The notes under the pieces: model-generated
Database searches by the model: none
Seen by the model: the letters and a program-made list of their open reading frames with translations, nothing else
What the model was told of the DNA's origin: nothing
Shown here: one piece after another, positions 1-60,101 of the stretch
How the letters are laid out: every line of letters begins with the position of its first letter
Numbering within the stretch: the stretch's first letter is position 1
From: Bacteroidaceae bacterium
GTDB lineage: Bacteria; Bacteroidota; Bacteroidia; Bacteroidales; Bacteroidaceae
Direction: 5' to 3'
DNA: 60,101 nucleotides
Assembly (NCBI GenBank): GCA_017546505.1
Contig: JAFYWV010000120.1
Location: 1-60,101, forward strand
Translations under genes and position numbers: made by a program

Positions 1-23
1 AAAGGCGCTCGACGAGCGCCTTT
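1..23 (-). terminator. Hairpin at window edge, probable terminator
   Basis: Perfect inverted repeat: AAAGGCGCTC at 1-10, loop gac, GAGCGCCTTT at 14-23. It lies downstream of the minus-strand LRR fragment. Any minus-strand T-run would fall outside the window, so the terminator role is inferred from position and stem strength. Confidence 0.55.
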
Positions 24-107
24 GATGTTTCTAATAAAGTCAACTTGTTATCAATAATATGAATTGCAACAATATTGTTTATTCTTTGCTTTTGTCTTCT
101 TTGGGGG

Positions 108-470
108 CTAGAGCTCTACAATTCTGTCGTGGAACTCCTCAAGGAGTACCTCTTTGTAGTAATCCACACAATCACTGGGCACATTTATTGTTATTCGGGA
201 TGAGTAGCTGAATACTTCGGCGCCAAGCTTTGTGTGAGAGAGAAATGTTACGCATTTGAGCGAGCTGCAACCTAAGAATGCCAATGAATCAATCTCCGTT
301 ACCGAATCGGGAATTATGATGCTTTTTAGCGATTTGCAGCCTTTGAAAGCCGAGTTCCCAATCTTTGTTACCGACTCGGGAATAGTGATACTCTTTAGCG
401 AGGTGCAATCTGCGAATGCTTTATCTCCAATCCTCGTCACCGAATCGGGTATGGTGATTTTTCCTACTTT
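108..470 (-). pseudogene. BspA-type leucine-rich-repeat protein fragment
   Basis: The frame encodes several copies of a repeat of about 23 residues with the pattern SLKSITIPxSVTxIGxxAF, the signature of LRR_5/BspA-like surface proteins of Bacteroidetes. It ends in a natural-looking C-terminus at the stop near 108. Upstream the same frame meets two closely spaced TGA codons (471-473 and 477-479) and further stops, while amino-acid-like sequence continues, and no ATG start is visible. There is no signal peptide. I read it as the surviving 3' part of a larger LRR gene. A GTG start near 437 giving a 110-residue protein is possible but less likely, because the repeat pattern extends upstream of that codon. 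Confidence 0.6.
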
Positions 471-666
471 TCAAAGTCAAAGCGCAACATTCTTTTCAGC
501 AGCTTTGGCACGATATAACTTATCACTCAATTTGGGAAGATGCTACTACTTTTCTTTGGCAAGTTTCAATCTATAATCAATCTACAGTCTCTCTTTCGTT
601 CGCCCTCGCCAAAGTATCAAAAAGAACTGAAATGGCAGTGTCAGGCAATAGGTGATAAATGTAAAA

Positions 667-703
667 AAATACGCGAGGCCGGATAAACCGGCCTCGCGTA
701 TTT
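667..703 (-). terminator. Rho-independent terminator of the dapA-maeB operon
   Basis: Perfect 16-bp arms at 667-682 and 688-703 around a 5-nt loop (ataaa). On the minus strand the stem is GC-rich and runs into T residues (the A-run at 663-669 on the plus strand). It starts 17 nt after the maeB stop. Confidence 0.9.
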
Positions 704-719
704 AGTAAATAAAAAGGAA

Positions 720-2999
720 TCACTTTCTCTTATTCACCATTGCATCGATTGCAGCAACGGCTGTGATGTTGAGAATCTCCTGCACAGAGCTTTCAAAATC
801 GATAAAGTGGATTGGCTTGTTCAATCCCATCTGGATTGGTCCGATAATCTCAGTGTCCGAGCCGAGTGCCTGCATCATCTTGTATGACGATGAAGCCGAG
901 TTCAAGTTGGGGAACACAAGTGCATTCACTTCCCTGCCCTTGAGCTTGTTGAATGGATACTTCTTGTCGCGCAACTCGCTGTTCATTGCAATGTTCACCT
1001 GCATCTCACCATCGAGCAACCAATCGGGATAATTCTCGTGAATATGGGCAACAGCCTTGCGGACACGCTCGGCACTGCCACCCTGGTCTGTACCAAAGTT
1101 TGAGTATGATGCCATTGCGATGACAGGTTCGTGGTTAAAGAAACGTACCGATTTCTCGGTCAAGCGGGCAATGTCAATGATAGTCTCCAAATCGGGTGCG
1201 CGGTTAATCAAGGTATCGGCAACGAAGAATGTACCTTTCTTTGAGTTGATGATGTGCATTGTGGCAAATGTGCTGTAACCCTCTTGCATACCGATAACCT
1301 CCTTTGCAACCTTGATGGTATTTGAGAACTTTGTATAGAGACCTGTCACGAATGCATCGGCATCACCGGTCTCTACCATCATCATACCAAAGTAATTGCG
1401 CTCAAACATCTTATCGTTGGCCTCTTCAATGGTATAACCTTCGCGCTGACGCTTGGTGGCAAGTATCTCGGCATAACGCTCACGACGTTCACTCTCATCA
1501 GGATGACGCAAATTAACGACATCTATACCATCGAGATTGAGCCCAAGTTCTGCTGCCACTTTGGTAATAATCTCGTCGTTACCAAGAAGGACAGGATGAC
1601 AAATACCCTCCTCCTTTGCCTTGACAGCAGCCTTCATCATTGAAGGATGAGCACCCTCGGCAAAGACCACACGCTGAGGTTCAGTTCGTGCCATATCATA
1701 GAGTTGCTGGGTTAGTTTTGACTCACGTCCCATAAACTCAAGCAGATGCTCCTTGTACTTTTCCCAATCTGTTATTTCCTTACGTGCGACACCGCTTGCA
1801 ATTGCAGCTTTAGCTACAGCTGTTGACACCTCAACCAAAAGTCGTGGGTCGACAGGTTTTGGAATAAAGTAGTCACGGCCAAAAGAGAGTTTGCCAACTT
1901 TATACACCTTATTTACAATCTCAGGAACAGGTTGCTTTGCAAGTCCTGCTATCGCGTGAACCGCAGCAAGTTTCATATCCTCATTGATTGCAGTTGCTGC
2001 CACATCGAGCGCACCGCGGAAGATATAAGGAAAACCTATTACATTGTTAATCTGGTTGGGATAGTCGCTGCGACCTGTACTCATAAGCACATCGGGACGA
2101 CACTCCATTGCTGCTTCGTATGTAATCTCGGGTTCGGGATTAGCCAAAGCAAAGACAATGGGGTCTTTCGCCATTGAACGCACCATATCCTGAGAGAGGA
2201 CATTACCCTTTGAAAGACCAAGGAACACATCAGCACCAACAATAGCCTCGGCAAGTGTAGTAATATCGGTACGCGTTGTTGCAAACTCAACCTTCTCGGG
2301 TGTAAGGTTTGTACGAGAAGTGCTGATGACACCGCGGCTGTCAAGCATCACAATATTCTCGCGCTTTACACCAAGTGCCACATAGAGTTTAGTACAAGAT
2401 ATTGCTGCTGCACCTGCACCATTTACAACAACCTTCACTTCGTCAATTTTCTTACCATTCACCTCAAGAGCGTTAAGCAAACCGGCTGCTGAGATGATGG
2501 CAGTTCCGTGCTGGTCGTCGTGCATTACAGGGATATCGAGTTCCTCTTTAAGTCGACGCTCAATCTCAAAACATTCGGGGGCTTTTATATCCTCGAGATT
2601 GATACCGCCGAATGTGGGTGCTATGGCTTTTACAGCCTGAATGAATTTCTCGGGGTCCTGTTCATCGACCTCAATGTCAAAGACATCAATGCCTGCATAT
2701 ATTTTGAACAACAAGCCCTTACCCTCCATAACCGGTTTGCCGGCAAGAGGACCGATATTGCCAAGACCAAGAACTGCTGTTCCGTTTGAGATTACAGCAA
2801 CCAGATTTCCCTTATCAGTGTATTTATAGGCATCATTTGGATTTTCTTTTATCTCGAGACAGGGCTCCGCAACGCCGGGAGAATAAGCCAACGAAAGGTC
2901 TGTCTGCGTAAAATATGGTTTTGTGGGAACAACCTCAATCTTTCCGGGACGTTTACCGGCGTGGTAGTTCAATGCATCTTCTTTTGTAATCTTTGCCAT
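720..2999 (-). CDS. maeB: NADP-dependent malic enzyme with C-terminal phosphotransacetylase-like domain
   Basis: Oxidative decarboxylation of malate to pyruvate, supplying NADPH in the cytoplasm. Residues about 1-430 are the malic enzyme part: the N-terminal YSPGVAEPC segment, the [13 protein letters not shown] stretch and a Rossmann segment around [13 protein letters not shown]. Residues about 430-759 are a phosphate acetyl/butyryltransferase-like domain, the fusion typical of MaeB; in such fusions this part is usually regulatory (acetyl-CoA sensing) rather than catalytic. The frame stays open upstream to 3074, but [10 protein letters not shown] at 2999 is chosen because it gives the family N-terminus and starts 19 nt after the upstream stop. 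Last gene of the dapA-TIGR02757-maeB run; a strong terminator follows. Confidence 0.95.
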
Positions 3000-3018
3000 T
3001 TTTATTTTGTATTGTTTG

Positions 3019-3786
3019 TTATTTAGTAAAAAAGCTATCACCGGCCTCGCCAACACCAAAAAGTGCAAAATCATATTTCACAGGGTCATCGGGCGAGAGT
3101 TTGCGCAGTTGTGCCGTCAAATCCTCAACAGTCTTACGGTCGTTCTGTTTGCGGGTGACCAAGCCCAAGAGCCTCGCTGTGCGCGCAACGTGAACATCGA
3201 GCGGTATCATAAGCTCTGATGGAGATACTCCATTCCAAATACCCAAATCCACCACTCCATCCTTGCGGCACAACCAGCGGAGCATCATATTCATTCGTTT
3301 ACAGGCCGATGCGGGCTTGCCTTTCTGTGCCACCGGGTTACTTATGTGCCTTGTCGTTTCTCCACCGTTCGCTGCCGCCATCTCATCACGCAATCTTGCA
3401 ATACCATCCCAAACAGAACTATCCAAGAACAGAGTTTCCATAGTCCCATACTTGGCATATATATTTCTTAAACCACGACATATATATTTGAAGTCGCGTG
3501 CAAAGAAGGTGCGGTGTATGTTCAATGTATCCTCAAGTTGTTGCCACTCGCCACCCATAACGTATTCGTATGGTGCAGAATGCATAATATCATAGAACAT
3601 TTTACGCCCCGAGGAGAGTATCATCTTTCTATTTCCCCAAGCAATTATCGAAGCCAAAAGAGCTGCAATCTCAACATCCTCTCTGCGTGAGAACGAGTGA
3701 GGAAAAGATACCGGATCGTTTTTTATGAACTCCTTGCTGTTATATGTTGCAAGCTTCTCTTCAAGCAGCTCTCTCAAATGCTCCAT
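3019..3786 (-). CDS. TIGR02757 (DUF2400) family protein
   Basis: A 255-residue cytoplasmic protein recognised from its overall pattern: an N-terminal helical segment with FSRREDVEIAALLASIIAWGNRK, and a C-terminal part with CKRMNMMLRWLCRKDGVVDLG and DVHVARTARLLGL, as in the TIGR02757/DUF2400 family common in Bacteroidetes. The DVHVARxAxxLGL helix and the N-terminal helices recall helix-hairpin-helix DNA-glycosylase-like folds, but no enzymatic role is established that I know of. It sits between dapA (18-nt gap) and maeB (19-nt gap) on the same strand and is likely co-transcribed. Length is normal for the family. Confidence 0.85.
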   Translation of the reverse strand: MEHLRELLEEKLATYNSKEFIKNDPVSFPHSFSRREDVEIAALLASIIAWGNRKMILSSGRKMFYDIMHSAPYEYVMGGEWQQLEDTLNIHRTFFARDFKYICRGLRNIYAKYGTMETLFLDSSVWDGIARLRDEMAAANGGETTRHISNPVAQKGKPASACKRMNMMLRWLCRKDGVVDLGIWNGVSPSELMIPLDVHVARTARLLGLVTRKQNDRKTVEDLTAQLRKLSPDDPVKYDFALFGVGEAGDSFFTK

Positions 3787-3804
3787 ACCACACTCGAATA
3801 TTAA

Positions 3805-4686
3805 TCAGAGCATTGTCATTGCCTGTTCCAATTCGCTGTATGTGTCGTCACAGGCAGGCACAAGAGGTAAACGGAGAACATTCTCAACCTTGCCGTGTAT
3901 ATTGAGCAAAGCTTTTATACCTGAGGGGTTACCATCGACAAAGATGAGCTGGAAGAGTTCATTCAATCTATCGTGCTGGTTGCGCGCATCGCTTACACGC
4001 CCCTCCTGCATAGCACGTACAAGCGCTATCATCTCTTTGGGATAGGCATTTCCGAACACAGAAATCACGCCCACGCCGCCGGCTTCCATAATATCCACGG
4101 TGAGAGCATCATCGCCCGAGAACACATCAAAGTGAGGAGGTTTCAATGCAATAAGTTCCTTAAGTTGAGCCAGATTACCCGATGCCGCCTTATAACCAAC
4201 GATATTCGGACATTCATTTGCAAGGCGTGCGACAGTTGTCGGGAGTATATTCACTCCTGTGCGGCCGGGAACATTGTACATATAGATAGGAAGGGCGGTT
4301 GCCTCGGCAATAGCCTTATAGTGGCGATATATTCCCTCCTGGACAGGTTTGTTGTAATATGGGGCAATTGAGAGGATAGCATCAACACCTGTAAGGTCCT
4401 CGGTCTTTATCTCCTCAACCACATTGCGTGTGCAGTTGCCACCTATTCCCAACATAATAGGCATACGGCCATCGACCTGCTTTATGATGCGCTTTCGGAT
4501 TTCACGTTTTTCATTGGCTGTCAACGTTGGAGTCTCACCTGTTGTGCCAAGCACGCACAAGAAATCCGTTCCACAGTCCAAGTGCATCTGCACAAGCTGC
4601 TCAAGGGCTGCATAATCGACCTCGCCCTCTTTTGTAAAGGGAGTCACAATAGCAACGCCCATACCTTTTAATGTTTTTCGCATCAT
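3805..4686 (-). CDS. dapA: 4-hydroxy-tetrahydrodipicolinate synthase
   Basis: Condenses pyruvate with L-aspartate-4-semialdehyde, the first committed step of diaminopimelate/lysine synthesis. A 293-residue TIM barrel with the family landmarks in order: GVAIVTPF near the start, GTTGETPTL (pyruvate-binding TT pair), YNVPGRTG with the catalytic tyrosine, and IVGYKAASGN with the Schiff-base lysine, then FSGDDA. The start is one of two adjacent methionines (MMRK); either ATG (4686 or 4683) is plausible. First gene of an apparent operon with the TIGR02757 gene and maeB. A TAATTTTG -7 box lies about 25 nt upstream. Confidence 0.95.
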   Translation of the reverse strand: MMRKTLKGMGVAIVTPFTKEGEVDYAALEQLVQMHLDCGTDFLCVLGTTGETPTLTANEKREIRKRIIKQVDGRMPIMLGIGGNCTRNVVEEIKTEDLTGVDAILSIAPYYNKPVQEGIYRHYKAIAEATALPIYMYNVPGRTGVNILPTTVARLANECPNIVGYKAASGNLAQLKELIALKPPHFDVFSGDDALTVDIMEAGGVGVISVFGNAYPKEMIALVRAMQEGRVSDARNQHDRLNELFQLIFVDGNPSGIKALLNIHGKVENVLRLPLVPACDDTYSELEQAMTML

Positions 4687-4711
4687 AAAATATTAAATTT
4701 ATTTCGGACTG

Positions 4712-4719
4712 CAAAATTA
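4712..4719 (-). promoter_or_regulatory. -7 box of the dapA promoter
   Basis: On the minus strand the sequence is TAATTTTG, an exact match to the Bacteroidetes TAnnTTTG box, about 25 nt before the dapA ATG. No clear -33 TTTG is present. Confidence 0.6.
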
Positions 4720-4775
4720 CATTTTTTTTCGCTATCTTTCTAATATATTATAACAAATTCGGTATTTTAAATCAT

Positions 4776-6872
<2,097 letters not shown>

Positions 6873-7292
6873 TTAAAACTCGGCACACGCAAATGTCACC
6901 AAACGATAATTTCTTTTGTAAATGGTTGCCGTCTTTGTGCTCACATTGTATGTGATGCCTAAAGATTTATCAGCCTTTACATAACCGTTTGCCACACTTG
7001 AAAAACCATCCTTGCGAAGTGATTGTGTATAGAGTTCCCAAGCTGCATCATCCTGCTCAAAGACAAAGATAACAGAGTTCCCCGAAACAAGACAACCTTT
7101 GGCCACCTGACCATACATTGGAAAAGAGGCCATCAACGGCGAGACGGCAACCTGCTGTGCCGGTTGAAGTTCGGCCATTTCATAACCGGTCTTTTCAAAG
7201 GCTTTTGTCACCGATTTCTCGGTACTGCAAGATGTTGTAAACAGAGTAACGGACATCAGCAACATTGTAGATAGTGTAAAAATCTTTTTCAT
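6873..7292 (-). CDS. Small predicted lipoprotein of unknown function
   Basis: 139 residues. The N-terminus MKKIFTLSTMLLMSVTLFTTSC is a signal peptide with a lipobox-like end (TTSC), so the protein is probably a lipid-anchored envelope protein. The mature part is short, with segments such as SGNSVIFVFEQDDAAWELY and GITYNVSTKTATIYKRNY that suggest a small alpha/beta fold. I cannot assign a family. It has its own promoter (-7 box at 7361-7368) and terminator, so it is a single-gene unit between ligA and phage cluster 1. Confidence 0.75.
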   Translation of the reverse strand: MKKIFTLSTMLLMSVTLFTTSCSTEKSVTKAFEKTGYEMAELQPAQQVAVSPLMASFPMYGQVAKGCLVSGNSVIFVFEQDDAAWELYTQSLRKDGFSSVANGYVKADKSLGITYNVSTKTATIYKRNYRLVTFACAEF

Positions 7293-7360
7293 AACTATTG
7301 TTTTATATTTACTGTTTATTCACTGAATCAATTCTTTTGCCTACGCCGGCAATCTTTACG

Positions 7361-7368
7361 CAAAAGTA
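7361..7368 (-). promoter_or_regulatory. -7 box of the lipoprotein gene promoter
   Basis: Minus-strand TACTTTTG, an exact TAnnTTTG match, about 68 nt before the ATG at 7292. It lies in the 125-nt gap between phage cluster 1 and the host gene and lacks the extended AGCAACC element of the phage promoters. Confidence 0.6.
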
Positions 7369-7417
7369 CGGTTTTTTCAGGATAAATACAACTATCAAAA
7401 AGAACATTTATTCTCTT

Positions 7418-9496
7418 TTACACCATACCGATATCTGCCGACTCCTCATCTGCCGTAACTACTCTACTTTTGTCTGTGGCAACAGCAGGTGACAATGATA
7501 CTGCATCCTTATCGACACCCGCCTTTGCATTGCTTTGCAATTGCTCCATAAGCTCAGGTGGAATACCCTCAAGCCCCCTTCCTTGAGCGGCAGCCTCTTC
7601 ATTACGCTTTATAGCTTCGAGAATTTTTGTAGCAAACGGATAGGAAGAGTTCTCGAGCATTGTTTTGACATCCAAAGCGTTTGCACGAAATAGTTCCATA
7701 AGAAAATCATTGGCAAGCATCTGATAGGCCGGTGTATTATACCCGTCGGCTATTGTTATATCAAGCTCACAATCTTGCACTTTCTGCGGGTCATACCATT
7801 TTGCCTCTTCACTGTATTGAGAGCCGGCAAGGGCAATGTAACGGTTCTCGTTATAATACTGTTGAAGTGTTTTCATCACCTTTGTATCACGACGTCGGCG
7901 AAAAGTTCTGAAACCATCAAACAGCCCCTTGAGATTAAGAGAAGAGTTCTGTACCTGTTGGGCATAGAGCGAAGCCGGAGTTCCCGACCGCGGAGTCTGA
8001 CCCTGCATAGCAGAATTTACACCCGAGATTTCATTAATGAGCCTCAACTGCAAGTTCAGCAATTCAAAATCACCTGCAACGGCGGCACCACTGTTATACT
8101 GGCGCACAACCCCATCAATACTCTGCCCCGGTTTAAGTTTCACAAAAAGTACGCCATTGTAGCGCACATACTCGTCAATGACCTCTTCACGCGTCATACT
8201 CTCAAAAGCATCGTCGTCAACAACAAGCACTCCCTTTGAAGATGTGCCACGAATAAAGTCAATCAACGTTGCAGTGCGGTTTATTGCACGTTGTTGATCA
8301 ATGAACTGCTCAACAAAGTTACCTAGCCGCCCTTGAACTAGCGGGTAAAGGTGCAGCACATAATTATGTTCACCGTGCCAATAAGGGCTGCGCCCCTCTT
8401 GCAGCACATCTCCATAGGGTGACATATAGCGATAATACCAGAAACGTTCGGTTGCAAATTCATACTCAACAAGCAAAAGGTCATCATCGGATACAAAATT
8501 CCCGCTTTCAGTTTTCACACTTCCGCTTTCAGCTTTCACACTTCTGTTTTCAGCTTTCAAACTTCCGCTTTCCGCTTCTTTTCTACGTCGTGCATTTTCG
8601 TCATCAAGTTTTTTGCGACTCGTTTCGTTGTATGGCAGATACCCCCACGTTCCGCGCGCAGTATCGTTCCACAGATAAGCGTCACTCGTTTCAAGTTTCC
8701 ACCCCAGGATTACACGGCAGAGATTACTGTGCGATGCCGCATAAAAAGAGAGTGAGCGAGCCTCATCGCCTTGCATTGCACGAGCATTTGTACATTGCCC
8801 GTCAACAGCAGAGTAGATATTACGGATACGTTCCTTTTGCTGAGACGTGGTGCCAAAATGGGCTAAAACATCATCAAGTGGCAAATCAAACAGTTCACCG
8901 ATGCAGCTCAAATCCCACATACGCACATCCTCGAGATTGGTATTGAAGAACAGCCGTGATGGGTTTACCGAATAGACCCACACATCACGTTTATCTTTTG
9001 AATGGTTCACCCCATACTCTATCCTTTGAGCAACCATACCTCCATTCAAAAGCATACGCATAGAATCGGCATCAATCTCCTCCATCTCATTTATATCGTG
9101 AACATACTCGATAGCTACAGACATCATCTCTCCCACACGCCCCTCGTTCTGGTCACGGGCTACACACACAGGACGCATAAGATTCTGCCGCAGCTGCCCC
9201 TCGATGTTGCTCAATATCGGTGCTATCATATTGTTCTTCAACGGTACTTTCCCGTTCTTTTTTATGAGGTCACCTTCTGTCATTTGAGCAAGCGTATCAG
9301 GGTCGGTGACAAGGTCGCCCCACTGGTCACCATAGCTGTACATAAGGCTTCGCCGCAGTTTGCGGCGAGCCTCATCAAGAGCATTCCAACAGGCAGCACA
9401 TTCGCAAAGGAAATCATAGGCTGCGCCAGGTTCCTTTTCGGGCTCGTGTACACGGTGTGGTATAGCTTTTACACGTTTGTCAAGAAATTTATTCAT
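7418..9496 (-). CDS. Phage portal protein (P22/podovirus-like)
   Basis: 692 residues, close to the roughly 700-residue portals of P22-like podoviruses. The portal forms the dodecameric ring at one capsid vertex through which DNA is packaged and ejected. Pattern: an N-terminal segment with YSYGDQWGD and NNMIAPILSNIEGQLRQN, a middle domain with VNPSRLFFNTN, the stem-like region FVEQFIDQQRAINRTATLIDF, and a helical crown with LINEISGVNSAMQGQTPRSGTPASLYAQQ, all typical of large portals. The ATG at 9496 is preferred over the in-frame GTG at 9499. Residues about 309-335 are a low-complexity tandem heptad. Last gene of the cluster 1 minus-strand operon, 13 nt after the 1475-residue gene. Terminase and capsid are absent here but present in cluster 2. 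Confidence 0.85.
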   Translation of the reverse strand: MNKFLDKRVKAIPHRVHEPEKEPGAAYDFLCECAACWNALDEARRKLRRSLMYSYGDQWGDLVTDPDTLAQMTEGDLIKKNGKVPLKNNMIAPILSNIEGQLRQNLMRPVCVARDQNEGRVGEMMSVAIEYVHDINEMEEIDADSMRMLLNGGMVAQRIEYGVNHSKDKRDVWVYSVNPSRLFFNTNLEDVRMWDLSCIGELFDLPLDDVLAHFGTTSQQKERIRNIYSAVDGQCTNARAMQGDEARSLSFYAASHSNLCRVILGWKLETSDAYLWNDTARGTWGYLPYNETSRKKLDDENARRRKEAESGSLKAENRSVKAESGSVKTESGNFVSDDDLLLVEYEFATERFWYYRYMSPYGDVLQEGRSPYWHGEHNYVLHLYPLVQGRLGNFVEQFIDQQRAINRTATLIDFIRGTSSKGVLVVDDDAFESMTREEVIDEYVRYNGVLFVKLKPGQSIDGVVRQYNSGAAVAGDFELLNLQLRLINEISGVNSAMQGQTPRSGTPASLYAQQVQNSSLNLKGLFDGFRTFRRRRDTKVMKTLQQYYNENRYIALAGSQYSEEAKWYDPQKVQDCELDITIADGYNTPAYQMLANDFLMELFRANALDVKTMLENSSYPFATKILEAIKRNEEAAAQGRGLEGIPPELMEQLQSNAKAGVDKDAVSLSPAVATDKSRVVTADEESADIGMV
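8495..8575 (-). repeat. Tandem 21-bp repeat inside the portal gene
   Basis: Four imperfect 21-bp units encode the heptads ESGSLKA, ENRSVKA, ESGSVKT and ESGNF, a hydrophilic linker in the middle of the portal. The units differ by few bases, so copy number could vary by slippage; because the unit is a multiple of three, the frame would be kept. Confidence 0.75.
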
Positions 9497-9509
9497 CACA
9501 AAATCTTTT

Positions 9510-12500
9510 TTAGTTCAACACATCAAGTTCATCCTCGAGATGGCTAAACCTGTCACGCCACTTTTGGAATTCCAATTCATCACGACGACGGCGTTTCTTC
9601 TCATCCTCTTTCATCTTGTACTCACCATAGCCATAATCGTTCCTCTGCTTTTCAGGGTATTTCATCCTCATCAGCGCATCCTTGGCATACTCCTCCATCT
9701 CACGTTCAAAGCGCCCACGCTCATTGGGTGAGAGAGTGGCATTGCGTACACGTCTATTTATCTCGTCGAACTGCAGAGGAGAGTCGTTATGTATCTGCTG
9801 CATTTTATAATATATGATATCCAGCGGCCCTGTGAAATATTTCTTCAAATCATCAAGCTTCATCATTGCCGCCCAACCCTTTGGCCGGGGAACATCATCG
9901 CCCGAGCCCCTCACAGCCTTGCGCACTTCGGCATCATCGTTAAACGGCACAGATGTCCCGGTGAGCTTATAAATAGTATAGTCGTCAAGCGATGGAAAAC
10001 GTTTTGCAAACTCACTCGGCAAAAAACCATACTCCTGCTCAAACACTTTGTCTATCTCACGGTTCTTGTCAAAATCAGGGTCGGCACGCCTTGCATTTTC
10101 CATTGACTCAATAACTTTTTTTGCTTCGCCATATTTGCGACCGAGCCTTGAATCAAGTCCAAACAAATTCTTTGACACAGCCTTGTTGAAACCTTCATAG
10201 TCACGCACTACATCCTGCACTGCAGCCGACAGGTAGTGTGATTTATCAGGGTTTGCAAAGAAATTCCTATCGAGCAACAACTGTTTTCCAATGTTATCGT
10301 AGCTCAATGGTATGTGGGATCCTTCAACAACCTTCACCGGTAAATCTGCCAGCTCGGGATATGCGGCATAGAATGAAGGATTGTGCAAAAGCTCACCAAG
10401 AGTGCCCTCGCCCCTCTTTTCAATCTCTGCCGCGCGCGAATAGTCAATACCGTCATAATCAAAGCCATTTATTTTATTGCCATCGTTCTCACTATTGTCA
10501 ACCTGACGAAACTTGTCTTTCGATTTCAGTTCCATAACCCGTTCTTCGGTAACATTCCAACGCCTGAGTGCTTTTTTCTTCAGCTCATCAGGCAACATCT
10601 CATAATTGTGAAACAGTTTGTCATTATACAATCCTGCCGGAGTTCTTGTGAAATAGTGACCGGCTGCAATTTTTTCTCTAACACTCTGCTCATAGGCTTC
10701 GCGGTCATTATAGGTATTCTCTTTTTGTTTGGCGGCATCGAACCTGCCAAATACCCAACGACGATAATCGGATGGAGCTTTACGCTGCTCTATATATTTC
10801 GCGTGCTGACGCAGCAGACTCATCAGGTCGCTTTCAGTGAGACGTCTGTTGCGCCCTGTATAGATATTTAGCCTGACAAGTGAGTTCTTGAGAAAATCCT
10901 TGAAGCTTGTGAGTATTGTGCGTTCACCCGATGAGAGGGCACTCTTCTCGGTAAGATGAGCAAGATACTCCTCTATCAGTGTGTAATTGTCAACTAAAGG
11001 ATACCTGCCTTTTGTATTTTCAATACCCATACGCACATCACCCGATGATTTCAGATACACCTCCTCAAGAAACGAACGGAAGTGATTTCCAAAAAGCTTC
11101 AAAAGGCCGGAGTGTGCCACACATTCGTGCACGACAGTCCTCTCCACATCCTCAACTGAGGAGATATTTGGCAAGTTAATGGTTACTTTACCATCATTGC
11201 CAAGCCATCCCATTGCACGGAGCTTGCTGTTGTAGTTATTTACATCAACCTCATCAGCTTCATTGGGTAAAGGTATTTCCCGTTCGTTTCTGACGACTTC
11301 AACCTCATAGCCAAATTTATCGGCAAACTCACGCGCCTTACGTTCAAAGAAATCCAAATCTTCAACAGTGTTCTTAACCCCATTGTAGCTCCACACGTAT
11401 GGAGATTCTTTATCGTCATTAATCTTTAAAGGCTTCACCTGTGGTCCTTTCCCCAGCGCATTGGCATCTTTGGGATGTGCAATATAGTAGTCCTTGACCT
11501 CCTTGGCTTTAACCTCATCGTTTGTCATTCCTTTGTATATACTTCTCTCACCCAATTGCCTGAAATCAACCGCACGCCGGCTATCCGTTCCGCCTTTGAG
11601 AGCATCAACTTCATTGCGCACCAGAGCCTCATATTCGTCAAGGGCTGAATTCGCAGCATTGGAGCGGGTGTAGAAAGGCTCCTTGATATCCACCAGCAGA
11701 CTGCCATCCTCAAGCCGGTGCTTTCTCTCAATCTCACGACGCATATCTGCCAAATACTGCACCATTCCGCTCTGGTTATAGGCAGTGCGTTCCACAATGT
11801 CACGCACCATCATCTCCTCCCAACCGGCGAGCGGGATATTCTGTGCCTTCTTGTACAAGGCTTGTGAAATATCATCAACGCTGACGCTCTTCTCCTTGGC
11901 ATAGAGTCCGGCCTGTCTAAGAAGGTTCTGCGAGTCGACACCCTGCAACAATTCACGTTCATAGGCCGCAATGCGGTTGTCACGCAATTTGCTCTTCTCC
12001 ACAAGCATATAGCTCTTTAGTTTTGCGGGGTCGTCAAAGAGCCGACGTTCAATCTTGTTACCTTCAAAGTCATAAGTTGTAAAAGCCCATATACCCTTGG
12101 CTGTTTTCTCCACATTGTAATCAAAAGCCACAGGTGGTGTCGAAGTGAGTTTATTCTCGACGACATACATAAGTTTAGCCTTTGTTGCAGCCGTGAGTTC
12201 CTTACTCTGCATCATCTGAAGATATTTTTGAGTGATACCTTCTCGTGTTGAGCCAATTCCATAGGAGGGCATTTTCAACGCACTCTCCACCTGGCTCATA
12301 AACTCATCCGGTTCAATGTTCATCTCACGCATTTCGGCCTTCTCCGACTCGGACAACTTTAGTTCATCCTTTAGCGTACCGTCACTCTTCAGTTTGTTCG
12401 AAGCCCCTTTCGGTCTCCAATTTGTCATCTTCATAATGCCGAGTGTTGCCAAGCCCTCTCCAAAATCGTGGAGAATATCAATGGGTTCAATCTCTACATC

Positions 12501-13937
12501 ATTGGCAAGTTTGTCCAGTTCGGTCGAGAGTGTAAAGATAGCCGATTCTGCACTCAGCACACCAGCTGAAGCGGCCATTTTGCTGCCACCGGTCAAGCCA
12601 CGTGCAGCCCTATTGAGCCAAGTTGCAGCTGTACCGACAGTTGCACCGGTAGCAACACCTTTGGCAAAAGAGCCCAGAGCCTTGCCGATATCTATACTAT
12701 TGTTGTAGAGAACATCATCGGCAATACTGTTGGCAATGTCATATGTTCCAAGCACCACTCCTTGAGTTGATGCACTCTGGAGTATCCTATTTTTCAGGCT
12801 ATTTGCAATTGCACGCTCTGCAATAGCCGTGGCACGCTGCATTGTCATTCCCTCGGCAGCCTTGTAAGCAAAAACCCTGCCGGCAAGTTTGTTTGTTGCA
12901 TACGCAGTAGCCTTGCCCACCAGGTTTCCGGCCAATGAACCAATAGAAGCAAAGACAGGTGCATCAATCAACAAAGAGCCCACGCCTGCAGCAAATTTCT
13001 CCCAACCATTGGCATCATAACGGGCAAGACTCTCATTCTCAATCTTTGCAAAAGGCTTGTTACCGAAACCAATGTCGTTCATTTTTCCTATTAAAGAATT
13101 CTTGTAGCTCGCCCTCAACAAATACTCGACACTGTTCTTTGGCTTATCTTTTTCTGTGTAATCATCAACCATTTTCTCTCGCAACGTAGGCTTCACATAA
13201 TCCTCTATATACATATCCACATCAAACCCTCCGCGACGAGCCAGCGGCTCTACCATCTGTCTAAGTTTCTGCATATCCATCTGCGCCAACGTCTCATCGG
13301 CAGCCTTTACCGGGTCAGCCTCCTCACGCGCTATACGCATTGCAGCCACCGGATCGCCCGAATAATCGGCAAATGCCTTGTTGGCACGAGTACGTGCCGC
13401 ATCGAGTTTCCGGTCATATACCGACGACAAATCATCCTTGAAATAGTCGGTGGCTACATCATCCAGAGCCTTGGATGAAACAGAATATAGAGCAGCCGCC
13501 CTTTCGGGTGTTTGTTCGGGGAAGAAACGAGAATATGTATAGTCCCATAAACCACCCTTGTTGCGACCGGATTCCATAAGATTTTTTGATGACATATAAC
13601 TCTTCGGTTTCTCATTGGCTGTGTTACGTGTGAACGTAAACGGCGAGTCGGCAGCCCCACTGAACTTAGTAACATCCCTTACATCGCCAGGCAAATAGTC
13701 CGGTATCTGTTTGCTGTTCTCTTTATCCATAAAGGAAGATGCATAGAGAGTATTCTCAAAGACCGCATCCTTTCCATAACCACCGAAAGAGGTCTGCTCC
13801 ATAGGATTGCCCTCATCTATACCCTGCTGAAACGGAGTTTTTGCACCAAGCAACGAGTCGTGCTCGTTGCCAGCTGCAAAATCTCCAATTTCACGCTTTC
13901 TCTTTTTATTCTCCTCGTTTAAATTTACTGAATACAT
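9510..13937 (-). CDS. Giant phage protein, candidate ejection/internal virion protein with HExxxH motif
   Basis: 1475 residues, mostly charged and helical, far larger than its neighbours. Residues about 310-470 hold a run of Gly/Ala-rich hydrophobic segments (SIGSLAGNLVGKATAYATNK, GSFAKGVATGATVGTAATWL), as in internal virion or ejection proteins that cross membranes during DNA entry. Around residue 937 is VVHECVAHSGL, an HExxxH-like pattern followed downstream by an acidic helix (LIEEYLAHL), resembling zincin-type domains of large polyvalent phage proteins; metal binding is inferred only. The rest (Lys/Glu/Arg-rich, repeated helices) has no assigned fold. It lies between small virion-like genes and the portal in one operon, matching the position of ejection-protein genes in podoviruses. 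Not recognised beyond this class. Confidence 0.6.
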   Translation of the reverse strand: MYSVNLNEENKKRKREIGDFAAGNEHDSLLGAKTPFQQGIDEGNPMEQTSFGGYGKDAVFENTLYASSFMDKENSKQIPDYLPGDVRDVTKFSGAADSPFTFTRNTANEKPKSYMSSKNLMESGRNKGGLWDYTYSRFFPEQTPERAAALYSVSSKALDDVATDYFKDDLSSVYDRKLDAARTRANKAFADYSGDPVAAMRIAREEADPVKAADETLAQMDMQKLRQMVEPLARRGGFDVDMYIEDYVKPTLREKMVDDYTEKDKPKNSVEYLLRASYKNSLIGKMNDIGFGNKPFAKIENESLARYDANGWEKFAAGVGSLLIDAPVFASIGSLAGNLVGKATAYATNKLAGRVFAYKAAEGMTMQRATAIAERAIANSLKNRILQSASTQGVVLGTYDIANSIADDVLYNNSIDIGKALGSFAKGVATGATVGTAATWLNRAARGLTGGSKMAASAGVLSAESAIFTLSTELDKLANDVEIEPIDILHDFGEGLATLGIMKMTNWRPKGASNKLKSDGTLKDELKLSESEKAEMREMNIEPDEFMSQVESALKMPSYGIGSTREGITQKYLQMMQSKELTAATKAKLMYVVENKLTSTPPVAFDYNVEKTAKGIWAFTTYDFEGNKIERRLFDDPAKLKSYMLVEKSKLRDNRIAAYERELLQGVDSQNLLRQAGLYAKEKSVSVDDISQALYKKAQNIPLAGWEEMMVRDIVERTAYNQSGMVQYLADMRREIERKHRLEDGSLLVDIKEPFYTRSNAANSALDEYEALVRNEVDALKGGTDSRRAVDFRQLGERSIYKGMTNDEVKAKEVKDYYIAHPKDANALGKGPQVKPLKINDDKESPYVWSYNGVKNTVEDLDFFERKAREFADKFGYEVEVVRNEREIPLPNEADEVDVNNYNSKLRAMGWLGNDGKVTINLPNISSVEDVERTVVHECVAHSGLLKLFGNHFRSFLEEVYLKSSGDVRMGIENTKGRYPLVDNYTLIEEYLAHLTEKSALSSGERTILTSFKDFLKNSLVRLNIYTGRNRRLTESDLMSLLRQHAKYIEQRKAPSDYRRWVFGRFDAAKQKENTYNDREAYEQSVREKIAAGHYFTRTPAGLYNDKLFHNYEMLPDELKKKALRRWNVTEERVMELKSKDKFRQVDNSENDGNKINGFDYDGIDYSRAAEIEKRGEGTLGELLHNPSFYAAYPELADLPVKVVEGSHIPLSYDNIGKQLLLDRNFFANPDKSHYLSAAVQDVVRDYEGFNKAVSKNLFGLDSRLGRKYGEAKKVIESMENARRADPDFDKNREIDKVFEQEYGFLPSEFAKRFPSLDDYTIYKLTGTSVPFNDDAEVRKAVRGSGDDVPRPKGWAAMMKLDDLKKYFTGPLDIIYYKMQQIHNDSPLQFDEINRRVRNATLSPNERGRFEREMEEYAKDALMRMKYPEKQRNDYGYGEYKMKEDEKKRRRRDELEFQKWRDRFSHLEDELDVLN

Positions 13938-13955
13938 ACTTTTATATTTTATTTA

Positions 13956-14255
13956 TTAAACTTTATTACTGTTTTCTCTACGATGGAATTGTGTCCTGAA
14001 GGCTTTTCCGGCTATTGCTCCACCATAGTCTCTTGGAGAGACATTTAGCCCACCAAAGACAACAGAACTGTTTTTCAAGCGAGATGAGCGAGTCGCGCAA
14101 CCGATACTTTTAAGTTGAGAAAATAGAGCTGAAGCAAATTCTACGATAGCATCGGTACAATCCTGCCGTCTCTTCTCTTCCAGTTCCTTTCTTTTGCGTT
14201 CATTCACGCGACACCTTGCCATTCGCAAGCCATCTTCCAAATACACATTACCCAT
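13956..14255 (-). CDS. Small phage protein of unknown function
   Basis: 99 residues, basic. The N-terminal third is rich in Arg/Lys/Glu (CRVNERKRKELEEKRRQD), probably a helix; the C-terminal part contains SRLKNSSVVFGGLNVSPRDYGGAIAGKAF. No membrane segment or signal peptide. It lies 14 nt after the upstream gene stop and 18 nt before the giant gene, so it is in the cluster 1 late operon and may be a minor virion or assembly protein. Unrecognised. Confidence 0.6.
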   Translation of the reverse strand: MGNVYLEDGLRMARCRVNERKRKELEEKRRQDCTDAIVEFASALFSQLKSIGCATRSSRLKNSSVVFGGLNVSPRDYGGAIAGKAFRTQFHRRENSNKV

Positions 14256-14269
14256 AATAAAGCCTGTTT

Positions 14270-14791
14270 TTACTCCCTACCCCATTGCGTTCCCAACAAT
14301 GCATTCTGGAAAAGATTATAGCCATTAGTCGCAGCCGAGATAGCCATCCGTTCGTCATTTGCCAATTCATTGAGTTCACTGTTCAACAAAGCATTTTTCC
14401 TTTGACGATGTATTGCATCAACCTGACTCTTTCTATTATCATCCTGTGCAGCCAGATTTGTCACAACATTCTCCATAGAGCGCAAGCCTTGCTCGTTGCC
14501 TGCAATAGAATATTCCGGCGTAGCACCGGTAACAATTGAATGCGCCCGCCTCTGCTCGTTGTTCCTGCGCAAACTGTTCTCAACCCTTTTCATTGCAGCT
14601 CTTGCAGCAGTGCTGTCAATGAAATTCCCGTAATAGTTGCGCCTGTACCAACCCTCTTCCTCGGCTTTAGCCTTATCACGCAACGCATCTGCACTCTTTG
14701 ATGCCGCATATTTGTCGAGCACCCCTTTCACACCCGAATAGAGTCCTAATGCACCATTCAAGCCTGTTAAAATTTTAAATACACCATTCAT
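14270..14791 (-). CDS. Candidate internal virion protein (small ejection protein type)
   Basis: 173 residues from MNGVFKILTG. The N-terminus has a Gly-rich hydrophobic stretch (ILTGLNGALGLYSGVKGVL), followed by a long Ala/Arg/Glu/Asn-rich helical region, a layout seen in small internal virion proteins of podoviruses such as the T7 gp14 type. The frame is open upstream to 14851, but the -7 box of the promoter lies at 14805-14812, so the ATG at 14791 (about 10 nt after the expected transcription start) is chosen. First gene of the cluster 1 minus-strand operon; the giant protein and portal follow. Assignment is from composition and position, not clear homology. Confidence 0.55.
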   Translation of the reverse strand: MNGVFKILTGLNGALGLYSGVKGVLDKYAASKSADALRDKAKAEEEGWYRRNYYGNFIDSTAARAAMKRVENSLRRNNEQRRAHSIVTGATPEYSIAGNEQGLRSMENVVTNLAAQDDNRKSQVDAIHRQRKNALLNSELNELANDERMAISAATNGYNLFQNALLGTQWGRE

Positions 14792-14804
14792 AAGTTTTTT
14801 GGTG

Positions 14805-14839
14805 CAAAAGAAATATGGAATACGAAAAACAAGGTTGCT
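14805..14839 (-). promoter_or_regulatory. Phage-cluster promoter P1 (cluster 1 late operon)
   Basis: Minus strand: AGCAACCTTG (14839-14830), exactly 17 nt, then TTCTTTTG (14812-14805), one base from TAnnTTTG. The first 11 bases including the preceding C (CAGCAACCTTG) are the same as at 47736-47746. Predicted leader about 10 nt. Confidence 0.7.
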
Positions 14840-14872
14840 GAAATACCACAATAATGCAACCCTGCAATTATT

Positions 14873-14915
14873 GGCAAATCAGCAACCAGCACACCCCTGC
14901 GAGGCATTATATTTG
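14873..14915 (+). promoter_or_regulatory. Phage-cluster promoter P2 (divergent from P1)
   Basis: Plus strand: GGCAAATCAGCAACCAGC from 14873, then 17 nt after position 14890, then TATATTTG (14908-14915), an exact -7 box. Its CAGCAACC faces that of P1, so the two form an inverted repeat (GGTTGCTGA 14833-14841, TCAGCAACC 14879-14887). Confidence 0.7.
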
Positions 14916-14937
14916 CGAGTAAAAAAGTTATAGTCAA

Positions 14938-15171
14938 ATGACAAAGAAAAACAAAAATGTAAGCCTCGACGATGTGCACAACGAGACACTCTCCCTCTTT
15001 CACCGCCTCATAGGACGATTGGAAAAGCTCACTGCCAACTGCGAAGACCCGGGCACAATCAATCAGGCCCTGAAGACCATGGCCGATTTTCTTGTAAAAC
15101 TGAACAAGGAACGCGAGAACGGCGACGAAGAGATTGGCGCACTGCTGCAGCAGACACTGCAGGGGATTTAA
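14938..15171 (+). CDS. Small helical protein of phage cluster 1
   Basis: 77 residues, acidic and fully helical by appearance (LSLFHRLIGRLEKLTANC, INQALKTMADFLVKLNKE, EEIGALLQQTLQGI). No membrane segment. It is the only plus-strand gene of cluster 1, driven by P2 (about 20 nt of leader) and closed by a strong terminator 3 nt after the stop. A small terminase subunit or a regulator would fit its size and divergent position, but nothing in the sequence decides this. Unrecognised. Confidence 0.65.
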   Translation: MTKKNKNVSLDDVHNETLSLFHRLIGRLEKLTANCEDPGTINQALKTMADFLVKLNKERENGDEEIGALLQQTLQGI

Positions 15172-15174
15172 CCC

Positions 15175-15212
15175 AATTGCGTGAGTAGTCATTGCTGGCT
15201 ACTCACGCAATT
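15175..15212 (+). terminator. Terminator of the cluster 1 plus-strand gene
   Basis: Perfect 14-bp arms AATTGCGTGAGTAG (15175-15188) and CTACTCACGCAATT (15199-15212) with a 10-nt loop, followed by a T-rich stretch (tttattatt). It marks the right end of cluster 1. Confidence 0.85.
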
Positions 15213-15243
15213 TATTATTCAAAATAAATAATAGGATCTACGA

Positions 15244-15453
15244 CTATTGGATTTTTCCGAATTTAAGTTCAGATTTCAAAATCTCATATACAAAGGAAGA
15301 ACTCTCAATGTAGAGCCCAGTCTCCTCATCAGTCAGTTTTGCAAAAGTCTCGGAATTATAAAAAACACCAAGAGCCTCCGTCAACTCATATCCCTCTTCT
15401 TCCATCAGAAAACAGACTATATCCTTTGTTATACCCTCTACAAGGTATTGCAT
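15244..15453 (-). CDS. Small acidic partner protein of a DUF3990-type toxin gene
   Basis: 69 residues with the pattern FLMEEEGYELTEALGVFYNS...LTDEETGLYIESSSFVYEIL. From memory, small proteins with a TDxETGLYxxSxxYVYExL motif occur next to DUF3791/DUF3990 genes that behave like toxin-antitoxin or ADP-ribosyltransferase-like modules; I cannot confirm the family name here. Its ATG lies inside the last codons of the DUF3990-like frame (15438-15623), an overlap of 16 nt, which shows that the two were one translationally coupled unit. With the toxin truncated, this partner is probably an orphan. Confidence 0.6.
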   Translation of the reverse strand: MQYLVEGITKDIVCFLMEEEGYELTEALGVFYNSETFAKLTDEETGLYIESSSFVYEILKSELKFGKIQ

Positions 15454-15623
15454 TCTCTTGTTGATAATTTCTTAAGATATTTTATAGCAACAGCCGAGTG
15501 AAAGAAATATTGCGACGAAATTTTCTTGTAACGCAAACCATTCACAAGCATTGACAAATCGATGATACCATCATCAAAGTTACGGAACAGCGTTGCGATT
15601 GTATCATCAGCAACAGGACATTT
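15438..15623 (-). pseudogene. C-terminal remnant of a DUF3990-like toxin gene
   Basis: An open frame of 61 codons with no start reads CPVADDTIATLFRNFDDG, then LSMLVNGLRYKKISSQYFF and HSAVAIKYLKKL, ending at the TAG at 15440-15438. This resembles the C-terminal end of DUF3990 proteins (GPVADD ... YxxGxxxxxxxLxxLKxxKxxxQxxFxxxxAxxxLKF). The 5' part is missing: the frame runs straight into the 3' end of the recombinase gene whose stop is at 15625. The junction near 15620 is therefore a likely recombination breakpoint. The remnant overlaps the start of the 69-residue partner gene. Confidence 0.6.
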
Positions 15624-15624
15624 T

Positions 15625-16827
15625 TTACAAATCCTTCAATATCTGCGCATTGGCACGGTCTACTACTGCGGTGTCGAGTGACGCCAGGTAGATTTGTGTT
15701 GTCATTTCGCTATCGTGGCCCATTCCCTCACTTATTACGGATATCGGTATGTTCTTGCTCTTGGCTGCGCTGGCCCAGGAGTGGCGGGCTACATACATTG
15801 TGAGTTTAACAGGAATAGCTACAAGGGCTGCAATTTTCTTCAAGCTGTAGTTTACCTGACGCAGCATTGCCTTGTATTGTGCACGTTCGTCTTTACCTAC
15901 TTGCGTTATTATTGGCAACAAATAATGGGTTTCAACAGTTGACTCATATTTTTTCACTACCTCCTGCATACATTTCTCCCAACGGATTAAGAGTTGTTGC
16001 CCGGTCTTGCGGCGGCGATACGAAAGTACACCATTCGCAAGATCTTTCTTCTTGAGGTATGCAATATCGATAAAGGACATACCACGAGTGTAAAAAGAGA
16101 ACAAGAACATATCGCGGGCAAATTCCAACGACGGCCGCATTGTGAGGTCGAGGTTCTTTATCTGCTTTATTGCCTTTATAGGTATTGCGCGTTTGATGGT
16201 CTTGTCGACACCAGTGTAAACGGATTTGAATGGGTTACAATTCGCAGTCATCCCCTTTTCAACAGCACGGTTATATACAGCACGTAGTATTCGCATATAG
16301 AATGATGTACTGTTTCTTGCGAGTCCTTTACTACGCAAATACGCCTCATAGATGAGCATTAAATCGGCATCAATATCCTCCAACATTATATCTTGACCTT
16401 CACGGAACTGCATAAAACTGCACAGTGTTGCTTGGTAGGTCTCGGATGTGCGTTGTTTTCCCATCCGTTGGAGCCTGACTATGATACCTTGCATAAAGTT
16501 GAAGAGTGAATACTCATTTGCCGACTGCTTGAATGTGGTGATGACGTCTTCGGCCGAGTATTGTCGTCGCCTATACTGCAGTTGGTTTATGATGGAATGT
16601 AGCCGTTTCAAGTCCCACTCTATGCGTTCTTTAGCTGTATTGAGGTAATCGCGACGCTTACCGTCGCAAACAGTAGATACAAGGGATTTACCATCCCATT
16701 CGTCCGAAAAGATGCGGTAGTCCGTTACCAATTGGCGTACTATGCGGTTATGGATTATCTGATAATAGATTACTCCTTGTTTGGCATCCACAGTAGATGC
16801 TCTGAACATAACTTTTACACTTGCCAT
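15625..16827 (-). CDS. Tyrosine site-specific recombinase (Bacteroidetes integrase type)
   Basis: 400 residues. Order: N-terminal arm-binding domain (about 1-95), SAM-like core-binding domain (about 105-205), catalytic domain (about 215-395). The catalytic set is visible: Arg248 in FYTRGMSF, Lys274 in RRKTGQQL, Arg348 in YVARHSW (Tyr replaces the usual His of HxxR, as is common in this group), His371 in GMGHDS and the nucleophile Tyr380 in TQIYLA. Such enzymes act as phage/ICE integrases or as phase-variation invertases in Bacteroides. No phage gene is directly coupled to it; it sits between the toxin remnant and atpG. Whether it belongs to cluster 1 is open. It has its own promoter and a pair of 12-bp upstream repeats. 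Confidence 0.9.
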   Translation of the reverse strand: MASVKVMFRASTVDAKQGVIYYQIIHNRIVRQLVTDYRIFSDEWDGKSLVSTVCDGKRRDYLNTAKERIEWDLKRLHSIINQLQYRRRQYSAEDVITTFKQSANEYSLFNFMQGIIVRLQRMGKQRTSETYQATLCSFMQFREGQDIMLEDIDADLMLIYEAYLRSKGLARNSTSFYMRILRAVYNRAVEKGMTANCNPFKSVYTGVDKTIKRAIPIKAIKQIKNLDLTMRPSLEFARDMFLFSFYTRGMSFIDIAYLKKKDLANGVLSYRRRKTGQQLLIRWEKCMQEVVKKYESTVETHYLLPIITQVGKDERAQYKAMLRQVNYSLKKIAALVAIPVKLTMYVARHSWASAAKSKNIPISVISEGMGHDSEMTTQIYLASLDTAVVDRANAQILKDL

Positions 16828-16885
16828 TTTTGTATCTGTTTTAATTTTCTACAAAAATGCACCTTGTTCAAGGCTTGTGTTTGCT

Positions 16886-16968
16886 ATTTTGACAGAAAAG
16901 AATTATCTGTTTAATTCAAGACAAAAGTACAAAAGAACATTAGGGTCGATTTCTAAATTTTGACAGAA
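16886..16968. repeat. Paired 12-bp direct repeats upstream of the recombinase
   Basis: ATTTTGACAGAA occurs at 16886-16897 and again at 16957-16968, 71 bp apart, flanking the recombinase -7 box. They could be arm-type recombinase sites or operator half-sites; there is no direct evidence for either. Confidence 0.5.
16922..16929 (-). promoter_or_regulatory. -7 box of the recombinase promoter
   Basis: Minus-strand TACTTTTG, exact TAnnTTTG, about 95 nt before the ATG at 16827. The AGCAACC element of the phage promoters is absent at the corresponding upstream position (16947-16956). Confidence 0.5.
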
Positions 16969-17004
16969 GTACATAAACCAACATTCGTTGGGTACATAAG
17001 ATTT

Positions 17005-17865
17005 TCATAGCGAACCTTTGCCCGACATTATGTCGAGAAGTTCGTTTGTAATAGCCTGTTGACGGCCTTTGTTGTATTCAAGTGTCAGTTCCGAAATCAA
17101 ATCGGTTGCATTGTCGGTTGCCACCTGCATTGCAAGCACACGCGCTGCGTGTTCGGCAGCAGCTGCATCAAGAAGGGCTGTAAACAACCTTAGCTCGACT
17201 ACCTTGGGCACAAGCGCATTGAGCAGTACCTCGCGCCCCGGCTCAACAATGTAGTCTGTAGTGGGGAGTGTTTCCATCTCAGCCATTTTAAGCTCAATAG
17301 GCAACAGCATCTCATTCAAAGGTTCCTGTTTGGCAGCTGACTTGAAATGCGAGTGGATAACCTCCACTCTATCTATTCCGCCACTGCGGAAACGTTCCAT
17401 CAACTCACGCGCAACAGCGGCTATATCATTGTATTGCGGTGTAGAGGATTGTGACATAAGTTCCTCACGAGGTGAATATCCCAATTTGCGGACGGCATCA
17501 TACATCTTCTTGCCCACGACGTACACCTCCACATCAATATTTGAAGTCTTGTAGCCTTCGAGCACGGCACGCATCCTGTTTATGACATTTGCATTGAATG
17601 TTCCGCAGAGACCGGTATCGGAAGCCACAGCTATGACAACAGCTTTTTTGCAGTCGCGTTCGGCCGCAAGTTCTGTTGTAAACCCTGCAGAAGATGTAAG
17701 AAACGAGGCAAGCAAGCCGTTGAGCTTGTCGCTGTAGTGCGAGAAGCCCTCAATGGCCATCTGAGCGCGACGCAGTTTAGCAGAAGACACCAACTTCATT
17801 GCAGCTGTTATCTTCTGCGTGCTCTTCACCGATGCTATTCTGTCTCTTACTTCACGCAGGTTCAT
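17005..17865 (-). CDS. atpG: F1Fo ATP synthase subunit gamma
   Basis: Central rotor stalk of F1, coupling proton flow to the alpha/beta catalytic ring. 286 residues with conserved ends: MNLREVRDRIASVKSTQKITAAMKLVSSAKLRRA at the N-terminus (shown here by its pattern RIxSVKxTxKITxAM) and LTLEYNKGRQQAITNELLDIMSG at the C-terminus (RQxxITxElxEI). The middle GLCGTFNANV segment is also diagnostic. Last gene of the atp operon, 72 nt after atpA; that gap holds a short palindromic repeat. Confidence 0.97.
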   Translation of the reverse strand: MNLREVRDRIASVKSTQKITAAMKLVSSAKLRRAQMAIEGFSHYSDKLNGLLASFLTSSAGFTTELAAERDCKKAVVIAVASDTGLCGTFNANVINRMRAVLEGYKTSNIDVEVYVVGKKMYDAVRKLGYSPREELMSQSSTPQYNDIAAVARELMERFRSGGIDRVEVIHSHFKSAAKQEPLNEMLLPIELKMAEMETLPTTDYIVEPGREVLLNALVPKVVELRLFTALLDAAAAEHAARVLAMQVATDNATDLISELTLEYNKGRQQAITNELLDIMSGKGSL

Positions 17866-17880
17866 AGTGTTAGTTTTTTT

Positions 17881-17928
17881 AGCCTACCCCTCCGCAACTC
17901 CGTTGCTCGTCCCCCTAACAGAGGGACA
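17881..17928. repeat. Short GC-rich palindromic element between atpA and atpG
   Basis: The gap holds an inverted repeat GCAAC-tcc-GTTGC (17894-17906) flanked by C-rich and G-rich tracts (TACCCCTCC, CCCCCTAACAGAGGG). It is the only sizeable gap in the downstream half of the operon and looks like a dispersed REP-type insertion. It may lower read-through to atpG. Confidence 0.4.
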
Positions 17929-17937
17929 ATTTGTTAA

Positions 17938-19515
17938 TCACTTTATCGATGCTACCACGTCGGCGGCGACATCAGTCATCAGTTTCTCGACATCGGCGTT
18001 CAAAAGTCCGGCCGAGAGAACATCAAGTACGCTCTCCTTGTAGCTTGAACGCAGCACGTCAAGAAAAAGTTTCTCAAACTCGGGCACTCTGTCAACGGCA
18101 ATCTCCTGTAACAGGTTCTTTGTTCCACAATAAAGCAGTGCCACCTGCTCTCCCACCGGCATTGGCGAGTATTGCGGTTGCACAAGCAGGGCATTTGTGC
18201 GACGACCGCGCTCGATGACCATCATTGTTACGGCATCTACATCGGTACCGAACTTTGTGAAAGCCTCGAGCTCGCGGAACTGAGCCTGGTCAATCTTCAA
18301 CGTTCCCGCAACACTCTTCATTGACTTTATCTGTGCATTGCCACCCACACGTGACACCGATATGCCCACATTCACAGCCGGGCGGAAACCTCGGTTGAAG
18401 AGGTCGCTCTCCAGATATATCTGTCCATCGGTGATTGAGATTACATTGGTTGGGATATATGCCGACACATCGCCGGCCTGTGTCTCAATGATTGGAAGTG
18501 CCGTGAGCGAGCCACCACCTTTAACCTTGCCCACAAGGCTTGGCGGCAGGTCGTTCATATTCTCGGCCACCTCTTGTTGGTTAATGATTTTCGCTGCACG
18601 CTCAAGCAGACGCGAGTGAAGATAGAAAACATCGCCCGGATAGGCCTCACGCCCCGATGGGCGACGCAGAATGAGCGAAACCTCACGGTATGCCACAGCC
18701 TGCTTGGAGAGGTCGTCATAAACCACAAGGGCGTGACGGCCGGTATCGCGGAAATACTCGCCTATTGCGGCACCTGCCATTGGAGCATAGTACTGCATTG
18801 CAGCCGTATCGGCAGCTGTGGCGGCAACAACTGTGGTGTAGTCCATTGCGCCATATTTGCGCAGGGTATTCACTATTGAAGCGACCGTAGAGCCTTTTTG
18901 ACCAATGGCCACGTATATGCAATAGACTGGTTTGCCGGCCTCGTAGGCAGCGCGTTGGTTGAGTATGGTATCTATGGCAACAGCAGTCTTGCCCGTCTGG
19001 CGGTCACCGATGATGAGCTCGCGCTGGCCACGACCGATGGGTATCATTGAGTCTATGGACTTCAAACCTGTCTGTAAAGGCTCGGTAACAGGTTGGCGAA
19101 AGATTACGCCCGGCGCCTTGCGGTCGAGCGGCATCTCACACTTGTCTCCTTCTATGTCACCTTTGCCATCCAAAGGCTCACCAAGTGGGGTTATCACACG
19201 ACCGAGCATAGCATCACAAACATCAATGGATGCTATGCGACCGGTGCGTTTCACAGTCATCCCCTCTTTGATTTTGTCAGTAGGACCCAAAAGAACAGCA
19301 CCGACGTTATCCTCTTCGAGGTTCATCACAATGGCCTTCACACCATTGTCAAACTCAAGCAGTTCCTCAGCCTCGGCATTGTATAGACCATATATGCGCA
19401 CAACACCGTCACTAACTTGAAGAACAGTACCAACCTCCTCGTATTTCATTTTGTTCTTCAAGCCTTGCAATTGTTCGAGCAACACGCTTGACACCTCACT
19501 TGGTTTAATATTCAT
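17938..19515 (-). CDS. atpA: F1Fo ATP synthase subunit alpha
   Basis: Regulatory nucleotide-binding subunit of the F1 hexamer. 525 residues. Walker A GDRQTGKT at about 170-177; [12 protein letters not shown] is the Walker B region; the arginine-finger region [15 protein letters not shown] is present. The N-terminal [14 protein letters not shown] is typical. The ATG overlaps the atpH stop by one base (TAATG), so translation is coupled to atpH. Confidence 0.98.
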
Positions 19516-20060
19516 TATACTAATTTCCTGTTTTGTTTAACAAACTCCTTTTCTATTTCGCGCAACTGCCCCCTGATGCTTGCATCGAGACGGTGAGTCC
19601 CGGTCTCGCAGATAAAGCCACCGATTATTCCATCATCCACAATGTGCTGCAGCTCTACAACAGCACCGGCCCCGACAATCTCTGATGCAATCCTCTCACA
19701 AAGCCCCTCGTCAACCTGTTGCGCAGTAGTGAGCGTCACAGGCACAATATTCTTTGCAACACGATAGAGCGAGACGTAGCAATGAGCAATGAAGATGAGC
19801 AACGGCTCACGTTCTTCATTTACAACAAGGCGTATGAAATCCTCGTACACCGAAGAGCTTTCAACTGCCGAACATAACAATTTCACGCGCTCATTCTTTG
19901 AAAGGGATGGAGCAACAAGCATAGAACCCAATTCCTTGACACGCTGCAAAGTCAGCATCAGCTGCAACATATTGCTGTATATTGCATCCTCCACACCTTG
20001 CTCCTTGGCATAGGCCAAAAGAGCCTTGGCATAACGCATTGAGATTACTCCTGTATTCAT
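19515..20060 (-). CDS. atpH: F1Fo ATP synthase subunit delta
   Basis: Links the peripheral stalk to the top of F1. 181 residues, the expected length. The N-terminal [14 protein letters not shown] matches the conserved RYAxALxxxA start of delta subunits, and the C-terminal [28 protein letters not shown] matches the conserved GGxxxxxgdxxxDxSixxqLxxl end. The ATG overlaps the atpF stop by 4 nt and the stop overlaps the atpA ATG by 1 nt. Confidence 0.95.
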
Positions 20061-20572
20061 TTGTTGTCAGTTGTGCCAAGTTCATCGTTTACCTCATCTA
20101 CAAGACGCTCAATGTACTCTTTTTGCTTTTGAGACGAAGAGAGTTCACTGCGCAGTATTTTTCCGGCAACAGCGACTGCCACTTTTGCAGCCTCTTCGCG
20201 CACTGCATTCAATGCATCAATGCGTTGCTGCTCAATCTCTTTCTTTGCAGCTGCGATAATCTTCTCAGTCTCGGCATCAGCTTTCTCACGTGCCTCTTTC
20301 ATCATCTGTTCACGGGCGACTGTTGCCTCACGCAGAATTTCCATCTGCTTTTTGCGTGCATCATCAATGAGTGCATTACACTCCTCTTCAATATGTGCAA
20401 GCTTAGCGTTAGCCTCTTTTGCCCCTTGCAGAGCTTCATCGATATACTGTTTGCGGGCATCAATCATTGAAGTAATAATTGGAAAGCCGTACTTGTATAA
20501 TACGACAAATACCACTCCAAACGCCAATAGCATCCAGAACAGCAGACCGGCATCGGGCAATAACAGTGACAT
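20057..20572 (-). CDS. atpF: F1Fo ATP synthase subunit b
   Basis: Peripheral stalk subunit. 171 residues: one N-terminal membrane helix (LLFWMLLAFGVVFVVLYKYG, about 10-29), then a long Ala/Glu/Lys/Arg-rich coiled coil to the end, the normal layout of bacterial b subunits. It lies between atpE (20-nt gap) and atpH (4-nt overlap). Confidence 0.95.
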   Translation of the reverse strand: MSLLLPDAGLLFWMLLAFGVVFVVLYKYGFPIITSMIDARKQYIDEALQGAKEANAKLAHIEEECNALIDDARKKQMEILREATVAREQMMKEAREKADAETEKIIAAAKKEIEQQRIDALNAVREEAAKVAVAVAGKILRSELSSSQKQKEYIERLVDEVNDELGTTDNK

Positions 20573-20592
20573 TACTCAATCTATTTATACCA

Positions 20593-20841
20593 TTATACAA
20601 AGAGCACCAGGAAGCACACCACTATGGCAAACATTGCAACACCTTCAATGAGAGCTGCAGCCAAAATCATACCCGAGCGGATATCGCCGGCAGCCTCGGG
20701 CTGACGTGCAATAGACTCAAGTGCGGTACAACCGATGCGGCTGATTCCCATTGCAGCTGCAAAAACAGCGGCTGCGGCAGCAAATGCGGCACCCATATTT
20801 GCCAATGAAGCACCACTGATGGCTTCAAGTAAAATTGTCAT
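20593..20841 (-). CDS. atpE: F1Fo ATP synthase subunit c
   Basis: Forms the membrane rotor ring. From MTILLEAISG it has 82 residues in two membrane helices joined by the polar loop ARQPEA (the conserved RxPxx loop). The ion-binding glutamate is in the second helix, AALIEGVAMFAIV (about residue 66). The residue after it is Gly, not the Ser/Thr of sodium-type rings, which points to proton coupling; this is an inference from a short motif. In-frame methionines at 20856 and 20847 are alternative starts; 20841 is chosen because it gives the usual short N-terminus. Confidence 0.93.
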   Translation of the reverse strand: MTILLEAISGASLANMGAAFAAAAAVFAAAMGISRIGCTALESIARQPEAAGDIRSGMILAAALIEGVAMFAIVVCFLVLFV

Positions 20842-20896
20842 AAACATAATATTCAATATTTAAAAGTTAGTAATTATCTCGTTCAATCACATCCCT

Positions 20897-21973
20897 TCAA
20901 TGCCCGTTTTTGTGATGTTCGGGTTGCGAAAGACCTATGAACACCGATGATAGCATTGTAAACACAAAGGCTTGAATAAAAGCCACCAACAGTTCCAGCA
21001 CATTCATAAAAATGGTGAAGAATACCGAAACAACAGTCATTGCACTGCCAATATACCTGTTAACAGCCATTGTAACAAATATGATTGAAACAAAGGCAAG
21101 CAAAGCTGTGTGCCCTGCAAGGATATTGGCAAAGAGACGTATTGTCAATGCAAAAGGTTTCACAAGCACCCCGACAAGTTCAATGATGGGCATCAGCGGT
21201 AGAGGCGCTTTTAACCAAGTGGGCACATTGGGCCAAAAAATCTCTTTATAATACTCCTTGTTACCAAAAATATTCACAGTCAGGAATGTACACAATGCAA
21301 GTGCCAAAGCTACTGAAATGTTACCTGTCACATTTGCACCACCTGGAAAGATTGGCAACAAGCCCATAAGATTTGTGAGCAATATCATAAAGAACACTGT
21401 GAGGAGGAATGGTACATACCTCTTGTATGTACTGCCCACATTGGGCTTTATCACACTCTCAACAACCATAATTATTACCATCTCCATTATCCCCACAAAA
21501 CCACGTGGAGCCTCATCTGTCGGCTTGCGTTTTTTATACCAGCGCGCAGTTCCAACAACAACAAGTATCAAAACAAACGAAATTATAAAGATGGAAATCA
21601 CAGTTTTTGTGAGAGATATATCCAACACCGGCCTCTGCTCGTTTCCCTCTGAATCAAGTTCAACAATCTTACCTTCATAGCTACCGCCCTGTGAAATATA
21701 AAATCCATTATAGACATCTGTTTCGTGAAACACCGACGACGAAAAGAGTTCCCAACCCGTACGCGACGAGTAGAGGATAATGGGCAACGGCAGCGTAATA
21801 TGCTTGTTGCCAACAGTTGTGATGTGCCACTCGTATGAGTCCTTCACGTGGTCGAAAATAATTTTCTTCACATCCACAGTCTGAGCCTCCCCGGCATTGC
21901 GGGGAGAGGCGAAGGCTGCTCCACTGCAAGGCAACAGCAACAACAGCAACATTATGTACCTCAAGAACCTCAT
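20897..21973 (-). CDS. atpB: F1Fo ATP synthase subunit a
   Basis: Stator half-channel subunit. 358 residues, longer than the roughly 270 of E. coli. The extra part is an N-terminal signal peptide (MRFLRYIMLLLLLLPCSGAA) followed by a periplasmic domain of about 100 residues, as in other Bacteroidetes a subunits. The essential arginine is in KPFALTIRLFANILAGH (about Arg278). The C-terminal FVFTMLSSVFIGLSQPEH is typical. The start codon shares one base with the stop of the upstream small membrane gene (TGATG). Confidence 0.95.
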   Translation of the reverse strand: MRFLRYIMLLLLLLPCSGAAFASPRNAGEAQTVDVKKIIFDHVKDSYEWHITTVGNKHITLPLPIILYSSRTGWELFSSSVFHETDVYNGFYISQGGSYEGKIVELDSEGNEQRPVLDISLTKTVISIFIISFVLILVVVGTARWYKKRKPTDEAPRGFVGIMEMVIIMVVESVIKPNVGSTYKRYVPFLLTVFFMILLTNLMGLLPIFPGGANVTGNISVALALALCTFLTVNIFGNKEYYKEIFWPNVPTWLKAPLPLMPIIELVGVLVKPFALTIRLFANILAGHTALLAFVSIIFVTMAVNRYIGSAMTVVSVFFTIFMNVLELLVAFIQAFVFTMLSSVFIGLSQPEHHKNGH

Positions 21974-22356
21974 CAGGCGCTTATATTTATTTTGTTCTTC
22001 AGATTAAGCACAAAAATATTCTCAACAACCAACATCATAAGGCAATAGACCAGGAAGTTTATCAACACTCCGGTTGTCTGCTCCTTAAAGATGAAACACA
22101 TAGCAAGCAGTGCTCCAAATGAAAGCAGCAGTTTAAACGATTTGAAAATAAAATATTGTTTTACAAAATGCTTTGTATCCACAGGCGATGCCATAACCGC
22201 AACAGGCACAGTATAGAGTGCAAGAAATAAAAGCGGCACTGCAAGATGCGCCTTGCCGGTATAATCCTCAAAGAACACACCAAGCAAAACTTCGCCGGCA
22301 ACCGCCATAAACAGCAACAGAGCAATCAATATTAGTATTATTTTTCTTTTATTCAT
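21973..22356 (-). CDS. Small four-helix membrane protein of the atp operon (AtpI-like position)
   Basis: 127 residues with about four membrane segments: IILILIALLLFMAVAGEVLLG, LAVPLLFLALYTVPVAVMA, LLLSFGALLAMCFIF and GVLINFLVYCLMMLVVENIF. It sits between atpC and atpB, where Bacteroidetes operons keep a small membrane gene. In other phyla AtpI at the start of the operon assists c-ring assembly; a similar role is plausible from position and topology only, since sequence similarity to AtpI is not evident by eye. It is translationally coupled to atpB. Confidence 0.7.
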   Translation of the reverse strand: MNKRKIILILIALLLFMAVAGEVLLGVFFEDYTGKAHLAVPLLFLALYTVPVAVMASPVDTKHFVKQYFIFKSFKLLLSFGALLAMCFIFKEQTTGVLINFLVYCLMMLVVENIFVLNLKNKINISA

Positions 22357-22438
22357 TTTTGTTCAGTATTACAGTGCATCAGAAGCGCAATATCAACTTA
22401 TGCCATAGTATAATTCTTTTAGAGACCCACCCGCTGTT

Positions 22439-22696
22439 TTAACCTTCAACCTCAACACAAACAACAACCTTATTGCTCCGTACTTCAACAAAGCCCTCAT
22501 TCACCAACATTTCACCACCCTCTTTGCTGTTTTTCCATTTAATTTTCCCGGCGCACAAGGTTGATACTATAGGTGCGTGATTGTATAGCACCGTGAAAGG
22601 AGCTTTCGCTCCCGGTAACGTCACCCACTCCACCAAACCGGTGAAAAGAGTTTTTTCGGGCGACACAATCTCAAGTTCAATCAACTCCTCGTCCAT
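22439..22696 (-). CDS. atpC: F1Fo ATP synthase subunit epsilon
   Basis: 85 residues, only the N-terminal beta-sandwich of epsilon (LEIVSPEKTLFTGLVEWVTLPGAKAPFTVLYNHAPIVSTL). The C-terminal helical hairpin that inhibits ATP hydrolysis in E. coli is missing, which is the usual short form in Bacteroidetes. It begins 4 nt after atpD. Confidence 0.95.
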   Translation of the reverse strand: MDEELIELEIVSPEKTLFTGLVEWVTLPGAKAPFTVLYNHAPIVSTLCAGKIKWKNSKEGGEMLVNEGFVEVRSNKVVVCVEVEG

Positions 22697-22700
22697 AGCA

Positions 22701-24236
<1,536 letters not shown>

Positions 24237-24266
24237 TTAAATAAAAACACTCACACAATGCCATTT

Positions 24267-24277
24267 TGTTTAGAACA
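24267..24277. promoter_or_regulatory. Candidate repressor operator O3 (upstream of atpD)
   Basis: TGTTTAGAACA, a near-palindrome (TGTT-TAG-AACA) identical to the site at 24967-24977. It lies between the repressor stop and the atpD start. It overlaps a second palindrome, CAGGCAA-AG-TTGCCTG, at 24276-24291. Confidence 0.45.
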
Positions 24278-24294
24278 GGCAAAGTTGCCTGACA

Positions 24295-24921
24295 TCAAAA
24301 TGTCTCAATCCTATTGACAACCTTGAACAGGGCACACACATCGTTCTTGTGAATTGGGAACGATGGATAGTTAGGCGATACACACCAGATGAGTCCGGGG
24401 TCGTTATTGTCGTGATAACAACGCTTTATCATACGATTATCATTGGTAACAAGCATATATACATCGCCGTGCACAATACCCTCGGACCTGTCAACCCTCT
24501 TCACACCCACAATATCACCATCATTTATCTCGGGTTCCATTGACGTTCCCGATACAGGGAAATAGAAATCGGCACTTTTACCCGGCAAAGAGATATATGA
24601 GGATGGAGCTTCACGCCCTGCATCGACAACATCCTTGAAACCTGCACTCACAGGCAAATCATTATAATAGGGCACCTTGTGTGTAACCTCGGGTTGCGAG
24701 TTCAACATTTCACCCTCGCCCAACAAAAGCCACAAAGGAGAAATATCGGTAAACGTATCAAGCATTGCATAAAGCAAATCCATACTGATATTTCCATCCT
24801 CGTTCACTTGTCTGTTGAGCGTACGCTGTGGAATAGACAATATCTTACTCGCTCTATTAACATTAATTTTCTTGAAGCGCAACACCTCGGCCACCCTCTG
24901 TTTTATTCCATTTTCTTTCAT
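24295..24921 (-). CDS. CI/LexA-like phage repressor (XRE HTH plus S24 peptidase domain)
   Basis: 208 residues. The N-terminal part (about 1-65) is a lambda-repressor-like HTH (INVNRASKILSIPQRTLNRQVN). The C-terminal part is an S24 domain: VSGTSMEPEINDGDIV holds the catalytic serine (about 127) and NRMIKRC the lysine (about 166). An Ala-Gly pair (about 93-94, in LPVSAGFKD) is placed where such repressors self-cleave, so induction by RecA/SOS is likely. It lies 70 nt upstream of atpD on the same strand and is divergent from two small unknown genes. Two copies of TGTTTAGAACA flank it. Its promoter would place the ATG at or next to the transcription start. No other phage-type regulator is seen in the window, so it is the best candidate controller of the phage clusters. 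Confidence 0.85.
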   Translation of the reverse strand: MKENGIKQRVAEVLRFKKINVNRASKILSIPQRTLNRQVNEDGNISMDLLYAMLDTFTDISPLWLLLGEGEMLNSQPEVTHKVPYYNDLPVSAGFKDVVDAGREAPSSYISLPGKSADFYFPVSGTSMEPEINDGDIVGVKRVDRSEGIVHGDVYMLVTNDNRMIKRCYHDNNDPGLIWCVSPNYPSFPIHKNDVCALFKVVNRIETF

Positions 24922-24925
24922 ATTA

Positions 24926-24960
24926 CAAATATAAAACTTTACAAATCAAACAAATAAAAC
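24926..24960 (-). promoter_or_regulatory. Repressor promoter, near-leaderless
   Basis: Minus strand: GTTTTATTTG (24960-24951), 17 nt, then TATATTTG (24933-24926), a full host-type promoter. The -7 box ends 5 nt before the ATG at 24921, so the mRNA would be leaderless or nearly so, as known for lambda cI transcribed from PRM. Confidence 0.6.
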
Positions 24961-24966
24961 AATCAC

Positions 24967-24977
24967 TGTTTAGAACA
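24967..24977. promoter_or_regulatory. Candidate repressor operator O1
   Basis: TGTTTAGAACA, identical to 24267-24277, placed just upstream of the repressor -33 box in the divergent intergenic region. A weaker AGCAAC-containing copy of the phage promoter element (24981-24997) follows directly. Confidence 0.5.
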
Positions 24978-25021
24978 AATCCAAATAGCAACTTTTTACT
25001 AATTCAACAACTCGTTTTTCA

Positions 25022-25040
25022 ACTTTAGAACTTATATTTG
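25022..25040 (+). promoter_or_regulatory. Promoter of the divergent small genes with imperfect operator O2
   Basis: TATATTTG at 25033-25040 is an exact -7 box. Directly before it, ACTTTAGAACT (25022-25032) shares the 8-bp core TTTAGAAC with O1, 55 bp away. A site in the spacer of this promoter is where a repressor would block it. Confidence 0.5.
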
Positions 25041-25160
25041 CAGCCACAATCGGCTATTTGTATTATATCCCAAAACAGAGACATAAAAAGCAGAAAAACA
25101 GTATACTCTGACAAACATAATACAAATATTATAAAATAACAAATAAATCAAAGGTTTACT

Positions 25161-25553
25161 ATGAGAAGTAGAGTAATTGTCAAATGCCGTAAACGGTTCG
25201 AGTATTTTTATGAAAAGATTATGGAATGGTTCTACTCTATCAGCTACAGAACAATTCCTATCAAAACTCCAAGAAACAGTCTAATCGAAGAGTACATCAT
25301 ACACGAGAGCTATGCAGGCGAGTCTTTTGTAAAGGATTTTCTAAAAGAGCGCACAAGCAAGGCTGTTACAAACAGATATTGCATCAAAATAACCACCACG
25401 CAAGAGCCCGTAGAAGAAAAAGAGTACAAGAGAGGCAATAACACAGCAATAGGCAAAGTAAGACTATTGAGAAAGAGATGCCTGATAGATGAAGCCACAC
25501 TGATAATAAAGAACGATGACAACAACCTTATATATTGGAATTTCAACAAATAA
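25161..25553 (+). CDS. Small basic protein of unknown function, divergent from the repressor
   Basis: 130 residues, rich in Lys/Arg/Ile/Glu, with no membrane segment or signal peptide. Segments: CRKRFEYFYEKIMEWFYSIS, NSLIEEYIIHESYAGESFVKDFLKERTSK, and a C-terminal beta-like part LRKRCLIDEATLIIKNDDNNLIYWNF. It is transcribed away from the repressor, as early or anti-repressor genes often are in temperate phages, and the candidate operators O1/O2 lie in its upstream region. The leader is about 115 nt. Unrecognised. Confidence 0.6.
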   Translation: MRSRVIVKCRKRFEYFYEKIMEWFYSISYRTIPIKTPRNSLIEEYIIHESYAGESFVKDFLKERTSKAVTNRYCIKITTTQEPVEEKEYKRGNNTAIGKVRLLRKRCLIDEATLIIKNDDNNLIYWNFNK

Positions 25554-25567
25554 AAAAAACAGATCTT

Positions 25568-25780
25568 ATGAATGCCAAACAGCTACTTGCACTGCAATTT
25601 ACAGGGTTAATCACAATGTTGGTCACAGCCGAATCACTTTTTGAGAACAGGACAGCAACAGTAATCTTTGCTATAGCATTCTTTGTCTTTGCACGTTGCA
25701 GCATTTACATAAGCAAACATAGCACAAGACTTCTTCGCGAATTGAACAAAAAAGATAAAACATACAAAGTTAAAGTGTAA
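25568..25780 (+). CDS. Small membrane protein, partner of the 25161 gene
   Basis: 70 residues from MNAKQLLALQ with two hydrophobic segments (LLALQFTGLITMLVTAESLF and TATVIFAIAFFVFARCSIYI) and a basic tail (RLLRELNKKDKTYKVKV). It begins 14 nt after the upstream stop and is co-transcribed with it. An in-frame ATG at 25535 would overlap the upstream gene and is not preferred. A two-helix membrane protein next to a phage repressor could act in superinfection or lysis control; this is guesswork. Confidence 0.6.
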   Translation: MNAKQLLALQFTGLITMLVTAESLFENRTATVIFAIAFFVFARCSIYISKHSTRLLRELNKKDKTYKVKV

Positions 25781-25797
25781 AACATTTATACTTTAAC
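25769..25797 (+). terminator. Hairpin overlapping the stop of the small membrane gene
   Basis: Arms GTTAAAGTGTAAA (25769-25781) and TTTATACTTTAAC (25785-25797), one G-T wobble, 3-nt loop; the TAA stop is inside the left arm. No T-run follows on the plus strand, so efficiency is uncertain. Confidence 0.45.
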
Positions 25798-25822
25798 CCA
25801 CAATAAAAAAAACGACAGGTGA

Positions 25823-27127
25823 CTACTCCAGGACAATGAGAAAAGTCACCTTTTCTTCACTATTATGGGAAAGGCGCAATGTACCTCCGTGCAGACGAAC
25901 AATCTGCTTTGACACAGCAAGACCGATACCCGAGCCATCACGTTTGGTTGTAAAGAATGGTGTAAAGATATTTTCGGCTACGTCGGCAGGGATTGCCCCA
26001 CCACTGTTGCTTACCTCAATGCAGACCTTTTCATCGGGGGCAATGTGCGAGCGAACCTCAATCCAGTGCACCCCTTCACGTAATGCACAAGCATCGGCCG
26101 CATTCTTCAACAGGTTCACAAATACTTGCTGCAGCTGCACCCTGTCGGCATAAATCATCGTATCAACCGGGAATATATCTATACTCAACGACACATTATT
26201 GCAATTCACAAGCGCCTTCGTGTCATTCAGCAGGTCTGCAAGATAGAATGGATTTTTCTTTGGTGGCGGAATACGTGTCACTTCGCGGAACGAGTCTACG
26301 AACTGCATCAGGCGGTCGCTTGTTGCGTGGATGGTTTCCAATCCTTGATGCAGGACATCGGGGTTCTCTTTTGCGTGAAGCAGAGTGTTGCTGATTGATG
26401 TTACAGGCGCAAGCGAGTTCATTATCTCGTGCGTCAGAATGCGAGTGAGTTTTTCCCAAGCAAGCCCTTCCTGTGTATCAAGTTCCTTGTTGATATCCTC
26501 TATTGATATTACTCGCAGATTACGGCCGTCATACACCATTGCCGAACAGGTCAAGAGCAGATTTACATTACCCGTCTCGGTCGCAAAACAGACGCTCCTC
26601 TTCTCCATTGGCAATATCGAGCACATTGCATCGGCAAGCTGAACAGACAATGGACGCAACCTCTCAATATGGCTGAGCATAGGCACTCCAAGCAAAGCAA
26701 TAGCCTTGCTGTTGTGCTTCATCACCGTACCATTCTCAAAAACGACCATAATACCTACATTGGCACACTCCATAATAGTCTCGAAAAACTTCTCTTTTTC
26801 GGCAGCTTTGAGTTTTGTCTCATCAAGCACCTCTTTGATACGGTTCAACGAATGGTTTATCACAGAGTATCCAGCACGTTTTGGATTCTCGACAAAGCGA
26901 TAGGAGAAATCGCTATTACGCACTGCAGTGAATATAAAATCGAGTTTTTTTACTATTCCGCTATACACATTAACAAGTTTTGCAGCAAGCAGCAAAACAA
27001 GGATTGCACACAACGCACACAGATGATAATGCCCAAGAGCTGCAAGCCACCCCACAGCCACAGCAACTATCGCCAACAAGACAACAGTGAACAGTGGTTT
27101 CGATAGAGGCAACTTGATTTTTTTCAT
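25823..27127 (-). CDS. NtrB/NtrY-type sensor histidine kinase
   Basis: 434 residues. Two N-terminal membrane helices (about 11-31 and 36-52) with almost no periplasmic loop, then a PAS-like domain (about 115-210), the dimerisation box with phospho-acceptor His233 in LTHEIMNSLAPV, the N box LLKNAADA (Asn342) and the G box GSGIGLAVSKQIV. Such kinases pair with NtrC-class regulators; the regulator gene lies directly upstream and overlaps by 4 nt. With so small a loop, the signal is probably sensed in the membrane or cytoplasm. Likely target: the adjacent export locus. Confidence 0.92.
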   Translation of the reverse strand: MKKIKLPLSKPLFTVVLLAIVAVAVGWLAALGHYHLCALCAILVLLLAAKLVNVYSGIVKKLDFIFTAVRNSDFSYRFVENPKRAGYSVINHSLNRIKEVLDETKLKAAEKEKFFETIMECANVGIMVVFENGTVMKHNSKAIALLGVPMLSHIERLRPLSVQLADAMCSILPMEKRSVCFATETGNVNLLLTCSAMVYDGRNLRVISIEDINKELDTQEGLAWEKLTRILTHEIMNSLAPVTSISNTLLHAKENPDVLHQGLETIHATSDRLMQFVDSFREVTRIPPPKKNPFYLADLLNDTKALVNCNNVSLSIDIFPVDTMIYADRVQLQQVFVNLLKNAADACALREGVHWIEVRSHIAPDEKVCIEVSNSGGAIPADVAENIFTPFFTTKRDGSGIGLAVSKQIVRLHGGTLRLSHNSEEKVTFLIVLE

Positions 27128-28464
27128 AAACCGTAGCGTTTGATTTTGTTGTAGAGCGTCTGGCGGGTTATTCCTAACTTCTGCGCAACCATAGACAAAT
27201 TACCGCCACAGGAAGATATAGCCTCCGCAATAGCCGTGCGTTCCATATCCTCAAGTGTAGCTCCGGCAATGCGGGCAGCACCGGGCGAAACATACAACTG
27301 CAGATGGTGAGGCTCAATCAATGCACCGTCACACATTATTACCGCCTTCTCCATTATATTCTGCAATTCGCGTATATTACCCTCAAAAGGATGCGCCATA
27401 AGCCTCTCTGCCGTCTCTTGCGAAATACCCATTGGTTCCTTGCCATACTTCTCGCAATAGTGTTTCAAGAAGATTTCTGCAAGCGGAACAATATCCACCT
27501 GTCGTCTGCGCAACGGTGGCAGATTTATAATCACGGTATTTATACGATAGAGAAGGTCTTGTCTGAACTCACCATTCTCAACCATAGAATAGAGGTCGCG
27601 GTTTGTGGCAGCAATGAGACGTATGTCTATAGTTTGTGGTGAATTGCCGCCAAGCGGTGTAACCATACGGTTCTGCAGTGCTACAAGCATTTTTGCCTGC
27701 AAATGGAGCGGAAGATTACCAATCTCATCCATAAAAAGTGTAGAACCGTTTGCGGCAACCATCTTTCCTGCACGGTCGGCGTGAGCATCTGTAAACGCAC
27801 CTTTCTTGTGACCGAAGAGTTCACTCTCAAAAAGAGTCTCGGGTATGGCACCCATATCAAGCGACACCATCTCCTTTCCGCAACGCTTGGACAGACGATG
27901 TATTTCACGCGCCAGGAGTTCCTTACCGGTACCATTCTCACCGGTAACTAGGACATTGGCATCGGTGACGGCAACACGCTCAACCAAAGCACGTATATAC
28001 TCCATTTCGGCACTGCCACCCCAGAACATTGAAACCTCTTTACGCACCGGCATCTCCTGTATTTTCTTTCCTTTACTCATTGACTGTTCAAGAGCATTGA
28101 GCAGAGTCTCCATCAGTTTGTCATTACTCCACGGTTTCACCACAAAGTCAAAAGCACCGTGTTTCATAGCCTTGACAGCAAGGTCTATATCACCGTATGC
28201 AGTGAAAAGGACAACCTTAACCTCGGGAAACTTTCCATTCACTTCATTGAGCCAGTAAATACCCTCGTTACCGGTATTTATTCCTGCATGGAAATTCATA
28301 TCCAACAGCAACACATTCGGCTTCTCTACAGCAATTGTAGAGAGCAGTGTCGTTGGCGAAGAAAGTGTCACCACCTTCGCAAAAAATCCGTCGGCAAGTA
28401 ATTTCACTGCCGACAGAATGTTCCTGTTGTCATCAACGATAAGTAATGCTCCTCTCTTTGCCAT
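27124..28464 (-). CDS. NtrC-family sigma-54-dependent response regulator
   Basis: 446 residues. Receiver domain (about 1-120) with phospho-acceptor Asp55 in VLLLDMNF and the KPW lysine near 110. The AAA+ domain has Walker A GENGTGKE (175-182), the sigma-54 contact loop as GAFTDA (222-227, a known variant of GAFTGA), and Walker B LFMDEIGNL. A C-terminal FIS-type HTH reads MVAQKLGITRQTLYNKIKRYGL. It has its own -7 box and a terminator separates it from the last permease gene. A sigma-54-like promoter before the tolC gene (39597-39612) is the probable target. Confidence 0.93.
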   Translation of the reverse strand: MAKRGALLIVDDNRNILSAVKLLADGFFAKVVTLSSPTTLLSTIAVEKPNVLLLDMNFHAGINTGNEGIYWLNEVNGKFPEVKVVLFTAYGDIDLAVKAMKHGAFDFVVKPWSNDKLMETLLNALEQSMSKGKKIQEMPVRKEVSMFWGGSAEMEYIRALVERVAVTDANVLVTGENGTGKELLAREIHRLSKRCGKEMVSLDMGAIPETLFESELFGHKKGAFTDAHADRAGKMVAANGSTLFMDEIGNLPLHLQAKMLVALQNRMVTPLGGNSPQTIDIRLIAATNRDLYSMVENGEFRQDLLYRINTVIINLPPLRRRQVDIVPLAEIFLKHYCEKYGKEPMGISQETAERLMAHPFEGNIRELQNIMEKAVIMCDGALIEPHHLQLYVSPGAARIAGATLEDMERTAIAEAISSCGGNLSMVAQKLGITRQTLYNKIKRYGL

Positions 28465-28481
28465 AATCGTTCATTATAGTG

Positions 28482-28489
28482 CGAAGTTA
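28482..28489 (-). promoter_or_regulatory. -7 box of the regulator-kinase operon
   Basis: Minus-strand TAACTTCG, one base from TAnnTTTG, about 18 nt before the regulator ATG and just after the terminator at 28498-28531. Confidence 0.5.
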
Positions 28490-28497
28490 ATAATAAA

Positions 28498-28531
28498 TTT
28501 TCTCATTCCGTGTGTTCGCGGAATGAGAAAA
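28498..28531 (-). terminator. Terminator of the export operon
   Basis: Perfect 13-bp arms TTTTCTCATTCCG (28498-28510) and CGGAATGAGAAAA (28519-28531). It lies 8 nt after the stop of the last permease gene, with T-rich sequence following on the minus strand. Confidence 0.85.
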
Positions 28532-28538
28532 TCACAAA

Positions 28539-30911
28539 TCAGTTCGATTTTACCACATCGGCAGGGTTTTCCGTCGCAGCCTTCAGCGAGCGTAGCGTCA
28601 CCAACAACACAGAAACAACAGCAACAACAGCAAACACAGCAAATGGCAACCACAGTTCAAGTTCAATGCGGTTAACGAACTGCTGCAGCCACTTGTCGGC
28701 AATAATCCACGCTACCGGTGCTGCAATCATAAAGCAGATGCCGATGATTGAGAGATAGCGACGGTTGAACATTGCAACCACACCACCCACTGTTGCACCG
28801 TACACCTTACGCACGGCAATCTCACTGCGGCGGTGCTGCGTCTCGAACAGGACAATACCGAACACACCCATCAATGATATCACAACGGCAATGAGCGCAA
28901 ACATTGAAATCAGCACTGTCTGCTTCTTTGTATCACCATAAATCTTGGCAATTGTATCATCCACAAACTCAATCTCCGGGTCGTATGCATTCGGTTCAAT
29001 CCCCTTTGCTATCGAACAGATGTCACGACACACAGCCTCAACATCCACATTCCTGTTCAAGCGTACATAGAAATACCTCCTGTAATTGGATTCACCCAGG
29101 CTATAGAGCATCGTATTCACTTTTGCCTTGTTTGCACCCACAAGATTGACGTGCGGTATCACACCTACTATCTCCTCGCCATCCCACTTGTCACCTATTC
29201 CAAGACCTGTTGCTTGCGAAGTATAGTCGGTTATGAGATATCCCGGAGTTCCCTTGACAAAACCATTGCCCATTATCACAGGAATACCCAACACCTCGGG
29301 AGCGTTATGACGTACATAATGAACCTGCATCCTTATTTCCTTGCCATCTATGATTCTACCATTATACCCGTCGGATGCAAATATCTCCCAGTTAGTTGAT
29401 GTGACCGCAGCGATGTTGGGATTCTCGGCGAGTCTTTCCACAAACAGTTCGTGCTTTGTGGCAAGGTCTTCGGTTTCCACCACGAGCAGGTTCTCACGGT
29501 CAATGCCAACGTCGTAACGTATCATATATTTATACTGGATTGAGAACACCAATGCCAGAATCATAAGCACCATCGACACGATGAACTGCACGGCAACAAG
29601 CCCTGCACGCAACATACGGCCGGCCTTTGAGGATGCAAAACCCTTTTTCACCGCCATTGAAGCGTTGAAGCGTGTGATGTAGAATGCGGGATACACAGCC
29701 GCAACAACAGCCATAACCAACGCAATGAGAAGCACCAGCACCACTGCAACGATATTCTCTCCGATTGATAGTGAATAAGTCGTGTACTCACTCACCACAC
29801 TGCCGTCAATGAGCGACACTGTGCACAAAGCCACGGCAAGGGCTATCAATACAAGACCCACAGCCTCAAAGAAGAAGTTCATACGCAGTGTCCACTGCCC
29901 CGCTCCAAAGACTTTACAGATGTTTACCGAACGCATACGCACCGGCACAAGCGCCATAAAGAAGTTCACGAAGTTAATGAATGCCACAACAACAATAACA
30001 AGAGCAATGGCAAGCATTGTCATTGTCACCCCCCAAGAGCCGCAGGAATAGTCCTCATACTCCGTATTGAAATAGAACTCATCCATCGGCATCAGCCTCA
30101 CCGGCATATTGAACATTTTCTCCCTCTCCTTTTCGTCTATTTCCCGACCTGTCGCTGCAACATATTCGGCATAACGTGCCTGGTTGAATTCGTAGTGTTT
30201 CTTACTCCATAGAGCCACATAATCAGCAGGATCGGCACCCGGGCGCAGTTTAACAAAAACCGAATAGTTCCAGTTGCTATTATCCATACCAAACTCGCGG
30301 TTGTCGTTGCGGAAAGCCTCGCGACCGGCAAGGATTGTATTCTCGGGGAAATCCTTGAACAGAGCCACCACCGTGAGCGGTGTACCTGGTTTAACGTTAC
30401 CTTCGTCAAGTTTGATTATCGAGCCAATGGTAATGCCCATTGCATCGGCTGCACTCTGCGACAGTACCACAGCATCCTTCTGTTTGAAATCATCCACATT
30501 TCCGGCAATGATATCGAAAGAGAAAACATCAAGGATAGAGCTTGTACAACGCACAACAGTCATTTTATTTCTCTCATAGTTCTCACCTTCACTTTTAATC
30601 CACACAGGCACATCATCACCAAAAGGGTTCATTGATGCAATGGCCTCTACCTGGGGCAGCTCGGCAGCCGTCTCGTAACAGATAGGGTTAGGAACATTCT
30701 CCGACCATCTGCCAAAGCCCTCGAAGTATGGCGATACCATATACACCCGCTCATTATCCTTGATGACCTTGTTGAATGTCATTGAACTGTACACCTGAGA
30801 CATTATTATGTAGAAAGCAGCAAACGCCAATGCAAGACCTGCAATATTCAAAAGCGAAGCAACCTTGTAGCGCTTCAATGTTGTCAAAAAATTATTCAAT
30901 GCTATTTTCAT
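28539..30911 (-). CDS. FtsX/MacB-type ABC transporter permease (third of locus)
   Basis: 790 residues from MKIALNNFLTTLKRYKVASL. Duplicated FtsX architecture: one N-terminal membrane helix, a large extracytoplasmic MacB-PCD-like domain, three helices (around TMLAIALVIVVVAFINF), then a second helix, second soluble domain and three final helices ending with RSLKAATENPADVVKSN. The paired FGIVLFETQHRRSEIAVRKVYGAT motif, the coupling region to the ATPase, is conserved. The frame extends upstream to 31145 over the previous gene, but the ATG at 30911, 14 nt after that gene's stop, gives the family N-terminus. Probably works with the ATPase at 33590 and the TolC/HlyD proteins. Confidence 0.9.
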   Translation of the reverse strand: MKIALNNFLTTLKRYKVASLLNIAGLALAFAAFYIIMSQVYSSMTFNKVIKDNERVYMVSPYFEGFGRWSENVPNPICYETAAELPQVEAIASMNPFGDDVPVWIKSEGENYERNKMTVVRCTSSILDVFSFDIIAGNVDDFKQKDAVVLSQSAADAMGITIGSIIKLDEGNVKPGTPLTVVALFKDFPENTILAGREAFRNDNREFGMDNSNWNYSVFVKLRPGADPADYVALWSKKHYEFNQARYAEYVAATGREIDEKEREKMFNMPVRLMPMDEFYFNTEYEDYSCGSWGVTMTMLAIALVIVVVAFINFVNFFMALVPVRMRSVNICKVFGAGQWTLRMNFFFEAVGLVLIALAVALCTVSLIDGSVVSEYTTYSLSIGENIVAVVLVLLIALVMAVVAAVYPAFYITRFNASMAVKKGFASSKAGRMLRAGLVAVQFIVSMVLMILALVFSIQYKYMIRYDVGIDRENLLVVETEDLATKHELFVERLAENPNIAAVTSTNWEIFASDGYNGRIIDGKEIRMQVHYVRHNAPEVLGIPVIMGNGFVKGTPGYLITDYTSQATGLGIGDKWDGEEIVGVIPHVNLVGANKAKVNTMLYSLGESNYRRYFYVRLNRNVDVEAVCRDICSIAKGIEPNAYDPEIEFVDDTIAKIYGDTKKQTVLISMFALIAVVISLMGVFGIVLFETQHRRSEIAVRKVYGATVGGVVAMFNRRYLSIIGICFMIAAPVAWIIADKWLQQFVNRIELELWLPFAVFAVVAVVSVLLVTLRSLKAATENPADVVKSN

Positions 30912-30925
30912 CGTGTTTTGTTTTA

Positions 30926-33247
30926 TCAATTGTTCTTTTTTATCGTATCGACAGGGTTGGCATTTGCGGCACGCAATGAGAGCAACAACTGCACTGCATA
31001 TACCACAGCCAGAACAAGCAATACACCGACGATGTATATCCACAGTGGAACGTCGCAACGCATCTGTGCAAGCGTTGAAAGCCACTCCCTGTTCCACCAC
31101 ACCGCCAATGCTATGCCGCACACAGCCGCAGGCAACACCATCCACAACAGGCGCACACCAAGAAGAGCAAGAACCTCACCGACCCTTGCACCGCACACCC
31201 TGCGTACAGCAATCTCCTTACTGCGGCGCACCATCTCGCCCTGTATGTAGCCAATGAGACCAATCAGAGCAATGAGCAGTACAACTACAGCCACAACCAC
31301 CATTCCGTTTCGCATTGCCCTGACATCGGCAAAAGTGTGTTCAACCCAATCGCGATAATATATCAGTTTGTGTTTGAAATACCCGTCAGAGACTGATGAC
31401 ACAGCCTCATCGAGCACCTTTACATTCTCGGCATTCACATCGTCAAGCAGAATATTATACAGAACCACAGCATTGTACTCGGGAGCCATATCGCTTATAT
31501 AAGGCACTGTGTGCATCACAATCGGCTCTACAACACCGGTGCTCATCATACGGAAATCGGCAACAACACCCACAATTTCAAAACTTTTCCCCGAGCCGTC
31601 GTAGATTATCTTTCCGATAGGCGAATCCTCCCAACCGCGCATCTCAACATACTTCTCGTTCACAATAACTTTGTCGGCAACATCTGTGGCGAAGAAATTT
31701 CGACCTTGGGCAATCTCCATTTGCATAGAAGGGATATAGTTATGGTCTATAATATCCCATCGGCAGCTGAAGAGCAGGTTTCCTTGTTCATCGACACAAG
31801 GCATTCCCGAATAGCCTTCGAGAGGAGACTGCGCAGACATCCCCGCATTCTCCACAAATGGCAGTGAACGCAACTTGTCGGCAATGAAACAGGCATCCCC
31901 GATTTTTGTAGATAGCTGTGCAGCCATAAGTCTGTCGAATTTATAGCCATAATCGGCAGTAACAACGTATGATGCCTGTTTGGCGGTGACCAACAGGAAT
32001 ATCACCACAGCAACAGTTGCAGCCACCTGCACAAAGAGCAGTGTCTTTTTCCACCAGGCACGGTTGTCACCGCCACGACGGAAAGCATAGTCTATGCTCA
32101 CAAGCGAGAACAACACTGCCGGTATTATGCCGGCCACTGCAAAGCCAACAAGGCACACAAGAAGCGGTATCCAAATACGTTGCAATGCAAAAAGATCGGC
32201 TACGTTGTATCCCAACAGTGCGAATACCTCGCCACGCAGACAACATATTACAACTGCAGCAACAACCACCGATGCGGCAAGCAACAGCACGGTCTCTACC
32301 AGCAGCATACCGAACACACCGGCACGCGAGGCTCCGTTGCACTTCATTGTGGCAATGGTGCGGCTGCGCTTTGCAAGAGCCGAAATTGTGAGCAGTACGT
32401 AATTGAGGCAAGCCACGACAAGGGCAATGAAAGCAATTGTTGCATAGAGTGCCTGCATCTGCTTCACATCACTGCCAACATATATGGTCGATGTCAAAGG
32501 AGCAAAATAAAATGTCTTCTGCCACTCCTTGCAATGCTCGGCTATACTATGTTTCTCAAGAAACGCAGGTATGGCGGCCTCAACCTCGGCAATGTCGGCA
32601 CCGGGACGCAGTTTTATGAATGTAGAGTAACTGTCCTGTCCGGTCCATACCTCATCGTCACTATCATAGGGAAGATATTCAAGAATATCGAAATCACCTA
32701 TTGACTGGTTTGCAGGCGGTGTCGCGAACACACCGGCAACAACCATAAGCCCCAGTTTTTTGCCCAATGGGTCCTCATCACCGAAATATTTTTTAGCAAG
32801 CCGCTCAGAAATCATCACCTCACCGGCAGCAGCACCATCGCTACTGAGAATGCGGTGGGCATCGCCACTTATTACCCCAAAGTCGAGGACATCAAAAAAT
32901 GAGCTGTTTGTTTCCAAAGCCTTTGCCGTCATCAAATTGTCGGTGGTGCCGAAAATTTTTTCCACTTCAATAAAATGCACTGCTGCCTCTATCTGTGGCA
33001 TATCAGCGACAAGATTAGGAGCCAGCGGCCTTACCTGCTTATCGGAAATGCCGAACTGCGGCGACTTTATCCACACTTGGTATACACGCTCCTTATCGGG
33101 AAAAAAGTCATTGAACGACATATTGAACCCCACGTATGAAAATACAAGAAGCGACACCGACAAGCCCAATGACAAAGAGAGCAACCTTGCCAGTGAATTG
33201 CCGCGATTTTTGAGCAGATAGCGGAATGTGTAGTTGAATAAATGCAT
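30926..33247 (-). CDS. FtsX/MacB-type ABC transporter permease (second of locus)
   Basis: 773 residues from MHLFNYTFRYLLKNRGNSLARLL. Same duplicated FtsX layout as its two paralogues: N-terminal helix, soluble domain (VYQVWIKSPQFG ...), three helices around IAFIALVVACLNYVLL, then helix, second soluble domain and three helices ending RAANANPVDTIKKN. It diverges clearly from the other two permeases, so they are not recent duplicates. The in-frame TTG at 33256 is an alternative start. It is separated from the ATPase gene by about 340 nt containing a tandem 116-bp repeat. Confidence 0.9.
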   Translation of the reverse strand: MHLFNYTFRYLLKNRGNSLARLLSLSLGLSVSLLVFSYVGFNMSFNDFFPDKERVYQVWIKSPQFGISDKQVRPLAPNLVADMPQIEAAVHFIEVEKIFGTTDNLMTAKALETNSSFFDVLDFGVISGDAHRILSSDGAAAGEVMISERLAKKYFGDEDPLGKKLGLMVVAGVFATPPANQSIGDFDILEYLPYDSDDEVWTGQDSYSTFIKLRPGADIAEVEAAIPAFLEKHSIAEHCKEWQKTFYFAPLTSTIYVGSDVKQMQALYATIAFIALVVACLNYVLLTISALAKRSRTIATMKCNGASRAGVFGMLLVETVLLLAASVVVAAVVICCLRGEVFALLGYNVADLFALQRIWIPLLVCLVGFAVAGIIPAVLFSLVSIDYAFRRGGDNRAWWKKTLLFVQVAATVAVVIFLLVTAKQASYVVTADYGYKFDRLMAAQLSTKIGDACFIADKLRSLPFVENAGMSAQSPLEGYSGMPCVDEQGNLLFSCRWDIIDHNYIPSMQMEIAQGRNFFATDVADKVIVNEKYVEMRGWEDSPIGKIIYDGSGKSFEIVGVVADFRMMSTGVVEPIVMHTVPYISDMAPEYNAVVLYNILLDDVNAENVKVLDEAVSSVSDGYFKHKLIYYRDWVEHTFADVRAMRNGMVVVAVVVLLIALIGLIGYIQGEMVRRSKEIAVRRVCGARVGEVLALLGVRLLWMVLPAAVCGIALAVWWNREWLSTLAQMRCDVPLWIYIVGVLLVLAVVYAVQLLLSLRAANANPVDTIKKNN

Positions 33248-33350
33248 ATAATCCAATTAGATTGTTTTAAAGTATCAAAGACAAGGCAAAGGCAGTAATG
33301 CCTGCAAGAGTGCTAAAGAGCAAGCACACTGCGCATTTGCCTGTCATTCC

Positions 33351-33576
33351 TTAAAATCGTTGTAGCGAGGCAAAGACAAGGCTTGCGAAGTTGCGAGGAG
33401 CGCAGTTTACTGTGCGTAAATGAGCACCACAGCAACGAGCGTAACGCTGTATTTGCCCGACATCCCTTAAAATCATTGTAGCGAGGCAAAGACAAGGCTT
33501 GCGAAGTTGCGAGGAGCGCAGTTTACTGAGCGTAAATGAGCACCACAGCAACGAGCGTAACGCTGTATTTGCCCGG
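33351..33576. repeat. Two tandem copies of a 116-bp intergenic repeat
   Basis: Unit 1 is 33351-33466 and unit 2 is 33467-33576. They are almost identical, starting TTAAAATC and ending CTGTATTTGCCCG. A degenerate, partly similar copy precedes them (about 33264-33350). The unit is rich in short inverted segments (GCAAAGACAAGGCTTGCG, GAGCGCAGTTTACTGTGCG). The ORFs seen across it are shadows that repeat with the unit. The 342-nt gap between the second permease and the ATPase contains nothing else. Confidence 0.85.
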
Positions 33577-33589
33577 TACAATGATTTTA

Positions 33590-34270
33590 TTACAATTTGT
33601 TAGCCACGTCGGTCACTATCTGTCCATCGAAGAGACAGATGGTGCGCGATGCGAACTGTGCATCGTGCTGTGAGTGCGTAACCATAATTATTGTGGTTCC
33701 CTCACGGTTGAGTTCCTGCAATAACGCCATAACCTCCTGGCCGTTCTTTGAGTCAAGGTTACCCGTAGGCTCATCTGCAAGCACCAGTTTCGGGTTGGAG
33801 ACCACCGCACGTGCTATTGCCACGCGCTGCTGCTGTCCACCCGACAGCTGCTGTGGAAAATGGCCTGCACGATGCGAGATGTTCATACGGTCGAGTATCT
33901 CATTCACACGTTTCTTGCGCTCCGATGCCTTCACGCCCATATACACAAGCGGCAGTTCTACATTCTCAAAGACAGTCATCTCATCAATGAGGTTGAACGA
34001 TTGAAAGACGAAACCGAGATTACCTTTACGGAACTGTGTACGCTCCTTCTCGCGCAAACTGCCCACCTCGCTGCCAAGCAGGTGGTAGCTACCACTTGTG
34101 GGGTTATCGAGCAGACCAAGAATGTTGAGCAACGTTGATTTTCCGCAACCCGAAGGACCCATCACAGCAACGAATTCGCCCTCCTTAACTTCGAATGATA
34201 CACCACCCAGAGCAATTGTCTCCACTTCCTCTGTAAAAAAACTCTTTTTCAAATTTTCTACTTTAAGCAT
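33590..34270 (-). CDS. MacB/LolD-type ABC transporter ATPase
   Basis: 226 residues, the length of stand-alone MacB/LolD ATPases. Walker A GPSGCGKST (about 39-47), Q-loop region GFVFQSFNL, signature LSGGQQQRVAIARA, Walker B LVLADEPTGNLD and the H-loop MVTHSQHD. It powers the FtsX-type permeases on either side: the first permease gene ends 40 nt upstream, the second begins 342 nt downstream. In MacB-type systems ATP use drives substrate through the periplasm to TolC rather than across the inner membrane. Confidence 0.95.
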   Translation of the reverse strand: MLKVENLKKSFFTEEVETIALGGVSFEVKEGEFVAVMGPSGCGKSTLLNILGLLDNPTSGSYHLLGSEVGSLREKERTQFRKGNLGFVFQSFNLIDEMTVFENVELPLVYMGVKASERKKRVNEILDRMNISHRAGHFPQQLSGGQQQRVAIARAVVSNPKLVLADEPTGNLDSKNGQEVMALLQELNREGTTIIMVTHSQHDAQFASRTICLFDGQIVTDVANKL

Positions 34271-34310
34271 AATTGTATTGTTTTAATTGATTGATATTTT
34301 GTTTATTGTT

Positions 34311-36755
34311 TTATTTGTTTATTGCATCCACAGGATTGTCATTTGCAGCCTTGTAGGCGCGTGCCGTCACTGTTGCAACCGTTATGGCGACCACTATGGC
34401 AATTGCAAGCAGACAGACCCAGACTGCCATCGTTGCACGGTAGGCGAACTGCTGCATCCAACGGTCAATCACAAGATAGCTCACAGGCACTGCCACAAGC
34501 GAGCATATTGCAACGATGCGCAGATACATTATATTGAACATTCTGAGGATTGAAGCCACCGATGAACCGTGTACACGGCGTATGCCAATCTCCTTGCGGC
34601 GATATTGGGTTTCAAAGAGCACCAGGCCGAAGACGCCAATCACAGATATAAGTATAGAAAGCATTGTAAACAGGGTGATGAGTGACGAGAGTTTCTCCTC
34701 TTTTTGATACTGCTGTTCAAGCTCTGCATCAAAGAGTGCCACATCGTAGCTGTCAGCGGGGGCACTTGGTGCATACTCGGCAATAGTCTGCATAATATAC
34801 TGCTTTACAGCCTGAATATCGGCACCGGCTGCCGTACGCACATACAGATGTTCGCAAACCCTCCAAGGGTATTTACCGAATATGTAGAACGCAAATGGTT
34901 CAATGTTGTACTGCATAGGGCGATAGTTGAAATCACGGCATATACCAACCACATCGGCATCGGAGCGGTGCCCGGGTATCTTGTCACCAACCTTAATGCC
35001 CACTTTGTGTGCAGCGTCCTCGTTGAAAATGAAAACTCCATTGACACTTGCCTCGTCACTATTGCAGAAATCCCTTCCATCAACAATGTCAATCTTCATT
35101 AGCTGCAGAAAATCCCACGAAACAGGATACACATTGAAGTATATCCCCTTGCCGTCGACATTACGCCCCCACTGCATTCTCGAAGGTGTCACAAGCGAGC
35201 CGTTGGCAAAAGCAACATCAACAATTGCCGGGTTCTGTGTAAGGCTCTCGGCAAAAGCGTCGCGCCTCACCTGTGACAATCCGTTCTCAATATCAAAGGA
35301 CTCGAACACAGTCTCGGCCGGCAGTTTGTCGACTACAAGAAGATTCTCCTTATCAAAGCCCATATCGTAACCGAGCATAAACTCTCGTTGGCGGTGTATG
35401 AAGAGTGAGCATATAATGAGTGTGACAGAGATGAAATACTGCACAGCGACGAGTGTGTAGCGCAAGCGGCGGCCGGGAGCCGATGCCTGGAAGCCCAATA
35501 TAACCATTGCCGGCGAGAAGCGGGTAATGTAGAATGCCGGATATATGCTTGCCACAACACCCGCCAATATTGCCACAACGACAACAATGACGGCAATATA
35601 CCAATTCTCGCTGAAGGAGATTGATGTAGAGAGTTGGTTGACCAGCGGTGTCTCGGCAAACAGCCCGACAAAAACGGCTGCAACGGCAAGGGCTGTAGCT
35701 ACAAGCCCCACGGCTTCGATAATAAAGTTAAGGCGCAGCCTCAATGTCGATGCACCAAAGACCTTGTATGTATTTATTGCCTTTATTCGCACAGGAATGA
35801 GCGCAAAGAAAAAGTTTACAAAGTTTATCATTGCAATGAGAATTATGAGCACAGCTATTGCAATGAAAGTATATGTAGTCAATCTGTTGCCCACCTCGTG
35901 ATAAGCAGTACTTACATCACTCGAGAAATAGAGCCCTGTCAACGGATTCAGGCGCGGAGTGGCCATTTCAATGTATTGCTCAACGGTTTCTTCATCAGCA
36001 TACAATTCGTGCTCGACATTGAGCAAACGAAGCAAAGACTCCTTCATTTTCTCAACGACAGCATCGGGTGATGCGCCATCGGCCAACTGTATGAAATAAG
36101 GATTGTTCCAGTTATTGGGGTTTTCATTCTCCTGCTCCACCAACATACCACCCCATCCGTCTGTTCCGTCAAGAATACTTGGCGATGGTGTATCCTTGCA
36201 TATAGCGACCACTGTAGCAGTTGCGTTCTCCTCATTTGCATCGCGGCCGTAACACAGTACATCACCGACAGAGAGGTTGAACCTTTTTGCAACAGACTCT
36301 TTCAGAACCAGATTATAATGGTCTGTTACGTTTTCAAGTGAACCCTCAATTACTTCTATACCGAGAATTTCCAGTCCGCGGTGCTCAGCTTCACACAGGT
36401 TCAACTCGATATTATCAATGCGGTCGTCCAACTTTCTCGAATAAACGGAATTTATATTGAAATGTCCGGTAGGTGTTATTGTGGCACTCTTTTCAATCTC
36501 GGGAATATCCTTGCAAAGGTCGTCGGGCAACTGACGAGCCCAAGTGATATCCCAATACCCCTTCTCGCTCCAGTTTGGATGTTCAAGGCGGTAGATGTTA
36601 CGGGCATTGGGTATGCCTTTGTTGTAAGACAGGTCATAGTTTACCTGTACCATTATCAGATACACCGCAGCAAAGGCCAATGCCATTCCAAGAATGTTGA
36701 GCACCGACGATGTGGTGTAACGCTTCAGCAATGTTATGAAATTCTTTATATACAT
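34311..36755 (-). CDS. FtsX/MacB-type ABC transporter permease (first of locus)
   Basis: 814 residues. N-terminal MYIKNFITLLKRYTTSSVLNILGMALAFAAVYLIMVQV is the first helix (pattern shared with the third permease, LKRYxxxSxLNIxGxALAFAA); then a soluble domain, three helices around TFIAIAVLIILIAMINFVNF, a fourth helix, second soluble domain and three final helices ending RAYKAANDNPVDAINK. The coupling motif FGLVLFETQYRRKEIGIRRVHGSS occurs near the C-terminus. The 184-nt gap before the HlyD gene has no clear promoter. Confidence 0.9.
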   Translation of the reverse strand: MYIKNFITLLKRYTTSSVLNILGMALAFAAVYLIMVQVNYDLSYNKGIPNARNIYRLEHPNWSEKGYWDITWARQLPDDLCKDIPEIEKSATITPTGHFNINSVYSRKLDDRIDNIELNLCEAEHRGLEILGIEVIEGSLENVTDHYNLVLKESVAKRFNLSVGDVLCYGRDANEENATATVVAICKDTPSPSILDGTDGWGGMLVEQENENPNNWNNPYFIQLADGASPDAVVEKMKESLLRLLNVEHELYADEETVEQYIEMATPRLNPLTGLYFSSDVSTAYHEVGNRLTTYTFIAIAVLIILIAMINFVNFFFALIPVRIKAINTYKVFGASTLRLRLNFIIEAVGLVATALAVAAVFVGLFAETPLVNQLSTSISFSENWYIAVIVVVVAILAGVVASIYPAFYITRFSPAMVILGFQASAPGRRLRYTLVAVQYFISVTLIICSLFIHRQREFMLGYDMGFDKENLLVVDKLPAETVFESFDIENGLSQVRRDAFAESLTQNPAIVDVAFANGSLVTPSRMQWGRNVDGKGIYFNVYPVSWDFLQLMKIDIVDGRDFCNSDEASVNGVFIFNEDAAHKVGIKVGDKIPGHRSDADVVGICRDFNYRPMQYNIEPFAFYIFGKYPWRVCEHLYVRTAAGADIQAVKQYIMQTIAEYAPSAPADSYDVALFDAELEQQYQKEEKLSSLITLFTMLSILISVIGVFGLVLFETQYRRKEIGIRRVHGSSVASILRMFNIMYLRIVAICSLVAVPVSYLVIDRWMQQFAYRATMAVWVCLLAIAIVVAITVATVTARAYKAANDNPVDAINK

Positions 36756-36939
36756 TTTTATTGTTAATTTATATGATTAAAAAACAAATATTATTGTTTG
36801 ATAAATCCCTCTTTGTCATATCGAACAAACGTGAGATATCTCAGTTCCTTTTTGAGATTCATCACATAAAGTTCGGAATGAACACTATCTTACGAATCTA
36901 CTATTGTATTTTAAGTTTTCCGTTTTAACCTTTAACTTT

Positions 36940-38208
36940 TTACCTATCACCTTTTAAAACAAGCTCTTCGTTGTCGCCGAAATTGTCATACGACGAAGTT
37001 ATCACCTTCTCACCCGGTGCAAGGCCATCGAGTACCTCATAGAACCTTGGATTCTGGCGGCCTATGCGAATCTCTCGTCGGTAGGCCTTTTTGCCCGTTG
37101 CATCGACAACATATATCCAACGACCACCGGTCTTCTGGAAAAAGGCACCACGCGGTATATAAACAGCCTCAACCGGCTGTCCCAGTTGCAGATTAAGGTT
37201 GTATGTCTGGCCGGAGCGGATATTGTCGGGCAATTCACCGGCAAATGTGAGGTCGACCTTGAATTTTCCCTCTCGCACCTCGGGGTATACCTTGCGCAGC
37301 AACATATCGTAGTTATTGTCGCGACGTACAAACGAGGCTGTAAGACCGGTTGCTACACGGTCAATGTAGTGTTCATCGACCATAGCTGTCACCTTATAGG
37401 CTGAAAGGTCATTTATTTGTCCGATGGCGCTTCCTTGCGAGAGTGTCTGTCCAAGCACCACGTTGAGCATACCCACCTCGCCATCAATGGGAGCCTTTAC
37501 CTTGAGATTACCGACACGCTCACGGATGAGCTGCATATTCAGCTGCATAGAGCGCAGGTTCTCATCGAGTTGTGCCACCTGTACGGTGCGGTAGAGCGAG
37601 TCCTGTTTCTGACGTTCACCGACAAGAGAGCGACGCGCCACAGCGAGTTCATAATCCTCCTTTGACTGCAAGTAGACCTCGCGCGAAATGAGTTCACTCT
37701 CATACAGTTCACGGTTCTGCTCAAAGGCACGCCGTTTGCGGGTTACATCAAGGTCCAGTTGCAACATCTCCTGGCGTAGTGCAAGACGCTCCTGTTCCAT
37801 TGAGATGAGTGTGTTGCGCAGGATGTTCTGTTTCTCGGCCAGGTCGGCCTCGGACTGCAAAATCTGCATCGAGAGCTGTTTATTTGTCATCTCAAGAATC
37901 ACATCCCCGGCTTTCACGGTTGTTCCCTCCTCGGCAACAATGCGCTCCACCACTCCGCTCTCCAATGGCGATAGTTGCATAGTCGTTATTGGCTGTACAA
38001 TACCGTTGAGAGTGGCATAATCGTTGAACTCGCCCTGCTCCACTGCCGAAACAACTATCGTTGCTGTGTTCACACGAAGCGTGGTGGTGTTCTTTTTGAG
38101 CAGCAGCCAAGCTACAAGCACCAACAGGAGTGCTCCAAAGATGTAAGGCAGACTCTTCTTACTTAGAATGGCGCGCCATCCCTTTTTCTGTTCCAATTTT
38201 ATATCCAT
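36940..38208 (-). CDS. MacA/HlyD-family periplasmic adaptor
   Basis: 422 residues. A single N-terminal membrane helix (about 22-40, LPYIFGALLLVLVAWLLL), a biotinyl-lipoyl half-motif (LSPLESGVVERIVAEEGTTVKAGDVILEM), a long alpha-hairpin (about 110-215), the second lipoyl half (LKVKAPIDGEVGMLNV), a beta-barrel domain and a membrane-proximal domain (GAFFQKTGGRWIYVVDATGKKAYRREIRIG). It bridges the inner-membrane permease and the TolC protein encoded 37 nt upstream. Position and length fit MacA-type adaptors of Bacteroidetes. Confidence 0.92.
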   Translation of the reverse strand: MDIKLEQKKGWRAILSKKSLPYIFGALLLVLVAWLLLKKNTTTLRVNTATIVVSAVEQGEFNDYATLNGIVQPITTMQLSPLESGVVERIVAEEGTTVKAGDVILEMTNKQLSMQILQSEADLAEKQNILRNTLISMEQERLALRQEMLQLDLDVTRKRRAFEQNRELYESELISREVYLQSKEDYELAVARRSLVGERQKQDSLYRTVQVAQLDENLRSMQLNMQLIRERVGNLKVKAPIDGEVGMLNVVLGQTLSQGSAIGQINDLSAYKVTAMVDEHYIDRVATGLTASFVRRDNNYDMLLRKVYPEVREGKFKVDLTFAGELPDNIRSGQTYNLNLQLGQPVEAVYIPRGAFFQKTGGRWIYVVDATGKKAYRREIRIGRQNPRFYEVLDGLAPGEKVITSSYDNFGDNEELVLKGDR

Positions 38209-38245
38209 AGTTTCAAATTAATTATTTTCAATATCACCTTATGTT

Positions 38246-39568
38246 TCATTCAAATTCCACAAGCGGGACGCCGCTATAGTAATCGACCATACGTTTCTCA
38301 ATCATATACTGCAGTTTTGAGCGCAGACAATCCGATTTTGCCTGCAGCAGTGTCGTTGCCGACATCTGAAGTTCAATTGCCGTCACAAGCCCCTTATCAA
38401 ATTTTGCAGCAATGCCATCATATGCCAACTGAGCCGCCTCAATCTTTTTCACAGCCTGGATGTACTGTTTGCCATATCCCTCCATCTGCCTACAGGCCTG
38501 AACTACTTCACTCTCCACAACGTTGCGCGCTGCATCCATTTCAAGTTCGGCATTGCGCAATGCATTGCGCGAAAAACGCACAGATGCCTTGCGACTGAGA
38601 TTTGAAAAAATTGGAATGGACATTGAAACGCCAACATAAACACCACGGTTATTATCCAATTGTGTACCAAAAGCCGGATAGGCAGTACTCTTGAAGTTTG
38701 TGTAGTAACTTGTTCCAATGCCACCAGAAAGGCTTATCGTAGGGAACCAACCGCCATTTGCTTTCATATAGTTAAGTTTTGACTCCAGCACGGCAAGACG
38801 GGCTGAAACAATCCGGGCATTACCTGCAAGAGCACTTTCTACGACACTTTCGGGAGAAACAGTACATACATCCGGAATAAAATCATCTATCTGTACAACC
38901 TCAAGCACATCTTCCTGCGGGTAGTTCATAACCTCACGCAATGCAATATAAGCCATTGCAAGCTTGTTCTGTTGTTCGGTGAGCATATAGTCGTAACCGG
39001 CCTCTTGCGATGCAACCTCGGCAACCTCGGCTGCACTCTTGAGTCCTAACCCATACAATTTCTGTGCCTGACGCAGTGTCTTGCGCGCTGCCGACAGTTG
39101 CTCCTCGGCAATATTCACCGCCTCCTTATAATATACAACATCTATGTAAGCCCGCATAACCTCCATTGCCACTCTGTCGCGCGCAATCTGCAAGTCGCTG
39201 TAACCACGGTCACGTGCAACCTTTGCAGCACGGATACCGTTCACATAGCGCAAGCCTGCAAAAAGCGGCATTGACGCTCCAAGGTCGTATGAGTTACTGA
39301 ACGTTGAGACCATTGTATAGCTGTTTGTCTCGGGGTCGATAGAACGGCCGAAATTTGCTGATGCTGATACACCGGCTGAGACAGAGGGAAAGAGTTCCGC
39401 AACAGACTGTTTATAGTTAATCCTGGCATTGTCAAGGTTATTTTCTTGTTTGGAAACAGAAACAGAACGCTTCACAGCATATTCCATACACTCATCCATT
39501 GTCATTGTCTGCGCTGTGGCATAGACAACTGATGCAAAAATCATAATTATTGTAAAAAATCTTTTCAT
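38246..39568 (-). CDS. TolC-family outer membrane channel
   Basis: 440 residues from MKRFFTIIMIFASVVYATAQ, a clear signal peptide cut after TAQ or ATA. Two repeated halves of long amphipathic helices, as in TolC: MTMDECMEYAVKRSVSVSKQENNLDNARINYKQS in pattern at the start of the first, and SRKASVRFSRNALRNAELEMDAARN in the second. It forms the outer membrane duct for the HlyD/MacB machinery. The frame is open upstream to 39775 but no signal peptide is there, so the ATG at 39568 is chosen. First gene of the export operon; a sigma-54-like promoter lies 29 nt upstream. Confidence 0.92.
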   Translation of the reverse strand: MKRFFTIIMIFASVVYATAQTMTMDECMEYAVKRSVSVSKQENNLDNARINYKQSVAELFPSVSAGVSASANFGRSIDPETNSYTMVSTFSNSYDLGASMPLFAGLRYVNGIRAAKVARDRGYSDLQIARDRVAMEVMRAYIDVVYYKEAVNIAEEQLSAARKTLRQAQKLYGLGLKSAAEVAEVASQEAGYDYMLTEQQNKLAMAYIALREVMNYPQEDVLEVVQIDDFIPDVCTVSPESVVESALAGNARIVSARLAVLESKLNYMKANGGWFPTISLSGGIGTSYYTNFKSTAYPAFGTQLDNNRGVYVGVSMSIPIFSNLSRKASVRFSRNALRNAELEMDAARNVVESEVVQACRQMEGYGKQYIQAVKKIEAAQLAYDGIAAKFDKGLVTAIELQMSATTLLQAKSDCLRSKLQYMIEKRMVDYYSGVPLVEFE

Positions 39569-39596
39569 ATATAAAAACAGTTTCTGCAAGAGTACG

Positions 39597-39612
39597 TGCC
39601 AAAAGCGTGCCA
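39597..39612 (-). promoter_or_regulatory. Candidate sigma-54 promoter of the export operon
   Basis: Minus strand TGGCACGCTTTTGGCA against the consensus TGGCACGnnnnTTGCA: the GG-N10-GC spacing is exact and only one base of TTGCA differs. Transcription would start about 20 nt before the tolC ATG. A second TGGCACG (39585-39601) has TTGCA one base too far. A TATTTTTG -7 box at 39646-39653 is an alternative sigma-70-type promoter. An ACAC-ttc-GTGT palindrome near 39682-39692 could bind the NtrC-type regulator. Confidence 0.55.
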
Positions 39613-39717
39613 AAACCAATAATACATTAACACATAACGCCTTAACAAAAATACAAGGATTTATATATGTAAAAAAATTAGACACTTCGTGTAAAAACAT
39701 TGGACAAAGTAAAAAAA

Positions 39718-39756
39718 CTTTGCCGTGCAATCCACAAAAAGGATTGCACGGCAAAG
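39718..39756 (-). terminator. Terminator at the left end of phage cluster 2
   Basis: Perfect 16-bp arms CTTTGCCGTGCAATCC (39718-39733) and GGATTGCACGGCAAAG (39741-39756), 7-nt loop, followed on the minus strand by a run of seven T. It ends the cluster 2 late operon 19 nt after its last stop. Confidence 0.92.
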
Positions 39757-39774
39757 ACAAAATATGGCAAGACA

Positions 39775-42603
39775 TTATCTCAACCTGTTACGCCACGGAA
39801 CATTTACATCAATCTCCATACCGGTAATAACACTACCCTTGCCCATATCACCAATAATTGCAAACATATAATATTTATAGGACTGCGTGGGGAAATAGGG
39901 GAACAACACATCCTGCGTTCTAGTGACTTTTTCATTGCCTGCAATGATTTTGAAATGCACACCATCGTTGCTGCCCAACATATAACATCCCAATAATGGC
40001 ACTCCTGAAGTCGGCAACCCTGGCGGTGCAACGTGTGCATACAGCAATAATTGCATAATGCGCTTAGGCAACTTTGTACCCCACATCTGTGGCCTTGAAA
40101 AGAGAAGCACACGGTTATCTCCCGTCTGTTCGTCGGGGATTGAATGTATTTTTGTCCCGGAAGCAGAGAGTGTAAAGAACAGAGGTTTCCTTCCACCTTT
40201 GACTTCACCGGCAAAAGCACTGCTAAACCGGCTCCACACACCTGAAACAAAAGAGTAGACAAAGGAGTAGTTACGCTCTGTATTACCCACAAGAATCTCG
40301 TTGTGCGCAGGGAGATATGAGACAAAGCCGTCACCTATAAAACTTTGAAAATCGTAATCTCCACCACTCTCCAGCGATACCATTGATGATATTTCATTAA
40401 AAATATCACCGGGAACACCAACCGGTGATAGCGTATGCCCTTCCATTTCTGCAGAGAGATTGTCGACACTGTTACCGTTAATCAACATAAGACCTCGTTT
40501 ACCGGCAAAAACAACGCCGGCACCTACACAGCAGATTGTATCGGCGTTTACGCAAACATCACGCGAAACCTGATTACAACTCAAATATGCGACACCGCCC
40601 GATGAGTCGACAGACATAGCCCACACACCGTCGGCACAGAAGAGATATAACGGGAACTGTCCAAACTGCCCCTCGGACAGAGCTACAGTATTGCTTGCCA
40701 GACCCACGACAGCACTCTGTGACGGAGTGTAAGTACACTTCGCCTGGAACACAAAAGGATTTTCAACCATTGATACTTTCATCACGTTTGCCCTCTCCTC
40801 ATAAGGATAAAAATCCACATCAGGCATAGAGTCAAAAACATCCCAACTCCCGTCAACAGGAATATTGTTGATATCCAAGAACGACATATCCCCCAGTCCG
40901 TCCCGTTTGATTGTGAAGACAAGTTTGTCTCCATCGACAGCATTCCTGTGAATTGCAAATACTCGTAAATGTTTAAACTCATCGGGCGGAAAGGGTTCAC
41001 CTTTGAACATCCAACAATTATTAGAGGAACTGTACACAACATCATACACTCCGGGCTCACTGTCGAACATATCCAAGACATCCTTTGTTGAGACACCGGC
41101 AGCGGGAGTACCGCCATTGGCAAAAAGAGCTGTCACAGATGTTGAATATGGCGAATACCATTTATGCAGATAATATGCAATATTCAAGTTCTTGTGCGCT
41201 TTTAGAGGAAAAACCTTGCCATACAAGTCCTTGCCATCCCTTATATAAACACTCATTTCACAGGCGCGTGCATCTGGATACGTCAACATCGGTGGAAGCT
41301 GCAGTGTGTATCCGTCATCGCCCAAAATTGGTTGCGGATAATATCTCTCGGTCACAAAATCGCCTTGAGTCGTTCTCACTTTCACCTGAACCAGCATAGC
41401 TTCGGCATTGCGCCTGCCACCATTGACGGGGAGAAAAGCAGCTGCATCATATCCTTTGAAAAAATATTCCTTGAAGGCAGCTATGTGCAGACGCCCGTTA
41501 TAGACATAACTATTTTTGACACCATAACTCGACAATGATGACGGGATACTCTGCGTGTCAAGCCCTTGCTGCAAAGCAAGGCTCACCGCCGAGACATCAT
41601 CGAGGCGGAACAACAGGTTTCCATCAATATCATATTCGGCCACCTTGTAGTAGAGCGAAGCCGAAGCAATATTGTCCCACAACCCATCAAGCGATTTATC
41701 GGTGTACATCTCAAACTTTTGTGCACGTCCACCAAGTTCTATTCTCTTTCCCGGAATAGACGCTGTAGAAAAGACATCGACCCCGACAACCACATTGCGC
41801 CAACTATCCAATACAGATGCATCAAAAGAGAAGGTCGGTTTAAAGCCACGCACATCAACTATGTATTTCGAAGGATTTGAAGTGGTCTGCGATTCGGTGA
41901 GCATATTATTGCTATCACGCCCGACACCATCTCCATACTTCTCATCACAGACATAGATTACATTAGAGATATTGATATAACTGCCATCATAGAGTCTGAG
42001 TGCAACCCTGAACAAAGCCCTGTCGATATAATACCCTGCCTTGTTCAAGAGAGAGATACATTGGTCAATGTAACCCCTCTCATTATAATTCCAAGTCAGC
42101 TCCAAATCATCTACTGTGCCCATCTTATAATAGGCATCATCTGTTACAAGAGACTCCACTTTTGACGATACCGTAATGTGGACATCGGGAATAGCAGGCC
42201 TTTCACCTAGGGCGCGATAGAGACCATTCTCATACAATAGATAAAATATCCCGTTCACGGTGAAACAACAGACAATGTTACCCATAAACTCCACTCCATT
42301 CACATTGTAAAGATTATTTATGGCAAAGACTGTATCACCCGACATAATACGGGCAAAATTCTTGTCAAAGAAATGCAGGCATCTTGCGTCATCGTCAGTT
42401 ATGGCTATATAACATTCTGCCATCTCGTGCCAGAATATTGCCGAATACAGATTGTCCGACTCGGCAACTTTCACAGGCTGAGGCATTGGCAACAGACTGC
42501 CGTTGGACATTCGCAAATTCACAACATCCAAGCACTCGCCATCAGCTGCCGTAGAAACATCGGCACTTCTGTTTATCCCTCTGAATGAAAAAATCTTTTG
42601 CAT
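39775..42603 (-). CDS. Tail hub/nozzle protein, packaged-DNA stabilisation type (P22 gp10-like)
   Basis: 942 residues from MQKIFSFRGINRSADVSTAADG. The N-terminal pattern F.GINRSxDxSxAADGECxDVVNLRxxxGxLxPMP is that of gp10-like stabilisation/nozzle proteins of podoviruses, which close the portal channel and form the tail tube end. The rest is beta-rich with repeated short segments (YVYNGRLHIAAFKEY, NSYVYN, YLSCNQVSRDVCVNADTI), consistent with a propeller-like fold. The frame is open to 42717, but the ATG at 42603 gives the conserved start; it overlaps the spanin gene by 31 nt. Last gene of the operon. Confidence 0.75.
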   Translation of the reverse strand: MQKIFSFRGINRSADVSTAADGECLDVVNLRMSNGSLLPMPQPVKVAESDNLYSAIFWHEMAECYIAITDDDARCLHFFDKNFARIMSGDTVFAINNLYNVNGVEFMGNIVCCFTVNGIFYLLYENGLYRALGERPAIPDVHITVSSKVESLVTDDAYYKMGTVDDLELTWNYNERGYIDQCISLLNKAGYYIDRALFRVALRLYDGSYINISNVIYVCDEKYGDGVGRDSNNMLTESQTTSNPSKYIVDVRGFKPTFSFDASVLDSWRNVVVGVDVFSTASIPGKRIELGGRAQKFEMYTDKSLDGLWDNIASASLYYKVAEYDIDGNLLFRLDDVSAVSLALQQGLDTQSIPSSLSSYGVKNSYVYNGRLHIAAFKEYFFKGYDAAAFLPVNGGRRNAEAMLVQVKVRTTQGDFVTERYYPQPILGDDGYTLQLPPMLTYPDARACEMSVYIRDGKDLYGKVFPLKAHKNLNIAYYLHKWYSPYSTSVTALFANGGTPAAGVSTKDVLDMFDSEPGVYDVVYSSSNNCWMFKGEPFPPDEFKHLRVFAIHRNAVDGDKLVFTIKRDGLGDMSFLDINNIPVDGSWDVFDSMPDVDFYPYEERANVMKVSMVENPFVFQAKCTYTPSQSAVVGLASNTVALSEGQFGQFPLYLFCADGVWAMSVDSSGGVAYLSCNQVSRDVCVNADTICCVGAGVVFAGKRGLMLINGNSVDNLSAEMEGHTLSPVGVPGDIFNEISSMVSLESGGDYDFQSFIGDGFVSYLPAHNEILVGNTERNYSFVYSFVSGVWSRFSSAFAGEVKGGRKPLFFTLSASGTKIHSIPDEQTGDNRVLLFSRPQMWGTKLPKRIMQLLLYAHVAPPGLPTSGVPLLGCYMLGSNDGVHFKIIAGNEKVTRTQDVLFPYFPTQSYKYYMFAIIGDMGKGSVITGMEIDVNVPWRNRLR

Positions 42604-43016
42604 ATACGACACCCTTTCAAAATCAAATTCCACAAAATGCGCAATAGCCCTGTACGCCATAACAAGAACAACAGGGCTACTATTGAGAGTTTCCATAACA
42701 GCCCTTTCTTGCCCCATACACTCTCTCGGCGCACACTCTCCACCAGAACCTCCCTGTCTCTATAAAGAGTATCGCAACGCACAATGGTATCCACTCTGAG
42801 CCGTTCTTTGTACACGGTCCTGTATTTAGTGTAGAATACGGTGTCACTCTTCTCACGGACAAAGACACTATCATACAGCATCACACTGTCAACCCTCAGG
42901 TGCTCGACAAAATTATTCTGCGAGAGAAACTCAATCTCGCTTACATTCTCTACCGCACCACACCCTGTCAAAAAGAGCATCAGTATGCTAAGAGATTTTT
43001 TTACTATGTTTTTCAT
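42573..43016 (-). CDS. Candidate unimolecular spanin (outer-membrane lipoprotein with C-terminal membrane anchor)
   Basis: 147 residues. Signal peptide with lipobox LTGC (Cys19), a periplasmic part of about 85 residues rich in alternating VxVxD/TVY segments (SVMLYDSVFVREKSDTVFY, YRTVYKERLRVDTIVRC), then a C-terminal hydrophobic anchor (LLWKLSIVALLFLLWRTGLL, about 107-127) and a basic tail. A lipid anchor in the outer membrane plus an inner-membrane helix is the layout of u-spanins, which fuse the two membranes in the last step of phage lysis. It overlaps the holin gene by 29 nt and the nozzle gene by 31 nt. Function is from topology and neighbours, not from a recognised family. Confidence 0.65.
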   Translation of the reverse strand: MKNIVKKSLSILMLFLTGCGAVENVSEIEFLSQNNFVEHLRVDSVMLYDSVFVREKSDTVFYTKYRTVYKERLRVDTIVRCDTLYRDREVLVESVRRESVWGKKGLLWKLSIVALLFLLWRTGLLRILWNLILKGCRICKRFFHSEG

Positions 43017-43455
43017 AATTTATATACTCTTTAAGGCAACCGCTGCGTTCAAGCATTTTAAGGCTAAACACATAATAAAGGAAATTCAACACACTGTACA
43101 ATGTGCTCTTCTCATTTGTTATAAGACGAGCGTTACGCAAGATATTTGTGCCGTAGAAATATATTGCAACATATATCGTAAACGACACACAATGTACGGC
43201 TGCCTTTTCCTCACCCTTGAAGTAGCCCAACATATAGATGCAGGCAACCATCGCAAAAAATATTGCAGCATCACGAAAAAAGCTGAAAGCTTTTCTGAAA
43301 CTCCAATCACGATGGTTGCATACATCGGCAAGCAGGCCAACGACAAAATTGGCTGTAAAAAGAAGGACAAGCCCGAAAATATCGTTCCAGATAGGAAACA
43401 ACAGCCCCACGACATTAACTATAAGTGACGCTGTAACAACCCTCAAGCTATCCAT
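42988..43455 (-). CDS. Phage holin family protein
   Basis: 155 residues with about four membrane segments: VVTASLIVNVVGLLFPIWNDI, FGLVLLFTANFVVGLLADV, AAIFFAMVACIYMLGYF and AVHCVSFTIYVAIYFYGTNIL. Between helices 2 and 3 is NHRDWSFRKAF, a pattern I associate with Bacteroidetes phage holins. Holins form inner-membrane lesions that time lysis. It overlaps the spanin gene. No endolysin gene is adjacent. Confidence 0.75.
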   Translation of the reverse strand: MDSLRVVTASLIVNVVGLLFPIWNDIFGLVLLFTANFVVGLLADVCNHRDWSFRKAFSFFRDAAIFFAMVACIYMLGYFKGEEKAAVHCVSFTIYVAIYFYGTNILRNARLITNEKSTLYSVLNFLYYVFSLKMLERSGCLKEYINYEKHSKKIS

Positions 43456-43467
43456 AATTAAAACAAA

Positions 43468-44124
43468 TTACTCTTTTTTACCACTTTGAGCGTCACAAGC
43501 AGCCAATGCCAACGACAACATTGCATTGGCAGCATCGTAACGTTCGAACATTGTATAAAGCAACGAAGCACACTTGTACACAACAGCGTCCACCATTCCG
43601 TTTTCATAGCCATTCAAACCTTCTTCGGCATTGAATGCAGCCTCATAGATGAAATGCTTTGGCACAGCACCTTCACCGTCGGGAAGCGGGAAAAGCCTTG
43701 CACACCTTTTCCCGCCCGACGTAAACGCCTCGACACAAACAGGCCTGCAACACCCGGCACGAGTATATTCATTCTGTTGCCAGAAAGCCTCGCGCGAGCT
43801 ATGTGCGTACATCCTGCACGCCGGCGATTGCCAACCGGCAAGCTGTAACGACACAAGGCTCACGAAATCATCGGGCAGAAGCAGTTCTCCCACACCATCT
43901 TCATCAACTGTAATATCCAATGCAGATGGAGTAACGGTTCTGCTATTCACACACCCTGCATTCACTCCTTTGTTGCTCTGAACGAAAAGAACGGCACGAG
44001 GCAGAAGTTCCAAAATGCTATCATCCAGCGAACGGGTGTCGACCGACAAGAGTGAGACATCGTTGTCGTCAACAGCTTCGTTGATGACAATCCTCACCTT
44101 TCTCAAAAGTTCAGCACATTCCAT
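43468..44124 (-). CDS. Head-tail adaptor/head completion protein candidate
   Basis: 218 residues from MECAELLRKVRIVINEAVDD. The N-terminal helix, the SLDDSILELLPRAVLFVQ segment and a C-terminal helical part (DAVVYKCASLLYTMFERYDAANAMLSLALAAC) fit the ring-forming adaptors that sit below the portal in podoviruses. The middle part is beta-rich (LLLPDDFVSLVSLQLAGW). The ATG shares one base with the upstream stop (TAATG), so translation is coupled. Function inferred from position between capsid and lysis/nozzle genes. Confidence 0.6.
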   Translation of the reverse strand: MECAELLRKVRIVINEAVDDNDVSLLSVDTRSLDDSILELLPRAVLFVQSNKGVNAGCVNSRTVTPSALDITVDEDGVGELLLPDDFVSLVSLQLAGWQSPACRMYAHSSREAFWQQNEYTRAGCCRPVCVEAFTSGGKRCARLFPLPDGEGAVPKHFIYEAAFNAEEGLNGYENGMVDAVVYKCASLLYTMFERYDAANAMLSLALAACDAQSGKKE

Positions 44125-44546
44125 TACAACCAATTAGGAAATGAAACAGAATTTGCTTTAGCCACACTCTTTATAGAGTTCTTGTTCTGCAACTGTGACA
44201 AAGAGCAGTTATAGGGTTCTGCCATCAGGTAGGCACGCGCCTGTTGCATATTTGTCACCTCGGTCGCCAAAGTACACTTTACAACATCAGCAACATCATC
44301 TGTTGTTGCACTATCATCCTCGAGCACATCAACCTTTCCACGCTTTATCTCGCCGCAACGGAAAGCGTCACTGTTCTCTATCGCACGCTGGAAAAGCGGA
44401 TTATCAGTTGAATACTGAGCCGGATAAACACCTGTGGAGTTTATTGCACCACCTGTAAATTCAATTCTCACCAGAGCCTTACCAATTCTGAAATAGCTGT
44501 TACGCTCTATCTGGCCGTGTATCTCATAAGTAATACGTTTTCTCAT
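44124..44546 (-). CDS. Phage structural protein of unknown function
   Basis: 140 residues. N-terminal beta-like part (ITYEIHGQIERNSYFRIGKALVRIEFTGG in pattern), then GVYPAQYSTDNPLFQRAIENSDAF, and a helical, Ser/Asn-rich C-terminus (NMQQARAYLMAEPYN). Sits directly downstream of the capsid gene, after a GC-rich hairpin, and is coupled to the adaptor gene. A head decoration or fibre role fits the position, but I do not recognise the family. Confidence 0.6.
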   Translation of the reverse strand: MRKRITYEIHGQIERNSYFRIGKALVRIEFTGGAINSTGVYPAQYSTDNPLFQRAIENSDAFRCGEIKRGKVDVLEDDSATTDDVADVVKCTLATEVTNMQQARAYLMAEPYNCSLSQLQNKNSIKSVAKANSVSFPNWL

Positions 44547-44570
44547 ATTCTTTAATTGTTTTTATTTGAT

Positions 44571-44593
44571 GCCGGCGGCGTTCAGCCGCCGGC
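44571..44593 (-). other. GC-rich hairpin after the capsid gene
   Basis: GCCGGCGGC (44571-44579), loop gttca, GCCGCCGGC (44585-44593). No T-run follows, so it is more likely an attenuator or mRNA-stability element that raises capsid mRNA over downstream genes than a full terminator. Confidence 0.5.
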
Positions 44594-44606
44594 AAATGAA
44601 AATGAA

Positions 44607-46226
44607 TCAGACAAGAATCTCCCCTGTGTACTCTACCCAAGTCGTACCATTGTATGTCACAACCGTGCCTGCGGCGAACCACAATTTGCTCGCACCATCG
44701 ACTGTGCGATTAACATCGGCTGTGAGAATGACCACGTCGTTGAGGTTCGGCTCATCGGGCAATGAAGCAGCGCTTGTCACGTGTGAAGCACCAGGGATGT
44801 CACTCTCGGTAGCAGAACCATTCACCCAAATATGCGAGTAGCCTTTCAAGCAGAGACAGTCGATGCTCATCACCACCTCGCGCTTAGCCTCTTCGCCGTC
44901 GACATTCTCGGTCTTTGCATCCTCGTTTTTCATATAGTAACGCACCAAGCCATTCTCGTCAATCAAGCCACCGCAATGAGCATAACCCAAAGCATCGAGT
45001 GTCGGGTCGTGAACAAGGTCAATGTCACCGAACACAGTGTGGATTTTTGTACACTCAATGCCGAACACCTTGTCGCCGGTGACGCTGATGTTCTTGTGGA
45101 GTGTGAGGTCAATCTTCTGGATATCGTTGAGCAACTGCTTACCCAACAACCATATAGCCCTCTTTGTGCAGTTAAATCCGGTAAACTTCACCATAGAGAG
45201 GTTAATGAGGTCGGCAAATGTAATCTTTGATGAGAGGTCATACTGGCGTTTGAACTGCCAACGTATACCTTTTGAGAAATAATCCCACTGGTAACCCATA
45301 GCATTGTCCATAGCCTGCACCTTGAACTTACCGGGCTGCCCCACCCACGCTGTGCGGCAACTCTCGAGACGGAACTGACGCAACACCGCTTCGGCAATCT
45401 GCGACTCATTGAACTGAAGACGCTTTTTCTGCGCTGCAAAATAGTCACTGACAATGCTGTTGCAAAGTTGTTTCTGCAAGTACATACGCTCAGGAACAGG
45501 AACTATTGTAGATGGTGCTATGAACTTCTGTGTCTCGTATGCAGCCGATGACAACAGAATAATCTCAGTGCCGGCAGGTATGGTAGGGACAACACAATAG
45601 TCATCGCTGGGATTGGTCTTTGGACCATTTACAGCCATTGCAATAGGCGCTTCAGTGGTACTGTTCTTGCCAACGAAGAAAAGCATAAGGTCTACACCCG
45701 GCAACTCAATCTGGCCTGTCGGGTCGTAGCCGTTAACGCCTTTACAGATAGCCGTGTAATACTCCTGGAAAATCTTTCTCTCGCCGGTGGTTGAGAAAGG
45801 TATCTCGGCACGAGTAGCCTTAATACCGGTGTATACAGCATTGGTGTAGGCCTTTGAACGTTTGTCATCAATGAGATAATGGTCGACCTCGAACGAATTT
45901 ACACGCACCTGACGACGTATCTTACGTTTGATGGTGTCAATCACGCTCTCATCACTGGCAATGTTCACAATCTGCGTGTCAACATCAGCATCAATCAGGT
46001 CAACACCCAGTTCACTTGCATTTGCCACAGTTGTTGCCTCACCGAGGCCTTGTGTTGCAAGACCGGCAATACCCTTTGATGCTTTGGTAGACCCGGCCGG
46101 AACGACAGAGACCGTAGCCAACAACACACCCGCCTCGGCATTATCCACAGCAAAAAGCAATACCGACACCAAAGAAACAATCACATAGAGAGGATTCTCT
46201 CTCAAAAAAATCAAAATCTTCTTCAT
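44607..46226 (-). CDS. Putative major capsid protein with signal-like N-terminus and C-terminal beta domain
   Basis: 539 residues. It follows the scaffold gene, as capsid genes do. The core (about 90-470) has features of HK97-fold coat proteins: an N-arm and helix with ESVIDTIKRKIRRQVRVNSFEVDHY, then mixed alpha/beta sequence with ITFADLINLSMVKFTGF and KIHTVFGDIDLVHDPTLDALGYA. The last 50 residues (NDVVILTADVNRTVDGASKLWF ...) look like a small beta decoration domain. Odd: residues 1-33 are a strongly hydrophobic, signal-peptide-like stretch (LYVIVSLVSVLLFAVDNAEA), not expected in a cytoplasmic capsid. No later in-frame ATG gives a sensible start. Capsid identity rests on order and size. Confidence 0.65.
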   Translation of the reverse strand: MKKILIFLRENPLYVIVSLVSVLLFAVDNAEAGVLLATVSVVPAGSTKASKGIAGLATQGLGEATTVANASELGVDLIDADVDTQIVNIASDESVIDTIKRKIRRQVRVNSFEVDHYLIDDKRSKAYTNAVYTGIKATRAEIPFSTTGERKIFQEYYTAICKGVNGYDPTGQIELPGVDLMLFFVGKNSTTEAPIAMAVNGPKTNPSDDYCVVPTIPAGTEIILLSSAAYETQKFIAPSTIVPVPERMYLQKQLCNSIVSDYFAAQKKRLQFNESQIAEAVLRQFRLESCRTAWVGQPGKFKVQAMDNAMGYQWDYFSKGIRWQFKRQYDLSSKITFADLINLSMVKFTGFNCTKRAIWLLGKQLLNDIQKIDLTLHKNISVTGDKVFGIECTKIHTVFGDIDLVHDPTLDALGYAHCGGLIDENGLVRYYMKNEDAKTENVDGEEAKREVVMSIDCLCLKGYSHIWVNGSATESDIPGASHVTSAASLPDEPNLNDVVILTADVNRTVDGASKLWFAAGTVVTYNGTTWVEYTGEILV

Positions 46227-46268
46227 AGATAAATAAAGTTTGTTATTAATAAAAAGAAAAATCAGTCG

Positions 46269-47075
46269 TTAAGCATTGAGTGCTTTTTCAATCAATGAGT
46301 TACGGGGACGTTTACGTTCAATGTCAGGAGCAACACTGCTCATCCCCTTCGGCAACCCATCTCCAAAATCCTCCTTCATACGTCTGATATTGGAGTTGCG
46401 CCCTTTTATGTCACCGGCAATGAAAGCATCCTCAACATCCTTTTCGTAGGTGATAGCGTGGTCAAGAGCCATACACACATCATCGGTGTATTTACCTGCC
46501 ATAATGGGGAAAATGAGCATCTCCCACACATTATCCATAAAATCGGACGGGTCGTACCCCCTGTTTTTGCAAAATGCTTCAATCACAGGCATACTGGCTT
46601 CAAGATTTGCCTCATACTCTCTGCGGTCGTTGGCAAGACGCATAACCTCATTCTTGCGATCTTCGTCGGCAAGCATAATTTCCTCGAATTCAGGACTATC
46701 CTCGTCAACACCCATAAACCCGCGACCGAAATAACGTGCAACAGCACTGTGTGCACCACGCTTGCCATCAATAATGTCGGCAAGCATCTGCGCCAGACGC
46801 GGGTCACTCTCAAGCATTGATGCCAGACGCTCATTCTGTTCACGGTTCATAGCAAGATGCCTTAAAAGTAAATCCTGCGACAGCTTGTCATAAATATCAA
46901 ACTGTCCGCCAAAAAAGCCGTTCAACCTCTTGTTAAAGTTCTCCAGTGAATCCTGTTCACTGTGCAGAACATCGTCTTCTGCATTGTCAGCAGGTAAAGC
47001 ATTTGCAATACCGTTGCTCTCAGCAGGCTCAACATACTGCTGAGCCGCCATACTGTTTTTTAAGTTCTGTTCCAT
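46269..47075 (-). CDS. Phage scaffolding protein candidate
   Basis: 268 residues, highly acidic and helical (HSEQDSLENFNKRLNGFF, REQNERLASMLESDPRLAQML), ending in a basic tail (PDIERKRPRNSLIEKALNA). Acidic helices with a basic C-terminal coat-binding tail are typical of scaffolds, and it lies 42 nt upstream of the capsid gene. First gene of the cluster 2 late operon, driven by P3. Confidence 0.7.
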   Translation of the reverse strand: MEQNLKNSMAAQQYVEPAESNGIANALPADNAEDDVLHSEQDSLENFNKRLNGFFGGQFDIYDKLSQDLLLRHLAMNREQNERLASMLESDPRLAQMLADIIDGKRGAHSAVARYFGRGFMGVDEDSPEFEEIMLADEDRKNEVMRLANDRREYEANLEASMPVIEAFCKNRGYDPSDFMDNVWEMLIFPIMAGKYTDDVCMALDHAITYEKDVEDAFIAGDIKGRNSNIRRMKEDFGDGLPKGMSSVAPDIERKRPRNSLIEKALNA

Positions 47076-47098
47076 ATATAAATTTTATTTTTCAACGG

Positions 47099-47141
47099 CA
47101 AAGGAACAACCAAAAAGCCCGGACAAGGTTGCTATATTGCC
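47099..47141 (-). promoter_or_regulatory. Phage-cluster promoter P3 (cluster 2 late operon)
   Basis: Minus strand: GGCAATATAGCAACCTTG (47141-47124), exactly 17 nt, then TTCCTTTG (47106-47099), a one-mismatch -7 box. AGCAACCTTG is identical to P1 and P5. Predicted leader about 20 nt to the scaffold ATG. Confidence 0.7.
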
Positions 47142-47240
47142 ACTTATTGCTAAAACAATCACAACACAAGAGAAGCACCTTTTTAATATAGAGAAAGACG
47201 AATTGTCAAAATTCCCGGTAATGTCATTTGTGTCTTTTTT

Positions 47241-47303
47241 ATGCTGTTGATAAATAAAGTGTCAAAACAGCATACGTTTTAGTCATTTTTGACTATATTT
47301 TTG
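47241..47303 (+). promoter_or_regulatory. Phage-cluster promoter P4 with inverted repeat
   Basis: GTCAAAACAGCA (47261-47272) is identical to P5 at the same distance (35 nt) from the -7 box, here TATTTTTG (47296-47303). The ACCTTG half of the element is not kept (TACGTT). ATGCTGTT (47241-47248) and AACAGCAT (47266-47273) form an 8-bp inverted repeat over the element. Leader about 10 nt. Confidence 0.65.
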
Positions 47304-47317
47304 TATTAAAAAACAGA

Positions 47318-47761
47318 ATGAGAAGAATAGTAAATGAGGATGTCCGCGACATTCGTAAACGCGACGTGTTGAACAGTTTCTTTGAATCATTGAAAGAAGT
47401 GAGGAAGACAAGACCCTATGCGACACAGGATGAGATTATCAAACACGCAGTAAAAAGCAAAGCGCCACGTTTTTACGTAACATTTGAAAATGCACGCCGC
47501 TTTGTATCGTTGCTATCACGCAAAAAGAAACTCCCGCTTATAAACAGGAACAAACTGGCGATGTACAAGGAGATATATCACCGCTACTTACAAAGGGTCA
47601 AGGACAATGGCAAACGCTACAAGTACATCGTTCTTGAACAGATAATAGAAGAGCCCGCCCCATCGTTCTACCTTGACACCGAGACTTTTCGTGGTATCGT
47701 CTACAAAACACTCCGCAAACATCAAAATGTCAAAACAGCAACCTTGCAGCAATTATATTGA
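47318..47761 (+). CDS. Phage protein with duplicated APxFY motif, candidate small terminase or regulator
   Basis: 147 residues, basic. Two related halves: KSKAPRFYVTFENARRFV (about 46-63) and EEPAPSFYLDTETFRGIV (about 111-128), each an APxFY motif followed by a helix. The N-terminal helix (DIRKRDVLNSFFESLKEVRK) and the QDEIIKHAVK segment could be a small HTH. I have seen APRFYV-type proteins near mobile and phage genes of Bacteroidetes but cannot name the family. First of four plus-strand genes leading to the large terminase, so a small-terminase role fits. P5 lies inside its 3' end. Confidence 0.6.
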   Translation: MRRIVNEDVRDIRKRDVLNSFFESLKEVRKTRPYATQDEIIKHAVKSKAPRFYVTFENARRFVSLLSRKKKLPLINRNKLAMYKEIYHRYLQRVKDNGKRYKYIVLEQIIEEPAPSFYLDTETFRGIVYKTLRKHQNVKTATLQQLY

Positions 47762-47771
47762 AATACTTTTG
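47729..47771 (+). promoter_or_regulatory. Phage-cluster promoter P5 (terminase operon)
   Basis: GTCAAAACAGCAACCTTG (47729-47746), 17 nt, then TACTTTTG (47764-47771), an exact -7 box. This is the fullest copy of the shared element. It overlaps the last codons of the 47318 gene and gives a leader of about 20 nt to the ATG at 47795. Confidence 0.75.
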
Positions 47772-47794
47772 CACAGTAAAAAATAATAGAGAAT

Positions 47795-48262
47795 ATGAAT
47801 GTCACATTTGTCATAACAAAAGAAAAAGTCTACAGGCAGATATTCGCGACAAGCGCACACACGACCCGCGCCCGTGAAGCAATAGGTCTTCCACAAGGAA
47901 TAACAGAAAGAATGCTAATCACTGCAGACAACAAGCATATAATAGCCCCCCTCATAGACAACAGCATCAACGATGTTTATGCAGAGATTGTACGCTACCA
48001 CCCCGATTGCAGTATAAATTTTACCCGGAACGGAGAAGGTGACGGATGCTACGTATTCAATATGAACATACCATCGAACTACCCGACCGACAATATAAAC
48101 CAGCTGGAACAGAGAGTAGAAAGCTACATTGTCAACAGTACATTGCAAAACTGGTACAGCAATGTAAAACCCGACGAAGCAAGCATCATTGCAACAAAGA
48201 GACAGAACGATGCTGCAATCATTCAAATGCTGCTCACCCGACGCACAAAACCCTTGAACTGA
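47795..48262 (+). CDS. Phage protein of unknown function, paralogue of the next gene
   Basis: 155 residues, alpha/beta. No signal peptide or membrane segment. Its C-terminal half (QLEQRVESYIVNSTLQNWYSNV) matches the same region of the next gene (MLERAILDYLVNETIMHWLLL): LE/RxxxxYxVNxTxxxW. Central part: PSNYPTDNINQ against PVDERNHLLPM. The pair may be diverged duplicates. They lie between the APxFY gene and the large terminase; the pair could form a hetero-oligomer in packaging. Unrecognised. Confidence 0.6.
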   Translation: MNVTFVITKEKVYRQIFATSAHTTRAREAIGLPQGITERMLITADNKHIIAPLIDNSINDVYAEIVRYHPDCSINFTRNGEGDGCYVFNMNIPSNYPTDNINQLEQRVESYIVNSTLQNWYSNVKPDEASIIATKRQNDAAIIQMLLTRRTKPLN

Positions 48263-48275
48263 GAACCGATATACT

Positions 48276-48752
48276 ATGAAAAACAAAATAACTATAAAGA
48301 GAAGTGAGTTGCAACAGCAGATTAACTTGAGGAATTTCTATATGGGCGAATCGGCAAAACGAAAAGACAAAGACGCCGACACCATACAAAGCAGCAAAGA
48401 AGACGAAGACCTGCTACTTGCATTCACACACACAGCTTGTAACGAACTGGTCACTGCTGTTGCACTCCGCTTCCCTTCCATAAGCTACACGATAGACGAA
48501 AAAGAGATAATCTTTGAGTTTGAGACACCGGTGGATGAGCGCAACCACCTCCTTCCAATGCTTGAACGTGCGATACTTGACTACCTTGTCAACGAAACAA
48601 TTATGCACTGGTTGCTACTGCGTCGTCGTGATATGTCAGAATCAAACATCTCACTGCGTGCAAGCCTATACAGCAATGTGCTCTTTATGTTTGCCAAAAT
48701 GTACAACTCGAAAAAAATACGACGGCGTGCCACAAACCTCGCCGGTATATAA
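48276..48752 (+). CDS. Phage protein of unknown function, paralogue of the previous gene
   Basis: 158 residues. Charged N-terminus (KRKDKDADTIQSSKEDEDLLL), beta-like middle (SISYTIDEKEIIFEFETPVDE) and a helical C-terminal half with LERAILDYLVNETIMHWLLL that parallels the previous gene. Ends with a basic tail (NSKKIRRRATNLAGI) that could bind nucleic acid. It starts 13 nt after the previous stop and ends 15 nt before the terminase ATG, so all three are one transcript. Unrecognised; a small terminase is possible. Confidence 0.6.
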   Translation: MKNKITIKRSELQQQINLRNFYMGESAKRKDKDADTIQSSKEDEDLLLAFTHTACNELVTAVALRFPSISYTIDEKEIIFEFETPVDERNHLLPMLERAILDYLVNETIMHWLLLRRRDMSESNISLRASLYSNVLFMFAKMYNSKKIRRRATNLAGI

Positions 48753-48767
48753 AACCTGTACAAGATA

Positions 48768-50768
48768 ATGACACGAGAAGAAATTATAAAAGAAAATTAT
48801 AGACGGCTGAAAGAGATTTCAGCCGTCTATAATCCCATTACCGGCGAAGGCTCAACCTCCATACCACGTTGTGAGGTAAACATCAGTGGATTTCCCATAG
48901 AAAGACTATACCTGCCTACAACAATGTCGGCAGAAGAGTTGGTGCAGCAGTTACAACAATATGGTGCAGAGGGTTACCTGAGAGAAATAGAAGGAGAGTC
49001 ACCCTGCAACAGAAGCATCATCAAGCTATGGTTGAGGTTCTGCCTGCTGCGCATCAGACACGACTTTGAGTACTGGGCACGCACTATGACTACAATATCC
49101 GACAAAGGCAAGGGGCGCGACACAGCATTCATTCTCAACCGTCCACAACGCATATACCTCAAGGCTATGGAAACGTTGCGTCTGCAAAAGAAACCCATTG
49201 ACATAATCCTGTGCAAGGCGCGCCAATGGGGAGGCAGCACACTCACGCAGCTCTATATGCTGTGGATTCAACTTGTACACAAACAGAACTGGAACAGTGT
49301 CATCTGCGGTGACATCGAAAAGCAGTCATCCATCGTTGCCGGAATGTTAGCCAAAGTCATCAGTCGCTACCCAATGTGGGCAAGCGGAGGAAAGAAACTG
49401 ACCACTACCCCCTATCAAGGCGCACAAAAGACACGCGTCATCAGCTATAGCAACAGCCGCTACTCATTGGGCTCGGCACAGAAACCCGACTCACTGCGAA
49501 GCGAGGACATAAGTATGGCACACCTCACCGAGGTTGGGCTGTGGAAAGCCACACAAGGAAAGAAGCCCGAAGACCTTGTACAATCCATCTTCGGGTCAAT
49601 CGCTGCCGGTCCTTATACAATGAAGGTTATTGAATCCACCGCCAAGGGAGTCGGCAACTACTTTCACCGTACTTGGATTGACGCCACAGAACATAGAAAC
49701 AACTTTACACCGGTATTCATCCCGTGGTTCACGATAGACCTCTACAGCAAGCCCCTCAATGAAAATGAATACCCCGAACTTGTCGATAGCCTCGACGAAT
49801 ACGAGCAGCATCTCTTTGAACTTGGAGCAACGCTTGAAGCCATTGCCTGGTACAGAGACAAACGACGCGAAATGCCTGATGAGTGGCGACTCTTCTCAGA
49901 GTTTCCATCCACAGCAGCCGAGGCATTCCAAAGTAGCGGCCGACGAGTATTCCGCATCCCTTACGTAAACAACGCACGACGCGACTGCCAACCACCCACT
50001 TTCATTGGCGATATAAAAGAGACCATTGAAAACGGCAAGCCTACAACACATTTTGAGCCACTTGCTCCCGGAGAAAGAAGTGATGAGAATATTCTGAGTG
50101 TGTGGCTGATGCCGGAAAAAGAGGATAGCTTGCGCGACCGCTACATAGTTGCAGTTGACGTCGGAGGCACAAGCGAGAAAGCCGACTACTCCTGTATTCT
50201 GGTAGCCGACCGCCAATCGATGCCCGAGGGAGGTGTACCCGAGATTGCAGCTTGCTGGCACGGACACATAGAGCACGACCAGCTTGCCTGGAAAGCGGTA
50301 GAAATAGCCCGAGCCTATAATAATGCCCTGCTGGTAATAGAGTCCAACACACTTGAAACAGAAGGAACAGAAGGTAATAATTTTGAGTATATACTCAATG
50401 AGATTGCAAACAGATACAGCAACCTCTATTGCCGGACATCTCAAATAGAGATAAAGCAAGGACGCCCGCGCCGATGGGGATTTCACACCAACAGTTCAAC
50501 AAAACCAATGGTAATAAACTTCCTTATCAAAGCATTGCGCGATGGCTTATACATTGAAAGATGTTTACAAACGACATACGAACTCGACCTTTTCGAATTC
50601 AAGGAGAACGGCAAGGAGATGGGAGCTATAGAGGGGAATCACGACGACCGTGTAATGGCTACAGCCATTCTTGTGTGGGTGTGCTACAACCACCCGCTGC
50701 CCCAACGACAGACGCACTCATCCACATCAACAAAACGCACCCGCATCGTCAGCGAAGCGAGTATATGA
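48768..50768 (+). CDS. Phage terminase large subunit
   Basis: 666 residues; ATP-driven DNA packaging motor and headful/end-cutting nuclease. ATPase part: Walker A-like CKARQWGGST (149-158), Walker B ending at Glu255 in ISMAHLTEVGLW, and the coupling motif ESTAKGVG (289-296). Nuclease part: RNase H-like fold with YIVAVDVGGTSEKADYS (Asp464), LLVIESNT (Glu525) and EGNHDDRVMA (Asp626/627). All key residues are present, so it looks functional. The partner portal is absent from this cluster and lies 40 kb away in cluster 1. The stop codon is inside the left arm of the terminator. Confidence 0.93.
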   Translation: MTREEIIKENYRRLKEISAVYNPITGEGSTSIPRCEVNISGFPIERLYLPTTMSAEELVQQLQQYGAEGYLREIEGESPCNRSIIKLWLRFCLLRIRHDFEYWARTMTTISDKGKGRDTAFILNRPQRIYLKAMETLRLQKKPIDIILCKARQWGGSTLTQLYMLWIQLVHKQNWNSVICGDIEKQSSIVAGMLAKVISRYPMWASGGKKLTTTPYQGAQKTRVISYSNSRYSLGSAQKPDSLRSEDISMAHLTEVGLWKATQGKKPEDLVQSIFGSIAAGPYTMKVIESTAKGVGNYFHRTWIDATEHRNNFTPVFIPWFTIDLYSKPLNENEYPELVDSLDEYEQHLFELGATLEAIAWYRDKRREMPDEWRLFSEFPSTAAEAFQSSGRRVFRIPYVNNARRDCQPPTFIGDIKETIENGKPTTHFEPLAPGERSDENILSVWLMPEKEDSLRDRYIVAVDVGGTSEKADYSCILVADRQSMPEGGVPEIAACWHGHIEHDQLAWKAVEIARAYNNALLVIESNTLETEGTEGNNFEYILNEIANRYSNLYCRTSQIEIKQGRPRRWGFHTNSSTKPMVINFLIKALRDGLYIERCLQTTYELDLFEFKENGKEMGAIEGNHDDRVMATAILVWVCYNHPLPQRQTHSSTSTKRTRIVSEASI

Positions 50769-50813
50769 CAAAAAGCATCGGGAAAAGCCAACTTTTCCCG
50801 ATGCTTTTTGTCA
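50766..50813 (+). terminator. Terminator at the right end of phage cluster 2
   Basis: Perfect 22-bp arms at 50766-50787 and 50792-50813 with a 4-nt loop (ccaa). The left arm contains the terminase stop codon. Both arms contain A/T runs, so it can work in both directions and also protects the minus-strand side. Confidence 0.92.
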
Positions 50814-50880
50814 TTAATTGGCTAATATACAATGCAGAGCACGGCAAGTAGCTATTTATAAACTGTCCGCACCTGAAATA

Positions 50881-51624
50881 TTATTCTACAACTGTAACAT
50901 TCATCACCACATCGCTCTTTGGACGGTCGCCCATAGAGGTCTCGACATTCTGTATTGCCTCGACAACGTCCAACCCCTCTTCAACCTCACCGAATACAGT
51001 GTATCCACCATCAAGAAAAGGAGTTCCACCCTGGGTTGTATAGACATTCAGCTGCTCTTCAGCAAAGACAGGAGCACCTTGTTCCTTGCTCTTCTCCATT
51101 GCCATTTTTGCCAATTTGTCCTGGAGCTCCATCAAGCCTTCACGGTCACGATTGCGGCGAAGGTTCATAATCTCCTCACGACGCTCCATAGCAAGCGCAT
51201 TGAAGATGTTCTGCTCCTGCTGCATCTTCATCTGATGTTCCAATTGTTTAAGCTCTGCTGCTTTGTACACCTTTCCCCAAACAATATAAAATTGACTGCC
51301 ACTACTCTCTTTCATTGGGTTTACCTCATCGCCAAGTCGTGCCGCACTCAAAGCGCCACGTTTGTGGAAAAGTTTGGCAGGCTGCATCTCTGCCGGTATA
51401 TTATATCCCGGGCCGCCGCTTCCCAGATTTTTCCCTGCAGGAGCGCCCTTACTCTCGGGGTCGCCACCCTGAATCATAAAATCCTTTATCACACGATGAA
51501 AGAGCGTACCATTAAAGAACCCCTCGGAAGCCAACTTCAGGAAATTATCGCGATGCAGAGGGGTCTCATCATAAAGGCGCACAGTAATGTCGCCCAATGT
51601 TGTTGAAATTTTAACTTTTGCCAT
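50881..51624 (-). CDS. Cyclophilin-type peptidyl-prolyl cis-trans isomerase
   Basis: 247 residues from MAKVKISTTLGDITVRLY. Cyclophilin core with DNFLKLASEGFFNGTLFHRVIKDFMIQGGD in pattern (FHRVIxxFMIQGGD is the active-site signature, with the catalytic Arg) and the C-terminal PFLDGGYTVFGEVEEGLDVVE. A charged helical insert of about 60 residues (KQLEHQMKMQQEQ ... KLAKMAMEKSKEQ) interrupts the core, as in other Bacteroidetes members. No signal peptide at the chosen start, so cytoplasmic. The upstream extension to 51693 crosses the promoter and is rejected. Confidence 0.93.
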   Translation of the reverse strand: MAKVKISTTLGDITVRLYDETPLHRDNFLKLASEGFFNGTLFHRVIKDFMIQGGDPESKGAPAGKNLGSGGPGYNIPAEMQPAKLFHKRGALSAARLGDEVNPMKESSGSQFYIVWGKVYKAAELKQLEHQMKMQQEQNIFNALAMERREEIMNLRRNRDREGLMELQDKLAKMAMEKSKEQGAPVFAEEQLNVYTTQGGTPFLDGGYTVFGEVEEGLDVVEAIQNVETSMGDRPKSDVVMNVTVVE

Positions 51625-51661
51625 AATATTTATAAATTTATACCTCATAACATTTATGGTA

Positions 51662-51669
51662 CAAATATA
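51662..51669 (-). promoter_or_regulatory. -7 box of the cyclophilin gene
   Basis: Minus-strand TATATTTG, exact TAnnTTTG, with CTTTG about 21 nt further upstream as a -33 element. About 38 nt before the chosen ATG. Confidence 0.6.
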
Positions 51670-51838
51670 CAAACAAACGAGCGAGATATACAAAGCTTGC
51701 TTTGATATTTCACAGCGAGTGAAGTGTATATTCGCGGTTTACCGCAAATTCATCAAAAATGGTTATACGCAACATTTTCGTTGCATCCATTTGAGAAAGC
51801 ATCCAACCACAAACAGCTATATGTTAAGCAAACTACAA

Positions 51839-51898
51839 TTTTATATACACAAATAGTCCGTTGCGGTTTGCCACAACGGACTATTTGTGTATATAAAA
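51839..51898 (-). terminator. Terminator of the rml operon
   Basis: Perfect 25-bp arms at 51839-51863 and 51874-51898 with a 10-nt loop; GC-rich centre (GTCCGTTG/CAACGGAC) and A/T ends. It starts 22 nt after the rmlB stop and can work in both directions. Confidence 0.93.
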
Positions 51899-51920
51899 AT
51901 CCGATTAACCTCAAAAACAA

Positions 51921-53057
51921 TTAACGGTTCTTGTACATATCGTCATAATACTTCTCATACTCGCCACTGGTGATGTTATCCATCCACTCCTGGTTGTCGA
52001 GATACCAACGTACAGTCTTTTCAATACCTTCCTCGAACTGCAGGCTAGGCTCCCATCCGAGTTCCTTCTGAAGTTTGGTAGAGTCGATAGCATAACGCAT
52101 ATCGTGACCTGCGCGGTCAGTAACGTATGTAATGAGGTCGAGCGATGCGCCCTCGGGGTTGCCAAGCAAGCGGTCAACAGTCTTTATTATGACTTTGATG
52201 ATATCGATATTCTTCCACTCGTTAAAACCGCCGATGTTGTATGTGTCGGCAGTATTTCCGCTGTGGAAAATGACATCAATGGCACGTGCGTGGTCAACTA
52301 CATAAAGCCAATCGCGCACATTCTCTCCCTTACCATACACCGGCAATGGCTTGCGCTGACGTATGTTGTTGATGAACAAAGGTATCAGTTTCTCAGGGAA
52401 TTGATAAGGGCCGTAATTATTTGAGCAGTTTGTTACAATTGTAGGCATTCCGTATGTATCGTGGAAAGCGCGTACAAAATGGTCACTGCTTGCCTTTGAT
52501 GCAGAATATGGGCTGTGAGGGTTATACTTTGTCGTTTCGTAGAAGAAATCATCTCCGTATGCCAAGTGATGCTCGCCCGATGAAGCTGTTGTTGTGAACG
52601 GAGGCTCTATACCCTCGGGGTGATTCATCTCAAGCGCACCATAAACCTCGTCGGTTGAGATATGGTAGAAACGCTTACCCTCATACTTCTCGGGCAAAGA
52701 CTCCCAATATAGCTTGGCAGCCTGAAGAAGTGACAATGTACCCATAACATTTGTACGTGCAAAGGTAAAAGGGTCCTTGATTGAGCGGTCAACGTGGCTC
52801 TCGGCAGCAAGGTGAATGATACCGTCTACCTTGTGTTCCACCATCAGTTTGTACATCGCATCAAAATCACAGATATCAGCCTTGAAGAATGTGTAGTTTG
52901 GCTTATCCTCTATATCCTTGAGATTGGCAAGGTTACCTGCATAAGTAAGCTTGTCCACGTTTATTATATGATAATCGGGATACTTGTTTACGAACAAACG
53001 CACAACGTGCGAACCGATAAAACCGGCACCGCCGGTAACTATAATGCTACGTTTCAT
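51921..53057 (-). CDS. rmlB: dTDP-glucose 4,6-dehydratase
   Basis: Second step of dTDP-L-rhamnose synthesis: dTDP-glucose to dTDP-4-keto-6-deoxyglucose with bound NAD+. 378 residues; extended SDR. NAD-binding TGGAGFIGSHVV near the N-terminus, HLAAESHVDRSI, STDEVYG with the conserved Thr-Asp-Glu, and the catalytic YSASKASSDH (YxxxK). Last gene of rmlA-C-D-B, 11 nt after rmlD. Confidence 0.96.
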   Translation of the reverse strand: MKRSIIVTGGAGFIGSHVVRLFVNKYPDYHIINVDKLTYAGNLANLKDIEDKPNYTFFKADICDFDAMYKLMVEHKVDGIIHLAAESHVDRSIKDPFTFARTNVMGTLSLLQAAKLYWESLPEKYEGKRFYHISTDEVYGALEMNHPEGIEPPFTTTASSGEHHLAYGDDFFYETTKYNPHSPYSASKASSDHFVRAFHDTYGMPTIVTNCSNNYGPYQFPEKLIPLFINNIRQRKPLPVYGKGENVRDWLYVVDHARAIDVIFHSGNTADTYNIGGFNEWKNIDIIKVIIKTVDRLLGNPEGASLDLITYVTDRAGHDMRYAIDSTKLQKELGWEPSLQFEEGIEKTVRWYLDNQEWMDNITSGEYEKYYDDMYKNR

Positions 53058-53068
53058 TGTTTTATGAA

Positions 53069-53938
53069 TTATTTATTTATTGTCTTAATCCTTTTTATGC
53101 AATACTCCATAGACTCTCGCCAATGTGGAATATCAACATCGAATGTATTCTTGATTTTTGTCTTGTCAAGCACCGAGTATGGCGGACGTGTCACAGGTGA
53201 TGGGAACTCGCTGCTGTGACAAGGATTGATGCGACAACCGGTGTTACCCGCCGCAGCAGCAATCTCTACTGCAAAATCGTACCAAGAGCATACACCCTCG
53301 TTCGAGAAGTGGTACACACCCTCATTGCCATCATAAACACCGGACTCGATTATTGAAAATATTGCCAATGCAAGGTCGCCTGCGTACGTAGGCGTTCCCA
53401 CTTGGTCAAATACGACATTCAACTGCTCCTTTTCAGCAGTGAGACGCATCATTGTCTTTAGGAAATTGTTTCCGAACTCACTATATAGCCACGCAGTGCG
53501 AAAAATCAGCGCTTTGCAACCACTCTCGAGGATTGCCTGCTCACCGTGCAGTTTTGTGCGTCCATAGACTCCAAGCGGATTAAGAGGCATATCCTCTGTG
53601 CGCGGAGTGTTACCCTCGCTGCCAAAGACATAATCTGTCGAAACGTGGAAAAGTGTTCCGCCTACCTCTTTCATTGCAGCTGCAAGATTTGCAACGGCAG
53701 TTGCATTTATAAGCTCAGCTGTAGCCTCGTCACTCTCGGCCTTGTCTACATTCGTATATGCAGCACAGTTCACAATAACCTCAACTGAAGCAGCCTTCAC
53801 AGCATTCATAACAGCATCGGCATTGGTTATGTCAAGCTCCGCAACGTCGGTAAAAATATAGTTATTGGGAGAGACTGCGCCAAAACGACGCATCTCATTA
53901 CCCAATTGTCCGTTTGCTCCTGTTACAAGAATATTCAT
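53069..53938 (-). CDS. rmlD: dTDP-4-dehydrorhamnose reductase
   Basis: Final step of dTDP-L-rhamnose synthesis. 289 residues; SDR with TGANGQLGNEMR at the N-terminus, VNCAAYTNVDKAESD, STDYVFG and the catalytic YGRTKLHGE (YxxxK). The FRTAWLYSEFGNNFLKTM segment is typical of RmlD. Between rmlC (3-nt gap) and rmlB. Confidence 0.96.
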   Translation of the reverse strand: MNILVTGANGQLGNEMRRFGAVSPNNYIFTDVAELDITNADAVMNAVKAASVEVIVNCAAYTNVDKAESDEATAELINATAVANLAAAMKEVGGTLFHVSTDYVFGSEGNTPRTEDMPLNPLGVYGRTKLHGEQAILESGCKALIFRTAWLYSEFGNNFLKTMMRLTAEKEQLNVVFDQVGTPTYAGDLALAIFSIIESGVYDGNEGVYHFSNEGVCSWYDFAVEIAAAAGNTGCRINPCHSSEFPSPVTRPPYSVLDKTKIKNTFDVDIPHWRESMEYCIKRIKTINK

Positions 53939-53941
53939 AAA

Positions 53942-54511
53942 TCAATACATTTGTTCGTTATAGTCAAATAGATAATCGGCATCCTTTATACACTTGCTCA
54001 ACTTGTCCTTCTCCGAGAGTTGAACCTTATCGGCAGGAATTCGCCAGTCAATTGCAAGTTCCGGGTCATTCCACGCCACTGAGCCCTCACTCTCCTTGTT
54101 GTAGAAGTTATCACACTTATATTGGAAAACAGCCTCCTCGGTGAGCACTGCAAAACCGTGAGCAAAACCACGGGGCACAAAGAACTGACGGTGGTTATCC
54201 TCTGAAAGTTCCACTGCTACATATTTACCAAATGTAGGCGAGCCTTTGCGCAGGTCGACTGCCACATCAAGCACAGCACCCTTTATGCAACGCACAAGCT
54301 TGCTTTGGCAGTATGGTGGCTTCTGAAAATGCAAGCCACGCAATACACCATAAGAAGACTTTGACTGATTATCCTGCACGAATGTCGTTTGACACACCTT
54401 CTCTTCAAACTCGCGCTGCGAGAACGATTCGTAGAAATACCCTCTATCGTCCTTGAAAATGCGTGGCTCAATAATCACCACACCATCTATTTCGGTTTTA
54501 ATAACTTCCAT
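53942..54511 (-). CDS. rmlC: dTDP-4-dehydrorhamnose 3,5-epimerase
   Basis: Third enzyme of the pathway, a cupin dimer. 189 residues from MEVIKTEIDG. FxDxRGYFYESFSQREF, QDNQSKSSYGVLRGLHFQ (with the catalytic His) and FFVPRGFAHGFAVLTEEAVFQYKCDNFYN match the family. A TTG at 54523 is an alternative start but would overlap rmlA; the ATG at 54511 starts 4 nt after the rmlA stop. Confidence 0.95.
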   Translation of the reverse strand: MEVIKTEIDGVVIIEPRIFKDDRGYFYESFSQREFEEKVCQTTFVQDNQSKSSYGVLRGLHFQKPPYCQSKLVRCIKGAVLDVAVDLRKGSPTFGKYVAVELSEDNHRQFFVPRGFAHGFAVLTEEAVFQYKCDNFYNKESEGSVAWNDPELAIDWRIPADKVQLSEKDKLSKCIKDADYLFDYNEQMY

Positions 54512-54515
54512 TATA

Positions 54516-55418
54516 TCAATCAATATTTGCTCCGGAGTGCTCTACCTCGGTGATAACCTTCAGCAGATACTGTCCGTACTGGTTCTTTATCATTGGCTGT
54601 GCAACTTCTCGCAATTTGTCGGCTGTAATCCACCCTTTTCGGTAGGCAATACCCTCAAGACAGGCAATCTTCAACCCCTGGCGCTTCTCTATCACCTCGA
54701 CAAAGATAGAAGCCTCGGCAAGTGAATCGTGTGTTCCGGTGTCGAGCCAAGCAAAACCGCGGGGCAAGGTCTGCACCTTAAGTTCTCCATCAGAGAGGAA
54801 CTGCTGGTTGACAGTAGTTATCTCAAGTTCGCCACGAGCCGACGGCTTGATATTCTTTGCAACATTGACAACCTTGTTAGGATAGAAGTACAAGCCCACT
54901 ACAGCGTAGTTGGATTTTGGGCAGGTTGGTTTCTCCTCAATAGATAGACAGTTACCATCCTTATCAAATTCAGCCACACCATAACGCTCCGGGTCATTTA
55001 CCCAATAACCAAAGACCGTAGCCTTGTTGTTCTCCTCGGCATTCTTCACGGCCTCCTTCAACATTCTTGTAAAATCAGCACCGTGGAAGATGTTGTCGCC
55101 AAGCACAAGACACGCCGAATCGTTACCGATGAACTCCTCTCCTATGATGAAAGCCTGCGCCAAGCCGTCCGGTGATGGCTGTTCGGCATACTCAAAACGA
55201 ACACCATAGTCACTGCCATCGCCAAGCAAACGTTTGAAACCGGGCAAGTCCTGCGGAGTAGATATAATGAGTATCTCCCTAATTCCTGCAAGCATAAGCA
55301 CCGAAATGGGGTAATATATCATTGGTTTATCATAGATTGGCAACAATTGCTTGCTCACTCCTTTTGTTATAGGATAAAGACGCGTGCCGGAACCACCAGC
55401 CAAAACAATTCCTTTCAT
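54516..55418 (-). CDS. rmlA: Glucose-1-phosphate thymidylyltransferase
   Basis: First step: dTTP plus glucose-1-phosphate to dTDP-glucose. 300 residues; [37 protein letters not shown] in pattern (GGxGTRLxPxT...[11 protein letters not shown]), [11 protein letters not shown], and the C-terminal [12 protein letters not shown] typical of RmlA. First gene of the operon. The 219-nt upstream gap has no exact TAnnTTTG box; it holds a GC-rich palindrome. Confidence 0.97.
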
Positions 55419-55554
55419 AATAAATACTATCTCTTATTAAACATATGTTATTCAATGTTTGACGCACATTCAAGTTCAAGCGCGGCTATCACTTTAAACA
55501 TTCAAACCACGTAAAGTATAAAGAACAACCAAAGTGCACCATTGTTTTTTCTCC

Positions 55555-55583
55555 CCCTGCCCGCTGCGCCACAGCGGGCAGGG
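55555..55583. repeat. GC-rich palindrome between rmlA and the GH2 gene
   Basis: CCCTGCCCGCTG (55555-55566) and CAGCGGGCAGGG (55572-55583), 5-nt loop. It could end the GH2 transcript, but the T-run is on the wrong side for a minus-strand terminator; an A-run follows instead. Confidence 0.5.
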
Positions 55584-55637
55584 CAAAAGAATGTAGATTA
55601 TTTATATCCTTTTACTATTTAATTAAAAGGTAGGTTA

Positions 55638-58600
55638 TCACTCTTTGATTAGTTCAAACTCTGCACCCGAAGCGAAGTCCTGACCATTCTGCGAGCTTGT
55701 TGCAGTAAAGCGCACGAAACGAGCCTTTACAGGAGCCTTGAAAAGAACAGTCTGCTTGTCGGCACTGTATGGGAACTCACCCTCAACAACAGGCTCGCTC
55801 CAGTTCTTGCCGTCTGCACTAATCTGAATCTTGTAACCCTTTACATTACCGTTGTTACCCCCGTCCTGACGAGGCATATACTTGAATCCCTTGATTGTCA
55901 CCTCTTCGTTTGCATCAAAATCAATCCAGTGAGGATAATTTGCAACGGTTACTGAATACATTGTATGCCAAATTGTTGATGGGTCACCATCGAGCATCTT
56001 CTCGGCACCCGAACCCGGCTCAAGGCTTGAACAGAAGGCAACAGTAACAGGTATTGATGTCACAGCTTCATAAGAATATGTTGCTGCGAGCTTTGGTGTA
56101 GCTTTCTCCCATACGGTAATAGAACCACCCTTACTCATATCAACAGGAGCTGTATAAAGAGTCTTCTTGCCGTTCTTGCCAAGCTTATAATATATTTCAG
56201 CACCATCCTTTGCGCAAGACATTGTAACCGTACCACGCATATCACGCTTAAGGACAACAGGAATTACACCTGACGCTGCGACATTCGCAATCTGCTCGTA
56301 GTCATCACCGGCTTTCACGGGACGCATAATGAAAGCAACAGTATTGTCGCCGGACTTCACAAGGTCGTGCTCCAATGGGCCACCCTGTCCACAGCTGTTA
56401 CCGCCAAGACCGTTAACCTTTGCATCAAGATGCAACCAAGTACCCGATGATGCAGGCAACTGATATGGGTGTGCAGCCTCTGTGAGTTCAACATCGTTCC
56501 AAGGCAATGCAGTTGTTGAGAGTGCACCTGTTGAAACAAACATCACACCATTGCCGGCATTGTTTGTCAATGCAGCCCAACGCACCTCCTCACGGTTCGC
56601 CATATCCTGTGGTTTTGGGAAATGTACGAACTGGTCGGCAACAGTGCTCTTGTACTGCTGGATGAACGCACCCGTACGGCGGTCATTGTAATTGTTCCAA
56701 GGACCACGGCCATAGTATGTGTATTGGTCGAGGCTCTTCGGCAACTGCAACAGATAGCCCACACGTGCAAGCGCAACAGCAGCATCACTGCCAGTCACCG
56801 AGCTGTTGAGTTCAATAGAACCATCGGGGTATATTGTCCAAATTCTGTTTGATACAAAGTGGAATTCATTCTCGCCGAACTCGCGTGTATCGCTCTGCAA
56901 AGTGAAGCTGTTATCCTCATTCTTCACACGGCGACCCGGGTGCTTAGCCTGTGAACGTACGATATACTGTAGTACAATTGTACCATCGGCATTCTTCTGT
57001 GACACAAATGATGTCACCACATCCTCAAGGTTATACAAACCAAGGGCGAACCAACGGTTCCACGCCCAAATATCATTGTCAACAGGAGCACGGTAGCCAC
57101 TGAGAGTCATTGAAGAACCCTTCTCGAACACAGTCTCATTACCATAGACAACGCTCTCAAAAACACCGGTCTTGTTATTGAACACAACAGTGAAATCATC
57201 ACCTGTAACAGTTGTTGTAGCATTAGCCTTGTCTTCGGTCATCTTCACCTTGACATCGCTCTTTGCAACGTCGGCAAGCAAAGCAGCCTTTGCTGCACCC
57301 TGAAGCAAAATCTGCTCTTCCATCTGTGCATAACCCTTCTTTGCCCAAGGCATATCCTTCTTCAAAAGAAGCTGCACCTTTACGAAATACTCCTTGTCGG
57401 CAGCAAAGTTCGCATTGTTGAACTTGAGTTTGAATGTCTTTGCTGTACGTGGAGCAATCTTCATATCAGGCATATAGTAAGAATCAATCTGCTTACCGTT
57501 CTCCCAAAGCGAAACCTTCACATCAAGGTCGCACAAGCAGTTGAAATAGCGTTTGTTGAATATTTCAATCTCACCATTTTCAAGCATCTTTATACCCGCA
57601 TTCTGGTAAACCTTCTTCACCTCATAATATTGTGGTTTAGGTGAATGGTCGGGGAACATAATACCGTTCATACAGAATGTGTGGTCATTTGGACGGTCAC
57701 CGAAGTCACCACCATAACCCATATATCTGTCACCGGTTTTTGGATCAACGTTCCAGAAAGCCTGGTCAGCCCAATCCCATATAGCACCACCGATAAAGAA
57801 GTTGGTACTCTCGATTGCCTCCCAATAATCAACAAGATTACCGGCAGCATTACCCATTGAGTGGGCATACTCCGAAATGTGGAAAGGATAAACAATATTC
57901 ATCTTACCCTTCACAGCCTCACGTGTCCAGCCTATGGAAGGATACTGGTTAGAACCCATATCAACGATATTGTTGTTACGCTCATATTGAACCGGGCGCG
58001 AAGCATCAAAAGCCTTCAGTTCCTTGTAAGCCTTCACAAAGTTGTCACCGGGGCCGGCCTCGTTACCGAGTGACCAGATGCAGACAGCCGGACTGTTTAT
58101 TGTAGCGTGAGCCATCTCCATCACACGTGCAACGTGAGCATTTGTAAACTCAGGAACGTGAGAGAGAGACTCTTTGCCATAGTAATACTCGTGGCTCTCG
58201 ATGTTTGCCTCGTCCTCCAGGTAGATACCGTACTTGTCACAGAGATAGTACCAATATGGTGCATCGGGATAGTGAGCATTACGCACGTGGTTGATATTAC
58301 CCTGCAACATAAGCATAACCTCCTTCTTCATCTGCTCACGTGTCAACGCGTGACCACGCTCAAGGCTATTCTCGTGGCGGTTCACACCCTTCATCTTGAT
58401 GGGCTTGCCATTCAGATAGTAGTAACGTCCAGCCAAGCCGAACTCATCGTCCTCGGCCTTTGTATCACGTATTTCAACTTCGCGGAAACCAAAATATGTA
58501 GATGCTGTTTCAACCACATTACCTTTTTTGTCGAGCAGAGAAACAACAAGTGTATAACGGTTAGGCTCCTCGGCGCTCCACTTTGCAGGAGCGGCAACAG

Positions 58601-59690
58601 GAATATCAAGCTTCAAAGTCTTTGTATCACCGGCAAGCAACTGTTCAAAAGCAGCAGTTGCTGTTGCACCCTCAACAGCCTCGTTTTCGTCGCTGTAGAG
58701 CGCATTCTTGTAGAGCTGCGCCTTGACCTGATATTTCTTTGCTTTCTTTGAAGTGAGGTTGCGGACATCTACTTCAATGTTTGCAACAGCATCCTTGTAC
58801 TCTGCATCAAGATTGGTGCGCACACGAACATCGCGCAGTTCAATGGGATTTGTAGCAGTCAAAGAGACGGTACGGAAGATACCCGGCAAACGGAACATAT
58901 CCTGAGCTTCAAGGAACGAAGCATCGCTGTTTCGATAAACCTCGACAGCAACAACATTCTCACCATCGACAAGGTATTTTGTAATATTGAAAGCGGCAAG
59001 GTTACGAGAGTTCTTTGAGAAACCTACATACTTCCCGTTAATCCAAAGGTAGAAGAACGAATCGACACCATCGAAATTGATGTATATCTCACGGCCTTCC
59101 CAATCAGCAGGCACAGTGAATGTACGACGGTAAGAACCCACCTCGTTACGGAACTTGTATGTAGTATGATGCTGAGCAGGCTCACGCATTACACCACCCT
59201 TCCAGTCACCGACAGCAACCTGATGTTTAAAAATAACCGGTTGGTTAACATAAATTGGTGTACCATACTTCTGCGAACCATCGGCCTGCAAGCCATAGAC
59301 ATTCCAGTTCATAGGCACCTGCACCTTATCCCAAGCCGAAACGTCATAATCGGTCTTGAAGAAATCCACAGGACGCTCCCAAGGGTTAGCCACCCAATTA
59401 AAACTCCACGTACCATCGAGAGAGAAATAGTACTCACTATTCTCGGGCAGTACCTTACGGGCACTCTCCTCACTCTTGAAATTGAAGAACCAAGCCTTAG
59501 GCTGTTCCTTGTTCAGTGCAAGTTCCTCTGGCGACTCCCACTCCACAAGACCGGCCTCTTGCCCTTTTACATAACCATACCCTCTGGGTGCCTCCACATC
59601 GCCATAGGCAAACCCCTTGAGTTTTTGGGCATTGGTTGTCAACGACAAAGAAATGGCCGCCAACAACACCATAACAAATTGTTTTTTCAT
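55638..59690 (-). CDS. Secreted GH2 beta-galactosidase (LacZ type) with C-terminal discoidin-like domain
   Basis: 1350 residues; hydrolyses terminal beta-galactosides. Signal peptide 1-21 (cut near TNA-Q). GH2 sugar-binding, immunoglobulin-like and TIM-barrel domains follow: KGVNRHENSLERGHALT, acid/base Glu544 in WSLGNEAGPG, nucleophile Glu607 in HISEYAHSMGN; then the LacZ-type small chain (YYGRGPWNNYNDR). After about residue 1120 there is a chitobiase/FN3-like segment (GAEIYYKLGKNGKKTLYTAPVDM) and from about 1205 an F5/8-type discoidin domain (PSTIWHTMYSVTVANYPHWIDF ... VKARFVRFTATSS). The extra domains suggest binding to host or plant glycans. No SusC/SusD genes are in the window. Confidence 0.95.
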   Translation of the reverse strand: MKKQFVMVLLAAISLSLTTNAQKLKGFAYGDVEAPRGYGYVKGQEAGLVEWESPEELALNKEQPKAWFFNFKSEESARKVLPENSEYYFSLDGTWSFNWVANPWERPVDFFKTDYDVSAWDKVQVPMNWNVYGLQADGSQKYGTPIYVNQPVIFKHQVAVGDWKGGVMREPAQHHTTYKFRNEVGSYRRTFTVPADWEGREIYINFDGVDSFFYLWINGKYVGFSKNSRNLAAFNITKYLVDGENVVAVEVYRNSDASFLEAQDMFRLPGIFRTVSLTATNPIELRDVRVRTNLDAEYKDAVANIEVDVRNLTSKKAKKYQVKAQLYKNALYSDENEAVEGATATAAFEQLLAGDTKTLKLDIPVAAPAKWSAEEPNRYTLVVSLLDKKGNVVETASTYFGFREVEIRDTKAEDDEFGLAGRYYYLNGKPIKMKGVNRHENSLERGHALTREQMKKEVMLMLQGNINHVRNAHYPDAPYWYYLCDKYGIYLEDEANIESHEYYYGKESLSHVPEFTNAHVARVMEMAHATINSPAVCIWSLGNEAGPGDNFVKAYKELKAFDASRPVQYERNNNIVDMGSNQYPSIGWTREAVKGKMNIVYPFHISEYAHSMGNAAGNLVDYWEAIESTNFFIGGAIWDWADQAFWNVDPKTGDRYMGYGGDFGDRPNDHTFCMNGIMFPDHSPKPQYYEVKKVYQNAGIKMLENGEIEIFNKRYFNCLCDLDVKVSLWENGKQIDSYYMPDMKIAPRTAKTFKLKFNNANFAADKEYFVKVQLLLKKDMPWAKKGYAQMEEQILLQGAAKAALLADVAKSDVKVKMTEDKANATTTVTGDDFTVVFNNKTGVFESVVYGNETVFEKGSSMTLSGYRAPVDNDIWAWNRWFALGLYNLEDVVTSFVSQKNADGTIVLQYIVRSQAKHPGRRVKNEDNSFTLQSDTREFGENEFHFVSNRIWTIYPDGSIELNSSVTGSDAAVALARVGYLLQLPKSLDQYTYYGRGPWNNYNDRRTGAFIQQYKSTVADQFVHFPKPQDMANREEVRWAALTNNAGNGVMFVSTGALSTTALPWNDVELTEAAHPYQLPASSGTWLHLDAKVNGLGGNSCGQGGPLEHDLVKSGDNTVAFIMRPVKAGDDYEQIANVAASGVIPVVLKRDMRGTVTMSCAKDGAEIYYKLGKNGKKTLYTAPVDMSKGGSITVWEKATPKLAATYSYEAVTSIPVTVAFCSSLEPGSGAEKMLDGDPSTIWHTMYSVTVANYPHWIDFDANEEVTIKGFKYMPRQDGGNNGNVKGYKIQISADGKNWSEPVVEGEFPYSADKQTVLFKAPVKARFVRFTATSSQNGQDFASGAEFELIKE

Positions 59691-59722
59691 AAAATAGCTA
59701 TTTATTAATTAACATTACTTTT

Positions 59723-59730
59723 CAAATATA
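59723..59730 (-). promoter_or_regulatory. -7 box of the GH2 gene
   Basis: Minus-strand TATATTTG, exact TAnnTTTG, about 33 nt before the ATG, with TTTTG about 16 nt upstream as a possible -33 element. The rest of the gap to the IS end is AT-rich and holds nothing else that can be supported. Confidence 0.6.
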
Positions 59731-59968
59731 ACGGAACGCACGCGCGCAAAACTTTGTAAAGATAGTATTAATTTTATAAAAAACAAAAGAATAGAACCCG
59801 TAAGTTTCCGACAACAAAGCAAATCCCCCAAAGCAAATCACCGAACCCCAAAGCAACGAAAATGTTTTATAATGAAAAATGTTTACAAAACAGAACAAAA
59901 CCACACAACATCCCCCCAAAAAACAGACAAGAATAATAAATAAAAAAATGAGACTTGTCAAACTGAAG

Positions 59969-60101
59969 TGACCCCAAAAAGTTGGACTGATTAATAAAAA
60001 GTTTATTGGAAAAGAGTTCGGTATTGCACCGGACTCTTTCCTTTTAATCTCAGTTTTATTCTGTCATTGTTGTAGTAGTAGATATACTTCTTTAGTTCCT
60101 G
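59969..60101 (-). mobile_element. Terminal part of an IS3-family (IS150-like) insertion sequence
   Basis: The end starts with TGACCCCAAAAAGTTGGACT at 59969, the type of terminal inverted repeat found in IS150-group elements. The 3' end of the transposase gene lies inside (60003-60101). The other end is outside the window. Confidence 0.8.
60003..60101 (-). CDS. IS3-family transposase OrfB, C-terminal end (partial)
   Basis: The last 32 codons read ELKKYIYYYNNDRIKLRLKG and then KSPVQYRTLFQ before TAA. YIxYYNNxRIKxxLKGxSPxQYR is the conserved end of the DDE transposase (rve domain) of IS3-family elements. The rest is beyond the window. Confidence 0.85.
   Translation of the reverse strand, partial: QELKKYIYYYNNDRIKLRLKGKSPVQYRTLFQ

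Follow-up and report, generated by a model that had tools for sequence, protein, structure and literature searches.

Two groups of phage-type genes lie far apart in the 60,101-nucleotide stretch of DNA analysed here (the window), and the locus raises the question of whether they specify one particle and what such a particle would do. The first-pass annotation had read them as one short-tailed particle split over two distant clusters. This was confirmed: by profile matches and genus-wide recurrence, the clusters form a single P22/SU10-like short-tailed particle. The further interpretation as a domesticated DNA-packaging particle of Bacteroidales is supported by the gene evidence, the system being known here from genes alone. 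It is very probably a viriform of the gene transfer agent (GTA) type, belonging to an uncultured ruminant-gut genus of Bacteroidaceae and derived once from a temperate P22/SU10-type short-tailed phage.

Cluster 1 consists of three genes on the minus strand. The first (7418-9499) encodes a P22-like portal protein matching PF16510 (P22_portal; 7e-32) and phrog_156 (8e-55), and is present in 41 of the genus's 44 genomes, each of which is a draft assembly representing a different species (the named ones are MAGs). The second (9510-13937; 40/44 genomes) encodes a shortened ejection or injected polyvalent-type protein of 1475 aa matching phrog_14770 (7e-12). The ejection gene is adjoined by c193 (14270-14851), which encodes a conserved protein of 193 aa with phage homologues and recurs in 37 of 44 genomes.

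Cluster 2 begins on the minus strand with genes for a tail nozzle-like protein (39775-42717; phrog_32516, 6e-39), a spanin-like lipoprotein (42573-43016; 34/44 genomes, phage homologues), a holin (42988-43455; Phage_holin_4_1 of Pfam at 7e-4, under the curated cut-off; 33/44 genomes), a head-tail adaptor (43468-44133; SU10_adaptor at 2e-4, likewise under cut-off, and phrog_22135 at 2e-12; 41/44 genomes), a conserved 140-aa head-module protein (44124-44546; 41/44 genomes, phage homologues), the major capsid protein (44607-46226; phrog_26635 at 6e-23 and, weakly, SU10_MCP at 0.003) and a scaffold-like protein (46269-47075; 41/44 genomes), the last matching a phrog without assigned function (phrog_22323, 5e-16). 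On the plus strand, three small conserved genes (47318-48752; 147, 155 and 158 aa, found in 36, 36 and 33 of 44 genomes and with phage homologues) precede the gene for the large terminase TerL (48768-50768; phrog_2, 8e-20). No dedicated endolysin was identified. As had been noted, the reading frames in the window are open and host genes separate the clusters, namely those of an exporter, a two-component system and an ATP synthase operon, the last recognised from its gene order and from homology among loci. The pattern is not due to chance, because throughout the genus the core genes are found in one and the same order.

Searches of IMG/VR yielded sister phages only (loci L301-L305, L315 and L317, about five distinct phages), with identities of up to 64% for capsid and up to 61% for TerL; the portal scan of that database revealed no relative above 58% identity. 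The sister phages have the same structural genes, their portals being 53-58% identical to the genus portal. They differ in that portal and terL are convergent and at most 60 bases apart in 7 of 7 IMG/VR loci. Further, the injected protein is mostly shorter in the genus than in phages: its open frames measure 1113-1888 aa (one 175-aa contig-end piece set aside), against frames of 3104-3330 aa for four sister phages and as many as 5395 aa among distant phages. The Bacteroides phages BS-TP4, BF1-TP2 and BKO1-TP3 are related through portal (32-34% identity) and capsid (about 24%), and the two that were searched by HMM share further particle genes; unlike the system described here, their phage genomes (64-68 kb) carry an annotated integrase or recombinase and, in BS-TP4, annotated replication genes. 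In trees that included the sister phages, the GTA portal, capsid and TerL were each monophyletic (support 0.93, 0.95 and 0.68; 16-18 GTA copies used). Because the GTA sequences form one clade close to the same phages in each tree, the two halves are assigned to one phage lineage, and the suggestion that the two sets come from unrelated phages fails.

A homologue of the small terminase (TerS), 77 aa long, is encoded on the plus strand at 14938-15171 and was found in 37 genomes. It matches the C-terminal half of TerS in the two closest sister phages, whose genes (160 and 156 aa) occupy the same divergent position. An HMM search of a small set gave E values of 2.3e-5 and 1.4e-3 for these genes; the link is statistically modest, with hhalign probabilities of 20-54%. 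Both phage proteins carry HTH_Tnp_1 (residues 15-68 and 7-60), whereas the genus TerS is without this N-terminal helix-turn-helix. Genes at the TerS position in L351 and in a prophage of genome G008, as well as three distant phages, individually gave no significant match.

Between the clusters lies a gene for a CI-like S24 repressor (24295-24921, minus strand), which matches Peptidase_S24 (2.4e-12), the phrog_4 repressor (2.5e-23) and, by HMM, the repressor of phage BF1-TP2 (5e-9). Its Ala-Gly, Ser and Lys columns, which we take to be the cleavage and catalytic residues, are invariant in 24 of 24 sequences. A partner gene with no function assigned is transcribed divergently (25161-25553, plus strand), an arrangement seen in the stretch covered for 23 genomes; the pair (24295-25553) probably belongs to the system. 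A palindrome is common to the repressor region and the terL promoter, and occurs at four further places in the window. In the form AGCC-N6-GGCT (25042-25055) it is a candidate operator between repressor and partner, its class being found in 16 of 23 genomes against a shuffle mean of 0.08; as AGTC-N6-GACT (47281-47294) it is a candidate repressor operator at the promoter of the terL arm (24 of 35 genomes against a shuffle mean of 0.36). In addition, the two clusters have in common an 18-bp element, the GTA box (AAGGTTGCTGAAATGACA type). It is located in the promoter region of cluster 1 (14831-14848, plus strand) together with an inverted partner (14872-14889, minus), between the scaffold gene and the terL arm (47125-47142, plus) and preceding the 155-aa gene (47728-47745, minus). 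The 44 genomes contain 169 such sites versus 5 for the reversed pattern, box and palindrome both having first been spotted by eye in the data later used for counting. A string of at least 11 bases is common to both promoter regions in 13 of 32 genomes versus 5.9% in shuffles, and box-less regions likewise exceed shuffles for long shared strings (7/21 vs 16%; 4/22 vs 5.7%). Elsewhere in the genome, the GTA box accompanies genes for a DUF6973 protein and a lipoprotein and for a DUF5675 protein and a lipoprotein; in G024, surface proteins are among the genes with a box.

Selection on the system was assessed by dN/dS, for which the first-pass annotation had asked whether it lies well below 1; it does. 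Medians were 0.068 for capsid, 0.106 for TerL, 0.123 for portal and 0.129 for TerS, and the comparison genes ligA, h3805, h3019 and h720 gave 0.03-0.09 and atpG 0.164 (2 pairs). The catalytic residues of the terminase, already reported for the window, are in place: the 30 TerLs compared retain the ATPase and nuclease motifs, except that one truncated sequence lacks the last of them. Co-divergence with the host was examined in trees and Mantel tests, with ligA, h3805 and the unlinked rpoB as references. Distances correlated with those of rpoB for capsid (r 0.81, n=26), portal (0.54, n=26) and, weakly, TerL (0.37, n=21; G009 is misplaced in rpoB), with 0 of 999 permutations in the Mantel test for each; correlations with the linked ligA were 0.69-0.88. 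Capsid and portal distances were also congruent with each other (r 0.758, n=36).

A GTA of this kind might operate as follows. By analogy with LexA/CI, the repressor would be inactivated through RecA upon DNA damage, releasing the terL arm, and a trans-acting factor reading the GTA box would switch on both clusters together. Terminase and a TerS without sequence-reading domain would fill heads with any chromosomal DNA encountered, holin and spanin would release the particles, and portal, nozzle and the shortened injected protein would deliver the DNA into related cells. A domesticated phage particle could instead serve another purpose, for example killing in the manner of PBSX or delivering proteins as a shell. 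The GTA-box DUF6973 and DUF5675 proteins with their lipoproteins and the surface proteins of G024 look like effectors or lysis enzymes, and the HExxxHxG motif is retained in the injected protein (40 of 41 ejection frames above 900 aa, two of those frames belonging to prophages). However, strong purifying selection conserves the ATPase and nuclease motifs of TerL as well as TerS and portal, a constraint needless in a DNA-free particle. This alternative is improbable.

Across the genus the two clusters co-occur, a point that the first-pass annotation had wanted checked. Capsid orthologues are present in 42 of 44 genomes, capsid and portal together in all 11 high-quality genomes (completeness of 90% or more, contamination of 5% or less), and the genomes missing either gene are incomplete or fragmented. 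Separate positions are kept as well, the split persisting across many species with arrangements that differ between clades. Both clusters are on one contig in 11 genomes: in 8 the ATP synthase operon is between them, in one they are separated by about 103 kb and in two (G018 and G030) they are adjacent. Host genes (ligA, ATP synthase operon) are found beside or between them. On whether one particle could hold all of the system's own genes, the observations diverge: about 103 kb separates the capsid gene from the portal gene in G002, beyond the 64-68 kb of related phage genomes, but only about 14 kb in G018. In the basal clade D, system genes occupy three or more loci, the nozzle gene being at a third locus in 5 of 6 genomes searched; it was not found in G020. 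In the stretches covered for G024 and G029 the terL arm does not adjoin the scaffold gene. The tyrosine recombinase at 15625-16827 is not the phage-type integrase. Its relatives lie near cluster 1 in just 7 of 44 genomes (this one counted), and it is 23-31% identical to phage-type integrases in alignments of at least 200 residues.

A prophage broken by rearrangement, or two remnants persisting by chance, would accord with the recombinase near cluster 1 and with the existence of contiguous relatives, including in the same genus an integrase-bearing prophage (G008:C6; portal about 56%, capsid 74% identity). Yet orthologues are intact in 41-42 of 44 species, capsid dN/dS is close to that of housekeeping genes, distances are host-congruent and the relocated nozzle gene of the basal clade is still open. 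Although the sister phages are contiguous, the split cannot be put down to one unique and recent event, and we regard this explanation as very unlikely. Just as little probability is given to a temperate phage integrated in all species and vertically inherited, yet still excising and spreading. It would explain the retained repressor and the adjacent clusters of G018 and G030 (capsid-portal distance about 14 kb in G018, where a recombinase adjoins the portal); against it stand the clade-specific arrangements, the ATP synthase genes between the halves, IMG/VR portals of at most 58% identity and a conserved gene set of the genus in which neither a phage-type integrase nor a replication gene occurs (flanks not fully annotated in every genome). 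That one cluster belongs to a capsid-hijacking satellite and the other to its helper, as the division of structural functions between loci might suggest, is scarcely credible, given conserved sets without satellite-type integrase or primase and two halves that are near-fixed in the same genomes, congruent in distance and near the same phages.

In three respects the GTA reading agrees with a published definition (Kogay et al. 2022, PMC9662315). Caudoviricete-derived particle proteins are represented by portal, capsid, TerL, adaptor and others, with matches to phages and phage families; full endogenization, often at several loci, is seen at the sequence level as two clusters in most judgeable genomes; and mostly vertical inheritance with co-diversification is indicated by the trees and Mantel tests. 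For the definition's mostly random packaged host DNA, the TerS without DNA-binding domain would be an indirect pointer. Among the marks of a temperate phage or prophage, no integrase or replication gene adjoins the structural module within the conserved set, and neither sporadic distribution nor host-incongruent trees were seen; the integrase and satellite replication module of a capsid-encoding phage satellite are likewise absent from the conserved sets. Judged from these comparisons, the genes for particle, packaging and lysis have become near-fixed in the host, pass down with it and evolve under purifying selection.

Few GTAs are described, mostly from Alphaproteobacteria (PMC12946183, PMC9662315), and titles and abstracts of the listed open-licence papers yielded none from Bacteroidota. 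FpGTA of Faecalibacterium comprises short-tailed-phage-type genes divided between two operons, which one strain has about 125 kb apart, and includes a possible small terminase with no obvious DNA-binding domain. All twelve Faecalibacterium genomes examined there contain operon I, and particles and packaged DNA were demonstrated (PMC12946183). By this description it resembles the present system in phage type, two loci and a possible TerS with no obvious DNA-binding domain; the host here belongs to Bacteroidota, not Bacillota, and the evidence consists of genes. RcGTA of Rhodobacter occupies several loci, is inherited vertically and has a TerS apparently without N-terminal helix-turn-helix, the proposed cause of random packaging (PMC6854486, PMC9662315). 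These three features recur here by description; the family matches of the present system are to the P22 portal and, weakly, to SU10 capsid and adaptor models.

Since close contiguous phage relatives exist, a living sister lineage serves as the reference for what domestication changed: loss of integrase, of replication genes and of the reading head of TerS, a shorter injected protein, dispersal of the loci and a promoter box in common. Loss of the TerS DNA-binding domain thereby becomes testable as a general step from phage to GTA. Bacteroidota are abundant in animal guts, and the system would offer a mechanism for chromosomal gene exchange among gut Bacteroidales. A distant capsid relative was detected in just 6 of 96 sampled genomes from other genera of the family. 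A second Bacteroidales family (f22) has a more scattered set, probably of independent origin. A broader scenario, possible rather than probable, is that one group of short-tailed temperate phages became GTAs at least twice in Bacteroidales (in this genus and in family f22), with genes scattered over loci, and that here a dedicated GTA box may make them one regulon that also drives the DUF6973/DUF5675 lysis- or effector-like genes with lipoprotein partners, coupling DNA release to attack on or lysis of cells. Finally, in the window itself, the minus strand has a 134-aa ORF at 14788-15192 that probably represents an antisense artefact, as it is the plus-strand ORF for TerS that is conserved at this place.

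The window constitutes the entire contig C116 of a genome of 2.62 Mb (130 contigs, 86% completeness). Genes for one podovirus-like particle, divided between two distant clusters, had been proposed in the first-pass annotation, and family searches bore out the assignments: a P22-like portal match was obtained in cluster 1, and matches for the large terminase (TerL), adaptor, capsid and holin in cluster 2 (Pfam matches of the last three below curated cut-offs). The host genes between the clusters (ATP synthase, a two-component system and an exporter) were likewise as it had stated. Several cluster proteins match PHROG families without assigned function, and the names scaffold, nozzle and spanin derive from gene position, homology to phage proteins and weak matches. 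Three Bacteroides phages were the relatives found in the phage collection (32-34% for the portal, about 24% for the capsid). A hydrophobic, signal- or membrane-like N-terminal segment, unusual for a capsid protein, was seen in the window's capsid (44607-46226) and in several distant relatives (L149, L150, L151, L153, L154). Three other terminase-like genes in the window's genome (L001, L002 and L003, on contigs C76, C66 and C1 of G000) are probably those of ordinary prophages.

The window's genus is represented by 44 genomes in the whole-genome set. A capsid match was found in 43 of them and was orthologous in 42, the window's own included; the other orthologous capsids are 77-94% identical to it, that of G063 lying in two contig pieces. 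In this search an orthologous capsid was absent from G015 (distant types only) and G005 (no match; 63% complete). The portal was present in 41/44 genomes (34/37 plus 7/7) and was not found in G011, G014 and G027 (82, 75 and 67% complete); one portal match, in G022, contains a single in-frame stop close to the C-terminal end. Capsid and portal occurred together in all 11 genomes that are at least 90% complete and no more than 5% contaminated. Outside the genus, distant relatives (23-39%) were detected in 6 of 96 genomes among 101 drawn from the family. The named collection contributed 42 loci from 41 metagenome-assembled genomes, all titled Bacteroidaceae or Bacteroidales; a ruminant gut site is named in 37 of the 42 titles, and one locus is a prophage of G008.

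Gene order was read from tblastn searches of the fetched loci, with 47 window proteins as queries, and from a layout table. Cluster 1 has the conserved order portal, ejection protein, c193 (a 193-aa protein) and small terminase (TerS; 14938-15171, plus strand). In cluster 2, nozzle, spanin, holin, adaptor, 140-aa protein, capsid and scaffold follow one another, with the genes for the 147-, 155- and 158-aa proteins and TerL (the terL arm) divergent. The clusters share a contig in 11 genomes, in eight of which, the window's among them, the ATP synthase operon lies in between; in G002 about 103 kb separate the capsid and portal genes, and G018 and G030 have adjacent clusters that flank the repressor pair. 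Since cluster 1 is flanked by the ligA neighbourhood in both deep clades, the split seems to be ancient and the adjacency a derived state, as judged informally from the trees. Five basal-clade genomes (G002, G011, G024, G028, G065) have an open nozzle gene that lies apart from the adaptor gene at a third locus; no nozzle was found in the sixth, G020, whose contig ends before the position can be judged. In G024 the holin and spanin genes are some 25 kb away from that of the capsid, and in G028 they adjoin the relocated nozzle gene. TerL was seen in 31/44 genomes, contig ends accounting for most other cases; the terL arm of G024 and that of G029 do not adjoin scaffold, though the fetched stretch covers that position. 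A tyrosine recombinase family (60-84% alike) adjoins cluster 1 at either end in 7/44 genomes (window 15625-16827, L133, L116, L142, and fragments in L119, L123 and L126) and may mark an insertion hot spot. The gene at 15625 was rejected as the phage's own integrase.

Selection was assessed by median dN/dS (Nei-Gojobori, pairs with dS < 1.5); as dS is close to saturation, the ratios are approximate and likely overestimates. Values were 0.068 for capsid (248 pairs), 0.106 for TerL (45), 0.116 for nozzle (2), 0.123 for portal (49), 0.129 for TerS (47), 0.156 for holin (79), 0.208 for the repressor (17), 0.224, 0.236 and 0.241 for the 140-, 158- and 147-aa proteins (146, 116 and 64), 0.264 for scaffold (53), 0.269 for c193 (32), 0.38 for adaptor (47), 0.489 for spanin (65), 0.505 for the repressor partner (32) and 0.558 for the 155-aa protein (53). 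Host genes gave 0.027 (h720, 30 pairs), 0.05 (ligA, 11), 0.07 (h3805, 64), 0.088 (h3019, 8) and 0.164 (atpG, 2). Distances correlated with those of host ligA (capsid r 0.775, n 20; portal 0.688, n 23; TerL 0.882, n 15) and of unlinked rpoB (capsid 0.809, n 26; portal 0.54, n 26; TerL 0.372, n 21; 27 full-length rpoB genes among the 44 genomes), and for each of them none of 999 permutations reached the observed value. A test against atpA (correlations 0.05-0.30) was set aside because homologous atpD had been taken where the fetched stretch lacked atpA; for the same reason atpA and atpD were excluded from the dN/dS analysis. FastTree trees of capsid, portal and rpoB contained the same main groups, with the exceptions that G009 was misplaced in the rpoB tree and that G005 and the pair G008/G062 attached differently. 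The rpoB of G009 groups with a different clade than its capsid and portal, which may reflect a binning error or local transfer.

Scanning IMG/VR with the portal alignment yielded 17 relatives, the best seven at 53-58% (L301-L305, L315 and L317, representing about five distinct phages; capsids identical in L301/L302 and 99.8% identical in L305/L317). In all seven loci portal and terL are convergent and no more than 60 bases apart, and in five scaffold, capsid, 140-aa and adaptor genes then follow in the order of the putative gene transfer agent (GTA). Their capsids are 34-64% and their TerLs 53-61% identical to those of the window. A scan with the capsid alignment gave no match; since its two peptide patterns also missed these sister-phage capsids, statements on absence from IMG/VR rest on the portal scan, the capsid scan being no proof. 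Scans with the c193 and TerS genes of G008 gave no match. The ejection frames comprise 3104-3330 aa in L301, L305, L315 and L317 (in L302, where a contig end is close, 2240 aa) and 1113-1888 aa in the genus. In addition to its own GTA, G008 has a contiguous prophage that encodes integrase and TerS and whose ejection frame exceeds 3200 aa. With sister phages included, the 16-18 GTA copies were monophyletic (support 0.93 for portal, 0.95 for capsid, 0.68 for TerL); a preceding capsid tree, which lacked the IMG/VR phages, had placed the G008 prophage within the GTA clade. The nozzle of this prophage (L145 12247-15101) is spread over two reading frames, as is the portal of one IMG/VR phage (L305 10001-11922).

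TerS, encoded divergently from c193 in 37 genomes, is 77-84 aa long (88 aa with the start chosen in G007). It was not found in four genomes that have the portal (G015, G020, G021, G026), in all of which cluster 1 is near a contig end. Of all frames in 83 IMG/VR loci plus five further loci from phages or prophages, the TerS HMM matched exactly two proteins, both at the same divergent position: one of 160 aa in L374, on the contig of L301 (E 2.3e-5; phage residues 82-154 aligned with GTA positions 6-78), and one of 156 aa in L318, on the contig of L315 (E 1.4e-3). Comparison of the TerS profile with a three-phage alignment scored 25.2 (maximum in 100 column shuffles 18.9). Four phages together gave 30.3; singly, L374 and L318 reached 29.5 and 28.0, and scores were lower for L351 (17.2) and the G008 prophage (16.6). 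Homology with BS-TP4 gp62, BKO1-TP3 gp58, BF1-TP2 gp71 and the G008 prophage gene was not significant; the relationship to phage TerS became detectable only via the two sister phages. A helix-turn-helix scored above the curated cut-off in L374 (residues 15-68) and L318 (residues 7-60), and the same domain search found none in GTA TerS. In this respect it resembles the TerS of RcGTA, where the N-terminal helix-turn-helix is apparently absent too, an absence proposed as the basis of random packaging (PMC6854486). By this analogy, truncation of TerS may be the most telling molecular sign of a GTA here.

The promoter regions scaffold|147-aa gene and c193|TerS have AAGGTTGCTGAAATGACA-like 18-bp boxes (GTA boxes) in common. 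Boxes of at least 14 bits were present in 29/35 and 29/37 genomes, respectively, and in 0/23 repressor intergenic regions; in the sister-phage intergenic regions examined they were weak or absent (best 14.1 bits). In a motif-free test of the two regions within each genome, the longest common string averaged 12.1 bases (8.6 in shuffles) and reached at least 11 bases in 13/32 genomes (null 5.9%), 12 of these 13 containing a GTTG core. G029 and G062 have matched box variants in both clusters. Comparisons with the repressor region also lay somewhat above the null (7/21 versus 16%; 4/22 versus 5.7%). Exact sites numbered 169 in the 44 genomes (at least one in 43), compared with five for the reversed pattern; 13 genomes of other genera contained six (control three) and eight genomes of a second Bacteroidales family, f22, seven (control two). 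As the pattern was derived from cluster sites, their share is circular, that of sites elsewhere not. Within the window all four sites above 20 bits are confined to the two clusters. Ahead of the relocated nozzle gene, a box was present in G024 and G065 (0/50 shuffles as good), weak in G011 (1/50) and G002 (2/50), and not supported in G028 (29/50). Elsewhere, boxes just upstream of genes (L292 1129-1632, L300 437-940, L294 1212-1838, L293 1739-2932) concern a DUF6973 protein with a lipoprotein (box conserved in both G000 and G003), a DUF5675 protein with a lipoprotein, and a 398-aa protein, possibly lysis or effector genes. G024 (L295, L296, L297) has identical boxes near a sigma-70-like factor and a pair of related proteins that appear to be secreted and look LRR-like on visual inspection.

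A palindrome, AGYC-N6-GRCT, is common to the intergenic region of the repressor (CI/S24-type; 24295-24921, minus strand) and its divergent partner (16/23 genomes) and to the terL-arm promoter (24/35); means in single-base shuffles were 0.08 and 0.36, respectively. It occurred in 0/37 TerS regions and at four other places in the window. The palindrome overlaps what we take to be a Bacteroides-type -7 element.

Gene content, conservation, descent, the shared elements and the truncated TerS are documented at the sequence level. In the mechanism we propose, release of the repressor would lead to GTA-box-driven activation, packaging of random chromosomal DNA, lysis and delivery. Three of the six features in the GTA definition of Kogay et al. 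(PMC9662315) were found from sequence alone. Among the papers listed by a search of the open literature, preprints being outside its scope, titles and opening lines of abstracts mentioned no GTA of Bacteroidota. The nearest paper (PMC12946183) covers Bacteroides lateral transduction as well as the Faecalibacterium element FpGTA, presented there as the first GTA-like element with a podovirus-like morphology. Multi-locus GTAs are already known (PMC11841831), and the split as such is therefore not new.

A second scattered set was present in family f22, sampled as nine genomes of one genus. All nine contain the capsid (59-71% to G057) and a TerL match (42-45% to the window), and eight an orthologous portal (67-72% to G057; a partial 52% match only in G170). 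G057 was accordingly rejected as an ordinary prophage carrier, the genes being found in 9/9 genomes of its family. In all eight genomes with the orthologous portal, capsid and portal lie on separate contigs, and the best match to TerL is either on a contig other than that of the portal or 28-49 kb away from it. The HMMs used showed an isolated portal and a three-gene island of scaffold, capsid and adaptor. One stop lies within the portal matches of G169 and G171, and none in the open frames used; dN/dS was low (portal 0.107, 7/28 pairs; capsid 0.077, 6/36 pairs). In the trees, f22 and the window's genus are separated by phages, a pattern suggesting that domestication occurred independently. 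Portal and TerL copies of prophage type were also observed besides the scattered set in f22 (L279, L290, L291), accompanied by a capsid in G164.
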